Assembly: GCA_021648625.1 (NCBI GenBank)
Contig: JAKISK010000006.1
Coordinates: 1-41,249 of the forward strand
DNA length: 41,249 nt
Source of the DNA: Thiomicrorhabdus sp.
Lineage (GTDB): Bacteria > Pseudomonadota > Gammaproteobacteria > Thiomicrospirales > Thiomicrospiraceae
Direction: 5' to 3'
Position 1 is the stretch's first letter. The number at the start of each line of letters is the position of its first letter. The notes under the pieces were generated by a model, which had not been told where the DNA came from, did no database searches, and saw only the letters and a program-made list of their open reading frames with translations. A program made the position numbers and the translations under genes. Shown here piece after piece: positions 1 to 41,249 of this stretch.

Positions 1-630
1 TTTAGACAAGACATTGATTCGGCGTTACGACTGGTGTTAATCGTGGGCTTGCCTGCTACTTTAGGGTTGCTTTTATTGGCAGAGCCTTTGCTAATCACTT
101 TGTTTTATTACGGTGCCTTTACGGCACGGGATGTAAGTATGTCTGGGATGAGCTTAATGGCTTACTCTTTTGGCTTATTAGGGTTTATTTTGGTCAAAAT
201 TTTAGCCCCCGCTTTTTATGCACGTAAAGACATGAAAACGCCTGTTAAAGTAGCGATTATTGCCTTAGTAACCAATATGGTTTTAAACTTAATCTTGATA
301 GGGCCATTTGCTCACGTTGGGCTGGCGGCGGCGACAACCATTGCTGCTTTTGTAAACTCTGGCCTGCTGTATTGGTATTTGCGCAAGCAAGAGGTGTTTA
401 AACCGTTATCGGGCTGGTCTAAATTAATCATTCAAGTGGTGGTTGCCAATGCAATCGTGGTCGCCTTTTTACTTTGGTTTACCCCGCCTGTTGCGGCGTG
501 GTTACTGTTTGATTGGAACCAAAGGATTACATGGTTATTGGGGCTGGTTTTTGCCGTAATTGCGGTGTATGCCGTGAGTTTATTGGCGTTGGGATTAAAT
601 CCAAAAAAGATGTTAAAAACACCTGAATAA
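1..630 (+). CDS. murJ: Lipid II flippase MurJ, C-terminal part (5' end outside window)
   Basis: The reading frame is open from the first base, so this is the last 209 residues of a longer protein. MurJ (MOP/MviN family) flips lipid II across the inner membrane for peptidoglycan synthesis. Visible family features are the segment LLAEPLLITLFYYGAFTARD, the conserved APAFYARKDMKTPVKV stretch (transmembrane-linking loop with the 'FYA..D..TP' signature), and several hydrophobic helices to the C-terminus. The family is about 510 residues, so roughly 60% lies upstream. A run of nine C starts three bases after the stop codon. The next gene is convergent. Identification is by motif reading only but is strong. 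Confidence 0.93.
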   Translation, partial: FRQDIDSALRLVLIVGLPATLGLLLLAEPLLITLFYYGAFTARDVSMSGMSLMAYSFGLLGFILVKILAPAFYARKDMKTPVKVAIIALVTNMVLNLILIGPFAHVGLAAATTIAAFVNSGLLYWYLRKQEVFKPLSGWSKLIIQVVVANAIVVAFLLWFTPPVAAWLLFDWNQRITWLLGLVFAVIAVYAVSLLALGLNPKKMLKTPE

Positions 631-659
631 ATCCCCCCCCCTCTATCAACTTAAGCAAC

Positions 660-1091
660 TTATGGCGTGTTTTTAGGCAGCGTTCTTTCTAGGGGCAAGC
701 GTAAATCAGCGGTGCTTTTAGGCGCGCGAAGGGTGCTTGAGTGCGTTGCATCGGCTGCAAAGAAGACCACTGCGCCACTGGTGATTTTGTAATGTTGTGC
801 AAAGGCGCGTCCATCAGGCAGTCCTAAGCTGGCAACTAAAAACTCCATTTGATCGCCATACTCTTCACGTAAAGGGGCGAGCAATTCCATGACCATCATG
901 CCACCTGCGGTATTAACATCATAAACCAATACCAAGGATGGCTGACCTTTGTTAATACGATCTAAATCGGTAGGGTAGGGGCTTTGCGGGAGTTGTGTCC
1001 AAATTAAAACGGCGGATAGGCCGAGAACGATAAAGTAGACTAATCCTTTTTTCCAGCGTGCAGTGGGGGCTTTAGGTTCCGTTTTGGTCAT
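660..1091 (-). CDS. Membrane-anchored thioredoxin-fold protein lacking CxxC
   Basis: A protein of 143 residues with one N-terminal membrane helix (about residues 15-33, GLVYFIVLGLSAVLIWTQL) followed by a domain with thioredoxin-like rhythm (QPSLVLVYDVNTAGG...MEFLVASLGLPDGRAFAQHYKITSGAVVFFAAD). The active-site CxxC of true thioredoxins is absent; there is no cysteine in the domain. The topology predicts a periplasmic domain. I chose the ATG at 1091 rather than the upstream in-frame ATG at 1130 because AAGGAAAA lies about 8 bases upstream of it. It converges on murJ. The function is unknown; a partner-holding or scaffolding thioredoxin fold is one possibility, but this is inference. Confidence 0.7.
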   Translation of the reverse strand: MTKTEPKAPTARWKKGLVYFIVLGLSAVLIWTQLPQSPYPTDLDRINKGQPSLVLVYDVNTAGGMMVMELLAPLREEYGDQMEFLVASLGLPDGRAFAQHYKITSGAVVFFAADATHSSTLRAPKSTADLRLPLERTLPKNTP

Positions 1092-1170
1092 GTTGTTTTC
1101 CTTGTTTTGGTTGTGATGCAGAGATCTCATTCTAACGATTTTTTAAATGTATTACGTACTTTTTATACCC

Positions 1171-1278
1171 GATCCCCCAGATAAAAAAACAAATTAGAGT
1201 GCAAGTAATTGATGTGCATAGTGAATTCAAAAAAGGCAAAGTGACTTTATTGGTGATGTTTTTTTTGAATTTGCTAGG
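1171..1278 (+). repeat. Interspersed repeat copy A with hairpin
   Basis: This aligns along its whole length with the reverse complement of 18088-18197 (copy B), with one 1-base and one 2-base gap. The best-conserved core is AATTAGAGTG-AAG-AATTGATGTGCATAGTGAAT. Distal to it is a hairpin with arms AATTCAAAAAA (1224-1234) and TTTTTTGAATT (1261-1271). No open reading frame spans it. It could be a MITE remnant, an IS end or a structured RNA. Confidence 0.8.
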
Positions 1279-1279
1279 G

Positions 1280-1509
1280 GAGGCTGTTCGAAAATTAAAA
1301 ATCGACTGCAAACCCCATAAACATCATAAGCTGACCTTATGAGACCTTTGCACGAAAGGATGCACGGATAAAAAAGGCTAAAATACGTCTGATTTTCGTT
1401 GAAAACCTTGCGAATAGCCTAGGGCACCCTCTCCGCGCTCCTTTCGTGCAAAGGTCTCCTTATAACGTTTTTGTGATTTTCGTTACGATTCTAGTTCTCG
1501 GACAACCTC
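1280..1509. repeat. Imperfect inverted repeat enclosing a MITE-like element
   Basis: The left arm (1280-1304, starting GAGGCTGTTCGA) and the right arm (1486-1509, read on the minus strand as GAGGTTGTCCGAGAACTAGA and onwards) match in about three quarters of positions, and almost all differences are transitions. CTAGG precedes both arms when each is read inward. This may be the eroded ends of an older insertion into which the 118-bp element at 1341-1458 later inserted. No transposase remains between the arms. Confidence 0.5.
1341..1458. mobile_element. MITE-like element with perfect 20-bp terminal inverted repeats
   Basis: The element is 118 bp long. Its ends are GAGACCTTTGCACGAAAGGA at 1341-1360 and the exact reverse complement at 1439-1458. 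Both sides are flanked by CTTAT (1336-1340 and 1459-1463), a plausible 5-bp target-site duplication. There is no coding capacity inside, so movement would need a transposase in trans. Related ends occur at 17981-18211 and 21826-21854. The parent IS family was not identified. Confidence 0.7.
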
Positions 1510-1537
1510 CTAGATAAAATTTGTATCGCTATTTTTC

Positions 1538-1572
1538 TTGACACGAGATTATTTGGGATTATAATCCCAAAT
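1538..1572 (+). promoter_or_regulatory. Consensus sigma-70 promoter with a 22-bp palindromic operator over the -10
   Basis: TTGACA at 1538-1543 and TATAAT at 1560-1565 are separated by 16 bases. A perfect 22-base palindrome (1551-1572, half-site ATTTGGGATTA) is centred on the -10 hexamer. It lies 50 bases upstream of the DUF5666 gene. A repressor bound there would block RNA polymerase; the regulator is not identified. Confidence 0.75.
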
Positions 1573-1622
1573 AGTAGTGATGATAGCTACGTTTTATTAT
1601 TTGAAATTTAAGGAAAATTACG

Positions 1623-2732
1623 ATGAAAAAATCTCTAAAATTAACAACACTTTCTTCAGCAATGGCATTAACTCTAGGGTTAACAGCCAGTTTTGCTACA
1701 TTCGCTTCTTTTGTTGAGTTTAAGGGTGAAACGGCTTGTTTTAATTCAAGCAACATGACGAAAAATGCATTTTATAACGGAGACTTTGTTGAAGTAAGTG
1801 GTTTTTTTGATTCTAACGGTCACTTTATTGCTTCAGAGGTTAAAAGCAAAAAAGCTTCGGAAGAAGAAGTTGAATTAAAAGGGTATGTGACTCACTATAT
1901 GAATAATTTCTTTACTCTGAGCGGGGTCTCTGTGGATGCCAGTCATGCCAGATTTAAGAATTTTTCAAACGGATTGTTTGAAGGCGCTTATGTTGAAGTT
2001 GAAGGTTATTTTGATGGCGATAAAATGATTGCTACCAAAGTAGAGTCGGAAGAGTTTGAGTATGGCGATAAAGACACTTTTGAAATGAAAGGCTATGTAA
2101 GTGATTTTTCAGATGGCTATTTTAATATGAACGGTTTTAGCGTGAATGTAGGTCGTCTGAATATGCCGTCTGCTAAATCTCAAGTTCCGAATAATGCATA
2201 CGTTGAAGTAGAAGGGCGTTTTGTTGATGGCATGTTGGTTATTGCAAAATGCAAAGTTAAGGAAGAAGAAGCTAAAGTATCGGCCATGATTTCTAGCATT
2301 AACATGGATAATAACTCGTTTGAAGTAACGCCTGTAGCAGGACAAAATCCGATTACGATCTATACGGGCATGAAAACAAAATTTGAAAGTAACTACTATC
2401 GTAATAAGAATTTCCAAATGCATGACTTGCGTGTTGGCAACTTTGTTGAAGTGGAAGGATATTTAAAGGGTAAAGGGGGGTTTTTTGCTTCTGAAGTAGA
2501 AGTGAGCAAGGATCATGAAGTTGAAGTTGAAAGTACGGTTGAAGCATTTCAGGAGTATAAAATTACCGTTTTAGGTGTTGATTTTTTTATTGATGGATAC
2601 ACTCGATTTAAAGGAGATGATTACTTAACTCGTATGGAGTTTGAACGTAACATGAAAATAGGCTATACGGTCGTTGAAGTAAAAGATAAAAATAGAGATG
2701 GTATTGCAGATAAAATTGAACTAGAAGATTAA
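1623..2732 (+). CDS. Secreted DUF5666-repeat protein
   Basis: A 369-residue protein with an N-terminal signal peptide (about residues 1-29: KKSLK, then a hydrophobic stretch ending ATFAS). It carries four clear copies of a motif of the form G.YVEVEGYFDG..MIATKVE at about residues 53-73, 121-141, 191-212 and 272-293, with a degenerate fifth at 346-367. These recur every 68-81 residues and match the DUF5666 beta-rich repeat. The C-terminus DKNRDGIADKIE resembles a calcium-binding loop. The protein is acidic and probably periplasmic or extracellular. AAGGAAAA precedes the ATG. It is monocistronic: strong promoter upstream, terminator downstream. The molecular role of DUF5666 proteins is not established. 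Confidence 0.85.
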   Translation: MKKSLKLTTLSSAMALTLGLTASFATFASFVEFKGETACFNSSNMTKNAFYNGDFVEVSGFFDSNGHFIASEVKSKKASEEEVELKGYVTHYMNNFFTLSGVSVDASHARFKNFSNGLFEGAYVEVEGYFDGDKMIATKVESEEFEYGDKDTFEMKGYVSDFSDGYFNMNGFSVNVGRLNMPSAKSQVPNNAYVEVEGRFVDGMLVIAKCKVKEEEAKVSAMISSINMDNNSFEVTPVAGQNPITIYTGMKTKFESNYYRNKNFQMHDLRVGNFVEVEGYLKGKGGFFASEVEVSKDHEVEVESTVEAFQEYKITVLGVDFFIDGYTRFKGDDYLTRMEFERNMKIGYTVVEVKDKNRDGIADKIELED

Positions 2733-2751
2733 GCTTACTTCTTATTTTTAT

Positions 2752-2793
2752 AAAGCCAGTTCGGAGCGTAACAACTCCATACTGGCTTTTTTT
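2752..2793 (+). terminator. Rho-independent terminator of the DUF5666 gene
   Basis: The arms AAAGCCAGT (2752-2760) and ACTGGCTTT (2781-2789) with inner GGAG/CTCC pairing are followed by a run of T. It starts 20 bases after the stop codon. Confidence 0.85.
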
Positions 2794-2886
2794 GTTTTTG
2801 CAATACTCCATTCATAAAGGGTTGGAGTGTCAACACTATTTCGTACCTAGATCACTTTCAATTTGAGCAATTTTATTTAACCTAAG

Positions 2887-2946
2887 CTACTCGAACTCTA
2901 TTGGCGATAAATACTCATTTGTACGATGAGGTCTATCGTGGCTGTT
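2887..2946 (-). pseudogene. Remnant of an IS3-type transposase C-terminus
   Basis: Read on the minus strand this encodes NSHDRPHRTNEYLSPIEFE followed by TAG. That resembles the end of IS3-family OrfB/rve integrases (RPH...YLSP.EFE). The frame is closed by an in-frame TGA just upstream, and only about 19 codons survive. It sits between the DUF5666 terminator and the DprE2-like gene, and marks an old insertion at the edge of the arabinose cluster. The call rests on a short motif. Confidence 0.5.
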
Positions 2947-2953
2947 TCAATAT

Positions 2954-3697
2954 TTACAGTTTTAATCGTTTAAAAATCATCTCGGGAATATTGCGAATGA
3001 TCAACATGATTCCCGCCCAGAAAAAAGGGGTATAGAGGGTTTTGCTCTGTTTTTTGTGAATGGCGTTTACAATGCTTTTTGCAATTTGTTCGGGTTGTGC
3101 CCAGAGTGCGCCTTTTTTAAAGTCGGCGGTCATGGGGGTGTCTACAAAGCCAGGTTTAACATCTAATACCTGTACGTTGTGGGCATAGAGACGATTGCGT
3201 AAGCCTTGTAAAAAAATGGAAATCATCCCTTTGGCGGCGCCGTATACGTAGTTGGATTGTCGTCCTCGGTCGCCCGCTACGCTGGTGATGACGGCAATGC
3301 TTCCGTGTTGTTGCTTTTCAAACTGGTTGGCAAGCAGTGTCAGTAGCGAGACGGTGCTGATGCCGTTGGTGCTGAGTTCGGTCATTGTTTGGTGAACGTC
3401 TTTTTCACAGGCCGTTTGGTCGGGTAGAGTGCCGTGTGCGATGAGCACAATATCGAGCGTTTGAAAGGTTTCAAATACCTGATTGAGCTTGGCTTGATGG
3501 GTTTCGAATTGATTAACGTCTAGCACAGCGATATGCACTTGGTTTGCGCCTCTTACCGTGGCATCGGCGGCGATGGTGTTTAATTGCTCTTGATTACGCC
3601 CGAGCAAATAGAGGTTGTCTTGGGCTTGGGCGTAAAGCCGTAGTGTGGCTTGCGCGATGGCGGAGGTGGCGCCGATAATGAGAATGTTTTTTTTCAT
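2954..3697 (-). CDS. Short-chain dehydrogenase, DprE2-like (decaprenylphosphoryl-2-keto-ribose reductase family)
   Basis: A 247-residue classical SDR. The cofactor loop GATSAIA is at residues 9-15, followed by an NAG-like AHGT near 87. The catalytic Ser139 and Tyr152-x3-Lys156 lie in SVAGDRGRQSNYVYGAAKG, close to the DprE2 signature. DprE2 reduces the 2-keto intermediate made by DprE1, giving polyprenyl-phosphoryl-D-arabinose. The gene lies directly downstream of the DprE1-like gene on the same strand (41-base gap), as expected for partner enzymes. The hydrophobic C-terminal tail (FFWAGIMLIIRNIPEMIF) may bind the membrane. Arabinose specificity is inferred from context; an SDR alone could act on many substrates. 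Confidence 0.8.
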   Translation of the reverse strand: MKKNILIIGATSAIAQATLRLYAQAQDNLYLLGRNQEQLNTIAADATVRGANQVHIAVLDVNQFETHQAKLNQVFETFQTLDIVLIAHGTLPDQTACEKDVHQTMTELSTNGISTVSLLTLLANQFEKQQHGSIAVITSVAGDRGRQSNYVYGAAKGMISIFLQGLRNRLYAHNVQVLDVKPGFVDTPMTADFKKGALWAQPEQIAKSIVNAIHKKQSKTLYTPFFWAGIMLIIRNIPEMIFKRLKL

Positions 3698-3738
3698 GTG
3701 AGTGTCCGTGTTCTGTCTTGGGTGTATGTATTGAGTGA

Positions 3739-5139
3739 TTATAAACCTAAACGCTGTGATTGCAGGGAGTTAAAGCATTGATCTGCTCCGTACTGTTGGC
3801 GAATGGTTTGAAAGGTCTCCCAGTTTGGGTAGCTTTGTTTAAACATTGCTTCACTCATTCGCGCATCTTTGGCCAAATAGAGTCGCCCGCCGTAGTGAAG
3901 TACCATTTCATCGAGCTTGTCTAAAAAAGCAAACAGGGTGGGGTCAATTTTAAAGTCGATGGCAAGGGTATAGCCTTCCATTGGAAAGCTTAAGTAGTTG
4001 GCATTTTCTGCCCCAAATACTTTCAGTACCGCTAAAAAAGAGCCACGTTTGGAGTTGACAATTTCAGTGAGTATTTTGGTGAGTCCTTCCAGCCCAGCGG
4101 CTTTGGGTAAAACAAACTGGTACTGGGTAAAGCCTTTTTTGCCATATAAACGATTCCAGTTTTGAATGCTGTCGAGCGGGTAAAAGTAGGGGGCGTAGTG
4201 TACTGCGCGCTGGCTCTCTTTTTGCCGTGTTTTATGGTAGTACAGAGTGTTAAACGCTTTAACGGTAAAAGCATTGAGTAGGGCGCTGGGCATGTTAAAC
4301 GGTACGTTCAGCTTACTGGGGGGGGCTGTTTTTAAGTTGTTTGCGTGCGTTTGTTCGGTGGCGTGTTCGCCGAGCATGAGCAAGGAGCGTCCGAGGTGTT
4401 TGCCTGTGGTTAAGCAGTCAATCCATGCCACGGAGTAGGTGGCATTTTGATGGGCTTCAAACTGTTCTAGGGTTTCGGCAAGGTTCTCGGTTTTCCATGT
4501 GGTCTCTTGAATAAACGCACTTTCAATCGGAATCAATTTAAGCGTGGCAGAGACGATAACGCCTGTTAATCCCATGCCGCCACAGGTGGCTAAAAAGAGT
4601 TCGCGGTGCTCGGTAAGTGAGCAAATAATGGATTCGCCTGAGGCTAAGCATAGGGTAATATTTAAAATATGTTGGCTAAAACAGCCGTCAAGGTGGTGAT
4701 TTTTGCCATGCACATCACTGGCGATAGCACCGCCAATGGTCACAAATTGCGTGCCTGGGGTGACGGGTAAAAACCAGCCTTTGGGCACAAATACATTGAG
4801 CAGTTCTGCCAAACTTACCCCTGCGGCACAGTGTACAACGCCTTGTGTTGCATCAAACGTTAAAAAGTGATTAAGGGTTTGGGTATGCAGGGTTTGCTCG
4901 GCAAGCGCACTGTCGCCATAGCTTCGTCTTAAACCACTGGCAATCAAAGAGGGGGGGGGGAGAATTTTTGGTTTGTTTTGTTGAAAGGTTTTAATTGCGG
5001 TAGAGATGTCTTGGGTGTGGCGTATCGTAAGGGGGCTGCTTTTGATGGTTGGGTAGTTGCCCCAGCCATTGAGGCGAGATGTATTTGCCGAGGGCTTACT
5101 TGAAGGCTCTTTATTTAAAGACTCATTACTTAAAGACAT
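3739..5139 (-). CDS. FAD-dependent oxidase, DprE1-like (polyprenylphosphoryl-ribose 2'-epimerase subunit)
   Basis: A 466-residue protein, close to mycobacterial DprE1 in length. The VAO/PCMH-type FAD domain shows GLRRSYGDSA (residues 69-78) and TPGTQFVTIGGAIASDVHGKNHH (127-149). The C-terminal substrate domain shows LSFPMEGYTLAIDF and GGRLYLAKDAR, with Lys424 matching DprE1 Lys418. At the place of DprE1 Cys387 this protein has Ala393; the 31-residue spacing to the lysine is the same. DprE1 oxidises C2' of polyprenylphosphoryl-ribose. The gene overlaps gtrA by 14 bases and precedes the DprE2-like gene. A run of ten G (4951-4960) encodes Leu-Pro-Pro-Pro just before the FAD motif and is a potential slippage site. 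The residue alignment to DprE1 is from memory. Confidence 0.85.
   Translation of the reverse strand: MSLSNESLNKEPSSKPSANTSRLNGWGNYPTIKSSPLTIRHTQDISTAIKTFQQNKPKILPPPSLIASGLRRSYGDSALAEQTLHTQTLNHFLTFDATQGVVHCAAGVSLAELLNVFVPKGWFLPVTPGTQFVTIGGAIASDVHGKNHHLDGCFSQHILNITLCLASGESIICSLTEHRELFLATCGGMGLTGVIVSATLKLIPIESAFIQETTWKTENLAETLEQFEAHQNATYSVAWIDCLTTGKHLGRSLLMLGEHATEQTHANNLKTAPPSKLNVPFNMPSALLNAFTVKAFNTLYYHKTRQKESQRAVHYAPYFYPLDSIQNWNRLYGKKGFTQYQFVLPKAAGLEGLTKILTEIVNSKRGSFLAVLKVFGAENANYLSFPMEGYTLAIDFKIDPTLFAFLDKLDEMVLHYGGRLYLAKDARMSEAMFKQSYPNWETFQTIRQQYGADQCFNSLQSQRLGL
4951..4960. repeat. Ten-base G homopolymer inside the DprE1-like gene
   Basis: Ten consecutive G on the plus strand (C on the coding strand), followed by AGAATTTTT. 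It encodes the Pro run at residues 61-63. In this sequence the gene is in frame; gain or loss of one base would truncate it early. Confidence 0.9.
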
Positions 5140-5533
5140 AGCGTTTATCCAGTTGATATTTCACATAGTAGCCAATGGCCAGTCCAATCACGCCGCCAAC
5201 ATAGCGCATTTCTTTGGTGCCGTAAATGGCATCAAAGGCAAGTTCAAAGCCCCAAAAAATGAAGGTGGTGACGATGCCCATAATGGTATACAGCGTAAAG
5301 GTTTTAGAACCTTGTTGAATGCTTTGGGTTTGGTACTGAAAAATATAGCGTTTGTCGAGCCAATATTTTAAGACCAATCCAACAGCCGTGCCCACCAAAA
5401 TAGAGAGCATAATCGCAAACGAACCTTGATAAAGTGTGATGGCGATCTCTTGGCTACCGATGTTCGCTATGGTGGCGAATAGGGCGAAAATCGTGTACAT
5501 TAGTGCAATCTTAGTTCTGTTGCCAACCGCCAC
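5126..5533 (-). CDS. GtrA-family small membrane protein (candidate polyprenyl-phosphate-sugar flippase)
   Basis: A 135-residue protein with four hydrophobic helices and the duplicated GtrA-type ends YWLDKRYIF (about 57-65) and YQLDKRYVF at the C-terminus. GtrA proteins are linked to translocation of polyprenyl-phosphate-linked sugars across the inner membrane. It starts at GTG with GGAA a few bases upstream. It overlaps the DprE1-like gene by 14 bases, so they are co-translated. Only 33 bases separate its start from the divergent ubiA-like gene. The context suggests flipping of polyprenyl-phosphate-D-arabinofuranose. Confidence 0.85.
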   Translation of the reverse strand: MAVGNRTKIALMYTIFALFATIANIGSQEIAITLYQGSFAIMLSILVGTAVGLVLKYWLDKRYIFQYQTQSIQQGSKTFTLYTIMGIVTTFIFWGFELAFDAIYGTKEMRYVGGVIGLAIGYYVKYQLDKRYVFK

Positions 5534-5566
5534 TGAATTTCCTTACGAGGTTAATTAATTTTAAGC

Positions 5567-6463
5567 ATGAATTCTAACACTTCTCCCTCTCCTTCTATAG
5601 GGAATAAATCGGTATTGCTTGGGCTGTTTAAGTTGTCGCGGCCACGTCAGTGGATTAAAAATGGGTTTATTTTTGCCCCCCTTCTTTTTACGGGTCTTTT
5701 TTTAGACTGGCTGGCGATTAGCCAAACCCTTTGGGCGTTTGGATTGTTCTGTTTGGCCGCTTCGGCCACCTACATTGTTAACGATTTAAGAGACATTGAA
5801 GAGGATAGAAAACACCCCGTTAAATCCCTTAAAAGACCGCTGGCCTCAGGCGAAGTTACCCCGTTTCAAGCCAAAGTATTATTGGTTATTTTGTATGCGG
5901 TGCTGTTAGTTGGGTTTATGTTTCAGCCACAGATTATGATGATTATTGTGGCGTACTTGTTGTTAAATGTGGCGTACAGCTTTTATTTGAAGCATCAGCC
6001 TGTATTGGATATTTTTACTATCGCCTTTGGGTTTGTGTTGCGCGTGTATGCAGGGGCAACGGCCATATCCGTTCCCGTATCGTCTTGGATGTTTATCACA
6101 ACGTTATGTTTGGCGCTGTTTTTGGCGGCCATGAAACGCCGTCAAGAGCTCATGCAAACCTCGCAAGCAGGACGTAAGGTGTTGGCGTATTACACCGAGT
6201 CGTTGGTGAACCGTTATGCAGAGATGGCGGCCACGGGGGCGTTACTGTTTTACAGTTTGTTTGTGATGAACGCCCGCCCTGAGATGGTGTTTACCATTCC
6301 ATTTGTGCTGTTTGGTTTGTTTCGATATTGGTACATCAGCGAAATGCTGGGCGAGGGCGAATCGCCCACCGATGCACTGCTGGCGGATAAGCAGTTATTG
6401 TTTACGGTGATCGGTTGGATTGCGGTCTGCCTTTGGGCGCTTTGGCCTGCGGGGGCGGTGTAG
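5567..6463 (+). CDS. UbiA-family prenyltransferase, probable polyprenyl-phosphate 5-phosphoribosyltransferase
   Basis: A 298-residue polytopic protein of the UbiA superfamily. The first aspartate motif is NDLRDIEED (72-80) followed by RKHPVKSLKRPLASG; the second conserved site is YSFYLKHQPVLD (137-148). Both resemble the branch containing mycobacterial Rv3806c, which joins phosphoribosyl pyrophosphate to decaprenyl phosphate, rather than ubiquinone or heme prenyltransferases. The next gene begins immediately after its stop codon. It is divergent from gtrA/dprE1/dprE2. It would supply the substrate for the following phosphatase and the DprE pair. Assignment to the PRPP-using branch is well supported by neighbours. 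Confidence 0.85.
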   Translation: MNSNTSPSPSIGNKSVLLGLFKLSRPRQWIKNGFIFAPLLFTGLFLDWLAISQTLWAFGLFCLAASATYIVNDLRDIEEDRKHPVKSLKRPLASGEVTPFQAKVLLVILYAVLLVGFMFQPQIMMIIVAYLLLNVAYSFYLKHQPVLDIFTIAFGFVLRVYAGATAISVPVSSWMFITTLCLALFLAAMKRRQELMQTSQAGRKVLAYYTESLVNRYAEMAATGALLFYSLFVMNARPEMVFTIPFVLFGLFRYWYISEMLGEGESPTDALLADKQLLFTVIGWIAVCLWALWPAGAV

Positions 6464-6892
6464 ATGGCGATAAATGTGGATATCGCTTATTTGATTATGC
6501 CGTTTATCGCTTGGTTGGTGGCGGGGTGTACCAAGTTTTCGGTGAACAGCATTCGAGCCAAACAATTGGCGTTTGGCTTGATTGGTTACGGCGGGTTTCC
6601 CAGCAACCACAGTGCGATTGTAAGCAGTATGGCGGCACTGATCGCCTTTAAAGAGGGCATCGCCAACCCCGCATTTGGGGTCGCACTGGCATTGGCGTTT
6701 ATTGTGTTACTGGATGCCAACAGCCTACGCCGCCAAATTGGCAAACAGGCGGAGGCGATTAATCGCTTACGCTTACAGCAGGAAACAGATTTACCACCGT
6801 TAAGAGAGCGTATTGGGCATACTAAAGTGGAACTGCTTGGTGGCATTTCCGTGGGTGTGTTTACGGCCTATATTGTATACCTTTTTTTCTAA
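6464..6892 (+). CDS. Divergent PAP2 family protein (DUF212), candidate phosphoribosyl-lipid phosphatase
   Basis: A 142-residue membrane protein. The DUF212 signature is present: GGFPSNHSA (43-51), Asp84 in VLLDANSLRR, and GKQAEAIN (93-100). DUF212 proteins are distant PAP2-type phosphatases. In the D-arabinose pathway a phosphatase must remove the 5-phosphate from polyprenylphosphoryl-5-phosphoribose, and this gene is directly fused in position to the UbiA-like gene (ATG next to the previous TAG). That role is inference. The gene is followed by two small hairpins and then by the unrelated PHP-ATPase cassette. Confidence 0.82.
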   Translation: MAINVDIAYLIMPFIAWLVAGCTKFSVNSIRAKQLAFGLIGYGGFPSNHSAIVSSMAALIAFKEGIANPAFGVALALAFIVLLDANSLRRQIGKQAEAINRLRLQQETDLPPLRERIGHTKVELLGGISVGVFTAYIVYLFF

Positions 6893-6913
6893 AATTCAGT
6901 GGAACCCTGACAA

Positions 6914-6957
6914 ACATGCCTTAAATAATGCAGGGCATGGTGCAGGACTTACGCACC
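6914..6957 (+). repeat. Two small hairpins at the left edge of the inserted cassette
   Basis: CATGCC (6915-6920) pairs with GGCATG (6934-6939), and GGTGC (6939-6943) pairs with GCACC (6953-6957). The AGGACTTACGC between them resembles AGGACTTGCGC in the element at 17981-18211 (minus strand of 18071-18081). This may be a remnant of a mobile-element end. Confidence 0.4.
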
Positions 6958-6994
6958 GAAAATCTCGTTTGATCAAACCTTAAGGAGGTCAGTT

Positions 6995-9673
6995 ATGAGC
7001 GCAGACTTGAAGACACAAAATATAAAATATACTAAGGCCAAATTTTGGAAATGCGCTTTGCAAGTTAATCCTGCGGGTTATGTTAAATATCGTGGTCAAG
7101 GGCAATCCTTATCGGAAGCCGATTATAACCAGCAACTTTTAGATGCCTGTATCGATTCTGATATTTCTGTAATTGGGTTGGCCGACCATGGCAATGTGGA
7201 CGGAGTTGATGCAATTCGTAACCTGTTTTCCAGCAAAAATATTATTGTGTTCCCTGGTTTTGAAATTGCATCCAGTGAAAAAATACACTTTGTCTGTTTG
7301 TTTGATGAGAATACGACATCACAGCAGTTGGAGCGAATTTTAGGAAAGCTAGATTTACTAGACCCTGAAGATGGTATTCGTCCTTCAGGTCTCAGTGCTG
7401 TGAAACTTATTGAGGAGGTCAGTGACCAAAATGGTTTTATTTATGCCGCGCACTGCACAAATAAGAGTGGCTTACTTAAGGCAAAAATGGATCATATTTG
7501 GAAACATCCAAAACTTAAAGCGGCGCAAATTTCTGGAAGTATTGATGATTTAAGTGATGTTGAGAATGGTTTTTACCGTCAGGTATTCCTTAATAAAAAC
7601 CCTGCTTATACTAGAGAACGCCCTATGGCCGCCATTAATGCAAAAGATGTCGAGGCACCTGAGACAATCAAAAAAAAATCAGCGTCTTGTCTGATAAAAA
7701 TGACCAAGCCAAGTTTCTCTGCATTTAAACAAGCTTTTTTAGATCCAGAGTCTAGAGTGAGATTAAACTCAGATGTACCAGAAAGTTATTTTTCAGCGAT
7801 TGAATCAATCCGCTTTATAGGAGGCTATCTTGATGAACTTGACATTGAATTCTCTGATCATTTAAACGCGGTAATTGGTGGGCGGGGTACGGGTAAGTCC
7901 ACTCTATTAGAGTGTATTCGTTTTGCGATGGATTTAAGACCGTTTGGTAAAAATGCACAAAAACAGCATGATGAAATTATTAAAGAAAATTTAGGCAAAG
8001 AAAAAGGCATGGTCGAGATGCGTATTCGTTCAAGCGCCATGAATGGGCGGCTCTTTACTGTGTCTAGGCGTTATAGTGAGCAAACGGTCGTCAAAAATGA
8101 GAATGGAGAGCTATCTCCGCATTCGGTAAAGAATTTATTGCCCCAATTGGAAATTTTTGGACAGAACGAGATTTACGAAATGACGCAAGACACGGAAGGA
8201 AAACGTCATTTATTAAGTCGTTTTTTGGAAGGTGATCATCGTGAATATGAAGCGATTATTCAAAAAATACGAAATAAATTGACCGAAAATAGAACGGCAA
8301 TTGTTCGAGCATACGACAATAAAGTAAACATTGAAGTGGATGTTGAACAGTTGCCTAAGTTGCAAGATCAGGTGAGCCAGTTTCAATCTTTGGGCATTGA
8401 AGAGAAATTGAAAGTCGTTCCTAAGTTAGAAAAAGAAAAACTGTTTTCTGTCCGTATATCAGAAGAAATAGAGAGGCTAAATAATGCATTAAATATTGTA
8501 GCTGACAGCATGCCTGATACGGAATTTTTGAGTGAATCGGTGATAAATGATTTGCCTCATAGCGCGTTATTTCGTCAACATCGAACCGTACTGGAACAAC
8601 TAAAAAACAATGTTGAATTGTTCTTAACACAATTTAAACAAGCCGTTGTTTCGGCAAACAATATTAATACACCGATTCAACAGAAATTGTTAAATGCGAT
8701 TAAATCTGAGGAATCTGTTTTAGAGGAGGCTTTTAAAAACATTCCATCTAGCCAAGGTAAGTCTGGACGGGAAATTGGTCTGGAATACCAAAAATTACTG
8801 CAAAAAATTGAGCAAATTAAGCCGAAAAAAATAACGCTAGAACAGCGCGAAAAAGTAATTACGGAATTAGAGAATGCGCGTAAGAAACTCTTGACAGAGT
8901 TAAGTGAAGCTCAGGCAAGTAGATCGTCCAAACTGCAAAGAGAAGTGAAAAAACTTAACAAAAAATTGTTGGGTAAATTGAAATTAACCATTGATACTGA
9001 AGGAGATAGAGAGCCTTTGGTTCAAATTCTGAAAGAAAGTCGATTGGAAGGCGTGGGTGAAAAGCGTTTGATTTGGGTGCGCGAGGGTGATTTTTCTCCG
9101 GCGAATTTATCCGCAACCATTCGCCAAGGAGAAGGTGCTTTAAAGAGCCAGCAATGGGAAGTTGTACCGATGGTTGCTGCGGCTCTTACAAATCTGTCTT
9201 TGAAGCGGTTACTGGAATTGGATGAAGTTGAACTGCCAGATACGATTAAAATGGAACTTAATGTTGCGCATGGTGAAGCGACTGAAAACTATCGCGAGCT
9301 AGAGAGGCTTTCTACGGGTCAACAATGCACTGCAATTTTACATTTATTGCTGTTAGATAACCAAGACCCTTTGATCTTGGATCAACCAGAAGATAATCTT
9401 GATAATGCTTTTATTGCAGACCGTATTGTCTCTGAGTTACGTGCGGCCAAAATTGCTCGGCAGTTCTTGTTTGCAACACATAATGCAAACATCCCAGTTT
9501 TTGGTGATGCAGAATGGATTGGAGTTTTTAATGTTGTTGATGGAAAGGGTACCATTCCTGAAAAACAGCAAGGGGCAATTGATCAACCTGTGATACAAAA
9601 ACTGGCCGCAGATATCTTAGAAGGTGGTAAAAATGCATTTAACCAGCGTCGTGAAAAGTACGGTTTTGAATAA
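6995..9673 (+). CDS. PHP-domain / SMC-like ABC ATPase (TrlF-like)
   Basis: An 892-residue protein. The N-terminal third is a PHP-type phosphoesterase domain: GLADHGNVDG (61-70), VFPGFEIAS (85-93), AAHCT (151-155). The usual first metal motif (H-x-H) reads ALQVN, with both histidines replaced. The ATPase half has Walker A GGRGTGKST (295-303), a long charged, coiled-coil-like middle (about 420-700), the ABC signature LSTGQQ (772-777), Walker B LILDQPEDNLD (793-803) and the switch histidine in FATHNAN (His829). This layout fits the TrlF/RecN-like family often met in defence islands. The Shine-Dalgarno is a perfect AAGGAGGT five bases from ATG. It is followed 21 bases later by the AlbA gene, so the two form an operon. 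The function is unproven. Confidence 0.85.
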   Translation: MSADLKTQNIKYTKAKFWKCALQVNPAGYVKYRGQGQSLSEADYNQQLLDACIDSDISVIGLADHGNVDGVDAIRNLFSSKNIIVFPGFEIASSEKIHFVCLFDENTTSQQLERILGKLDLLDPEDGIRPSGLSAVKLIEEVSDQNGFIYAAHCTNKSGLLKAKMDHIWKHPKLKAAQISGSIDDLSDVENGFYRQVFLNKNPAYTRERPMAAINAKDVEAPETIKKKSASCLIKMTKPSFSAFKQAFLDPESRVRLNSDVPESYFSAIESIRFIGGYLDELDIEFSDHLNAVIGGRGTGKSTLLECIRFAMDLRPFGKNAQKQHDEIIKENLGKEKGMVEMRIRSSAMNGRLFTVSRRYSEQTVVKNENGELSPHSVKNLLPQLEIFGQNEIYEMTQDTEGKRHLLSRFLEGDHREYEAIIQKIRNKLTENRTAIVRAYDNKVNIEVDVEQLPKLQDQVSQFQSLGIEEKLKVVPKLEKEKLFSVRISEEIERLNNALNIVADSMPDTEFLSESVINDLPHSALFRQHRTVLEQLKNNVELFLTQFKQAVVSANNINTPIQQKLLNAIKSEESVLEEAFKNIPSSQGKSGREIGLEYQKLLQKIEQIKPKKITLEQREKVITELENARKKLLTELSEAQASRSSKLQREVKKLNKKLLGKLKLTIDTEGDREPLVQILKESRLEGVGEKRLIWVREGDFSPANLSATIRQGEGALKSQQWEVVPMVAAALTNLSLKRLLELDEVELPDTIKMELNVAHGEATENYRELERLSTGQQCTAILHLLLLDNQDPLILDQPEDNLDNAFIADRIVSELRAAKIARQFLFATHNANIPVFGDAEWIGVFNVVDGKGTIPEKQQGAIDQPVIQKLAADILEGGKNAFNQRREKYGFE

Positions 9674-9694
9674 ATATGTTAAAAAGGAGGGCTT

Positions 9695-10942
9695 ATGCTT
9701 AAATCCGATTTATTAGAAATTATTGCTAATGGAGAAAATTCAGGCGTTGAGTTTAAGCGTGACGATGTTCGTGCTGAACAAATAGCGAAAGAAGTGGTTG
9801 CTATGGCTAATCTTAAAGGCGGGATATTGTTGTTGGGTGTGGAAGATGATGGCTCTGTTACTGGCATTCAAAGAGAAAATTTTGAAGAATGGATAATGGA
9901 TGGTGTTTTTGCCGCAAAGGTGCACCCTATGATGTTGCCTTTTTATGAAGAGGTGAGCGTTGAGAAGGGTTGCCGTGTGGCAATTATTTCTTTCTCTCAA
10001 GGAACAAGTAAGCCTTATGTTGTGAGGCATAATGGTAGAGAAGATGTTTATATTAGAGTTGGTACGACTTCCCGATTAGCAACTCGTGAACAGCAAGCAA
10101 GGTTATTTGAAAGTGGTGGTATTCTTCATACTGAGTTATTGCCTGTAGCAGGGAGTTCTTATTCTTCGTTAAATGCAGAACGTTTAGAAGATTATCTTTC
10201 AAACCTCATTCGTGACCCTGATGTGCCCACGGATGAAAAGAGTTGGATTCAGCGTTTAATGGGACTAGGGTATATGGTGGAAGGCGCAGGTGATAAGGTG
10301 GTATGCACGATTGCGGGTCTTGTGTTATTTGGTAACTCACCTAGAAAATATCTGCGTCAAGCGGGTATTCGTATTATCGTGTTTGACGGTAAAGATAAGG
10401 CGTATCAGGCGTTATTAGATGATGTTTTAGACAGTCCTATGGTTGGGCTGTGGCGTTTAGATGATTCAGGGCGGCGGGAATTAGCGAGTGTTGACTTGGG
10501 TATTATTGAACGTTTTATCGATAAAATAGAGCCTTTTATTAGCGAAGAATCTAGTGAAATTGATGAAGATTTTAGGCGTGCCAAAACTTGGCATTATCCA
10601 AGAGAAGCTGTACGTGAGCTGATGATTAATGCGCTGGTTCATCGTGACTGGACGCGATCTGTGGATATTGAAATAAGTGTTTATTCAAATCGGTTGGAGG
10701 TGACAAGCCCTGGTGCTTTGCAAAATTCTATGACGATTGAAAAAATGCTGGCAGGTCAGCGTTCTCCTAGAAATCCATTAATAGTAGAGGTTCTTAGAGA
10801 TTATGGCTATGTGGATGCCCGAGGTATGGGGGTAAGAACAAAAATTGTTCCATTAATGAAATCGGTTAATCAGACAGAGCCTGTATTTGAATTGACTGAT
10901 GATTACTTAAAAACCATTTTATATAGAAAATTAGTGGAATAA
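9695..10942 (+). CDS. AlbA-type (Schlafen-like) DNA/RNA-binding protein with C-terminal GHKL-like ATP-binding domain
   Basis: A 415-residue protein. Residues 8-130 form an AlbA_2/Schlafen-type module (SGVEFKRDDVRAEQIAKEVVAMANLKGGILLLGVEDDGSVTG, then DVYIRVGTTSRLAT). Residues 300-385 match the HATPase_c_4 region of RecG-like regulators: PREAVRELMINALVHRDWT (302-320), SNRLEVTSPG (331-340), and ARGMGVRT (375-382). Proteins of this type are called transcriptional regulators or ATP-binding proteins and also occur in defence loci. A strong AAGGAGG sits five bases before the ATG. It follows the PHP-ATPase by 21 bases and is probably its partner. A piece of the interspersed repeat starts a few bases after its stop codon. 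Confidence 0.85.
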   Translation: MLKSDLLEIIANGENSGVEFKRDDVRAEQIAKEVVAMANLKGGILLLGVEDDGSVTGIQRENFEEWIMDGVFAAKVHPMMLPFYEEVSVEKGCRVAIISFSQGTSKPYVVRHNGREDVYIRVGTTSRLATREQQARLFESGGILHTELLPVAGSSYSSLNAERLEDYLSNLIRDPDVPTDEKSWIQRLMGLGYMVEGAGDKVVCTIAGLVLFGNSPRKYLRQAGIRIIVFDGKDKAYQALLDDVLDSPMVGLWRLDDSGRRELASVDLGIIERFIDKIEPFISEESSEIDEDFRRAKTWHYPREAVRELMINALVHRDWTRSVDIEISVYSNRLEVTSPGALQNSMTIEKMLAGQRSPRNPLIVEVLRDYGYVDARGMGVRTKIVPLMKSVNQTEPVFELTDDYLKTILYRKLVE

Positions 10943-10944
10943 AC

Positions 10945-10968
10945 GTACTTTCTATCTGGATATTAGGG
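10945..10968 (+). repeat. Fragment of the repeat-B end at the right edge of the cassette
   Basis: CGTAC is followed by TTTCTATCTGGATATTAGGG (10949-10968), which matches TTTCTATCTGGGGATTAGGG at 18182-18201 at 18 of 20 positions, with CGTA also preceding it there. It begins three bases past the AlbA stop and marks the boundary between the cassette and the glycosyltransferase gene. Confidence 0.6.
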
Positions 10969-11054
10969 TATGAGTTATGTTTTTCAATAAAACAGAGCTT
11001 GAATTCAAATTATAAAATCCCCCCCCCTTCTTTCTAGGTATATTTTTAATTTCT

Positions 11055-12647
11055 ATGAATACAAACATCAATACACCCTCTTTTTTTACAGCCTTAACCA
11101 CCTTTTGGGCAGAATGCTCATGGCATGAGAAGGTGTTGTTGCTGGCGTTTATGCTGTTAAAGCTGGTGCTGGTGTTTCAGGTGCCTTTAACGGGCGATGA
11201 GGCCTATTTTATTCTTTGGGGGCAGTCGCTGGAGTTGGGGTATTACGATCATCCGCCCACGGTGGGCTGGGTGTTGTATGTGCTGAATGGATTTGGCACG
11301 GGGGTGGGCGATCATCTGTTGGTCTATCGTTCGTTTGCTTATGTTGCCGCCCTTGTGATTGCGTATTTGTTGGTTCAAACCTTGCAGTTTTATCCGAACA
11401 TTCAATCCAAAACCGCTTTTTATGTGGCGTTTGCCTTTTTAGTCTCGCCCATTTCGTTGATGTTTGTGGTGACCGCCAATGATACCGTTTTGGTCTTTTT
11501 TGCGGTGGTGGCGTTCTATTTTTACGCCAAGGCATTGGCAAAACCGACCTTGTTAAATGCGCTGTTAGCGGGGGTATTTTTAGGGTTGGCGTTTTTGTCT
11601 AAATACTTTGCGGCGTTTATGTTGATCGGGTTGTTTTTATACAGCCTGATTTATATACGTCAATATGGTTGGAAATTGTTGGCGGTGATGAGCGCGGTGA
11701 TTTTGTTGTTTGTGGCGGAAAACCTCTATTTTAATGCTACGAATTGCTGGAATAATATTCTGTTTAATTTCTTTTCCCGAACCACAGGCAGCCAGTTTGA
11801 AATAGGCAATGTGCTTTCGTATTTGGTGATGATTTTGGCGTTGTTGTCTCCGTTAGGGGTGTTTTACTGGATTAAATCGTTTAAAAAAGATCAAGATTCT
11901 ACCGCGAAAGAAAATTTTACCCCCCCCCTATTAAAGCAGGTGTTGTTTGCTACGGTACCGTTGTTGTTGATATTGTTGTTGGTGAGCTTTACCAATCCGG
12001 TCGGCTTGCACTGGCCACTGTTGTCCGTAACCTTGTTGTACCTTCTGTATGTTCGACTCTCGCCCGAGCGGTTACGCAAGCTGGTTTTATTTAATGGGTA
12101 CAGCGCGTTGGTGTTGGGAGCGGTTTTATTGTTGGCGTTATCACGGGTGAATCAGTTGGTTCCAGCGTCGCAAAAACACCATGTGGCGGTCTACACTCAG
12201 CCTGAAAAAGTGTGCGCACAACTGCCTAAAGGAAGGGTGTTTACCTTGGGGTACAGTTCACAAGCGGTGCTGTCGTATCATTGTCAAAATGATGAAATTC
12301 ATGTGTTTATGAGTACCTCTAAATTTGGCCGTGAGGACGATAAAAAAACCAATTTTAAGGCGATGGATGGGCAGGCCTTAACCCTTTTTGTACCGCATAA
12401 AAAAGAGCTTAAAAAATTACAACCGTTTTTTTCCAGTCTACAAATTAAGCCATTTAAGGTGGGTGAGGGGGTCACGTATTATAGGGTGACAGGACAAAAC
12501 TTTGATTACGATACCTATCGAGAAAAGATATTAACCGTGGTGAACGAACAGTTTTATACCCCCCCCGAGTGGTTTCCTAAGATAGCCGAGTGGTTAGGTG
12601 TTGAGGGGTGTGGGTTTAAAACTCAGTATGGGTTTAAGGAGGAATAG
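11055..12647 (+). CDS. GT39/ArnT-like integral membrane glycosyltransferase (candidate D-arabinofuranosyltransferase)
   Basis: A 530-residue protein with about ten hydrophobic helices. The N-terminal catalytic loop is GDEAYFILWGQSLELGYYDHPP (acidic pair Asp48-Glu49), typical of GT-C enzymes of the PMT_2/ArnT type that take sugars from polyprenyl phosphate on the periplasmic side. The C-terminal ~190 residues are soluble. It would naturally follow the UbiA-DUF212 pair if the PHP-ATPase/AlbA cassette were removed, so it may use the polyprenyl-phosphate-arabinose made here; the acceptor (pilin, LPS or other) cannot be read. C-runs of 9 (11920-11928) and 8 (12559-12566) bases lie in the coding sequence. 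The ATG has no strong Shine-Dalgarno. Confidence 0.83.
   Translation: MNTNINTPSFFTALTTFWAECSWHEKVLLLAFMLLKLVLVFQVPLTGDEAYFILWGQSLELGYYDHPPTVGWVLYVLNGFGTGVGDHLLVYRSFAYVAALVIAYLLVQTLQFYPNIQSKTAFYVAFAFLVSPISLMFVVTANDTVLVFFAVVAFYFYAKALAKPTLLNALLAGVFLGLAFLSKYFAAFMLIGLFLYSLIYIRQYGWKLLAVMSAVILLFVAENLYFNATNCWNNILFNFFSRTTGSQFEIGNVLSYLVMILALLSPLGVFYWIKSFKKDQDSTAKENFTPPLLKQVLFATVPLLLILLLVSFTNPVGLHWPLLSVTLLYLLYVRLSPERLRKLVLFNGYSALVLGAVLLLALSRVNQLVPASQKHHVAVYTQPEKVCAQLPKGRVFTLGYSSQAVLSYHCQNDEIHVFMSTSKFGREDDKKTNFKAMDGQALTLFVPHKKELKKLQPFFSSLQIKPFKVGEGVTYYRVTGQNFDYDTYREKILTVVNEQFYTPPEWFPKIAEWLGVEGCGFKTQYGFKEE
11915..11928. repeat. G/C homopolymer motif inside the glycosyltransferase gene
   Basis: ATTTTAC followed by C (nine C at 11920-11928); on the minus strand this is nine G followed by TAAAATTTTC. 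It matches the recurrent motif of this window and is a potential slippage site about midway in the gene. Confidence 0.85.
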
Positions 12648-12663
12648 GGGGGGGGTAAAATTT
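12647..12663 (+). repeat. G-tract motif overlapping a stop codon
   Basis: Nine G (12647-12655) begin with the last base of the TAG stop codon and are followed by TAAAATTT. This is the clearest intergenic example of the recurrent G(6-10)TAAAATTT motif. Confidence 0.85.
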
Positions 12664-12713
12664 AATGAACCGCCTGTATACGGTTCAGGTTAATTGCGAC
12701 AGGCATTAAATTT
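12658..12713. terminator. Hairpin between convergent glycosyltransferase and OmpA-like genes
   Basis: AAATTTAATG (12658-12667) pairs with CATTAAATTT (12704-12713), with inner CCTGT/ACAGG pairing and a nested GAACCG/CGGTTC stem. The right arm overlaps the stop of the OmpA-like gene. It probably acts as a terminator for one or both directions; there is no long T tract. Confidence 0.5.
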
Positions 12714-13350
12714 CACTGATTAAAAAGGTGACTCTGCGGTTTTGTTGTTTTCCCTCTGGCGTAGCATTACTGGCGATGGGACGTTCTTCTCCATAGCCGT
12801 AGGTTTTAATTCGATCTCGAGTGATGCCGTTGTCCATGAGGTAGAAGGCGATATTTTTTGCACGATTTTCAGACAGTTGTTGGTTGTAGCCTTGCGTGCC
12901 ATCCGAATCGGTATGCCCTTCTATGTGAACTTTGGTGGCGGGGTGATCTTTTAGTGTATTTAAAACGGGGGCGATACGGCTAAGTTCGTAAGGATCGAGT
13001 TCGGCAGAGCCAGAGCGAAAATTTACGTTTTTAACGTTAATTTGAACAAATTCTTGGTCGCCTATTTTAACGGCTTCCACATCGGTGTTAGGGTCGTTAG
13101 CGGTGTCTTTATTTACTTGCTCAAATACGGAACGAGCCGTGTAACCCGTTAATGCACCAATGGCGACTTTAGCGACGTTGTTGTCAACACCGAGTGCATT
13201 GGCGGCTAGCACGCCTCCAATGGCGGCAACAACGGTAACGGCATTTTTATCGGTTTCTCGGGTTTGACCTGTATTGCTGCAAGCGGTGGTTAGCCCTAGT
13301 GTTGCAATGACGGCAACGGTTCCAATGTATTTTGAATGAAATTTAGACAT
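12706..13350 (-). CDS. OmpA-family peptidoglycan-associated lipoprotein (YiaD-like)
   Basis: A 214-residue protein with a lipoprotein signal: hydrophobic stretch and lipobox LTTAC with Cys24. A glycine-zipper-like helix (VVAAIGGVLAANALG, about 40-54) follows. The C-terminal OmpA domain includes VNFRSGSAEL, HIEGHTDSDGTQGYNQQLSENRAKNIAFYLMDNGI and the final NRRVTFLI. Such proteins sit in the outer membrane and bind the meso-DAP peptide of peptidoglycan. The gene is convergent with the glycosyltransferase gene and sits alone, separated from mgtE by about 140 bases. Confidence 0.9.
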   Translation of the reverse strand: MSKFHSKYIGTVAVIATLGLTTACSNTGQTRETDKNAVTVVAAIGGVLAANALGVDNNVAKVAIGALTGYTARSVFEQVNKDTANDPNTDVEAVKIGDQEFVQINVKNVNFRSGSAELDPYELSRIAPVLNTLKDHPATKVHIEGHTDSDGTQGYNQQLSENRAKNIAFYLMDNGITRDRIKTYGYGEERPIASNATPEGKQQNRRVTFLISEI

Positions 13351-13491
13351 GACGGTTTCTCTTTTTTAGGATTGATATTTAACCCAATAGTAAGGGTTAC
13401 TTTGGCTAAATACAAGTGGGTTAAGAGTGTTGTCATCTTTGCTTGAGACAGTGTTTTTTAAATTTTACCCCCCCTCCTTTCTTTATCATTT

Positions 13492-14850
13492 TTATAATAA
13501 CACAATGGTCGCTAAGCCTAAGAAGACGAAAAACCCTAATGAATCGGTTACGGTGGTGAGCATGAGCCCGGATGCGAGGGCGGGGTCTATTTTCATGCGT
13601 TGTAAAATGAGTGGAATCATGGCGCCTGCAATGGCGGCGACGACTAGGTTTATCATCATTGCGGTACCAAAAATGATGCTGAGCGCCCAATCTTCAAACC
13701 AAAATTGTACAGCAAGTCCAGTAAGGGTTGCCCAAATTAGACCGTTGAGCAGCCCTACGGAGGTCTCTTTGATGAGTAGGGATCGACTGTTACTTTTGGC
13801 AAGTTTTCCCGTGGCTAAGGCTCGAATAACGATGGTGGAGGTTTGTGTGCCTGCAATGCCTCCCATACTGGCAATAATGGGCATTAACACGGCGAGAGCA
13901 ACTAATTTTTCGATGGAAGCGTCAAATAGCCCAATCACCATGGAGGCAAAGATGGCGGTGAGTAGGTTTATACCAAGCCAGAAGGTTCTGCGTTTTGCGG
14001 TACGGGTGGCGGGGGCAAAAATATCATCCTCTTCATCCAGACCTGCGCTGGCCATTTGAGCGTGTTCGGCCTCTTCTCGAATGAGATCAACCACATCATC
14101 AATGGTGATTCGCCCAAGTATTTGATTGTTTTCATTGACGACAGCGGCTGAAATTAAATCGTTTTTTTCAAAAACATGCGCAACGTCTTTGGCGGATGCG
14201 TAGCTTTGGATTGCTGGGGTGTCGGTTTCGAGTACCTCTTGGACTAATTTATCCTCGTCGTTCACCAGTAAGCTGGTTAGCTTTAAGGTGCCTACATAAT
14301 GGTCATCACGGTCGCGCACAAATAGCTCGGCGGTACTGTCGGGCAGTTCACCCAGTTTGCGTAAGTAACGTAAAACAACCTCTAGTGTAATATCTGCACG
14401 AATGGTAATAAAATCCATGCTCATTAAACCACCGGCGGTATCTTCAGGATAGCTTAAGGCGGTTTCGACGGCAATTCGTTCAACGGGTTCAAGCGAATCA
14501 AGTAGGGCTTGTTTGGCGCTGGGTTCCAGAGACTGTGCAATGTCGGTAATATCATCGGCTTCTAAGTCGTCGGTGATTTTAGTGAGCTCATGGGTTTGTA
14601 GCGACTCTAAAAGCTTGGCACGTACTTCGTCATTGGTGTGGGTAAGAATTTCGCCTTGTTGTTCACTGTTTAAGCACTCCCATAATATTTGACGCTCTTT
14701 AGGGGGGGTAGATTCTAGCAGTTCTGCAATTTCTTCAGGCACCAGAGATGAAAGCAGGTCGGATACCTGATTAAAGTGCTGATTTTCAACGGCTTGTAGA
14801 AGTTGTTCTGCGAGTTTACTGTTTTCAATAACAGAGTGGCGTATTGGCAT
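13492..14850 (-). CDS. mgtE: Magnesium transporter MgtE
   Basis: A 452-residue protein with the complete MgtE layout: N-terminal helical superfamily domain (to about 130; LLESLQTHELTKITDDLEADDITDIAQSLE), paired CBS domains (about 135-260; AGGLMSMDFITIRADITLEVVLRYLR, ILGRITIDDVVDLI), and a C-terminal five-helix membrane channel with MPIIASMGGIAGTQTSTIVIRAL. MgtE is a Mg2+-gated magnesium channel; the acidic N and CBS domains sense cytosolic Mg2+. It lies between hpf and the OmpA-like gene on the same strand. G-tracts occur just after its stop (13468-13474) and inside the gene (14702-14708). Confidence 0.95.
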   Translation of the reverse strand: MPIRHSVIENSKLAEQLLQAVENQHFNQVSDLLSSLVPEEIAELLESTPPKERQILWECLNSEQQGEILTHTNDEVRAKLLESLQTHELTKITDDLEADDITDIAQSLEPSAKQALLDSLEPVERIAVETALSYPEDTAGGLMSMDFITIRADITLEVVLRYLRKLGELPDSTAELFVRDRDDHYVGTLKLTSLLVNDEDKLVQEVLETDTPAIQSYASAKDVAHVFEKNDLISAAVVNENNQILGRITIDDVVDLIREEAEHAQMASAGLDEEDDIFAPATRTAKRRTFWLGINLLTAIFASMVIGLFDASIEKLVALAVLMPIIASMGGIAGTQTSTIVIRALATGKLAKSNSRSLLIKETSVGLLNGLIWATLTGLAVQFWFEDWALSIIFGTAMMINLVVAAIAGAMIPLILQRMKIDPALASGLMLTTVTDSLGFFVFLGLATIVLL

Positions 14851-14941
14851 GTTTATTACCTGAACAAAGGATTAACGTAGTGTTCTATTGTAGCAGGAGA
14901 AGGGGGTGAGAAAGGAGAGAGAGGGGGGGGAGAAATTTTAA

Positions 14942-14970
14942 CGGCATACTTTGTTGAAAAGTGTATGCCG
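14942..14970 (-). terminator. Probable terminator downstream of hpf
   Basis: CGGCATAC (14942-14949) pairs with GTATGCCG (14963-14970). On the minus strand it is followed by TTAAAATTT, a weak U-rich tail, and then by eight C (the 14923-14930 tract). Confidence 0.6.
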
Positions 14971-14992
14971 CGTTGATGACGGTTAGCTGTGT

Positions 14993-15325
14993 TTAAGCTT
15001 CTTCTACAGCCATATTTTTTACACCACCCGATTTACGGTTGTGGTTGCTAATTTTTTCTTTGTGTTTAATGATTTGACGGTCTAGTTTGTCAATTAATCC
15101 GTCAATGGACGCATACATATCTTCTGTTTGGTTTTGTGCGAACAGATCAGCGCCAGAAACGTGTACCGTTGCTTCTGCTTTTTGCGATTTTTTTTCAACG
15201 GTAAGGATGACATGAACGTTGGTAACGTGATCAAAGTGACGTTTTAATTTTTCCATTTTTTCAGTGGTATAAGTACGAAGTGCTTCGGTGATATCTACGT
15301 GGTGACCAGTGATGTTAATTTGCAT
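14993..15325 (-). CDS. hpf: Ribosome hibernation promoting factor, short form
   Basis: A 110-residue member of the HPF/RaiA family without the long-form C-terminal dimerisation domain. It matches MQINITGHHVDITEALRTYTTEKMEKLKRHFDHVTNVHVIL at the N-terminus, with the basic patch that binds the 30S decoding region. It helps form inactive 100S ribosomes in slow growth. AAGGAGCGAT precedes the ATG. It is in its usual place downstream of lptB, but the rpoN gene that commonly lies between the two is absent here; 164 bases with an own promoter take its place. Confidence 0.93.
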   Translation of the reverse strand: MQINITGHHVDITEALRTYTTEKMEKLKRHFDHVTNVHVILTVEKKSQKAEATVHVSGADLFAQNQTEDMYASIDGLIDKLDRQIIKHKEKISNHNRKSGGVKNMAVEEA

Positions 15326-15413
15326 TATGATCGCTCCTTTATGTGATTTTTTTGGTTTGGATTGATTTTTTTAGCGGGTTTCATTGCGATAAAAAAATCA
15401 ATTCTTAAGCTCA

Positions 15414-15442
15414 ATTATACCACTGAGATTTAGCGCTAAGAT
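15414..15442 (-). promoter_or_regulatory. Probable hpf promoter
   Basis: On the minus strand TATAAT (15414-15419) is preceded at 17 bases by ATCTTA, a weak -35. A perfect 10-base palindrome TTAGCGCTAA (15430-15439) overlaps the -35 region and may be an operator. Confidence 0.45.
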
Positions 15443-15489
15443 TATTTTGTTGCGTATAGAGTGAAAAACATAAGATGAAAAATAAGGGC

Positions 15490-16212
15490 TTATTTAAAGT
15501 CTTCGCCTAGGTATACGCGCTTTACATCAGCGTGTTCTAATATTTCCTTAGGTGTGCCAGTGGCGAGAATGGTTCCGTTATGTAAAATGTAGGCATAATC
15601 GCATACGCCTAATATTTCGCGTACATTGTGATCGGTAATTAAGACGCCAATGTTTTTCTTTTTGAGGTGCAAAATAATACTTTGAATGTCTTTAACCGAT
15701 ATGGGGTCTACGCCAGCAAAAGGTTCGTCCAACAAGATAAATCGAGGTTCCATGGCGAGTGCTCGGGCGATTTCAACGCGGCGACGTTCTCCGCCTGATA
15801 AGGCTTGCCCAGGTTGGTCGAGAATATGCCCAATTTGCAAATCATCGACCAGTTTTTGAAATATTTTGGCGCGTTGTTCGCGCTTGAGTTCTGGGCGCAT
15901 TTCTAAAATGGCGTTAATATTTTCGGAGACGGTGAGTTTACGAAACACAGAGGCTTCTTGTGGTAAATAACCGATGCCAAGCTTGGCGCGTTTGTGGATG
16001 GGAAGGTTGGTAATTTCTTGATCGTCAAGAAATATTTGCCCCGCATCATTGTTGACCAAGCCCGTCATCATATAGAAGGTGGTGGTTTTTCCTGCGCCAT
16101 TGGGTCCGAGTAGCCCGACCACTTGACCGCTATGGACATCAATATCAACAGAAGTGACGACTTTTCTTTTTTTATAGCTTTTTGCAAGACCACGGGCGTA
16201 AAAGTGAGCCAT
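15490..16212 (-). CDS. lptB: LPS export ABC transporter ATP-binding protein LptB
   Basis: A 240-residue ABC ATPase with Walker [11 protein letters not shown]-loop [12 protein letters not shown], signature [15 protein letters not shown], Walker [14 protein letters not shown] and switch histidine in LITDHNV. LptB powers LptFG to extract LPS from the inner membrane and pass it through LptC and LptA. It begins three bases after the lptA stop codon, with GGAG upstream of the ATG. It is the last gene of the yrbG-kdsC-lptCAB run. Confidence 0.97.
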
Positions 16213-16215
16213 GCG

Positions 16216-16776
16216 CTACTCCTGTTTAGGCTGTGAGTTGGATTGTTTTTGGGTTGGTTGCTTTGGGGTTGGTTCAAAGGTAACAGATACACGGCCTTGA
16301 CCATCTTTGCTACCCTTTGCCATGAGTGTTTGTTTGCTAACATCGTAAAAAATATTACTGCTCGTTATGGTGTGTTTTCCAGGTTGTTTAACTTGCGCAT
16401 TGCCAGATAAAAGAATGGTTTTATGTTCGGTGTTGTATTGAATTAAGTTGGCTTGCCCTGTTAGCCAGGATTGCTCTACTTGGCTAAAACGTTTGAATTT
16501 AGCTGGTGCGCCAAAGGCTTTAACCGTTTGCAATTGCCCGTTAGGGTGAATGATGGTGAGGGTATCGCCACTGAGCTCTAAACTGCCTTGTTGAATGTGA
16601 ACGTTACCGGTGTAGGTACTGATGCCTTTTTGTTCTTGTACTTCAAGGCGGTCTGCGGTGATGTTAATCGGTTGTTCTTCGTCGGGCGTTGTTGGGTTCG
16701 CTTGGCTCGCTAAACTTAGGGTTAGGCTGATAAAGCCAATAAAGTATAGGATAAAGAAATTGATAGGTTGTGGCAT
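16216..16776 (-). CDS. lptA: Periplasmic LPS-transport bridge protein LptA
   Basis: The protein of 186 residues has a signal peptide (MPQPINFFILYFIGFISLTLSLASQA) and an OstA/LptA jelly-roll domain (PINITADRLEVQEQKGISTYTGNVHIQQGSLELSGDTLTI). LptA monomers stack to form the periplasmic bridge between LptC and LptD. I chose the ATG at 16776 because AAAGGACC sits about 8 bases upstream; an in-frame ATG at 16809 would add 11 residues before the signal peptide and overlap lptC by 20 bases. The tail is Gln/Pro/Lys-rich. Confidence 0.92.
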   Translation of the reverse strand: MPQPINFFILYFIGFISLTLSLASQANPTTPDEEQPINITADRLEVQEQKGISTYTGNVHIQQGSLELSGDTLTIIHPNGQLQTVKAFGAPAKFKRFSQVEQSWLTGQANLIQYNTEHKTILLSGNAQVKQPGKHTITSSNIFYDVSKQTLMAKGSKDGQGRVSVTFEPTPKQPTQKQSNSQPKQE

Positions 16777-16789
16777 GGCAAAGGTCCTT

Positions 16790-17413
16790 TTATGGCGTAC
16801 TGAATTCATCGGTTTTATTGGGCTGGTAGGTGCTTTTTACGTTGGACATTAATTGATATTGACCGGATTCTAAATCCGCATGAAGACCAACGCCCGTGGT
16901 AACGCTACCTGCTTGAGTTAGCGTAATTGTATCACGGCTTAACAGTTCTGCTTGATTTGCGTTGTAGGTAAGGGTTTGAGTGTTTAGCGTGGTGCTTGGG
17001 TTGGTGTTTTTTGTGTTGTCGGTGAGAGAGTCAAGAGCGTATTGTGTTATTTGTACATCGCCAGAGAGTTGAATCGCTTCATCGTTCAGTGTTTTCCCCG
17101 TTTGACTGCGGATAATCGTAACCGCTTTTGGGCTGGTTAAGGTAATGATGGGGTGGGTAAACTGGCTGAGTTTGGTGGTTTCGTTATAGTGCCAAGTGGC
17201 GGCTTGCATCGCAGTTTGTTTTTCAGGCTGGTCACGCGATATTTCCCATGTGGTACTTTGGGTTGCGCTCCAGTGATAAAGCTCTAAGGGTTTGTCTGTG
17301 AGGTTGGGCGTTAAGGTGGCGTGTTCTTTTTGATTAATCGCCCAAAGCGCCACGAATCCTAGCGCAAGGATAAAAATTGAAATACGAAGGGTGGATAAAC
17401 GCATAACGTTCAC
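16790..17413 (-). CDS. lptC: LPS export protein LptC
   Basis: A 207-residue bitopic protein: one N-terminal transmembrane helix (ISIFILALGFVALWAI) and a periplasmic LptC-type beta domain (LSGDVQITQYALDSL, LTYNANQAELLSRDTITLTQAGSVTTGVGLHADLESGQYQL). LptC docks LptB2FG to LptA. It starts 6 bases after the kdsC stop. The start is uncertain: GTG at 17413 or ATG at 17404; neither has a strong Shine-Dalgarno. Sequence is weakly conserved in this family, so position between kdsC and lptA supports the call. Confidence 0.9.
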   Translation of the reverse strand: MNVMRLSTLRISIFILALGFVALWAINQKEHATLTPNLTDKPLELYHWSATQSTTWEISRDQPEKQTAMQAATWHYNETTKLSQFTHPIITLTSPKAVTIIRSQTGKTLNDEAIQLSGDVQITQYALDSLTDNTKNTNPSTTLNTQTLTYNANQAELLSRDTITLTQAGSVTTGVGLHADLESGQYQLMSNVKSTYQPNKTDEFSTP

Positions 17414-17419
17414 AACGCT

Positions 17420-17962
17420 TTAGAGGGTTTCTCGTAAAAAGAAGTCCATGTGTTGTTGCCAACTGCCTTGTGAGCGCATAATAATTTCACAGGTTTCTCT
17501 TACACAGCCTTTACCACCGCTAAAAGGGGATACATAATCCACGCGAGATTTGACTTCATCATCGCCATCCGCTGGGGTGATGGCTAGGCCAATGCGAGTT
17601 AAGATGGGGAGGTCTAAAATATCATCGCCAATGTAGGCAATTTCATCTAAAGAGAGGTTAAGCTCTTCAACAAGCTTTAAGAAGGTAGGGAGTTTATCGG
17701 GTACGCCCTGATAAACATGCTTTATTTTTAAATCGTTCATTCGATTGGTCACAAGCTGAGATTTTCTGCCCGTAATAATACCGATATCGACTTGGCTTTT
17801 TTGCAACAACACCATGCCATGTCCGTCACGCGTATGAAAGGCTTTATGCTCTTGACCGTCTTCGCTGTAAATAAGCATGTTGTTGGTTAGAACCCCATCC
17901 ACATCTAAAATCAGCAGTTTAATTTTTTGGGCTTTTTGGGCAATCTCTTCTGAAATAAGCAT
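17420..17962 (-). CDS. kdsC: 3-deoxy-D-manno-octulosonate 8-phosphate phosphatase KdsC
   Basis: A 180-residue HAD-superfamily C0-type phosphatase. Motif I is LDVDGVLTN; motif II lies in GIITGRKS; motif III/IV is GVPDKL...YIGDDILDLPIL. The C-terminal GGKGCVRETCEIIM tail shapes the active site of the tetramer. It makes Kdo for LPS. It is immediately followed by lptC. Upstream, where kdsD (arabinose-5-phosphate isomerase) is usually found, there is only a repeat element. Confidence 0.95.
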   Translation of the reverse strand: MLISEEIAQKAQKIKLLILDVDGVLTNNMLIYSEDGQEHKAFHTRDGHGMVLLQKSQVDIGIITGRKSQLVTNRMNDLKIKHVYQGVPDKLPTFLKLVEELNLSLDEIAYIGDDILDLPILTRIGLAITPADGDDEVKSRVDYVSPFSGGKGCVRETCEIIMRSQGSWQQHMDFFLRETL

Positions 17963-17980
17963 GGGGTTTATCCTAGTTTT

Positions 17981-18211
17981 GAGACCTTTGCTACGGCTGG
18001 GGTGCGAAACGAAGAACTCGACGACGCCCGTAGCAAAGCCCTAATCCCCGGATAGAAAACACGTTTATAGCGCAAGTCCTTGACGCACCTAGCAAATGTA
18101 AAAAAGGACGCATCACCAATAAGGTGACATTGTCTTTTTTACATTCACTATGCACATCAATTGCTTACACTCTAATTCGTATTTCTATCTGGGGATTAGG
18201 GCAAAGGTCTT
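17981..18211. mobile_element. MITE-like element with GAGACCTTTGC ends between kdsC and yrbG
   Basis: GAGACCTTTGC (17981-17991) and GCAAAGGTCTT (18201-18211) are inverted ends with one mismatch. Inside, CTTTGCTACGG (17986-17996) pairs with CCGTAGCAAAG (18028-18038), and a 21-bp inverted pair with one mismatch (18038-18058 and 18182-18202) encloses repeat copy B. No coding sequence is present. The structure looks like a composite of two repeats and fills nearly all the space between kdsC and yrbG. Confidence 0.65.
18088..18197 (-). repeat. Interspersed repeat copy B with hairpin
   Basis: On the minus strand this aligns with 1171-1278. The hairpin arms are AATGTAAAAAA (18095-18105) and TTTTTTACATT (18135-18145), with further pairing CATCACC/GGTGACATTG towards the loop. 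Compared with copy A both arms changed at the same two paired positions, so the stem is kept. Confidence 0.8.
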
Positions 18212-18220
18212 ATTTTTGGG

Positions 18221-19210
18221 TTATGTTCCAGTGGTTCGTAAATAAACCATAGCTAAATATGCCACAAAACCAAACGTAAGTAAAAGCCCTTTCGGCGTAT
18301 CAATGACCGCTTTGCCTTTTCGAGGCAGTGCAAACAGTAACATAATAAGGGTAAATCCAAGCATGACAGGCATGTCGATGGATAAAATTTCAGGTTCGAG
18401 TATGGAAGGTGCAAGTAGGGCGGGTACAGCCAATACCGCTAAAATGTTAAATAAGTTGGAGCCAACAATGTTACCAATCATTAAATCGGCTTCTTTTTTA
18501 CGAGCCGCAGCAATGGCGGCGGCAAGTTCAGGCAAGCTCGTGCCGATGGCAATAATGGTTAAGCCAATAACCACTTCAGAAATACCAAACGTTTGGGCAA
18601 TATCGACCGCGCCCCAAACCATCATTTTGGCGCTGATCATTAAAATAATTAAGCCGCCAATGAGGTAAAAAATGCTTTTTTTCTTAGTGAGTTCGGGCGC
18701 ATCCCCCACTTCTTCAAGGGTGTCTGTTGCCAGCGGATCGCTTGGATCAATGGCTTTATTGGCTTTAATCATCCAAGCCATGGTTAAAATGAGCGCCACC
18801 ACTAAAATAATGCCGTCCATAGTGCCCAGCTCACCGTCTAAAACGAGTGCATACGCCCCTAAAGAAATGGCCAATAAGATGGGCAGTTCTCTTTTTAAAA
18901 TAGAGGATTTAACGACGATGGGGGCAATAAGCGCGGCAACCCCTAAAACTAAAGCGATGTTGGCAATATTTGAACCCACAGCGTTTCCGACAGCCAGTCC
19001 AGGGCTACCATCCAGTGCGGCAAGTACCGCGACCACAATTTCTGGCATGGAGGTTCCAAACCCTAACACGACCACCCCAATAACCAGCGGCGATATTTTC
19101 ATGTGTAACGAGATACTGGCTGCGCCATCAATAAAAATATCCGAGCTCCAAACGAGGAATGCAAGCCCAATAACAAGTACAACGGATGGGAGGATGAGAG
19201 AGGATTCCAT
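18221..19210 (-). CDS. yrbG: Calcium/sodium antiporter of the CaCA family (YrbG-like)
   Basis: A 329-residue protein with ten to eleven hydrophobic helices and the two inverted alpha repeats of cation/Ca2+ exchangers: GFGTSMPEIVVAV with GNAVGSNIANI in the first half, and AIGTSLPELAAAI with GNIVGSNLFNI in the second. A charged linker (about 157-180) separates the halves. The Glu residues in both TS.PE motifs coordinate the cation. In Escherichia coli yrbG lies between mlaF and kdsD; here it is divergent from the mla genes and separated from kdsC by a repeat. Confidence 0.93.
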   Translation of the reverse strand: MESSLILPSVVLVIGLAFLVWSSDIFIDGAASISLHMKISPLVIGVVVLGFGTSMPEIVVAVLAALDGSPGLAVGNAVGSNIANIALVLGVAALIAPIVVKSSILKRELPILLAISLGAYALVLDGELGTMDGIILVVALILTMAWMIKANKAIDPSDPLATDTLEEVGDAPELTKKKSIFYLIGGLIILMISAKMMVWGAVDIAQTFGISEVVIGLTIIAIGTSLPELAAAIAAARKKEADLMIGNIVGSNLFNILAVLAVPALLAPSILEPEILSIDMPVMLGFTLIMLLFALPRKGKAVIDTPKGLLLTFGFVAYLAMVYLRTTGT

Positions 19211-19518
19211 AACTAAATGATCACTTATCTTGAAAGAAGTAAAATTTTGGACATGATTATAGCGGAAGTCTAAGCGAAATAAAAAATTTTTATGGGTTGT
19301 GTGGCGTATTGTTATGACTCTAGGTATTAGACAGTCTTACGGGTTAAGTGGTACTACTTGTTTTACTCCACGTCCATTGTTTTAACGGTTATTGAATTCG
19401 CTAAACCGTTACGGTTGAATTTAAAAAGATAAAATGGGCGTTAGATTGGTTGGCTTATTTTGTATAATGCGTTGTTTATTCTTGATAAAAATCATTTTTA
19501 TTTAAAAAACGGTGTAGG
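19211..19518. other. Divergent intergenic region, yrbG / DUF72-mla
   Basis: 308 bases without a gene. It carries a possible minus-strand -10 (TATAAT, 19256-19261) for yrbG and a plus-strand promoter at 19441-19468 for the DUF72-mla run. The middle has AACGGTT repeated in direct and inverted orientation (19386-19417), which could be a regulator site. I see nothing else in it. Confidence 0.6.
19441..19468 (+). promoter_or_regulatory. Probable promoter for the DUF72-mla run
   Basis: TTAGAT (19441-19446), a 16-base spacer and a perfect TATAAT (19463-19468), 50 bases before the DUF72 start codon. Confidence 0.5.
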
Positions 19519-20163
19519 ATGGCGGGGCGGATAACGTTAAAAATAGGCACGAGTGGCTGGGAGCATGATGGGTGGTTAGGTGGGTTTTACCCTGATGATT
19601 TACCAGTGTCTTGGCGGCTAGATTATTTTAGTAATGCGTTTAATGTTGTGTTGGTTCCTCAGCAAGCTTGGCTGGCTTGGTCTCAAGCGACGATGCAAGC
19701 GATTGCTGAAAGCGTGGAAAGTGATTTTGGTTTTTATTTTGCGCTTCACAATGAGCTGGAGGGGGGGGTAAAAAATGAAAAAACAGTGCGGCAACTTAGG
19801 TTGATTTTGTCGATTTTAGGGTCGAGTGTGTTAGGGTTTGTGGTTTGGAGTGAAAAAGCGTTTACATTGTCTACGTTGTTGCAACAACCGGTTACGCTTG
19901 TTTCGACTCAGCACCGTTTGCAAGGTTGGTCGTGGCAAAATGAGGGTCTTTGGTTATCGGGCAACCCTTTGGGGTTTGTGTCGAGGTTACCTAAAGAGGG
20001 CAAAGCGCAGGTTAAGTTGTTGACGGGGTTTGTTGAGAGTCTGTCGGATGTTAAATTAGACCGTTCTGATATACTTCCCGTTGCCTTTATTGTGGGTGGA
20101 GATTTAGTGGATATACAGCAAACGGCAAATTTGAAAACCATTGGTGAGCTGTTGGGGTATTAA
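19519..20163 (+). CDS. Short DUF72-family protein
   Basis: A 214-residue protein opening with the DUF72 signature: KIGTSGWEHDGWLGGFYPDDLPVSWRLDYFSNAFNVV. Typical DUF72 proteins (YecE-like TIM barrels) are about 240-290 residues with VE..sfY...pt after this point; here the central and C-terminal parts are shortened and divergent, and the Glu of the usual 'VE' reads LV. A run of eight G (19761-19768) encodes Gly-Gly with the flanking motif GGGTAAAAA. It is the first gene upstream of mlaF with a 19-base gap. Biochemical role unknown; the enzyme site may be lost. Confidence 0.75.
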   Translation: MAGRITLKIGTSGWEHDGWLGGFYPDDLPVSWRLDYFSNAFNVVLVPQQAWLAWSQATMQAIAESVESDFGFYFALHNELEGGVKNEKTVRQLRLILSILGSSVLGFVVWSEKAFTLSTLLQQPVTLVSTQHRLQGWSWQNEGLWLSGNPLGFVSRLPKEGKAQVKLLTGFVESLSDVKLDRSDILPVAFIVGGDLVDIQQTANLKTIGELLGY

Positions 20164-20182
20164 GTAATTGGATAACGAGAAG

Positions 20183-21007
20183 ATGACGGAAAGCACAGAG
20201 ACCTTGATTGAAATAAAAAACCTAACGTTCTCCCGTGGCAGTCGTAAAATTTTTGACGACATTACTCTGTCCATTCCCAAGGGAAAGATAACGGCAATCA
20301 TGGGGCCTAGTGGCAGCGGAAAAACCACGTTGTTAAAGCTGATTGCGGGACAGTTAAAGCCCGATTCGGGCAAGGTGACGGTTGAAGGGTTAAACGTTCA
20401 TCAACTTTCGCGTAAAAAAATATATCAACTTCGGCGTAAAATGGGCATGTTGTTTCAAAGTGGTGCGTTGTTAACGGATTTGAATGTGTTTGATAATGTG
20501 GCGTTTCCATTGAGAGAACATACAAAGTTGCCTGAAGAGATGCTGGAAGCGTTGGTGTTAATGAAGTTACAAGCGGTTGGATTGCGGGGCGCAAAACATT
20601 TGATGCCTTCGGAATTGTCGGGTGGCATGTCTCGGCGTGTGGCACTGGCAAGAGGAATCGCTTTAGACCCTGAAATGATTTTTTATGATGAGCCTTTTGT
20701 GGGGCAAGACCCTATTACGAAGGGTGTATTGGTTAAATTGATTAAAACATTGAATGACAGTCTTGATTTGACCAGTGTAATGGTCTCGCATGATGTGGAT
20801 GAAGTGATGATGATTGCGGATTATATTTGCGTGGTTTCGGAAGGCAAGTTAATTGCGCAAGGCACTAAAGAAGAGATGCTGAAAGAATCAACGGGCTATG
20901 TAAACCAGTTTATTAAAGGGTTGCCAGATGGTCCAGTGCCTTTCCATTTTCCAACGGTTTCTTATGTAGAGGATTTAACGTCTAGTAATAAGAGTAGTTT
21001 GCTATGA
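20183..21007 (+). CDS. mlaF: Phospholipid transport ABC ATPase MlaF
   Basis: A protein of 274 residues. Walker A GPSGSGKTT, signature LSGGMSRRVALARGI, Walker B MIFYDEPFVGQDP and the switch histidine in MVSHDVDEV are intact. MlaF powers the MlaFEDB inner-membrane complex that moves phospholipids between inner membrane and MlaC. Its stop overlaps the mlaE start by four bases. I used the ATG at 20183; an in-frame TTG at 20168 is less likely. The operon order is mlaF-E-D-C-B. Confidence 0.95.
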   Translation: MTESTETLIEIKNLTFSRGSRKIFDDITLSIPKGKITAIMGPSGSGKTTLLKLIAGQLKPDSGKVTVEGLNVHQLSRKKIYQLRRKMGMLFQSGALLTDLNVFDNVAFPLREHTKLPEEMLEALVLMKLQAVGLRGAKHLMPSELSGGMSRRVALARGIALDPEMIFYDEPFVGQDPITKGVLVKLIKTLNDSLDLTSVMVSHDVDEVMMIADYICVVSEGKLIAQGTKEEMLKESTGYVNQFIKGLPDGPVPFHFPTVSYVEDLTSSNKSSLL

Positions 21008-21801
21008 GTCTATTGGTGAATAAAGTTCAAAATTTATTACAAAGCTTAGGTAAGGGGTTTTTAAGTAATGTAGAGGCGTTTGGGCGTGGCTCTTTATTTA
21101 TGTGGTCGCTACTGTTAGCGATTCCATCCGTGTTTTTTAGATTTGATCTATTGTTAAAACAAATTTATGTGGCAGGCGTTTTGTCATTGCCCATTATTTT
21201 AATGGCGGGCTTGTTTATAGGTATGGTATTAAGCCTGCAAGGTTATACTATTTTAGTTAAATTTAGTGCCGAGGAAGCTGTAGGAACGATGACAGCACTC
21301 TCTTTATTAAGAGAAATAGGCCCGGTGGTTGGAGGCCTATTGTTTGCAGGTCGTGCGGGGTCGGCATTGACGGCCGAAATTGGGTTAATGCGCTCTACTG
21401 AACAAATATCGGCACTGGAAATGATGGCGGTGGATCCGTTAAAGTTTGTGTATGCCCCTCGGTTTTTAGCAATGATTATTGCATTGCCTTTGTTGGTTCT
21501 AATCTTTAATGCCCTAGGGGTGTTTGGTGGCTATTTGGTTTCAGTTAGCTGGCTTGGCGTTGATTCTGGGGCGTTTTGGTCGCAGATGTCTAGTGAAGTA
21601 GATTGGCGAGAAGACGTGGTCAATGGCATGATTAAGTCAGTCGCATTTGGGTTTTTAATTGCGATTGTTGCGTTGTTTCAAGGCGTTAATGCAATTCCTA
21701 CTTCGGAAGGTGTAAGCAATGCAACCACGCGTACCGTTGTACATGCTTCGCTGGGTATTTTAGGGCTAGATTTTGTTTTAACGTCCGTTATGTTCACCTA
21801 A
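21004..21801 (+). CDS. mlaE: Phospholipid transport permease MlaE
   Basis: A 265-residue MlaE/YrbE-type permease with five to six hydrophobic helices. The family signature GLFIGMVLSLQGY, then LLREIGPVVGGLLFAGRAGSALTAEIGLMRSTEQISALEMMAVDP, and the C-terminal EGVSNATTRTVV are present. It forms the dimeric membrane core that binds MlaF and the MlaD hexamer. A four-base ATGA overlap couples it to mlaF. The next gene mlaD is separated by 75 bases carrying a repeat hairpin. Confidence 0.96.
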   Translation: MSLLVNKVQNLLQSLGKGFLSNVEAFGRGSLFMWSLLLAIPSVFFRFDLLLKQIYVAGVLSLPIILMAGLFIGMVLSLQGYTILVKFSAEEAVGTMTALSLLREIGPVVGGLLFAGRAGSALTAEIGLMRSTEQISALEMMAVDPLKFVYAPRFLAMIIALPLLVLIFNALGVFGGYLVSVSWLGVDSGAFWSQMSSEVDWREDVVNGMIKSVAFGFLIAIVALFQGVNAIPTSEGVSNATTRTVVHASLGILGLDFVLTSVMFT

Positions 21802-21825
21802 AAACATGGCGAATAAGAGTTTCAT

Positions 21826-21854
21826 GAGACCTCTCCTTTATGTGCAAAGGTCTC
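21826..21854 (+). repeat. GAGACC hairpin remnant inside the mla operon
   Basis: GAGACCT (21826-21832) pairs with AGGTCTC (21848-21854) around a 15-base loop. The right half, CTTTATGTGCAAAGGTCTC, is close to the end of the element at 1341-1458. The flanks TTCAT and TTAAT agree at four of five bases. It may be the leftover of an internally deleted element and could affect processing between mlaE and mlaD. Confidence 0.55.
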
Positions 21855-21876
21855 TTAATAAAGGTTTTAATCAATA

Positions 21877-22341
21877 ATGAAAAAACAAACTAAAGTTGAA
21901 ATATGGGTTGGGGCGTTTGTCTTGATGAGCTTAATGGCCTTGGTTTATATCGCCTTTCAGGTCAGTAATTTTAGCGGTTTAAAAGATAAGCCGACCTACG
22001 AAGTAAGTGCTTTGTTTGATAATATTGGCGGTTTAAAAAAACGTGCCTCTTTAAAAATGAGTGGCGTGGTCATAGGTCGTATTACAGCCATTGAAATTGA
22101 TCCCGTCTCATTTAAAGCGCGCGTACACATGCAAATAGATCAGGCGTTTAATGAATTACCGATGGATTCTTCGGTCTCTATTTTAACGTCTGGATTATTG
22201 GGCGATCAGTATGTTGGGTTGGATCCTGGGGGGGATGAAGAGGTTTTGGAGCAGGGCTCTGAAATTGAGATGACGCAATCAGCAATGGTATTGGAAGAGT
22301 TGATTGGGCAGTTTTTAGTTAAATTTAGTGAAAGTGATTGA
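21877..22341 (+). CDS. mlaD: MCE-domain phospholipid transport protein MlaD
   Basis: A 154-residue protein with one N-terminal membrane anchor (VEIWVGAFVLMSLMALVYIAFQV) and one MCE domain (YEVSALFDNIGGLKKRASLKMSGVVIGRITAIEID...ILTSGLLGDQYVGLDPG). MlaD hexamers form the periplasmic ring of the transporter. Length agrees with short MlaD proteins. AAAGG lies about 10 bases before the ATG, downstream of the repeat hairpin. Confidence 0.95.
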   Translation: MKKQTKVEIWVGAFVLMSLMALVYIAFQVSNFSGLKDKPTYEVSALFDNIGGLKKRASLKMSGVVIGRITAIEIDPVSFKARVHMQIDQAFNELPMDSSVSILTSGLLGDQYVGLDPGGDEEVLEQGSEIEMTQSAMVLEELIGQFLVKFSESD

Positions 22342-22352
22342 GGAAAAGTGTG

Positions 22353-22982
22353 ATGAGTAAACAGTATTGGTTGGTTGGTTTTTTAATGGCTTGTGTCGCT
22401 TTTTTGACTCCCGTACAGGCCGCGATTCCTCAAGATGATCCAGAAACAATGGTTCGTGATTTGTCACTGGAGTTGGTGGCTAAAATTAATGAACAGCGTG
22501 CCGAGTTAGAGGCGAACCCTGAAACGATTAAGGCGTTTGCAGATACGTATGTGTTGCCTTATGTGGATACGGCGAAAATGGCGCGTTATGTGATGGGAAA
22601 ACACTGGAGAACCGCAAAAGATCCGCAAAAAGAGGGGTTTACTCAGGCATTTTCAGACATGCTGATTCGTTCGTATTCAAGAAATTTATTAAAATTAAAA
22701 ATCAATGATGTCACGGTAAAGCCTGCACGCGAAGTTAAAAAAGGTGTGGTTACGGTGGCTTCTGAGGTGGTTCAGGCCGATGGTACAAAAACCGATGTGG
22801 TTTATCGTGCGTACTTAAATCGTAAAACACAACAGTGGATGTTATACGATATTTCGATTGAGGGCATTAGTATGTTGCTCAATTATCGTAAATCGTATGG
22901 TTCAGAAATCTCTAAGAAGGGGCTTGATCAGGTGGTTTCTGAGATGAAATCTAAGAACAGCCTAATGAAAGACGGCGTGTGA
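22353..22982 (+). CDS. mlaC: Periplasmic phospholipid-binding protein MlaC
   Basis: A protein of 209 residues with a cleavable signal peptide (MSKQYWLVGFLMACVAFLTPVQA) and the MlaC/Ttg2D fold: VLPYVDTAKMARYVMGKHWRTA, then FTQAFSDMLIRSYSRNLL, and the C-terminal YDISIEGISMLLNYRKSYGSEI. MlaC shuttles phospholipid between the outer-membrane MlaA complex and MlaFEDB. The ATG at 22353 follows AGGAAA at good spacing; the in-frame TTG at 22338 is not needed. Confidence 0.95.
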   Translation: MSKQYWLVGFLMACVAFLTPVQAAIPQDDPETMVRDLSLELVAKINEQRAELEANPETIKAFADTYVLPYVDTAKMARYVMGKHWRTAKDPQKEGFTQAFSDMLIRSYSRNLLKLKINDVTVKPAREVKKGVVTVASEVVQADGTKTDVVYRAYLNRKTQQWMLYDISIEGISMLLNYRKSYGSEISKKGLDQVVSEMKSKNSLMKDGV

Positions 22983-23007
22983 TTGGTTATATTTAAGGCG
23001 ATAAAAC

Positions 23008-23298
23008 GTGACGAATTTAGAATGGAATGAAAGCACTTGCACGATTACACTGCCGAGTGATGTAACGCTTGAAGCGCTTTCAGGCTTGCTTAAGGTAAAA
23101 AAAGTATTGAGCTACCCTGTAAGCGTGGTTGATTTCAGTGCCGTTGAGCAAGTGGACAGCGCCGTATTGGCTTTGTTGTTGGTTTGGTCTAAAAACTCCC
23201 CCCCCCCTATTCAAGTACTTAATGTGCCTGATGAGTTGTTAGGTTTGATACGGCTTTATGATTTAGAAAATGTGATCTTAGTAAAGTCGTTAATCTGA
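23008..23298 (+). CDS. mlaB: STAS-domain protein MlaB
   Basis: A 96-residue single STAS domain with the regulatory loop VVDFSAVEQVDSAVLALLLVWSK. MlaB binds MlaF and stabilises the transporter. It starts at GTG after AAGG. Ten C (23198-23207) encode Ser-Pro-Pro-Pro in a loop near residue 66, and nine more C lie 23 bases past the stop. It is the last gene of the mla operon. Confidence 0.92.
   Translation: MTNLEWNESTCTITLPSDVTLEALSGLLKVKKVLSYPVSVVDFSAVEQVDSAVLALLLVWSKNSPPPIQVLNVPDELLGLIRLYDLENVILVKSLI
23198..23207. repeat. Ten-base C homopolymer inside mlaB
   Basis: Ten C in frame with Pro codons. A single-base slip would replace the last third of MlaB. A second run of nine C occurs at 23321-23329 in the spacer downstream. 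Confidence 0.9.
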
Positions 23299-23391
23299 GA
23301 GTGTTGTTTTATTTTTCTCTCCCCCCCCCTTTTTCTTTTTTTGAAGCGTGTTAGATCGACGTTTTAAATCGTATTTTGGTAAGTATTCTGT

Positions 23392-24324
23392 ATGTCTAAT
23401 GTTCCCGCCGTGCGATTTCAGCACGTTAAAAAACAATATGGTGAATTATCTGCATTAAAGGGCATCTCGTTTGATGTTGAAGAGGGTGCCTTTTTTGGAT
23501 TGTTAGGCCCTAATGGTGCAGGAAAATCGACCTTAATTAATGCCATGTCTGGGTTGGTGATCCCAACGTCGGGCAGTATTGAGATTCAAGGGCACGATGT
23601 GATTGCCGATTATCGACAAACAAGGCGTTTATTGGGGCTAGTGCCGCAAGAGTTGATTGCCGATCCATTTTTTTCCATTCGAGAGTTGCTGGATTTGCAG
23701 TCTGGCTATTTTGGCCTTAAGGGGGCGAAGCAACGTGCTTGGGTGGGTGAATTATTAGAGCGTTTGGCATTGTCGGATAAGTCGGATTCAAATACGGGAC
23801 AGCTATCGGGCGGAATGAAACGGCGCGTATTGATTGCGATGGCGCTTGTTCACCGTCCACGTGTTTTGGTGTTGGATGAACCTACCGCAGGTGTGGATGT
23901 GGATCTGCGCCGAACGCTTTGGGATTTTACCAAAGAGCTGCACCAACAAGGCCATACCATTATTTTGACCACTCATTACTTGGAAGAGGCCGAGGCGCTA
24001 TGCGATAAGGTCGCAATTATGCAAGGGGGCGAGGTTAAAGCGCTGGACACGACTCAATCGTTGTTATCAAAACACAGCTATCGTTACTTAAGAGTCACGT
24101 TGGCACAGCCTGCACACACCTTAACACCACCGCTTGAAGCGCGTTTGGTTGAGCGTGAGCCAAACGGACTGGTGTTTAAGCTAGAAAAAAACATGTCACT
24201 TTCTCAATTGTTGGCTTGGTTGGGTGAGGCTAAATTGGAGATAGAGGACATCAGCAGTCGTGATGCTTCGTTGGAAGAGGTGTTTTTAGATTTAACGGCG
24301 GAGGGCAGGTCGAATGCAAAGTAA
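23392..24324 (+). CDS. ABC transporter ATP-binding protein (YadG-like)
   Basis: A 310-residue ABC-2 type ATPase. Walker A GPNGAGKST, signature LSGGMKRRVLIAMAL, Walker B VLVLDEPTAGVDVDLRR and the switch region ILTTHYLEEAEALCDKV are intact, with an extra C-terminal domain of about 90 residues typical of the YadG/DrrA branch. It overlaps the permease gene by 11 bases and forms an exporter with it. The substrate is not known. In Escherichia coli ibaG follows mlaB directly; here this pair lies between them. Confidence 0.92.
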   Translation: MSNVPAVRFQHVKKQYGELSALKGISFDVEEGAFFGLLGPNGAGKSTLINAMSGLVIPTSGSIEIQGHDVIADYRQTRRLLGLVPQELIADPFFSIRELLDLQSGYFGLKGAKQRAWVGELLERLALSDKSDSNTGQLSGGMKRRVLIAMALVHRPRVLVLDEPTAGVDVDLRRTLWDFTKELHQQGHTIILTTHYLEEAEALCDKVAIMQGGEVKALDTTQSLLSKHSYRYLRVTLAQPAHTLTPPLEARLVEREPNGLVFKLEKNMSLSQLLAWLGEAKLEIEDISSRDASLEEVFLDLTAEGRSNAK

Positions 24325-25081
24325 TTGGGCGGGTTGTTGGGCGCTTTTTATTAAGGAGGTACGACGTTTTTATTCGGTCGTGGTGCAGACGGTGTTTGCA
24401 CCAATCGTGGCAACACTTTTATATTTATTAGTGTTTGGTCATGTGCTGGAAACTAAAATAGAGACGTATGCCTCGGTCAGCTACAGCCAATTTTTAATTC
24501 CTGGTTTGGTCATGATGGCGATTTTGCAAAATGCATTTTCAAACACCTCTTCGAGCTTGATTCAATCCAAAATGCACGGTAATTTATCGTTTGTGTTGTT
24601 AAGTCCTATCTCTGCCTTTGAATTTTATGTGGCATTTGTATTGGCATCGGTGGTTCGGGGCGTTGTTGTGGGGGGGGGGATTTTAATTATTGGCGTGATT
24701 GGATTTGATTTGACTTGGCAGTCGCCTTTTTGGGTGTTGATTTTTGCCATATTAAGCGCCGCAATGATGGGGGGGCTTGGCGTGTTAGCGGGTATTATCT
24801 CGGATAAATATGATCATTTGTCGGCATTTCAAAACTTTGTGATTATGCCATTGACCTTTTTGAGTGGCGTATTTTATTCCATTCATGCCTTGCCTGAATT
24901 TTGGCAGCAACTGTCGTACTTTAACCCTTTCTTTTATATGGTTGATGGCTTTCGATATGGCTTTTTTGAGCAGTCGGATGTTTCGGTCTATTTAAGTCTA
25001 TTGGTAACCATTGTGTTTTTAATCATCGTCTCTTCGATAAATCTGATTTTATTGCGCAAAGGCGTTAAAATACGCCAATAA
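24314..25081 (+). CDS. ABC-2 type transporter permease (YadH-like)
   Basis: A 255-residue protein with six hydrophobic helices and the ABC-2 signature near the C-terminus (FVIMPLTFLSGVFYSIHALPEFWQQLSYFNPFFYMVDGFRYGF). It pairs with the preceding ATPase, with which it overlaps by 11 bases. A run of ten G (24670-24679) encodes three glycines in the third helix (VVVGGGILII). Confidence 0.93.
   Translation: MQSNWAGCWALFIKEVRRFYSVVVQTVFAPIVATLLYLLVFGHVLETKIETYASVSYSQFLIPGLVMMAILQNAFSNTSSSLIQSKMHGNLSFVLLSPISAFEFYVAFVLASVVRGVVVGGGILIIGVIGFDLTWQSPFWVLIFAILSAAMMGGLGVLAGIISDKYDHLSAFQNFVIMPLTFLSGVFYSIHALPEFWQQLSYFNPFFYMVDGFRYGFFEQSDVSVYLSLLVTIVFLIIVSSINLILLRKGVKIRQ
24670..24679. repeat. Ten-base G homopolymer inside the ABC permease gene
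   Basis: Ten G followed by ATTTTAATT, in frame as Gly codons within a membrane helix. A potential frameshift site. Confidence 0.9.
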
Positions 25082-25100
25082 AATTTTTGGAGTAAAACAC

Positions 25101-25319
25101 GTGTCTCCCGATACTATTAAAGCAATGATTGAAGCGGCTATCCCTGATAGTCAAGTTGAAACCAATGGCGAAGAGTGTAATTTTTCCATTATCGTAACCA
25201 GTAAAAGTTTTGAAGGAAAGTCGCCTATTCAGCGTCATCGTATGGTAAATGATGTGTTTAAAACTCAGTTTGACAGTGGTGAGCTTCATGCTCTTTCAAT
25301 TAAAACCCTTGTAGCGTAA
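25101..25319 (+). CDS. ibaG: BolA-family protein IbaG
   Basis: A 72-residue BolA-like protein starting at GTG with TTTGGAGT upstream. The family segment SPIQRHRMVNDVFKTQFDSGELHALSIKTL carries the conserved His of the [2Fe-2S]-ligating face shared with monothiol glutaredoxins. IbaG proteins take part in acid response and iron-sulfur handling. Its place just before murA is conserved in gammaproteobacteria. Confidence 0.92.
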   Translation: MSPDTIKAMIEAAIPDSQVETNGEECNFSIIVTSKSFEGKSPIQRHRMVNDVFKTQFDSGELHALSIKTLVA

Positions 25320-25329
25320 TTTAATTTAA

Positions 25330-26604
<1,275 letters not shown>

Positions 26605-26657
26605 TTTCCATCCTGACATAATGGCGTAGAAAAAACGAATAAATTTAATTAGAATAG

Positions 26658-27305
26658 ATGATTATGAATGAACAGCTAACCATTGCGCTCTCAAAAGGGC
26701 GAATTTACCAAGATACGTTACCCTTGTTAGAAGCCGCAGGCATTGAGCCGTTAGAGGATCCTACAAAGTGTCGTAAGTTGATTATTCCAACGAATCACAA
26801 ACATATTCGTTTGTTAATTGTGAGAGCAACTGATGCGCCAACTTACGTGGCACATGGTGCCGCAGACATCGGTGTGGCAGGTAAAGACGTGCTCATGGAA
26901 GCGCCTGCGGATAACTTGTATGAATTACTTGATTTGCAGATTGCGAAGTGTAATTTAATGGTGGCAGGGCCTGAAATTGAAAAGCCACATGGGCATCGCC
27001 TTAAAATTGCAACCAAATACATTAAGTCTGCACAAGCCTATTATGCGCAAAAAGGCGAGCAGGTTGATTTGATTAAATTATACGGTTCAATGGAAATTGC
27101 ACCGTTGATAGACTTGGCAGATCGAATTGTTGATTTAGTGGATACGGGCAATACCTTGCGCGCTAATGGTTTAGTACCGATGGAGCAAATTGCGACCATT
27201 AGTTCCCGTCTAATAGTGAATCAACACGCGTATAAAACCAAATTTGACCAAATTAATACCATTGTTCAACAGTTTAAATCCGTAATAGAGAAAAATAATG
27301 CTTAA
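26658..27305 (+). CDS. hisG: ATP phosphoribosyltransferase, short form HisG
   Basis: A 215-residue short-form HisG (HisG-S) without the C-terminal ACT-like regulatory domain. Family motifs are [30 protein letters not shown], and [14 protein letters not shown]. It begins histidine synthesis by joining ATP and PRPP. Short forms need HisZ, which is not in this window. It overlaps hisD by eight bases. Confidence 0.96.
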
Positions 27306-28599
27306 TATTCGTCGATTATCTGCGGGCGCAGAAGGCTTTAGAGAAGCGTTGGATACGCTTCTTGCATGGGAAACCGTTTCGAATGAGTCGGTTAACGATA
27401 TTGTAAAAGAAGTGGTGAATAATGTTCGCACCAATGGCGATGCGGCTCTTTTAGAGTATACCGCTAAATTTGACCATTTTTCTTTAGCGTCGGGTGCTGA
27501 ACTGGAAATTTCTCAGGCACGTTTGCAGGAGGCTTTATTACGTATTCCTGCCGATCAACGTGAAGCCTTAGAAATTTCAGCCAAACGTGTTCGTGATTAC
27601 CACGAGAGACAGGTTCAGGCATCTTGGAGTTATGAAGAAGCGGATGGTACAATGCTGGGTCAGCAAGTAACGCCTTTGGATACGGTTGGACTTTATGTGC
27701 CTGGTGGCAAAGCAGCGTACCCTTCTTCAGTCATTATGAATGCGATTCCAGCGAAAGTGGCGGGGGTTGAAAAGTTAATAATGGTTGTGCCTACGCCCGA
27801 CGGTGAAGTGAATGACATGGTGTTGGCGGCGGCGGCTATTTGTGAGGTGGATTCGGTTTTTACGCTGGGTGGCGCACAAGCCATTGCCGCGTTAGCGTAT
27901 GGAACAGAAACCGTTCCAGCGGTTGATAAAATTGTTGGGCCTGGCAATATTTATGTGGCCACTGCCAAGCGAATGGTGTTTGGTACGGTGGGCATTGATA
28001 TGATTGCTGGGCCCTCTGAAATATTAGTGTATTGCGATGGTAAAACCAATCCAGATTGGATTGCGGTCGATCTATTCTCTCAAGCCGAGCATGATGAGGA
28101 TGCGCAGTCTATTTTAGTGACGCCCGATGCTGAATTTGCAGATAAGGTGTTAGAGAGTATGAATAAATTATTGCCCACCATGCCGCGTCAAGAAATTATT
28201 CGTAAAGCGTTAGAGGATCGTGGCGCCATTATTGTTGTAGATGATGAGGCGCAAGCACTGGAGATGATTAATATTATTGCCCCAGAGCATTTAGAGTTGT
28301 CGATTGAAGACCCTAAAGCGCTGTTGCCTAAAATTCGTCATGCGGGTGCGATTTTTATGGGACGTTATACCGCAGAGGCGATTGGCGATTATTGTGCTGG
28401 GCCAAATCATGTATTGCCAACTTCAAGAACGGCACGTTTTTCATCGCCTTTAGGCGTGTACGATTTTCAAAAACGTTCAAGCTTGATTATGTGCTCCCAT
28501 GAGGGAGCCAGTACGCTTGGAAAAATTGCAGGTGTATTAGCCGATGGCGAAGGATTGCAGGCACATGCCGCGTCTGCAAGGTATCGAATAAAGTCTTAA
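27298..28599 (+). CDS. hisD: Histidinol dehydrogenase HisD
   Basis: A 433-residue zinc enzyme of normal length. Motifs include [64 protein letters not shown] with the zinc and catalytic residues, and [31 protein letters not shown]. It converts histidinol to histidine with two NAD+. A strong terminator follows, so hisGD end their transcript here. Confidence 0.97.
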
Positions 28600-28621
28600 A
28601 AATAGTCATTATTTTTTACAA

Positions 28622-28659
28622 AAAACCACTCTGACCCTTTTGGATTGAGTGGTTTTTTT
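28622..28659 (+). terminator. Rho-independent terminator after hisD
   Basis: AAACCACTC (28623-28631) pairs with GAGTGGTTT (28647-28655), followed by further T to 28659. Confidence 0.9.
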
Positions 28660-28683
28660 GTTTATTGTTGGGAGTAAAGTGCT

Positions 28684-29424
28684 GTGAAGCGAACAGAGTT
28701 AGTTAATTACTTAAATGATTTTTTAGACGTAGAGCAATATAAAGACTACGCCCCCAATGGTTTGCAGGTTGAAGGTTCGTCTGACGTAAATGTGATTGTG
28801 ACGGGGGTTACCGCTTGTCAGGCGTTGATTGATAAGGCGATTGAGTTGAATGCGAACGCTATTTTAGTGCATCACGGCTATTTTTGGAAAAATGAGCCAC
28901 TCCCCATTGTGGGCATTAAACAAAAGCGCATTAAAAAATTGCTTTTGCATGATATTAACTTGTTGGGGTATCACTTGCCTTTGGATGGGCATATCGAGCT
29001 TGGAAATAACGCTCAGCTTGGAAAGCTATGGCAGTTAGAAGATATTACGCCAAAGCCTGGATTGCTTCGTTTAGGACGCTTACAAGAGTCAGTTTTCGTA
29101 GAAAATTTTAAAGATAAGGTCTCTGCTTCTTTAGACCGAGAGGTGTTGCATTTATGGGGGGGGGCAAAAAAAGTTCAAAAAATTGCGTGGTGCAGTGGCG
29201 GTGCACAACAGTATATTACCGAGGCCGCTGCATGGGGAGCGGATGTATATATTAGTGGCGAAGTGTCTGAGCAAACAACACACTTGGCTCAAGAGCTGGG
29301 AATTCATTATTTTGCAGCAGGGCATCATGCAACGGAGCGTTTAGGGGTTAAGTGTTTGGGCGAAATGTTAGCGAAAAACTTTGATGTGATGCATTATTAT
29401 GTTGATATTGAAAACCCTGTTTAA
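28684..29424 (+). CDS. Nif3/YbgI-family metal-binding protein
   Basis: A 246-residue NIF3 family protein. Metal-site motifs are LVHHGYFWK (His63-His64), YHLPLDGH (His97, Asp101, His103) and the C-terminal HHATERLGVK. It starts at GTG with GGGAGT eight bases upstream. Family members are annotated as GTP cyclohydrolase 1 type 2 homologues but the true role is not settled. It lies between the hisD terminator and petA. Nine G (29156-29164) encode Trp-Gly-Gly around residue 158. Confidence 0.92.
   Translation: MKRTELVNYLNDFLDVEQYKDYAPNGLQVEGSSDVNVIVTGVTACQALIDKAIELNANAILVHHGYFWKNEPLPIVGIKQKRIKKLLLHDINLLGYHLPLDGHIELGNNAQLGKLWQLEDITPKPGLLRLGRLQESVFVENFKDKVSASLDREVLHLWGGAKKVQKIAWCSGGAQQYITEAAAWGADVYISGEVSEQTTHLAQELGIHYFAAGHHATERLGVKCLGEMLAKNFDVMHYYVDIENPV
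29156..29164. repeat. Nine-base G homopolymer inside the Nif3 gene
   Basis: Nine G in frame, followed by CAAAAAAAG. A slip would remove the C-terminal metal ligands. Confidence 0.9.
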
Positions 29425-29531
29425 AAGGCATTTTAGATGCTTTTTTATTGATATTAGCAAAGGGTGATTTATATAGATAAAATAAATAGCCTCGATAAGC
29501 TTAGTTTATGGAAGGTTTTAGGTTTTTAGAC

Positions 29532-29560
29532 TTTATTTAATCGCTTTCTCGGTATATACT
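29532..29560 (+). promoter_or_regulatory. Possible petA promoter
   Basis: TTTATT (29532-29537), a 17-base spacer and TATACT (29555-29560), 56 bases before the petA ATG. The -35 is weak. Confidence 0.4.
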
Positions 29561-29616
29561 TCCGTGATATTTTTTATTTAAAATAAGATTTGCTTGCGCA
29601 TAATTGGGAAGGTGAT

Positions 29617-30234
29617 ATGTCGACAGAAGATCAAATGAGTACGGACGTGAATTTAACGCGTCGAAAAGTGTTAACAGGTGCTACAGGCGTTGTTGGCGCG
29701 ATTGGTGCGGGTTTTATGCTGGTTCCTTTTGTGGGCTCTTGGATGCCGAGTGAACGAGCTAAAGCAGCTGGTGCGCCCGTTAATGCCGATATTAGTAAGT
29801 TGCAACCTGGACAAATGTTAACGGTTTCATGGCGCGGAAAGCCTGTTTGGGTCGTACGTAGAACGCCTGAAATGTTAAAGATTTTAGCAGAAAATGTTAC
29901 GGAATTACGTGATCCAGACTCAAAGGAATCACTGCAACCTGATTACAGCAAAAATTCGACGCGAGCCGTCAATGAAGAGTTTTTGGTCGTAGTGGGGATT
30001 TGTACGCATTTAGGGTGTGCGCCGTTGTATCGCCCTGCGGTAGGTTCACCTGATATGCAGGAAGGGTGGCAAGGCGGGTTTTTCTGCCCTTGTCATGGTT
30101 CTCGTTTTGACTTGGCTGGACGGGTGGTGAAATCCGTTCCTGCGCCAACCAATTTAGAAATTCCTCCTTATCATTTTATATCTAATAGCATTGTTCGAGT
30201 TGGAGAAGATCCAGCAGAAGGAGGGATTGCATAA
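29617..30234 (+). CDS. petA: Ubiquinol-cytochrome c reductase, Rieske iron-sulfur subunit
   Basis: A protein of 205 residues. The N-terminus has RRKVLTG and a hydrophobic helix, a Tat-type anchor. The [2Fe-2S] boxes are CTHLGC (Cys129, His131, Cys134) and CPCHGS (Cys157, Cys159, His160). It passes electrons from ubiquinol to cytochrome c1. I chose the ATG at 29617 with GGGAAGG upstream; the earlier TTG at 29590 would add nine non-conserved residues. Its last base overlaps the petB start. Confidence 0.96.
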   Translation: MSTEDQMSTDVNLTRRKVLTGATGVVGAIGAGFMLVPFVGSWMPSERAKAAGAPVNADISKLQPGQMLTVSWRGKPVWVVRRTPEMLKILAENVTELRDPDSKESLQPDYSKNSTRAVNEEFLVVVGICTHLGCAPLYRPAVGSPDMQEGWQGGFFCPCHGSRFDLAGRVVKSVPAPTNLEIPPYHFISNSIVRVGEDPAEGGIA

Positions 30235-31475
30235 TGTCGAATCAAACGAATGAATCATCTTCAGAAAAATCATCTTTATTAGGTTGGTTTGACGAACGTT
30301 ATCCTGTTTCGAGTACGTGGAACAAGCACGTTGGTCAATATTACGCGCCTAAAAACTTTAATTTTTGGTACTTTTTTGGCTCGTTAGCCTTGATTGTTCT
30401 AGTCAATCAAATTGTAACGGGTATTTGGTTAACCATGAGTTATCAACCCAGTGGTGAACTTGCATTTAGCTCGGTAGAGTACATTATGCGAGATGTTGAG
30501 TGGGGTTGGTTGTTGCGATACTTGCACTCAACAGGTGCTTCTGCCTTCTTTATTGTTATCTATTTTCATATGATGCGAGCCCTGCTTTACGGCTCTTATA
30601 AAAAACCACGCGAGTTAGTTTGGGTCATTGGAATGTTGCTCTTCTTAGTGTTAATGGCTGAAGCCTTTATGGGGTATTTGTTGCCCTGGGGTCAAATGTC
30701 CTTTTGGGGTGCTCAGGTAATCATCTCTTTGTTTGGCGCCATTCCAGTAATTGGTCCTGATTTAGCCTTATGGATTCGTGGCGATTATGTTATTTCTGAA
30801 GTAACGTTAAACCGTTTCTTTGCCTTGCACGTTATTGCTCTGCCATTGGTCTTGGTTATTTTAGTCTTCATGCACTTGGTGGCATTGCATCATGTTGGGT
30901 CAAACAATCCCGACGGTGTTGAGATTAAAAAGCTAAAAGATACGAACGGCATTCCATTAGACGGTATTCGTTTTCACCCGTACTATTCGGTGAAAGATGC
31001 GATGGGTGCGGTGTTCTTCTTTATTCTGTTTGCATTGGTTCTGTTCTATGCGCCAGAAGGGGGGGGATATTTTATTGAAGCGCCTAACTTTGAACCCGCA
31101 AATCCACTTAAAACGCCCGATCATATCGTTCCTGTTTGGTACTTTACGCCCTTCTATGCCATTTTAAGAGCGATACCTGATAAGTTTTTAGGGGTGGTTG
31201 CAATGGGTGCGGCGGTCGTGATCTTGTTTGCTATGCCGTGGCTCGATCGTTGTAAAGTTAAGTCGATTCGTTATCGTGGTAATTCCTATAAAGTGTTGTT
31301 AACCATATTGGTGATTAGCTTCTTTGTTTTAGGGTTTTTAGGAACACAGCCATCTACGCCGCTTTATACGAAATTGGCGCAAATTTTTACGGCCTTATAT
31401 TTTATGTTCTTCTTGGTGCTGCCATTTACCTCGGCAAATGAAAAAACCAAACCTGTTCCAGAAAGGGTGACCTAA
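30234..31475 (+). CDS. petB: Cytochrome b subunit of the bc1 complex
   Basis: A 413-residue bacterial-type cytochrome b with eight helices. Heme-ligand histidines lie in RYLHSTGASAFFIVIYFHMMR and RFFALHVIALPLVLVILVFMHLVALH. The quinol-oxidation loop has WGAQVI, and PVWYFTPFYAILRAIPDK gives the P-[ED/F]-W-Y motif, here PVWYF. It follows petA with a one-base overlap and precedes petC directly. Eight G (31059-31066) encode Gly-Gly in a loop. Confidence 0.97.
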   Translation: MSNQTNESSSEKSSLLGWFDERYPVSSTWNKHVGQYYAPKNFNFWYFFGSLALIVLVNQIVTGIWLTMSYQPSGELAFSSVEYIMRDVEWGWLLRYLHSTGASAFFIVIYFHMMRALLYGSYKKPRELVWVIGMLLFLVLMAEAFMGYLLPWGQMSFWGAQVIISLFGAIPVIGPDLALWIRGDYVISEVTLNRFFALHVIALPLVLVILVFMHLVALHHVGSNNPDGVEIKKLKDTNGIPLDGIRFHPYYSVKDAMGAVFFFILFALVLFYAPEGGGYFIEAPNFEPANPLKTPDHIVPVWYFTPFYAILRAIPDKFLGVVAMGAAVVILFAMPWLDRCKVKSIRYRGNSYKVLLTILVISFFVLGFLGTQPSTPLYTKLAQIFTALYFMFFLVLPFTSANEKTKPVPERVT

Positions 31476-32135
31476 ATGAAAAAAGTTCTATGGATAGCAA
31501 GTTTATTGTTGTTACCACTCACAATGAACGTTCAGGCGGCAGGTGGATACTCGATTGAGTTAGAATCTGCTGATAATAACCTACGTGATCAAGCATCGCT
31601 TAAACGTGGAGCCGTACTGTTTTCGAACTACTGTATGGCGTGTCACTCTTTAAAGTACATGCGCTACAACCGTGTTGCACGTGATTTAGGCTGGACAGAT
31701 GAGGAAGTGATTTCTGAGATGGCGCACGGGTTGAATACCGTTACTGAAAATGTGATGACTCGCATGGAAGACGGTGTTTCCCGAGCGGTATTAGGGTCCG
31801 ATGCGCCCGATTTATCTTTGATGGCTCGCTTAAAAGGGGATGATTATATTTATACCTTTTTAAGATCGTATCATCAAGATGACCAAGGAAAGTGGGACAA
31901 TAAGGCCTTAAAAGGAACGGCAATGCCAAACGTATTGGAAGGCATTGAGCGTCATGCAACGCCTGAAGAGTATGCTGAAGTGGCGCGAGATATTACTAAC
32001 TTTCTCGCTTATGCTGGTGAGCCGTCTAAACTTCAACGTTTAGATTTAGGCTGGAAAGTCATTGCTTTCTTGTTGGTTCTTCTATTGCTACTGTACCTCT
32101 TAAAAAGAGAGTATTGGCGTGACATTAAACACTGA
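31476..32135 (+). CDS. petC: Cytochrome c1 subunit of the bc1 complex
   Basis: A 219-residue protein with a signal peptide (ending VQAAGG), a heme c motif CMACH (Cys53, Cys56, His57), the sixth-ligand region GTAMPNVL with Met, and a C-terminal membrane anchor (VIAFLLVLLLLLYLLKREYW). It carries electrons from the Rieske centre to soluble cytochrome c. It starts directly at the petB stop and a terminator follows. Confidence 0.96.
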   Translation: MKKVLWIASLLLLPLTMNVQAAGGYSIELESADNNLRDQASLKRGAVLFSNYCMACHSLKYMRYNRVARDLGWTDEEVISEMAHGLNTVTENVMTRMEDGVSRAVLGSDAPDLSLMARLKGDDYIYTFLRSYHQDDQGKWDNKALKGTAMPNVLEGIERHATPEEYAEVARDITNFLAYAGEPSKLQRLDLGWKVIAFLLVLLLLLYLLKREYWRDIKH

Positions 32136-32164
32136 TTGTTAGAAATGCTAAAAGCATTATTTAA

Positions 32165-32198
32165 AAGCCCTGCCTATTTTTGGTAGGGCTTTTTTTTT
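32165..32198 (+). terminator. Rho-independent terminator of the petABC operon
   Basis: AGCCCTGCC pairs with GGTAGGGCT around a TATTTTT loop and is followed by eight or nine T. Confidence 0.9.
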
Positions 32199-32265
32199 AA
32201 TTTAAATTATGCTTAGATTATTGTAAATTCTCGCCATACTGGCGGTAAAAATAACGGGGAAGTAG

Positions 32266-33810
32266 ATGGATATATCGTGGGTTAATGTGGTGTTGGACTG
32301 GATGGCAGTGGTCTTTATTTTGGTCGTTGGATTTTCTTTTCTTTTAATTATTGTTTATTACTTTATAGATCGTTTTCAAACAGAACATGCAATTCGACAT
32401 AACTATCCTGTGATTGCACGGTTTCGATATTTATTTGAATATTTAGGCACTTTTTTACGCCAGTATATGTTCGCAGCAGACCAAGATGAACGTCCGTTTA
32501 ACCGTGCACAGAGAAGCTGGGTGTATCGAGCAGGAAAAAATCTATCCACCACCGAAGCATTTGGTTCTACTCGAAATATTCATGCGCCAGGTAAAATATT
32601 GTTTACGAGCTGTCCTTTTCCATTATTAGAAAAAGATTCTGTTTCTTCCCCCCCTCTTGTCATTGGACCAAATTGCAAAACGCCTTTTAAAGCCACCTCA
32701 ATTTTTAATATTTCTGGTATGAGTTACGGTGCTTTATCTAAGCCTGCGGTGTTGGCATTAAGTAAAGGCGCTAAAAAAGCAGGTTGCTGGATGAATACCG
32801 GTGAGGGGGGGATTTCCCCTTACCACTTAGAAGGGGGGGCTGATTTAATTGCACAAATTGGAACCGCAAAATATGGCTATCGCGATAAAAACGGTGATTT
32901 GAGTAATGAAAAATTACGTGAAGCGGCCGCATTAGATCAAGTAAAGATGTTTGAAATCAAACTCAGTCAAGGGGCAAAGCCAGGAAAGGGGGGAATGTTG
33001 CCTGCGGCTAAAATTACCAAAGAAATTTCTGAAATTCGAGGCATTCCTATGGGTGAAAGTTCGCTCAGTCCAAATCGTCATGCAGACATTGGTTGTAACG
33101 ATGATCTGTTGGATATGATTGTTCGAATTAGAGAGGTTACTGGTAAGCCGGTTGGTTTTAAATTTGTGATGGGGTCTCCTGATTGGCTTGAAAGCCTTTG
33201 CAAGCGAATTCATGAAGTCGGGTTGGAGAGTGCGCCAGATTTTATTACGATTGATGGTGCCGAAGGGGGAACGGGGTCAGCTCCCGTTGCTCTTATGGAT
33301 GATGTGGGGATTTCGTTAAACGAGTCGCTGCCCTATGTGATTGATATTTTAACCAAGTACGGGCTTCGTGATCAGGTACGAGTGATTGCTTCGGGTAAAT
33401 TAACCAACCCGACCATGGTGGCTTGGGCGCTGGCAGTAGGAACGGATTTTATTACCTCTGCCCGAGGGTTTATGTTCTCTTTAGGGTGTATTCAGTCCAT
33501 GCACTGTCATAAAGATACCTGTCCAACGGGTATTGCGACTCACAATGAGCGTCTACAAAGCGGCTTATCACCGAAAAAAAAATCACAACGTGTCATGAAC
33601 TATCATCGTAATTTAATTCATGAGGTTGAATTGATTGCCCACTCCTGTGGCGTGACAGAGCCTCGTGGCTTAACACGACAGCATGTTCGAATTGTTCAGA
33701 ACAGCAGTCGATCACGGCCGTTTTCTGAAATTTTTCCAGATGAGACGCCTATTGCTTTTCAAGGCATTCCAGTAGAAACTACAGAACCTAACGTATCTGA
33801 GAGTAAATAG
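32266..33810 (+). CDS. Membrane-anchored FMN-binding glutamate synthase-like protein
   Basis: A 514-residue protein: an N-terminal membrane helix (about 13-33) followed by a glutamate-synthase alpha-type FMN barrel. Visible motifs are ISGMSYGALSKPAVLALSKGAKKAGCWMNTGEGGISPYHLEGG, LSQGAKPGKGGMLPAAK, TIDGAEGGTGSAP, and the cluster motif CIQSMHCHKDTCPTG, which keeps the C-x5-C-x4-C spacing of the 3Fe-4S ligands of GltS. The glutaminase domain is absent. The family occurs widely but its substrate is not known. It sits between petABC and radA, five bases before radA. Confidence 0.88.
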   Translation: MDISWVNVVLDWMAVVFILVVGFSFLLIIVYYFIDRFQTEHAIRHNYPVIARFRYLFEYLGTFLRQYMFAADQDERPFNRAQRSWVYRAGKNLSTTEAFGSTRNIHAPGKILFTSCPFPLLEKDSVSSPPLVIGPNCKTPFKATSIFNISGMSYGALSKPAVLALSKGAKKAGCWMNTGEGGISPYHLEGGADLIAQIGTAKYGYRDKNGDLSNEKLREAAALDQVKMFEIKLSQGAKPGKGGMLPAAKITKEISEIRGIPMGESSLSPNRHADIGCNDDLLDMIVRIREVTGKPVGFKFVMGSPDWLESLCKRIHEVGLESAPDFITIDGAEGGTGSAPVALMDDVGISLNESLPYVIDILTKYGLRDQVRVIASGKLTNPTMVAWALAVGTDFITSARGFMFSLGCIQSMHCHKDTCPTGIATHNERLQSGLSPKKKSQRVMNYHRNLIHEVELIAHSCGVTEPRGLTRQHVRIVQNSSRSRPFSEIFPDETPIAFQGIPVETTEPNVSESK

Positions 33811-33815
33811 CGAAT

Positions 33816-35195
33816 ATGGCAAAAGTAAAATCTGCCTATGTCTGCACCGATTGCGGTGCCGACCATTCACAGTGGCAAGGTCAATGCGCGGTGTGCAGTG
33901 CTTGGAATACCCTGCAAGAGATTAAACTGAGTTCAGGTAAAGGCAGTGCGATTCCTGTTGTACCCACCGCATCTGCAAAAGGGTATTCGGGCGCGGTTGA
34001 GGCCAAGGTCAAAAATATTTCCGATGTCAATCTTGCGGAAGTCCCCCGAATTTCATCCAGTATGAAAGAGCTGGATCGCGTGTTGGGCGGCGGCATTGTA
34101 CCCGGGTCGGTCGTGTTGATTGGCGGAGACCCTGGTGTCGGAAAATCGTCCATCTTATTGCAGGTGATGTGTCAGCTAAGCACCGAATACAATGTGCTGT
34201 ATGTAACGGGGGAGGAATCTTTACAGCAAGTGGCATTGCGAGCCAAGCGAATGCAGTTACCCGATGAGAAGTTACGGCTTTTAACAGAGACGGACGTTGA
34301 ACTGATTGCACATGCCGCCTTAGCAGAGTCGCCTAAAATTATGGTGGTTGATTCCATTCAAACCATGCAGTTGGCAGAGGTTTCGGGTGCGGCGGGCGGT
34401 GTGTCTCAGGTACGGGAGTCGGCGGCTTTTTTAACACGCTTTGCCAAACAAAATAACATCGCCATTTTTTTAGTCGGTCATGTCACCAAGTCGGGAGAGG
34501 TGGCGGGGCCACGCGTGTTAGAGCACATTGTGGATACCGTCATTTTTTTAGAAGGTCAATCCGACAGTCGGTTTAGAACCCTGCGTGCCATTAAAAATCG
34601 CTTTGGCGCAGTGAATGAACTCGGTGTTTTTGCGATGACCGACAAAGGCATGAAGCAAATTAAAAACCCTTCCGCCATTTTTCTATCGCGTGGCGAAGAC
34701 GTTTCTTCAGGCTCGGTGGTGATGGTCGTCTGGGAAGGCTCTCGTCCTTTGTTAGTTGAGATACAGGCCTTGGTCGATGATTCACTTTTTGGCGCACCCA
34801 AGCGCGTGATGGTCGGGTTGGATCAAAACCGTATCGCAATGCTACTGGCGGTCATGCATCGTCATGGAGGCATTCAAGCGAGTGATCAAGATGTGTACGT
34901 CAATGTGGTAGGGGGGGTAAAAATTACCGAAACTTCAGCCGATTTAGCCGTTTTATCGGCTATTTTATCCAGTATGCGAGATCAACCATTGTCTCAAGAG
35001 TTGATTGTGTTTGGCGAAGTGGGGTTGGCAGGTGAAATTAGACCCGTACCCAGTGGTCAAGAACGCTTGTTTGAAGCCGCAAAACATGGCTTTAAACGTG
35101 CGATTGTGCCGATAGGGAATGTGCCTAAAAATGGCATTCCCAATATGGAGGTTATTGGTGTAAAGAGCTTGCAGCAAGCGTTGGATGTGCTTTGA
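33816..35195 (+). CDS. radA: DNA repair protein RadA
   Basis: A 459-residue protein with the full RadA layout: N-terminal zinc finger (CTDCGADHSQWQGQCAVCSAW), RecA-type ATPase with Walker A GGDPGVGKSS and Walker B IMVVDSIQT, the RadA motif KNRFG, and a C-terminal Lon-protease-like domain (VNVVGGVKITETSADLAVLSAILSS, without the catalytic Ser-Lys pair). RadA is a branch-migration helicase in recombination. Seven G followed by TAAAAATTACC (34911-34927) encode VGGVKIT. Confidence 0.96.
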   Translation: MAKVKSAYVCTDCGADHSQWQGQCAVCSAWNTLQEIKLSSGKGSAIPVVPTASAKGYSGAVEAKVKNISDVNLAEVPRISSSMKELDRVLGGGIVPGSVVLIGGDPGVGKSSILLQVMCQLSTEYNVLYVTGEESLQQVALRAKRMQLPDEKLRLLTETDVELIAHAALAESPKIMVVDSIQTMQLAEVSGAAGGVSQVRESAAFLTRFAKQNNIAIFLVGHVTKSGEVAGPRVLEHIVDTVIFLEGQSDSRFRTLRAIKNRFGAVNELGVFAMTDKGMKQIKNPSAIFLSRGEDVSSGSVVMVVWEGSRPLLVEIQALVDDSLFGAPKRVMVGLDQNRIAMLLAVMHRHGGIQASDQDVYVNVVGGVKITETSADLAVLSAILSSMRDQPLSQELIVFGEVGLAGEIRPVPSGQERLFEAAKHGFKRAIVPIGNVPKNGIPNMEVIGVKSLQQALDVL

Positions 35196-35198
35196 TTT

Positions 35199-35230
35199 TT
35201 GACAATACTCTTTTATTCACATGTTAAGAT
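35199..35230 (+). promoter_or_regulatory. Possible fadL promoter
   Basis: TTGACA (35199-35204) and an extended -10 TGTTAAGAT (35222-35230). The 20-base spacer is long, so the extended -10 may carry most of the recognition. Confidence 0.4.
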
Positions 35231-35263
35231 AGTGCGCAGTTTTATTTAATTTTGGAGTTTTTT

Positions 35264-36535
35264 ATGCGCAATCGTAAGTTAACGGCGGCTATGTTAATGG
35301 CCTTAGCAACCCCTTCTGTTTATGCCGCAGGCTTTGCTTTAATTGAGCAAAGTGCCAGTGGGCAAGGATTATCCTATGCGGGTGCGGCGGCCAGTGCCGA
35401 AGACGCGAGCGTGATGTGGTTTAACCCCGCAGGAATGACAGAGATTTCTGGCCGTGAAGCTATTTTTGCTGGGCATCTTATTGTGCCAAAATCTGAATTT
35501 AGTAATGAAGGTTCTTATAATTCAGCGCTTGGTAATGCGCCCATTTCAGGGGATGATGATAATGGTGCAACCAATGGCTTTGTACCGAACCTGTATTGGA
35601 AGGGGGCGTATGGCGGATACGATGTTGGGCTGGGCATTAATGTCCCTTTCGGTCAAAAAATTAAATATAAAGATGATTGGGTTGGACGTTATCATGCGGT
35701 TGAAACCAATTTAAAAACCTTAAACATTAACCCGTCGATCGCAAAAAAGATGAATGAGCAATGGTCATTTGGATTTGGCCTGAATGCGCAATATGTCGAT
35801 TTGGTTTTATCAAGTAAAGTGGATAATACGCTTGCAGGAAACCCAGCGGCAGGCGATGGAGACGCTGAAATAACCGCAGACAGTTGGGCGTATGGTTATA
35901 ATTTAGGACTGTTTTATCAGCCGACACTCACAACGGATTTAGGGTTAGCGTATCGTTCGTCTATTACCCATTTTGCAAAAGGTAACGTGGATTATACTAA
36001 TGTAACAAATGCTGGCGCATTGGCTTCTTTAGTCGATGCAGAGGCTAAGGCTACGGTTAATTTACCGGCAAGCTTATCCTTTAGTGTTAACCAAGGTGTT
36101 AATGATAAGTTGCAAATTTTAGCGGATGCAACGTGGACGCAATGGAGTGATTATAAAGAGTTGGTGGTTGCATTTGATTCCACACAGCCAAATTCTGCAA
36201 CCAGACAAGATTTTAAAGACAGTTGGCGTTTATCGTTAGGTGGCATTTATCAATTAAATGATGCCATTAAATTACGAGCGGGGGTGGCATTCGATCAAAC
36301 CCCCGTCTCTAATCCTGAAAACAGAAGCCCTAGAACCCCCGATGTTGATCGCAAGTGGTTTTCGGTTGGGCTGGGTTATAGATTCAATAAAGCATTGAAT
36401 TTGGATGTGGCTTACAGCCATTTGGCAGCGGATAAAGCCAAAGTAAATTACACCACTAATGACGCTCAGTATTTGGTGGGTGAGTACAATAATTCAGTGA
36501 ATATTTTCAGTGCACAAATTGTTTGGAGGTATTAA
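35264..36535 (+). CDS. FadL/OmpP1/TodX-family outer-membrane channel
   Basis: A protein of 423 residues with a signal peptide (MRNRKLTAAMLMALATPSVYA) followed by the family start AGFALIEQSASGQGLSYAGAAASAEDASVMWFNPAGMTEI, where NPA is the plug-domain NPA motif. The rest alternates as beta strands and ends in FSAQIVWRY with a C-terminal aromatic residue for BAM recognition. It imports hydrophobic compounds such as fatty acids. I chose the ATG at 35264 behind TTGGAG. A strong hairpin terminator follows. Confidence 0.93.
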   Translation: MRNRKLTAAMLMALATPSVYAAGFALIEQSASGQGLSYAGAAASAEDASVMWFNPAGMTEISGREAIFAGHLIVPKSEFSNEGSYNSALGNAPISGDDDNGATNGFVPNLYWKGAYGGYDVGLGINVPFGQKIKYKDDWVGRYHAVETNLKTLNINPSIAKKMNEQWSFGFGLNAQYVDLVLSSKVDNTLAGNPAAGDGDAEITADSWAYGYNLGLFYQPTLTTDLGLAYRSSITHFAKGNVDYTNVTNAGALASLVDAEAKATVNLPASLSFSVNQGVNDKLQILADATWTQWSDYKELVVAFDSTQPNSATRQDFKDSWRLSLGGIYQLNDAIKLRAGVAFDQTPVSNPENRSPRTPDVDRKWFSVGLGYRFNKALNLDVAYSHLAADKAKVNYTTNDAQYLVGEYNNSVNIFSAQIVWRY

Positions 36536-36574
36536 TTTTTTAGAGCGCATTACTTTTTTAAATAATTGAATGTA

Positions 36575-36612
36575 AAAATGCCTGTTTAGAGTCCCTAAAC
36601 AGGCATTTTTTT
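36575..36612. terminator. Bidirectional terminator between fadL-like and doxX genes
   Basis: AAAAATGCCTGTTTAG pairs perfectly with CTAAACAGGCATTTTT around AGTCC; A and T runs on both sides allow it to act in both directions. Its right edge touches the doxX stop codon. Confidence 0.9.
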
Positions 36613-37207
36613 ATGGCATGCAACGTTTACGAACCCAATAATCCACACTGATAAATTTACCCCCCCCTAATATAAACAGTGCAAACAGCATAATAAGGTA
36701 GGTGGCCGCCCATTCAATGCCGTTGTTGCTTGCAATTAAACTGCCGTGTTCGGTAAGCCAGTCGTAATTTCCGTGGGTTTGTAAAAGTTCTTTGGATTTT
36801 TCAAGCCTCTCAAGGGCGCTTGCCGTATTTTCAGATGCCCAAGGCGACATTAAATCATGAACCGCTTGCCAACCATTTTGCCAATGCACACTGGTCATGG
36901 CGACAACCATGGTAATCATTAATGGAATGGTTGCCCAGCGTGTGGCAAAGCCAAAGAGCAGTAAGATGGCACCACCCACTTCGGCGGATGTGGCTAAAAA
37001 GGCAAGTAACTCTGGAAAAGGAAGGCCAAGCCCCCACTGTTCGTTGCCAAACCAAGCCACCGTGTCATCGAACGAGTTGGCTTTATTCATGCCTGCAATC
37101 CAAAAAACAGGCACTAAGTAAAGGCGTAAGGCGAGTGATGCAACGCTGGAAAGCGATTGAACGCTTGTGTCCATGAGCTGTTGAAGCTTGATGATTAGGG
37201 TTTTCAT
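36611..37207 (-). CDS. DoxX-family membrane protein
   Basis: A 198-residue protein with four hydrophobic helices and the DoxX pattern: LALRLYLVPVFWIAGMNKANSFDDTVAWF, ELLAFLATSAEVGGAILLLFGFATRWATIPLM. DoxX proteins are linked to quinone-dependent thiosulfate or redox processes in some species, but most are uncharacterised. It has about 70 extra residues between helices 3 and 4. Eight C on the plus strand (36660-36667) give Gly-Gly-Gly-Lys near its C-terminus. Confidence 0.85.
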   Translation of the reverse strand: MKTLIIKLQQLMDTSVQSLSSVASLALRLYLVPVFWIAGMNKANSFDDTVAWFGNEQWGLGLPFPELLAFLATSAEVGGAILLLFGFATRWATIPLMITMVVAMTSVHWQNGWQAVHDLMSPWASENTASALERLEKSKELLQTHGNYDWLTEHGSLIASNNGIEWAATYLIMLFALFILGGGKFISVDYWVRKRCMP

Positions 37208-37285
37208 TGTTAAACCTTGTTTATTTAAAGAGGGTGCTATGAAGACCTGTTCTTAATGCGTTTTATTACAAGGGGGGTAAAAATT

Positions 37286-38098
37286 TTAATTTTGTAAAAA
37301 ATCGTTCCACTCTTTAAATAGCTCTGGTGTGGTGGCGGCCACCGCAGAACGTTTTTCGACTTTAGCGAGCAGTACGGTTTGTTGGTCTAGGGTTTGGCTT
37401 TGTCCGCCAGCCTCTTCTAAGATTAACCAGCCTGCGGCGTAGTCCCAAATGTTTTGTGAGCCGTGTAAATATACTTGACCGCGACCTGCGGCAATCCAAC
37501 ACCAATCGAGAGCAACGGAGCCAAAACTGCGTTGAGAGGCGTAAGGGGCTTGGGTGGCTAAGCGAATGGCAAGGTCGGGCTGTAGGCGCTTAAAATCCAC
37601 AATGCTACTGCATTGGCTTAAGGCCGTTTTAGCAGTTTTGGCCGTGAAGGGTTGGTGATTGAGCTCTGCGCCCATGTTTTGTCGGGCGGCAAAGAGTTCA
37701 TCGCGTGAGGGATCATAAACCAGACCTGCAATAATGTTACCTTGTACCGTAAGCGCCAGCGATACGGTATAAACAGGAATGCCAATGGCAAAGTTACTGG
37801 TACCGTCTACGGGGTCTAAAATCCAGCACCCTTGTTTGCTGTTCATGGCCTTTTCTTGCGCCTCCGTTGAAGACTCTTCGCCTAAAAATGCAAATTCAGG
37901 CCAGTTTTTAGCTAAAAAGGATTGGGTTTTTAGCTGCATTTGGGTATCGGCTTCTGTTAAAAGCGAGCCATCTTGTTTGGTTTCAACGCTCACATTTTCA
38001 AACCGAGCAAGCACTTCTGTTTTGGCAAGTTGAATGATGCCACTTTTTAGGCGTTGCCAGTTGGCTTCTTGAATAAAAGGGTTATTGCTCATGTTCAT
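37286..38098 (-). CDS. Inositol monophosphatase family protein (SuhB/CysQ-like)
   Basis: A protein of about 270 residues. The metal-site motifs are GEESS, WILDPVDGTSNFAIGIP and WDYAAGWLILEEAGG. Such enzymes hydrolyse inositol-1-phosphate, PAP or fructose-1,6-bisphosphate; which one cannot be decided from sequence. Its start overlaps the end of the CorC-like gene. I chose the ATG at 38098; ATG at 38092 or GTG at 38119 are alternatives. Six G followed by TAAAAATTTT (plus strand 37272) lie nine bases past its stop. Confidence 0.88.
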   Translation of the reverse strand: MNMSNNPFIQEANWQRLKSGIIQLAKTEVLARFENVSVETKQDGSLLTEADTQMQLKTQSFLAKNWPEFAFLGEESSTEAQEKAMNSKQGCWILDPVDGTSNFAIGIPVYTVSLALTVQGNIIAGLVYDPSRDELFAARQNMGAELNHQPFTAKTAKTALSQCSSIVDFKRLQPDLAIRLATQAPYASQRSFGSVALDWCWIAAGRGQVYLHGSQNIWDYAAGWLILEEAGGQSQTLDQQTVLLAKVEKRSAVAATTPELFKEWNDFLQN

Positions 38099-39383
38099 TG
38101 CTACGCTTTTGTGGTTCACTAATTTTGGTCAATTTAACGGATTGAATGGCGTTGTCAGAGGTTTTGATTACTTCCAAAATATAGGGGCCTACTTTAATGC
38201 AGGTACCTGTTGTTGGAAGCGTTTCCAGTTCTTCTTGAATGAGTCCATTAAGGGTTTTTGGCCCATCGGTTGGCAGGTTTAGGTTGTACTCTTTATTGAG
38301 GTCACGAATAAACTCAAGTGCATCAATGGTCATGGAGCCGTCATCGTTCAGTGCCACACTGTCGGTTTCAGGTTTGGCTTTGGAATCGGTTGAAAGTTTG
38401 CCAACAATCTCTTCCAGCAAATCTTCCATAGAAAGTAAGCCTTGTAGGTCACCGTATTCATCAACAATACAGGCCATTCGGCGTTTGTTCTCATTAAACT
38501 TCCTCAATTGAACGCTTAAGGAGGTGCACTCAGGTACAAAATAAGCGGGTCGTGCCAGTTTAATGATGTCTTTTAGTGAGGCATCTTTGTGCATGAGTAA
38601 GGGAAGCGCACGGCGTAAATTTAACACACCAACAAGATCTTCATCCAGCGATCCACGATAAAGCGGTATGCGGGTATAAGGTGATTTTTCAATGGCTTTT
38701 AGAATGTCTTCAATCGGTTGTGTGACATCCACAGCATAGATGTCTTGTTTAGGAATCATGACATCTTCTACGGTAACGGTTTCGAGTTTTAATACACTGG
38801 AAAGCATGTCTCGGTAGTGTTTAGGCAGTTGATGCGTTGCTTCATCAATGAGCGTTTGCAGTTCTTCATGGGACAGCGAGTGTTGATCGCCGTTGTGTTG
38901 GGTGTTAACACCAAACAGGCGTAAGAGGCCATTGGCAAAAAAGTTAACCAGCCAGACAATGGGGGAAAAAATTTTAAGCAGTGGCGTTAAAATAAATGCC
39001 GCTGGATAAGCAATTTTTTCAGGATAAAGTGCCGCAAGTGTTTTTGGCGCAACTTCTGCAAACACTAAAATAACCAGTGTGAGCAACCCAGCGGCAAGGG
39101 CGATTCCTGCTTCACCAATCAGTTTCATGGCGATGATGGTGGCAATGGAGGAGGCAAAAATATTGACGAAATTGTTGCCAAGTAAAATCACACCGAGCAA
39201 GCGATCGGGCTTTTCAAGTAATTTTTGTGCTTTTATTGCGCCTTTATGTCCAGACTTGGCTTGATGCTTTAACCGATAACGATTAAGCGCCATCATGCTG
39301 GTTTCTGAGCTAGAAAATAGGGCGGAAAGAATAATAAGAAGGGCTAAAATGCCAAATAGGATAGATATATCGAGCGAGTTCAA
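38082..39383 (-). CDS. CorC/HlyC-type CNNM transporter-like protein
   Basis: A 433-residue protein with an N-terminal DUF21 (CNNM) membrane domain (ALFSSSETSMMALNRYRLKHQAKSGHKGA, then three or four helices), paired CBS domains (TVEDVMIPKQDIYAVDV; RRMACIVDEYGDLQGLLSMEDLLEEIVGKL), and a C-terminal CorC_HlyC domain (ALEFIRDLNKEYNLNLPTDGPKTLNGLIQEELETLP). The family is linked to Mg2+/Co2+ efflux. In many gammaproteobacteria it lies with a CcsA-like gene next to ffh, as here. Confidence 0.93.
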   Translation of the reverse strand: MNSLDISILFGILALLIILSALFSSSETSMMALNRYRLKHQAKSGHKGAIKAQKLLEKPDRLLGVILLGNNFVNIFASSIATIIAMKLIGEAGIALAAGLLTLVILVFAEVAPKTLAALYPEKIAYPAAFILTPLLKIFSPIVWLVNFFANGLLRLFGVNTQHNGDQHSLSHEELQTLIDEATHQLPKHYRDMLSSVLKLETVTVEDVMIPKQDIYAVDVTQPIEDILKAIEKSPYTRIPLYRGSLDEDLVGVLNLRRALPLLMHKDASLKDIIKLARPAYFVPECTSLSVQLRKFNENKRRMACIVDEYGDLQGLLSMEDLLEEIVGKLSTDSKAKPETDSVALNDDGSMTIDALEFIRDLNKEYNLNLPTDGPKTLNGLIQEELETLPTTGTCIKVGPYILEVIKTSDNAIQSVKLTKISEPQKRSNEHEQ

Positions 39384-39555
39384 GGCAGTCTTTTTTGATT
39401 ATGAATGAACTGCGAATTATAACGGTTTATGAGGATTGAAAATAGTCTAAGGTGATTATCTTAATGGTTTATCTTCTGTAACGGTTTAACAAGCCTTTAA
39501 AAAGGCTGATGTAATGTTGAAAATAATAATTTTAGCACTTAGTTTAGTACCCAGA

Positions 39556-40356
39556 TTAGTATCCTAGTGAGGACAAAATAATGCTGGTTCCAATAAAGCT
39601 TAGTACCAGTAAAACGTAAGCCCAAATGGTGTATCGAGCCGCTTTTTTGCCACGCCAGCCGTACTTAAAGTGACCAAATAAAAAGGCACCATAAACCAAC
39701 CAAGACAGAATGGCGAGAAAGGTTTTATGAATTAAGTGTTGTGCAAAGAGGTCTTCTATAAAAAAGACACCGCTTAATAAGGCAAAGCTTAAAAAGATAA
39801 AGCCGATTATTACGAGCTGTATAAGTGTGGTTTCCATTACCTGCAAGGGAGGCAGAGCTTTCATAAGGCGGGAGAGTTTCTTTTTACGAAACAGGAGCTC
39901 TTGTCTGCCGTATAAAATGGCCTGTGCGGTTGCAATGCCCATGATGCTGTAAGCCGCAATGGATATCAGTACGTGAATGCCCAGTGTAAAAGGTAGGGGG
40001 GTAAAATTATTCATGAAAATAGGCAGCAATACCGTGAGCGCGGCTAAGGGGTAGACAAATATTCCCAGCATTTCGGTGTTTTTATTAATGCAGGTGATCA
40101 ATAAAATGGCACTGCCCAAAAGTGCCACCAAGGATAGACCATTTCCCATGTTGAAGTGAATCGCTTGATCGCCCCATAAGGTAATGCTTAGCGCAAAGGC
40201 ATGCACCAGCGTTGCGATTAAGGCCAGTTTAATCACGTTAGGGCGAATGTTGCTGTCGGTGTTCCCTTGTATTTTTTGCCAAATAAGGCGGCTGGCCAAT
40301 AAATATAAAAGACTGGCTAGTAAAGCACTCGATACACTGATGAACATAAAAACCAA
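39556..40356 (-). CDS. CcsA/YpjD-type cytochrome c assembly family protein
   Basis: A 266-residue polytopic protein of the HemX/CcsA type. Conserved histidines in helix ends are visible in LVHAFALSITLWG, PFTLGIHVLISIAAYSIMG and FLFGHFKYGWRGKKAARYTIWAY. The usual WGxxWxWD motif of full CcsA is not seen, which fits the shorter YpjD branch whose exact role is unsettled. It is divergent from ffh, an arrangement common in proteobacteria. Six G plus TAAAATTATTC (39996-40012) encode NNFTPLP. Confidence 0.9.
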   Translation of the reverse strand: MVFMFISVSSALLASLLYLLASRLIWQKIQGNTDSNIRPNVIKLALIATLVHAFALSITLWGDQAIHFNMGNGLSLVALLGSAILLITCINKNTEMLGIFVYPLAALTVLLPIFMNNFTPLPFTLGIHVLISIAAYSIMGIATAQAILYGRQELLFRKKKLSRLMKALPPLQVMETTLIQLVIIGFIFLSFALLSGVFFIEDLFAQHLIHKTFLAILSWLVYGAFLFGHFKYGWRGKKAARYTIWAYVLLVLSFIGTSIILSSLGY

Positions 40357-40388
40357 ATCCTTAAAGTTACGGTATGACCTATTTCCGC

Positions 40389-40394
40389 TATAAT
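40389..40394 (+). promoter_or_regulatory. -10 element upstream of ffh
   Basis: TATAAT lies inside the near-palindrome CGCTATAATAGCG, about 86 bases before the ffh ATG. No clear -35. The reverse strand reads TATTAT, so it may also serve the divergent CcsA-like gene. Confidence 0.45.
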
Positions 40395-40480
40395 AGCGTA
40401 ATTATTTTTTGAATTGAAGGCTACTGGCGTCGAAAAGCGTAAATACGTTGATGAAAGTGGTTTTTTTTAGGAGAGTCGTA

Positions 40481-41249
40481 ATGTTTGACAATTTATCGGA
40501 CCGTTTAGCAAAGACCTTTAAAAGCCTAAAAGGGCAAGGTCGTTTAACCGAATCCAATATTAAAGATGCCTTAAGAGATGTTCGCAGAGCGTTGTTAGAA
40601 GCCGATGTTGCTCTGTCTGTGGTGAAAAGCTTTATTGACAAAGTACAAGAGCGTGCGGTGGGGCAAGAGGTTTCCACCAGTTTAAACCCTGGGCAAGCGT
40701 TTATTAAAATTGTTCGTGAGCAGTTAACTGAAGTGATGGGGGCAGAAGCCGAGCCACTTAATTTTAATGTTGAGCCACCTGCGGTCATTATGGTAGCCGG
40801 TTTGCAAGGGGCGGGTAAAACCACCTCAGTCGCCAAACTGGCCAAATTGCTAAAAGAGCGTGATAAGAAAAAAGTCATGTTGGTTTCGGCCGATGTCTAT
40901 CGTCCAGCCGCGATTAAACAGTTGGAAACCTTAGCGTCTCAAGTGGATGTATTGTTCTATCCCTCGTCAGCGGATCAAAACCCCATTGACATTGCGCGTA
41001 ATGCACATGCCGAAGCCAAAAAACAATTTGCGGATGTACTGATTTTAGATACCGCAGGTCGTTTGCACATTGATGACGAGATGATGCAAGAGATTAAAAA
41101 CCTGCATCAAAGCATTAACCCATGCGAAACGCTGTTTGTTGTGGATTCCATGACAGGGCAAGATGCCGCCAATACTGCCAAAGCATTTAACGATGCCCTG
41201 CCTTTAACCGGGGTCATCTTAACCAAAACCGATGGCGATGCACGTGGCG
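40481..41249 (+). CDS. ffh: Signal recognition particle protein Ffh, N-terminal part (3' end outside window)
   Basis: The frame is open to the window end, giving 256 residues of a protein normally near 450. It holds the N domain (MFDNLSDRLAKTFKSLKGQGRLTESNIKDALRDVRRALLEADV with the ALLEADV motif) and most of the G domain: G1 GLQGAGKTT, DTAGRLH (G3) and TKTDGDAR (G4). The M domain lies outside. Ffh with 4.5S RNA targets membrane proteins to SecYEG. TTAGGAG precedes the ATG at good spacing. Confidence 0.97.
   Translation, partial: MFDNLSDRLAKTFKSLKGQGRLTESNIKDALRDVRRALLEADVALSVVKSFIDKVQERAVGQEVSTSLNPGQAFIKIVREQLTEVMGAEAEPLNFNVEPPAVIMVAGLQGAGKTTSVAKLAKLLKERDKKKVMLVSADVYRPAAIKQLETLASQVDVLFYPSSADQNPIDIARNAHAEAKKQFADVLILDTAGRLHIDDEMMQEIKNLHQSINPCETLFVVDSMTGQDAANTAKAFNDALPLTGVILTKTDGDARG

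Follow-up and report, generated by a model that had tools for sequence, protein, structure and literature searches.

The window, by which we mean the whole 41,249-nt stretch of DNA that was analysed, contains 28 runs of at least six Gs or Cs, some within genes (including a cytochrome b-like gene and a RadA-like gene) and others between them. The initial annotation listed 14 of these runs, and all 14 are at the positions it gave. It described their flanks as TAAAATT or AGAAATTTT. The runs do share a flank, which is an A/T tract with the As first and the Ts last, but TAAAATT in its exact form is found after just 4 of the 14 (11920, 12647, 13468, and 39996), and AGAAATTTT only after the run at 14923. 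Across all 28 runs, at least 7 of the next 8 bases are A or T for 18 runs, 6 are for another 6 runs, and 5 or fewer are for the other 4 (22228, 24769, 32805, and 32988). With up to one mismatch allowed, GGGGGGGWRAAAWTT has 9 matches at 8 sites in the window (two matches overlap, at 37271-37286), as compared to 0.09 expected, and 9 matches were reached by none of 100 dinucleotide shuffles of the window. We found no match to Rfam within the window at the gathering threshold. The sites are:

633..641, minus strand: G9 then ATTTATTC; intergenic
4951..4960, plus strand: G10 then AGAATTTT; antisense within ORF 3739-5139
5676..5681, minus strand: G6 then CAAAAATA; antisense within ORF 5567-6463; a weak, short-core site beyond the initial list
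11019..11027, minus strand: G9 then ATTTTATA; intergenic
11920..11928, minus strand: G9 then TAAAATTT; antisense within ORF 11055-12647
12559..12566, minus strand: G8 then TATAAAAC; antisense within ORF 11055-12647; beyond the initial list
12647..12655, plus strand: G9 then TAAAATTT; begins at the final base of ORF 11055-12647
13468..13474, minus strand: G7 then TAAAATTT; intergenic
14923..14930, plus strand: G8 then AGAAATTTT; intergenic
19761..19768, plus strand: G8 then TAAAAAAT; sense in ORF 19519-20163
23198..23207, minus strand: G10 then AGTTTTTA; antisense in the short ORF 23008-23298; beyond the initial list
24670..24679, plus strand: G10 then ATTTTAAT; sense in ORF 24314-25081, which on inspection looks ABC-transporter-like
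29156..29164, plus strand: G9 then CAAAAAAA; sense in ORF 28684-29424; beyond the initial list
31059..31066, plus strand: G8 then ATATTTTA; sense in the cytochrome b-like gene (EGGGYFI)
34911..34917, plus strand: G7 then TAAAAATT; sense in the RadA-like gene (VVGGVKI)
36660..36667, minus strand: G8 then TAAATTTA; sense in ORF 36611-37207 (LGGGKFI)
37272..37277, plus strand: G6 then TAAAAATTTT; intergenic; short-core
39996..40001, plus strand: G6 then TAAAATTA; antisense in ORF 39556-40356; short-core

The word and its copy number

The word is spread genome-wide and has the consensus A-G(7-10)-[TA][AG]AAAWTTTT: an uninterrupted homopolymer core of variable length, and then an A/T tract in which As lead and Ts close. 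The initial annotation had proposed comparing the runs to a Markov background, conditioning on G-runs, and counting the word across the genome, and each of these checks bore out the enrichment. In a 430 kb sample of G000, the distribution of G-run lengths has a second peak at 8 and collapses above 10, and there are 71, 48, and 27 runs of length 8, 9, and 10, versus 14, 4.4, and 1.4 expected from an order-3 Markov model that was trained on the same DNA. The enrichment of the flank persists after conditioning on G-runs: the A/T tract lies 3' of 80-93% of G8-G10 runs, but of just 11-12% of G2-G4 runs. In the 1.92 Mb assembly, AGGGGGGGTAAAATT (with at most one mismatch) occurs at 54 places and the reversed pattern at 0. 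From a sample, we estimate that the G000 assembly contains about 520-720 copies of the word (about 520 if we scale by the whole-genome pattern hits and about 720 if we do not).

Perfect copies predominate: the G000 sample has 160 uninterrupted runs of 7-12 with the tract, as compared to 27 tract-bearing runs of eight that are interrupted once internally (end mismatches were left out, so the two counts are not strictly comparable). If genes are taken as greedy longest-ORF calls, made with no trained gene finder, then 142 of 209 runs of 7-12 in this sample are coding, yet their density is still about 4-fold higher in spacers. Within genes, the sense orientation is more common than antisense, and there is no significant bias toward gene ends (KS test, p = 0.76 for sense and 0.08 for antisense). 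The sites are spaced no more regularly than expected at random (CV 1.05 across 240 gaps, from short stretches and with pairs included). Because 19 of the 20 stretches of G000 were chosen from contigs that were already known, most of them for holding motif hits, and the stretches of G017, G012, G001, G023, and G029 likewise came from known contigs, most with motif hits, densities from these stretches are biased upward. The whole-genome counts are free of this bias.

Origin by substitution and retention between species

The word formed mainly through base substitution, not insertion. When coding sites were compared to motif-free relatives (one site can recur across several species), 49 of 61 aligned without gaps to G015 and 53 of 59 to G028, with gaps at the other 12 and 6. 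For G015, we kept the 61 of 251 coding sites, with or without the tract, whose ortholog in the sample was at least 45% identical; for G028, we kept the 59 sites with A or T at 6 or more of 8 positions and an ortholog of at least 60% identity. Within the window, the run at 24670..24679 is missing from the G015 and G028 orthologs, with an ungapped alignment, and the run at 29156..29164 differs from both by substitution. The run in the RadA-like gene (34911..34917) arose via synonymous or near-synonymous changes and is also present in G017, G012, and G001. These three genomes share the run in the cytochrome b-like gene (31059..31066) as well. We also note that G028, a sister without the motif, carries a motif-like site in that gene, with G9 at this position.

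The initial annotation also proposed asking whether the runs are conserved at orthologous sites. Among orthologs within the clade, a run of at least 7 was retained in 86 of 110 directed comparisons if it had the tract and in 2 of 21 if it did not (every pair of species is counted in both directions, which doubles the kept sites, and one site can recur across species). Similarly, 60 of 84 GGG or CCC codons inside the motif were retained, versus 410 of 871 outside it, where codons from one site are not independent. That tract-bearing runs are kept far more often supports the original suggestion of a specific word, of which the flank is a part; chance does not account for the G-runs.

The initial annotation also raised a mutational process. 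Mutational bias or slippage that creates G-runs in a G-skewed genome would fit with GGG and CCC codons being more frequent than in G015, but, against it, run lengths peak at 8 and collapse beyond 10, and G-runs without the tract are seldom kept. Differences between orthologous tract-bearing coding runs are substitutions, with gaps in just 2 of the 110 comparisons. Because retention depends on the flank and indels are few, we rejected mutation or slippage as the main cause, and we consider this explanation extremely improbable.

Facing pairs and orientation

Close pairs of sites in G000 usually face each other (21 are G..C, 4 are C..G, and 2 are in the same direction), and the density of sites in this genome peaks in convergent spacers. 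G017 has few close pairs, and they do not favor one arrangement (3 G..C and 2 C..G). For the 24 G..C pairs from these two genomes, a stop codon lies within 120 nt upstream in 19 strand views, and 11 of those 19 have T-rich tails. We folded three facing pairs and obtained terminator-like hairpins, so by sequence the facing pairs are putative terminators. Several have a common central loop that is similar to TTTGGATTGCAAATTT. Words from these loops are scarce, with 1-10 copies each in 430 kb; in G000, the fractions that lie near a run are 3/5, 3/5, 3/6, 1/1, and 1/10.

The facing pairs with a similar loop, and the loop words near some runs, might be expected if a small mobile repeat (such as a REP, a MITE, or a terminator cassette) had spread the word by inserting itself. 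Another genome, G237, carries a G/C-run repeat that resembles a dispersed element. But the loop words are rare and most coding sites are ungapped relative to the motif-free relatives, so for most single coding sites (the alignments cover coding sites only) we rejected a mobile element. A few of the pairs in spacers could be cassettes. As an account of the word itself, we consider a mobile repeat to be highly improbable.

The Chi and KOPS sequences of E. coli are short, G-rich, and polar, and so is the G-run word. A Chi-like recombination signal (for RecBCD or AddAB) or a KOPS-like polar signal might explain why 153 of 234 motif sites are on the G-rich strand (153:81, or 0.65). However, the fractions for ordinary G3, G4, G5, and G6 runs are 0.63, 0.69, 0.71, and 0.70 (leading strands were assigned from GC skew only, leaving out stretches with weak skew). 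The orientation bias of the motif is no greater than this background; the raw 153:81 is no larger than for plain G4-G6 runs, so we rejected an orientation of the Chi or KOPS type. The strand-bias check that the initial annotation suggested does not support a polar role in replication. Nor would a Chi- or KOPS-like signal predict facing pairs at gene ends or require an A/T tract, which is linked to retention here. Furthermore, the G-run word is restricted to one clade, and GGGGGGGTAAAATT is absent from 26 genomes of the same genus. We consider this type of signal very unlikely.

A putative uptake sequence

The exact word is found in 6 of 62 genomes from the family (including its own), with 25-72 exact hits each, and in none of the other 56; the reversed control is not empty, with 1 hit in G000 and in G008 and 2 each in G023, G029, G012, and G017. 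In a tree of RadA that omits G007 and G010 (same genus, but no full RadA found) and G031 (also same genus, with a split frame), the six genomes with the motif form one clade (support 99/97; 98% of 200 bootstrap trees). Beyond the family, 5 of 368 other genomes from the class have single hits. There are also 16 viral contigs with one hit apiece.

We propose that the motif is probably a dispersed word for recognizing self DNA, of the uptake-signal kind. The initial annotation had left protein binding, replication, and mutation open as alternatives, and our results favor a word of the uptake-signal type. Cells of this clade would take up free DNA through a surface receptor, probably pilin-like, with a preference for the G-run core; kinking or melting as the DNA enters would be eased by the A/T tract. 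One strand would then be imported by ComEC and recombined by DprA and RecA. If uptake and recombination favor fragments that carry the word, then the word would accumulate by biased uptake (molecular drive), and it would mark the DNA of kin.

The G-run word agrees with the uptake signal sequence (USS) of Haemophilus in most of the respects that we tested, including the A-then-T tract on the 3' side. According to PMC1626085, segment 2 of the USS usually starts with As and ends with 3 or 4 Ts; 65% of the USS of H. influenzae are coding; perfect copies exceed one-off copies; and the test for substitution instead of insertion had already been applied. In H. influenzae, uptake has also been mapped by sequencing the DNA that was taken up (PMC7811141). 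Going by PMC1626085 and PMC1852404, the Pasteurellaceae USS (core AAGTGCGGT or ACAAGCGGT) and the G-run word both have many copies on both strands across a clade, are mostly in genes yet denser in spacers, arise by substitution, form facing pairs that act as terminators (putative here), and have few one-off copies. Both also have a G-containing core with an A-then-T tract immediately 3' (PMC1626085).

There are differences as well. The USS has a 9-nt core with GCGG, while the core here is an unrelated G7-10 run of variable length. The USS has a second A/T segment (segment 3), which is absent here, as the flanking information is nearly nil past position +8. The density of the G-run word is about a third of the one per kb of the USS, its sense orientation is the more common one in genes, and, in contrast to Pasteurellaceae, it lacks regular spacing or a significant bias toward gene ends. 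Its receptor and its role in uptake are putative.

The DNA uptake sequence (DUS) of Neisseriaceae (GCCGTCTGAA, with receptor ComP) is also dispersed in both orientations, with pairs at gene ends. Its sequence is unrelated, and in PMC1626085 it is described without a flanking motif, unlike the word here. Both the USS and the DUS have fixed cores, as opposed to a homopolymer of variable length. We lean slightly toward the view that the G-run word is a third uptake-sequence system, which evolved independently, outside of Neisseriaceae and Pasteurellaceae, and has a homopolymer G core. If so, self-recognition tags would be known from a third group beside those two families, and a new receptor that reads a G-run plus an A/T tract is implied. 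On this view, the word had a single origin within one genus, so its birth could be traced by comparing sister species that have it to those that lack it. A young case of this kind, limited to one clade whose genus includes motif-free sisters, would be a test of how uptake words begin; it could show whether drive alone builds them and what change in the receptor set the process off.

As for the uptake machinery, DprA is present in all six genomes with the motif and ComEC in five; we did not find ComEC in G000, whose assembly is about 80% complete. Both genes are also present in relatives without the motif, so they do not track it. Of the type IV pilus families that we searched for, PilN was found in 0 of 12 genomes, and neither GspH/FimT nor ComP_DUS (PF16732, the ComP family) was found in any of the six. 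No pilin family specific to the clade emerged from searches with PF16732, PF12019, PF05137, and N_methyl or when we clustered 71 pilin-like ORFs.

That these searches gave no receptor would fit with the word being, in this clade, the binding site of an intracellular protein for DNA maintenance (a nucleoid organiser, or a repair or segregation factor). Such a site would be needed at many places and so would be kept by ordinary selection, and word-specific retention and a polar consensus would suit any protein site. But the word has many copies in both orientations within unrelated conserved genes, with no orientation bias over background, perfect copies exceed interrupted ones, and it is confined to one clade that has motif-free sisters. 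Also, a strong consensus is typical of uptake sequences and unlike the sites of regulatory proteins (PMC1626085). We consider a maintenance site unlikely.

Two pilins from G017 did not cluster with any others. Both are on contig C306, which we suspect is contamination. G023 has type II secretion genes, with similar pseudopilins in other genomes, and the motif-free G015 has an MSHA-type pilus locus.

The G-run word in the window and the source genome

The G-run with its A/T tract (an A, a core of 7-10 Gs, and then an A/T tract with As first and Ts last, judged over the next 8 bases) is clade-specific, arose mostly by substitution, and is maintained, and its anatomy and distribution are like those of the uptake signal sequence (USS) of the Pasteurellaceae. 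The initial annotation listed 14 G or C runs in the window and attributed them to a process acting on a specific word. All 14 are where it placed them, and the window has 28 runs of at least 6. In the window, a generalised word (GGGGGGGWRAAAWTT, up to one mismatch) matches 9 times, at 8 sites, versus 0.09 in shuffled sequences. Across the whole assembly of the source genome (1.92 Mb, about 80% complete), AGGGGGGGTAAAATT with up to one mismatch occurs in 54 places and its reversed spelling in none.

We counted runs in a 430 kb sample of this genome (the window and 20 other stretches), whose density is biased upward because 19 of the 20 came from contigs already known to bear matches. There were 307 and 89 G-runs of lengths 5 and 6; 59, 71, 48, and 27 of lengths 7, 8, 9, and 10; and 1, 2, and 1 of lengths 11, 12, and 13. 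With the same DNA as its training set, an order-3 Markov model predicts 45, 14, 4.4, and 1.4 at lengths 7 to 10, so the suspected excess over composition is borne out at lengths 8, 9, and 10. A-runs in this sample have no second peak in length.

The flank is also enriched once G-runs are conditioned on. At least 7 of the 8 downstream bases are A or T for 11-14% of G2-G5 runs, and this climbs to 28, 54, 80, 90, and 93% for G6, G7, G8, G9, and G10. On the upstream side, the share is 12-19% at the run lengths tested, except for 31% at G9. In G015, a relative that lacks the motif, the share with a tract does not rise with run length. Across 207 runs of 7-12 in the sample, the preceding base is A in 77%, positions +1 to +8 are A/T-rich with As early and Ts late, and conservation is near nil from +9 onward. 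Spacer sites and coding sites, whether sense or antisense, have a similar consensus, which is weakest in the sense sites. Interrupted runs of eight that carry the tract are few: with one inner interruption there are 27 in the source genome and 13 in G017 (another motif genome), versus 16 and 6 that have the tract on the wrong side instead.

Distribution among genomes

GGGGGGGTAAAATT is present in 6 of 58 genomes, including the source genome. GGGGGGGWRAAAWTTT is present in 6 of 62 genomes from the family (72 matches in G000, the source genome; 66 in G012; 41 in G017; 38 in G023; 34 in G001; and 25 in G029), with no matches in the other 56. As a control, GGGGGGGWRAAAWTTT reversed has 0-2 matches in each of the six motif genomes and one in G008. 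In a wider set of 369 genomes from the class, one match each was found in five genomes other than the source genome. In 400 kb of each of two motif-free relatives, none of the 7 runs of at least 7 in G015, and 2 of the 21 in G028, are followed by an A/T tract. In a tree of RadA (34 rows), a single gene that can support a species phylogeny only thinly, the six motif genomes form one clade (99/97 support; 98% of 200 bootstrap trees) that adjoins the motif-free G006 and G028. Among the matches listed for cytochrome b, the closest named one is from a Piscirickettsiaceae MAG (75% identity).

Another genome of the class, G237, has 24 copies of the reversed pattern. In the stretches that we read (e.g., L292:3342-3540 and L297:27), the repeat is of the type CCCCCC-TTTTTTAAA-GGGGGG-CA-GGGGGG, and it is apparently a dispersed element.

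Origin and upkeep of the sites

Of 61 coding runs that could be aligned to G015, 49 aligned without gaps and 12 with gaps. Against G028, 53 of 59 motif sites were ungapped; 16 of these 53 have identical residues and 10 have one change. Typical coding sites rewrite conserved Gly-Gly or Pro-Pro codons, and at some others the residues are altered. Examples (genes named by eye) are:

RadA-like gene, VVGGVK: Gly-Gly codons rewritten
cytochrome b-like gene, EGGGYF: G028 also has a G9 run and A/T tract there
RsmA-like protein, NFTPPPKVDS: Pro codons rewritten

Conservation at orthologous sites of relatives fits the proposed specific word as well. Scoring every species pair within the clade in both directions, we saw a run of at least 7 retained in 86 of the 110 directed comparisons with the tract, versus 6 of 12 if 6 of the 8 bases were A/T and 2 of 21 if at most 5 were. 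GGG or CCC codons were unchanged in 60 of 84 cases inside the motif versus 410 of 871 outside it (the codons within a site are not independent of one another). Therefore, the core and the tract are maintained as one unit.

A glutamate-synthase-like gene (32648-32993 in the window) has four G/C runs with 4-6 A/T in the 8 downstream bases. Where they were compared in relatives, most are lost; the run at 32648 is present in G001. These look like chance runs of Gly or Pro codons.

Placement and likeness to uptake signals

Using ORFs called in this analysis, 142 of the 209 runs of 7-12 in the source-genome sample lie inside ORFs (80 sense and 62 antisense); the density is 0.37 per kb within genes and 1.60 per kb elsewhere. 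Spacers hold 18 sites in 4.2 kb if convergent, 40 in 27.2 kb if tandem, and 6 in 9.3 kb if divergent. Antisense sites tend to lie in the first fifth of the gene (23 of 76, p = 0.08). The G-rich strand holds 65% of motif sites, and 63, 69, 71, and 70% of plain G3, G4, G5, and G6 runs. Close pairs in the source-genome sample are mostly opposed (21 G..C, 4 C..G, 1 G..G, and 1 C..C; in a smaller sample from G017, 3 G..C and 2 C..G). Among the strand views of the 24 G..C pairs of these two genomes, 19 have a stop codon no more than 120 nt upstream, and 11 of these 19 have a T-rich tail; three folded pairs gave -22 to -24 kcal/mol (z = -1.8 to -2.8).

In several of the facing pairs with long loops, the G-runs flank a common central stretch like TTTGGATTGCAAATTTTTA, perhaps a second recognised element or else a small cassette:

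L092, 14432 and 15158
L095, 19463
L101, 1661
L102, 639
L106, 4316

For the USS of H. influenzae, PMC1626085 describes 65% of copies in coding DNA and a preference for the non-coding part; no significant bias in orientation; close pairs that point in opposite directions; perfect copies far outnumbering one-off ones; an origin by substitution, from alignments (with gaps in 24% of 474); and an A/T segment directly 3' of the core, As first and Ts last. Each of these traits has a counterpart in the G-run word. USS pairs are also described as terminators, most frequently tail to tail (PMC1852404). According to Van Passel 2008 (PMC2346458), Pasteurellaceae USS are biased to gene ends, with the reverse-complement orientation in excess in genes; we found neither for G-run sites in ORFs. 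USS are also described as spaced more regularly than chance would give, but the spacing of the G-run word is near random, and gaps shorter than 60 bases are overrepresented (18 versus about 7 expected).

We consider it fairly probable that the word is an uptake signal, and we infer preferential uptake, a receptor, and molecular drive. Discriminating uptake of this sort is known in two families only, according to Helsem et al. 2025 (PMC12616744), and the open-licence literature matches listed include no report of uptake words in this family. A search for ComEC (PF03772) found it in five of the six motif genomes (the copy in G017 matches the ComEC/Rec2 equivalog model) and not in the incomplete assembly of the source genome; DprA was found in all six. 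Motif-free relatives also carry ComEC and DprA. PilN was not found in the 12 genomes tested, nor GspH/FimT or ComP_DUS in the six motif genomes. Each motif genome has 5-10 N_methyl matches, part of them within a type II secretion operon (by models, in G023; similar in others), and G015 has an MSHA-type locus.

One place to seek the receptor is a cluster in the source genome (L255, contig C71) whose pilin-like proteins are very large, at 270-489 aa. It has relatives in G015, and it adjoins an O-antigen-ligase-like protein, a histidine kinase, and a response regulator (labelled by eye). In G017, a pilin pair (L259, contig C306) adjoins a PriA-like ORF (by eye) and clusters with no other pilin; this contig is possibly a contaminant of the MAG.

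Other ORFs in the window are:

1623-2732: secreted-looking ORF of 369 aa, no match in an NCBIfam search
6995-9673: large ORF that matches the TrlF family AAA-like ATPase model (NF045780)
9695-10942: the next ORF after the TrlF-type ORF
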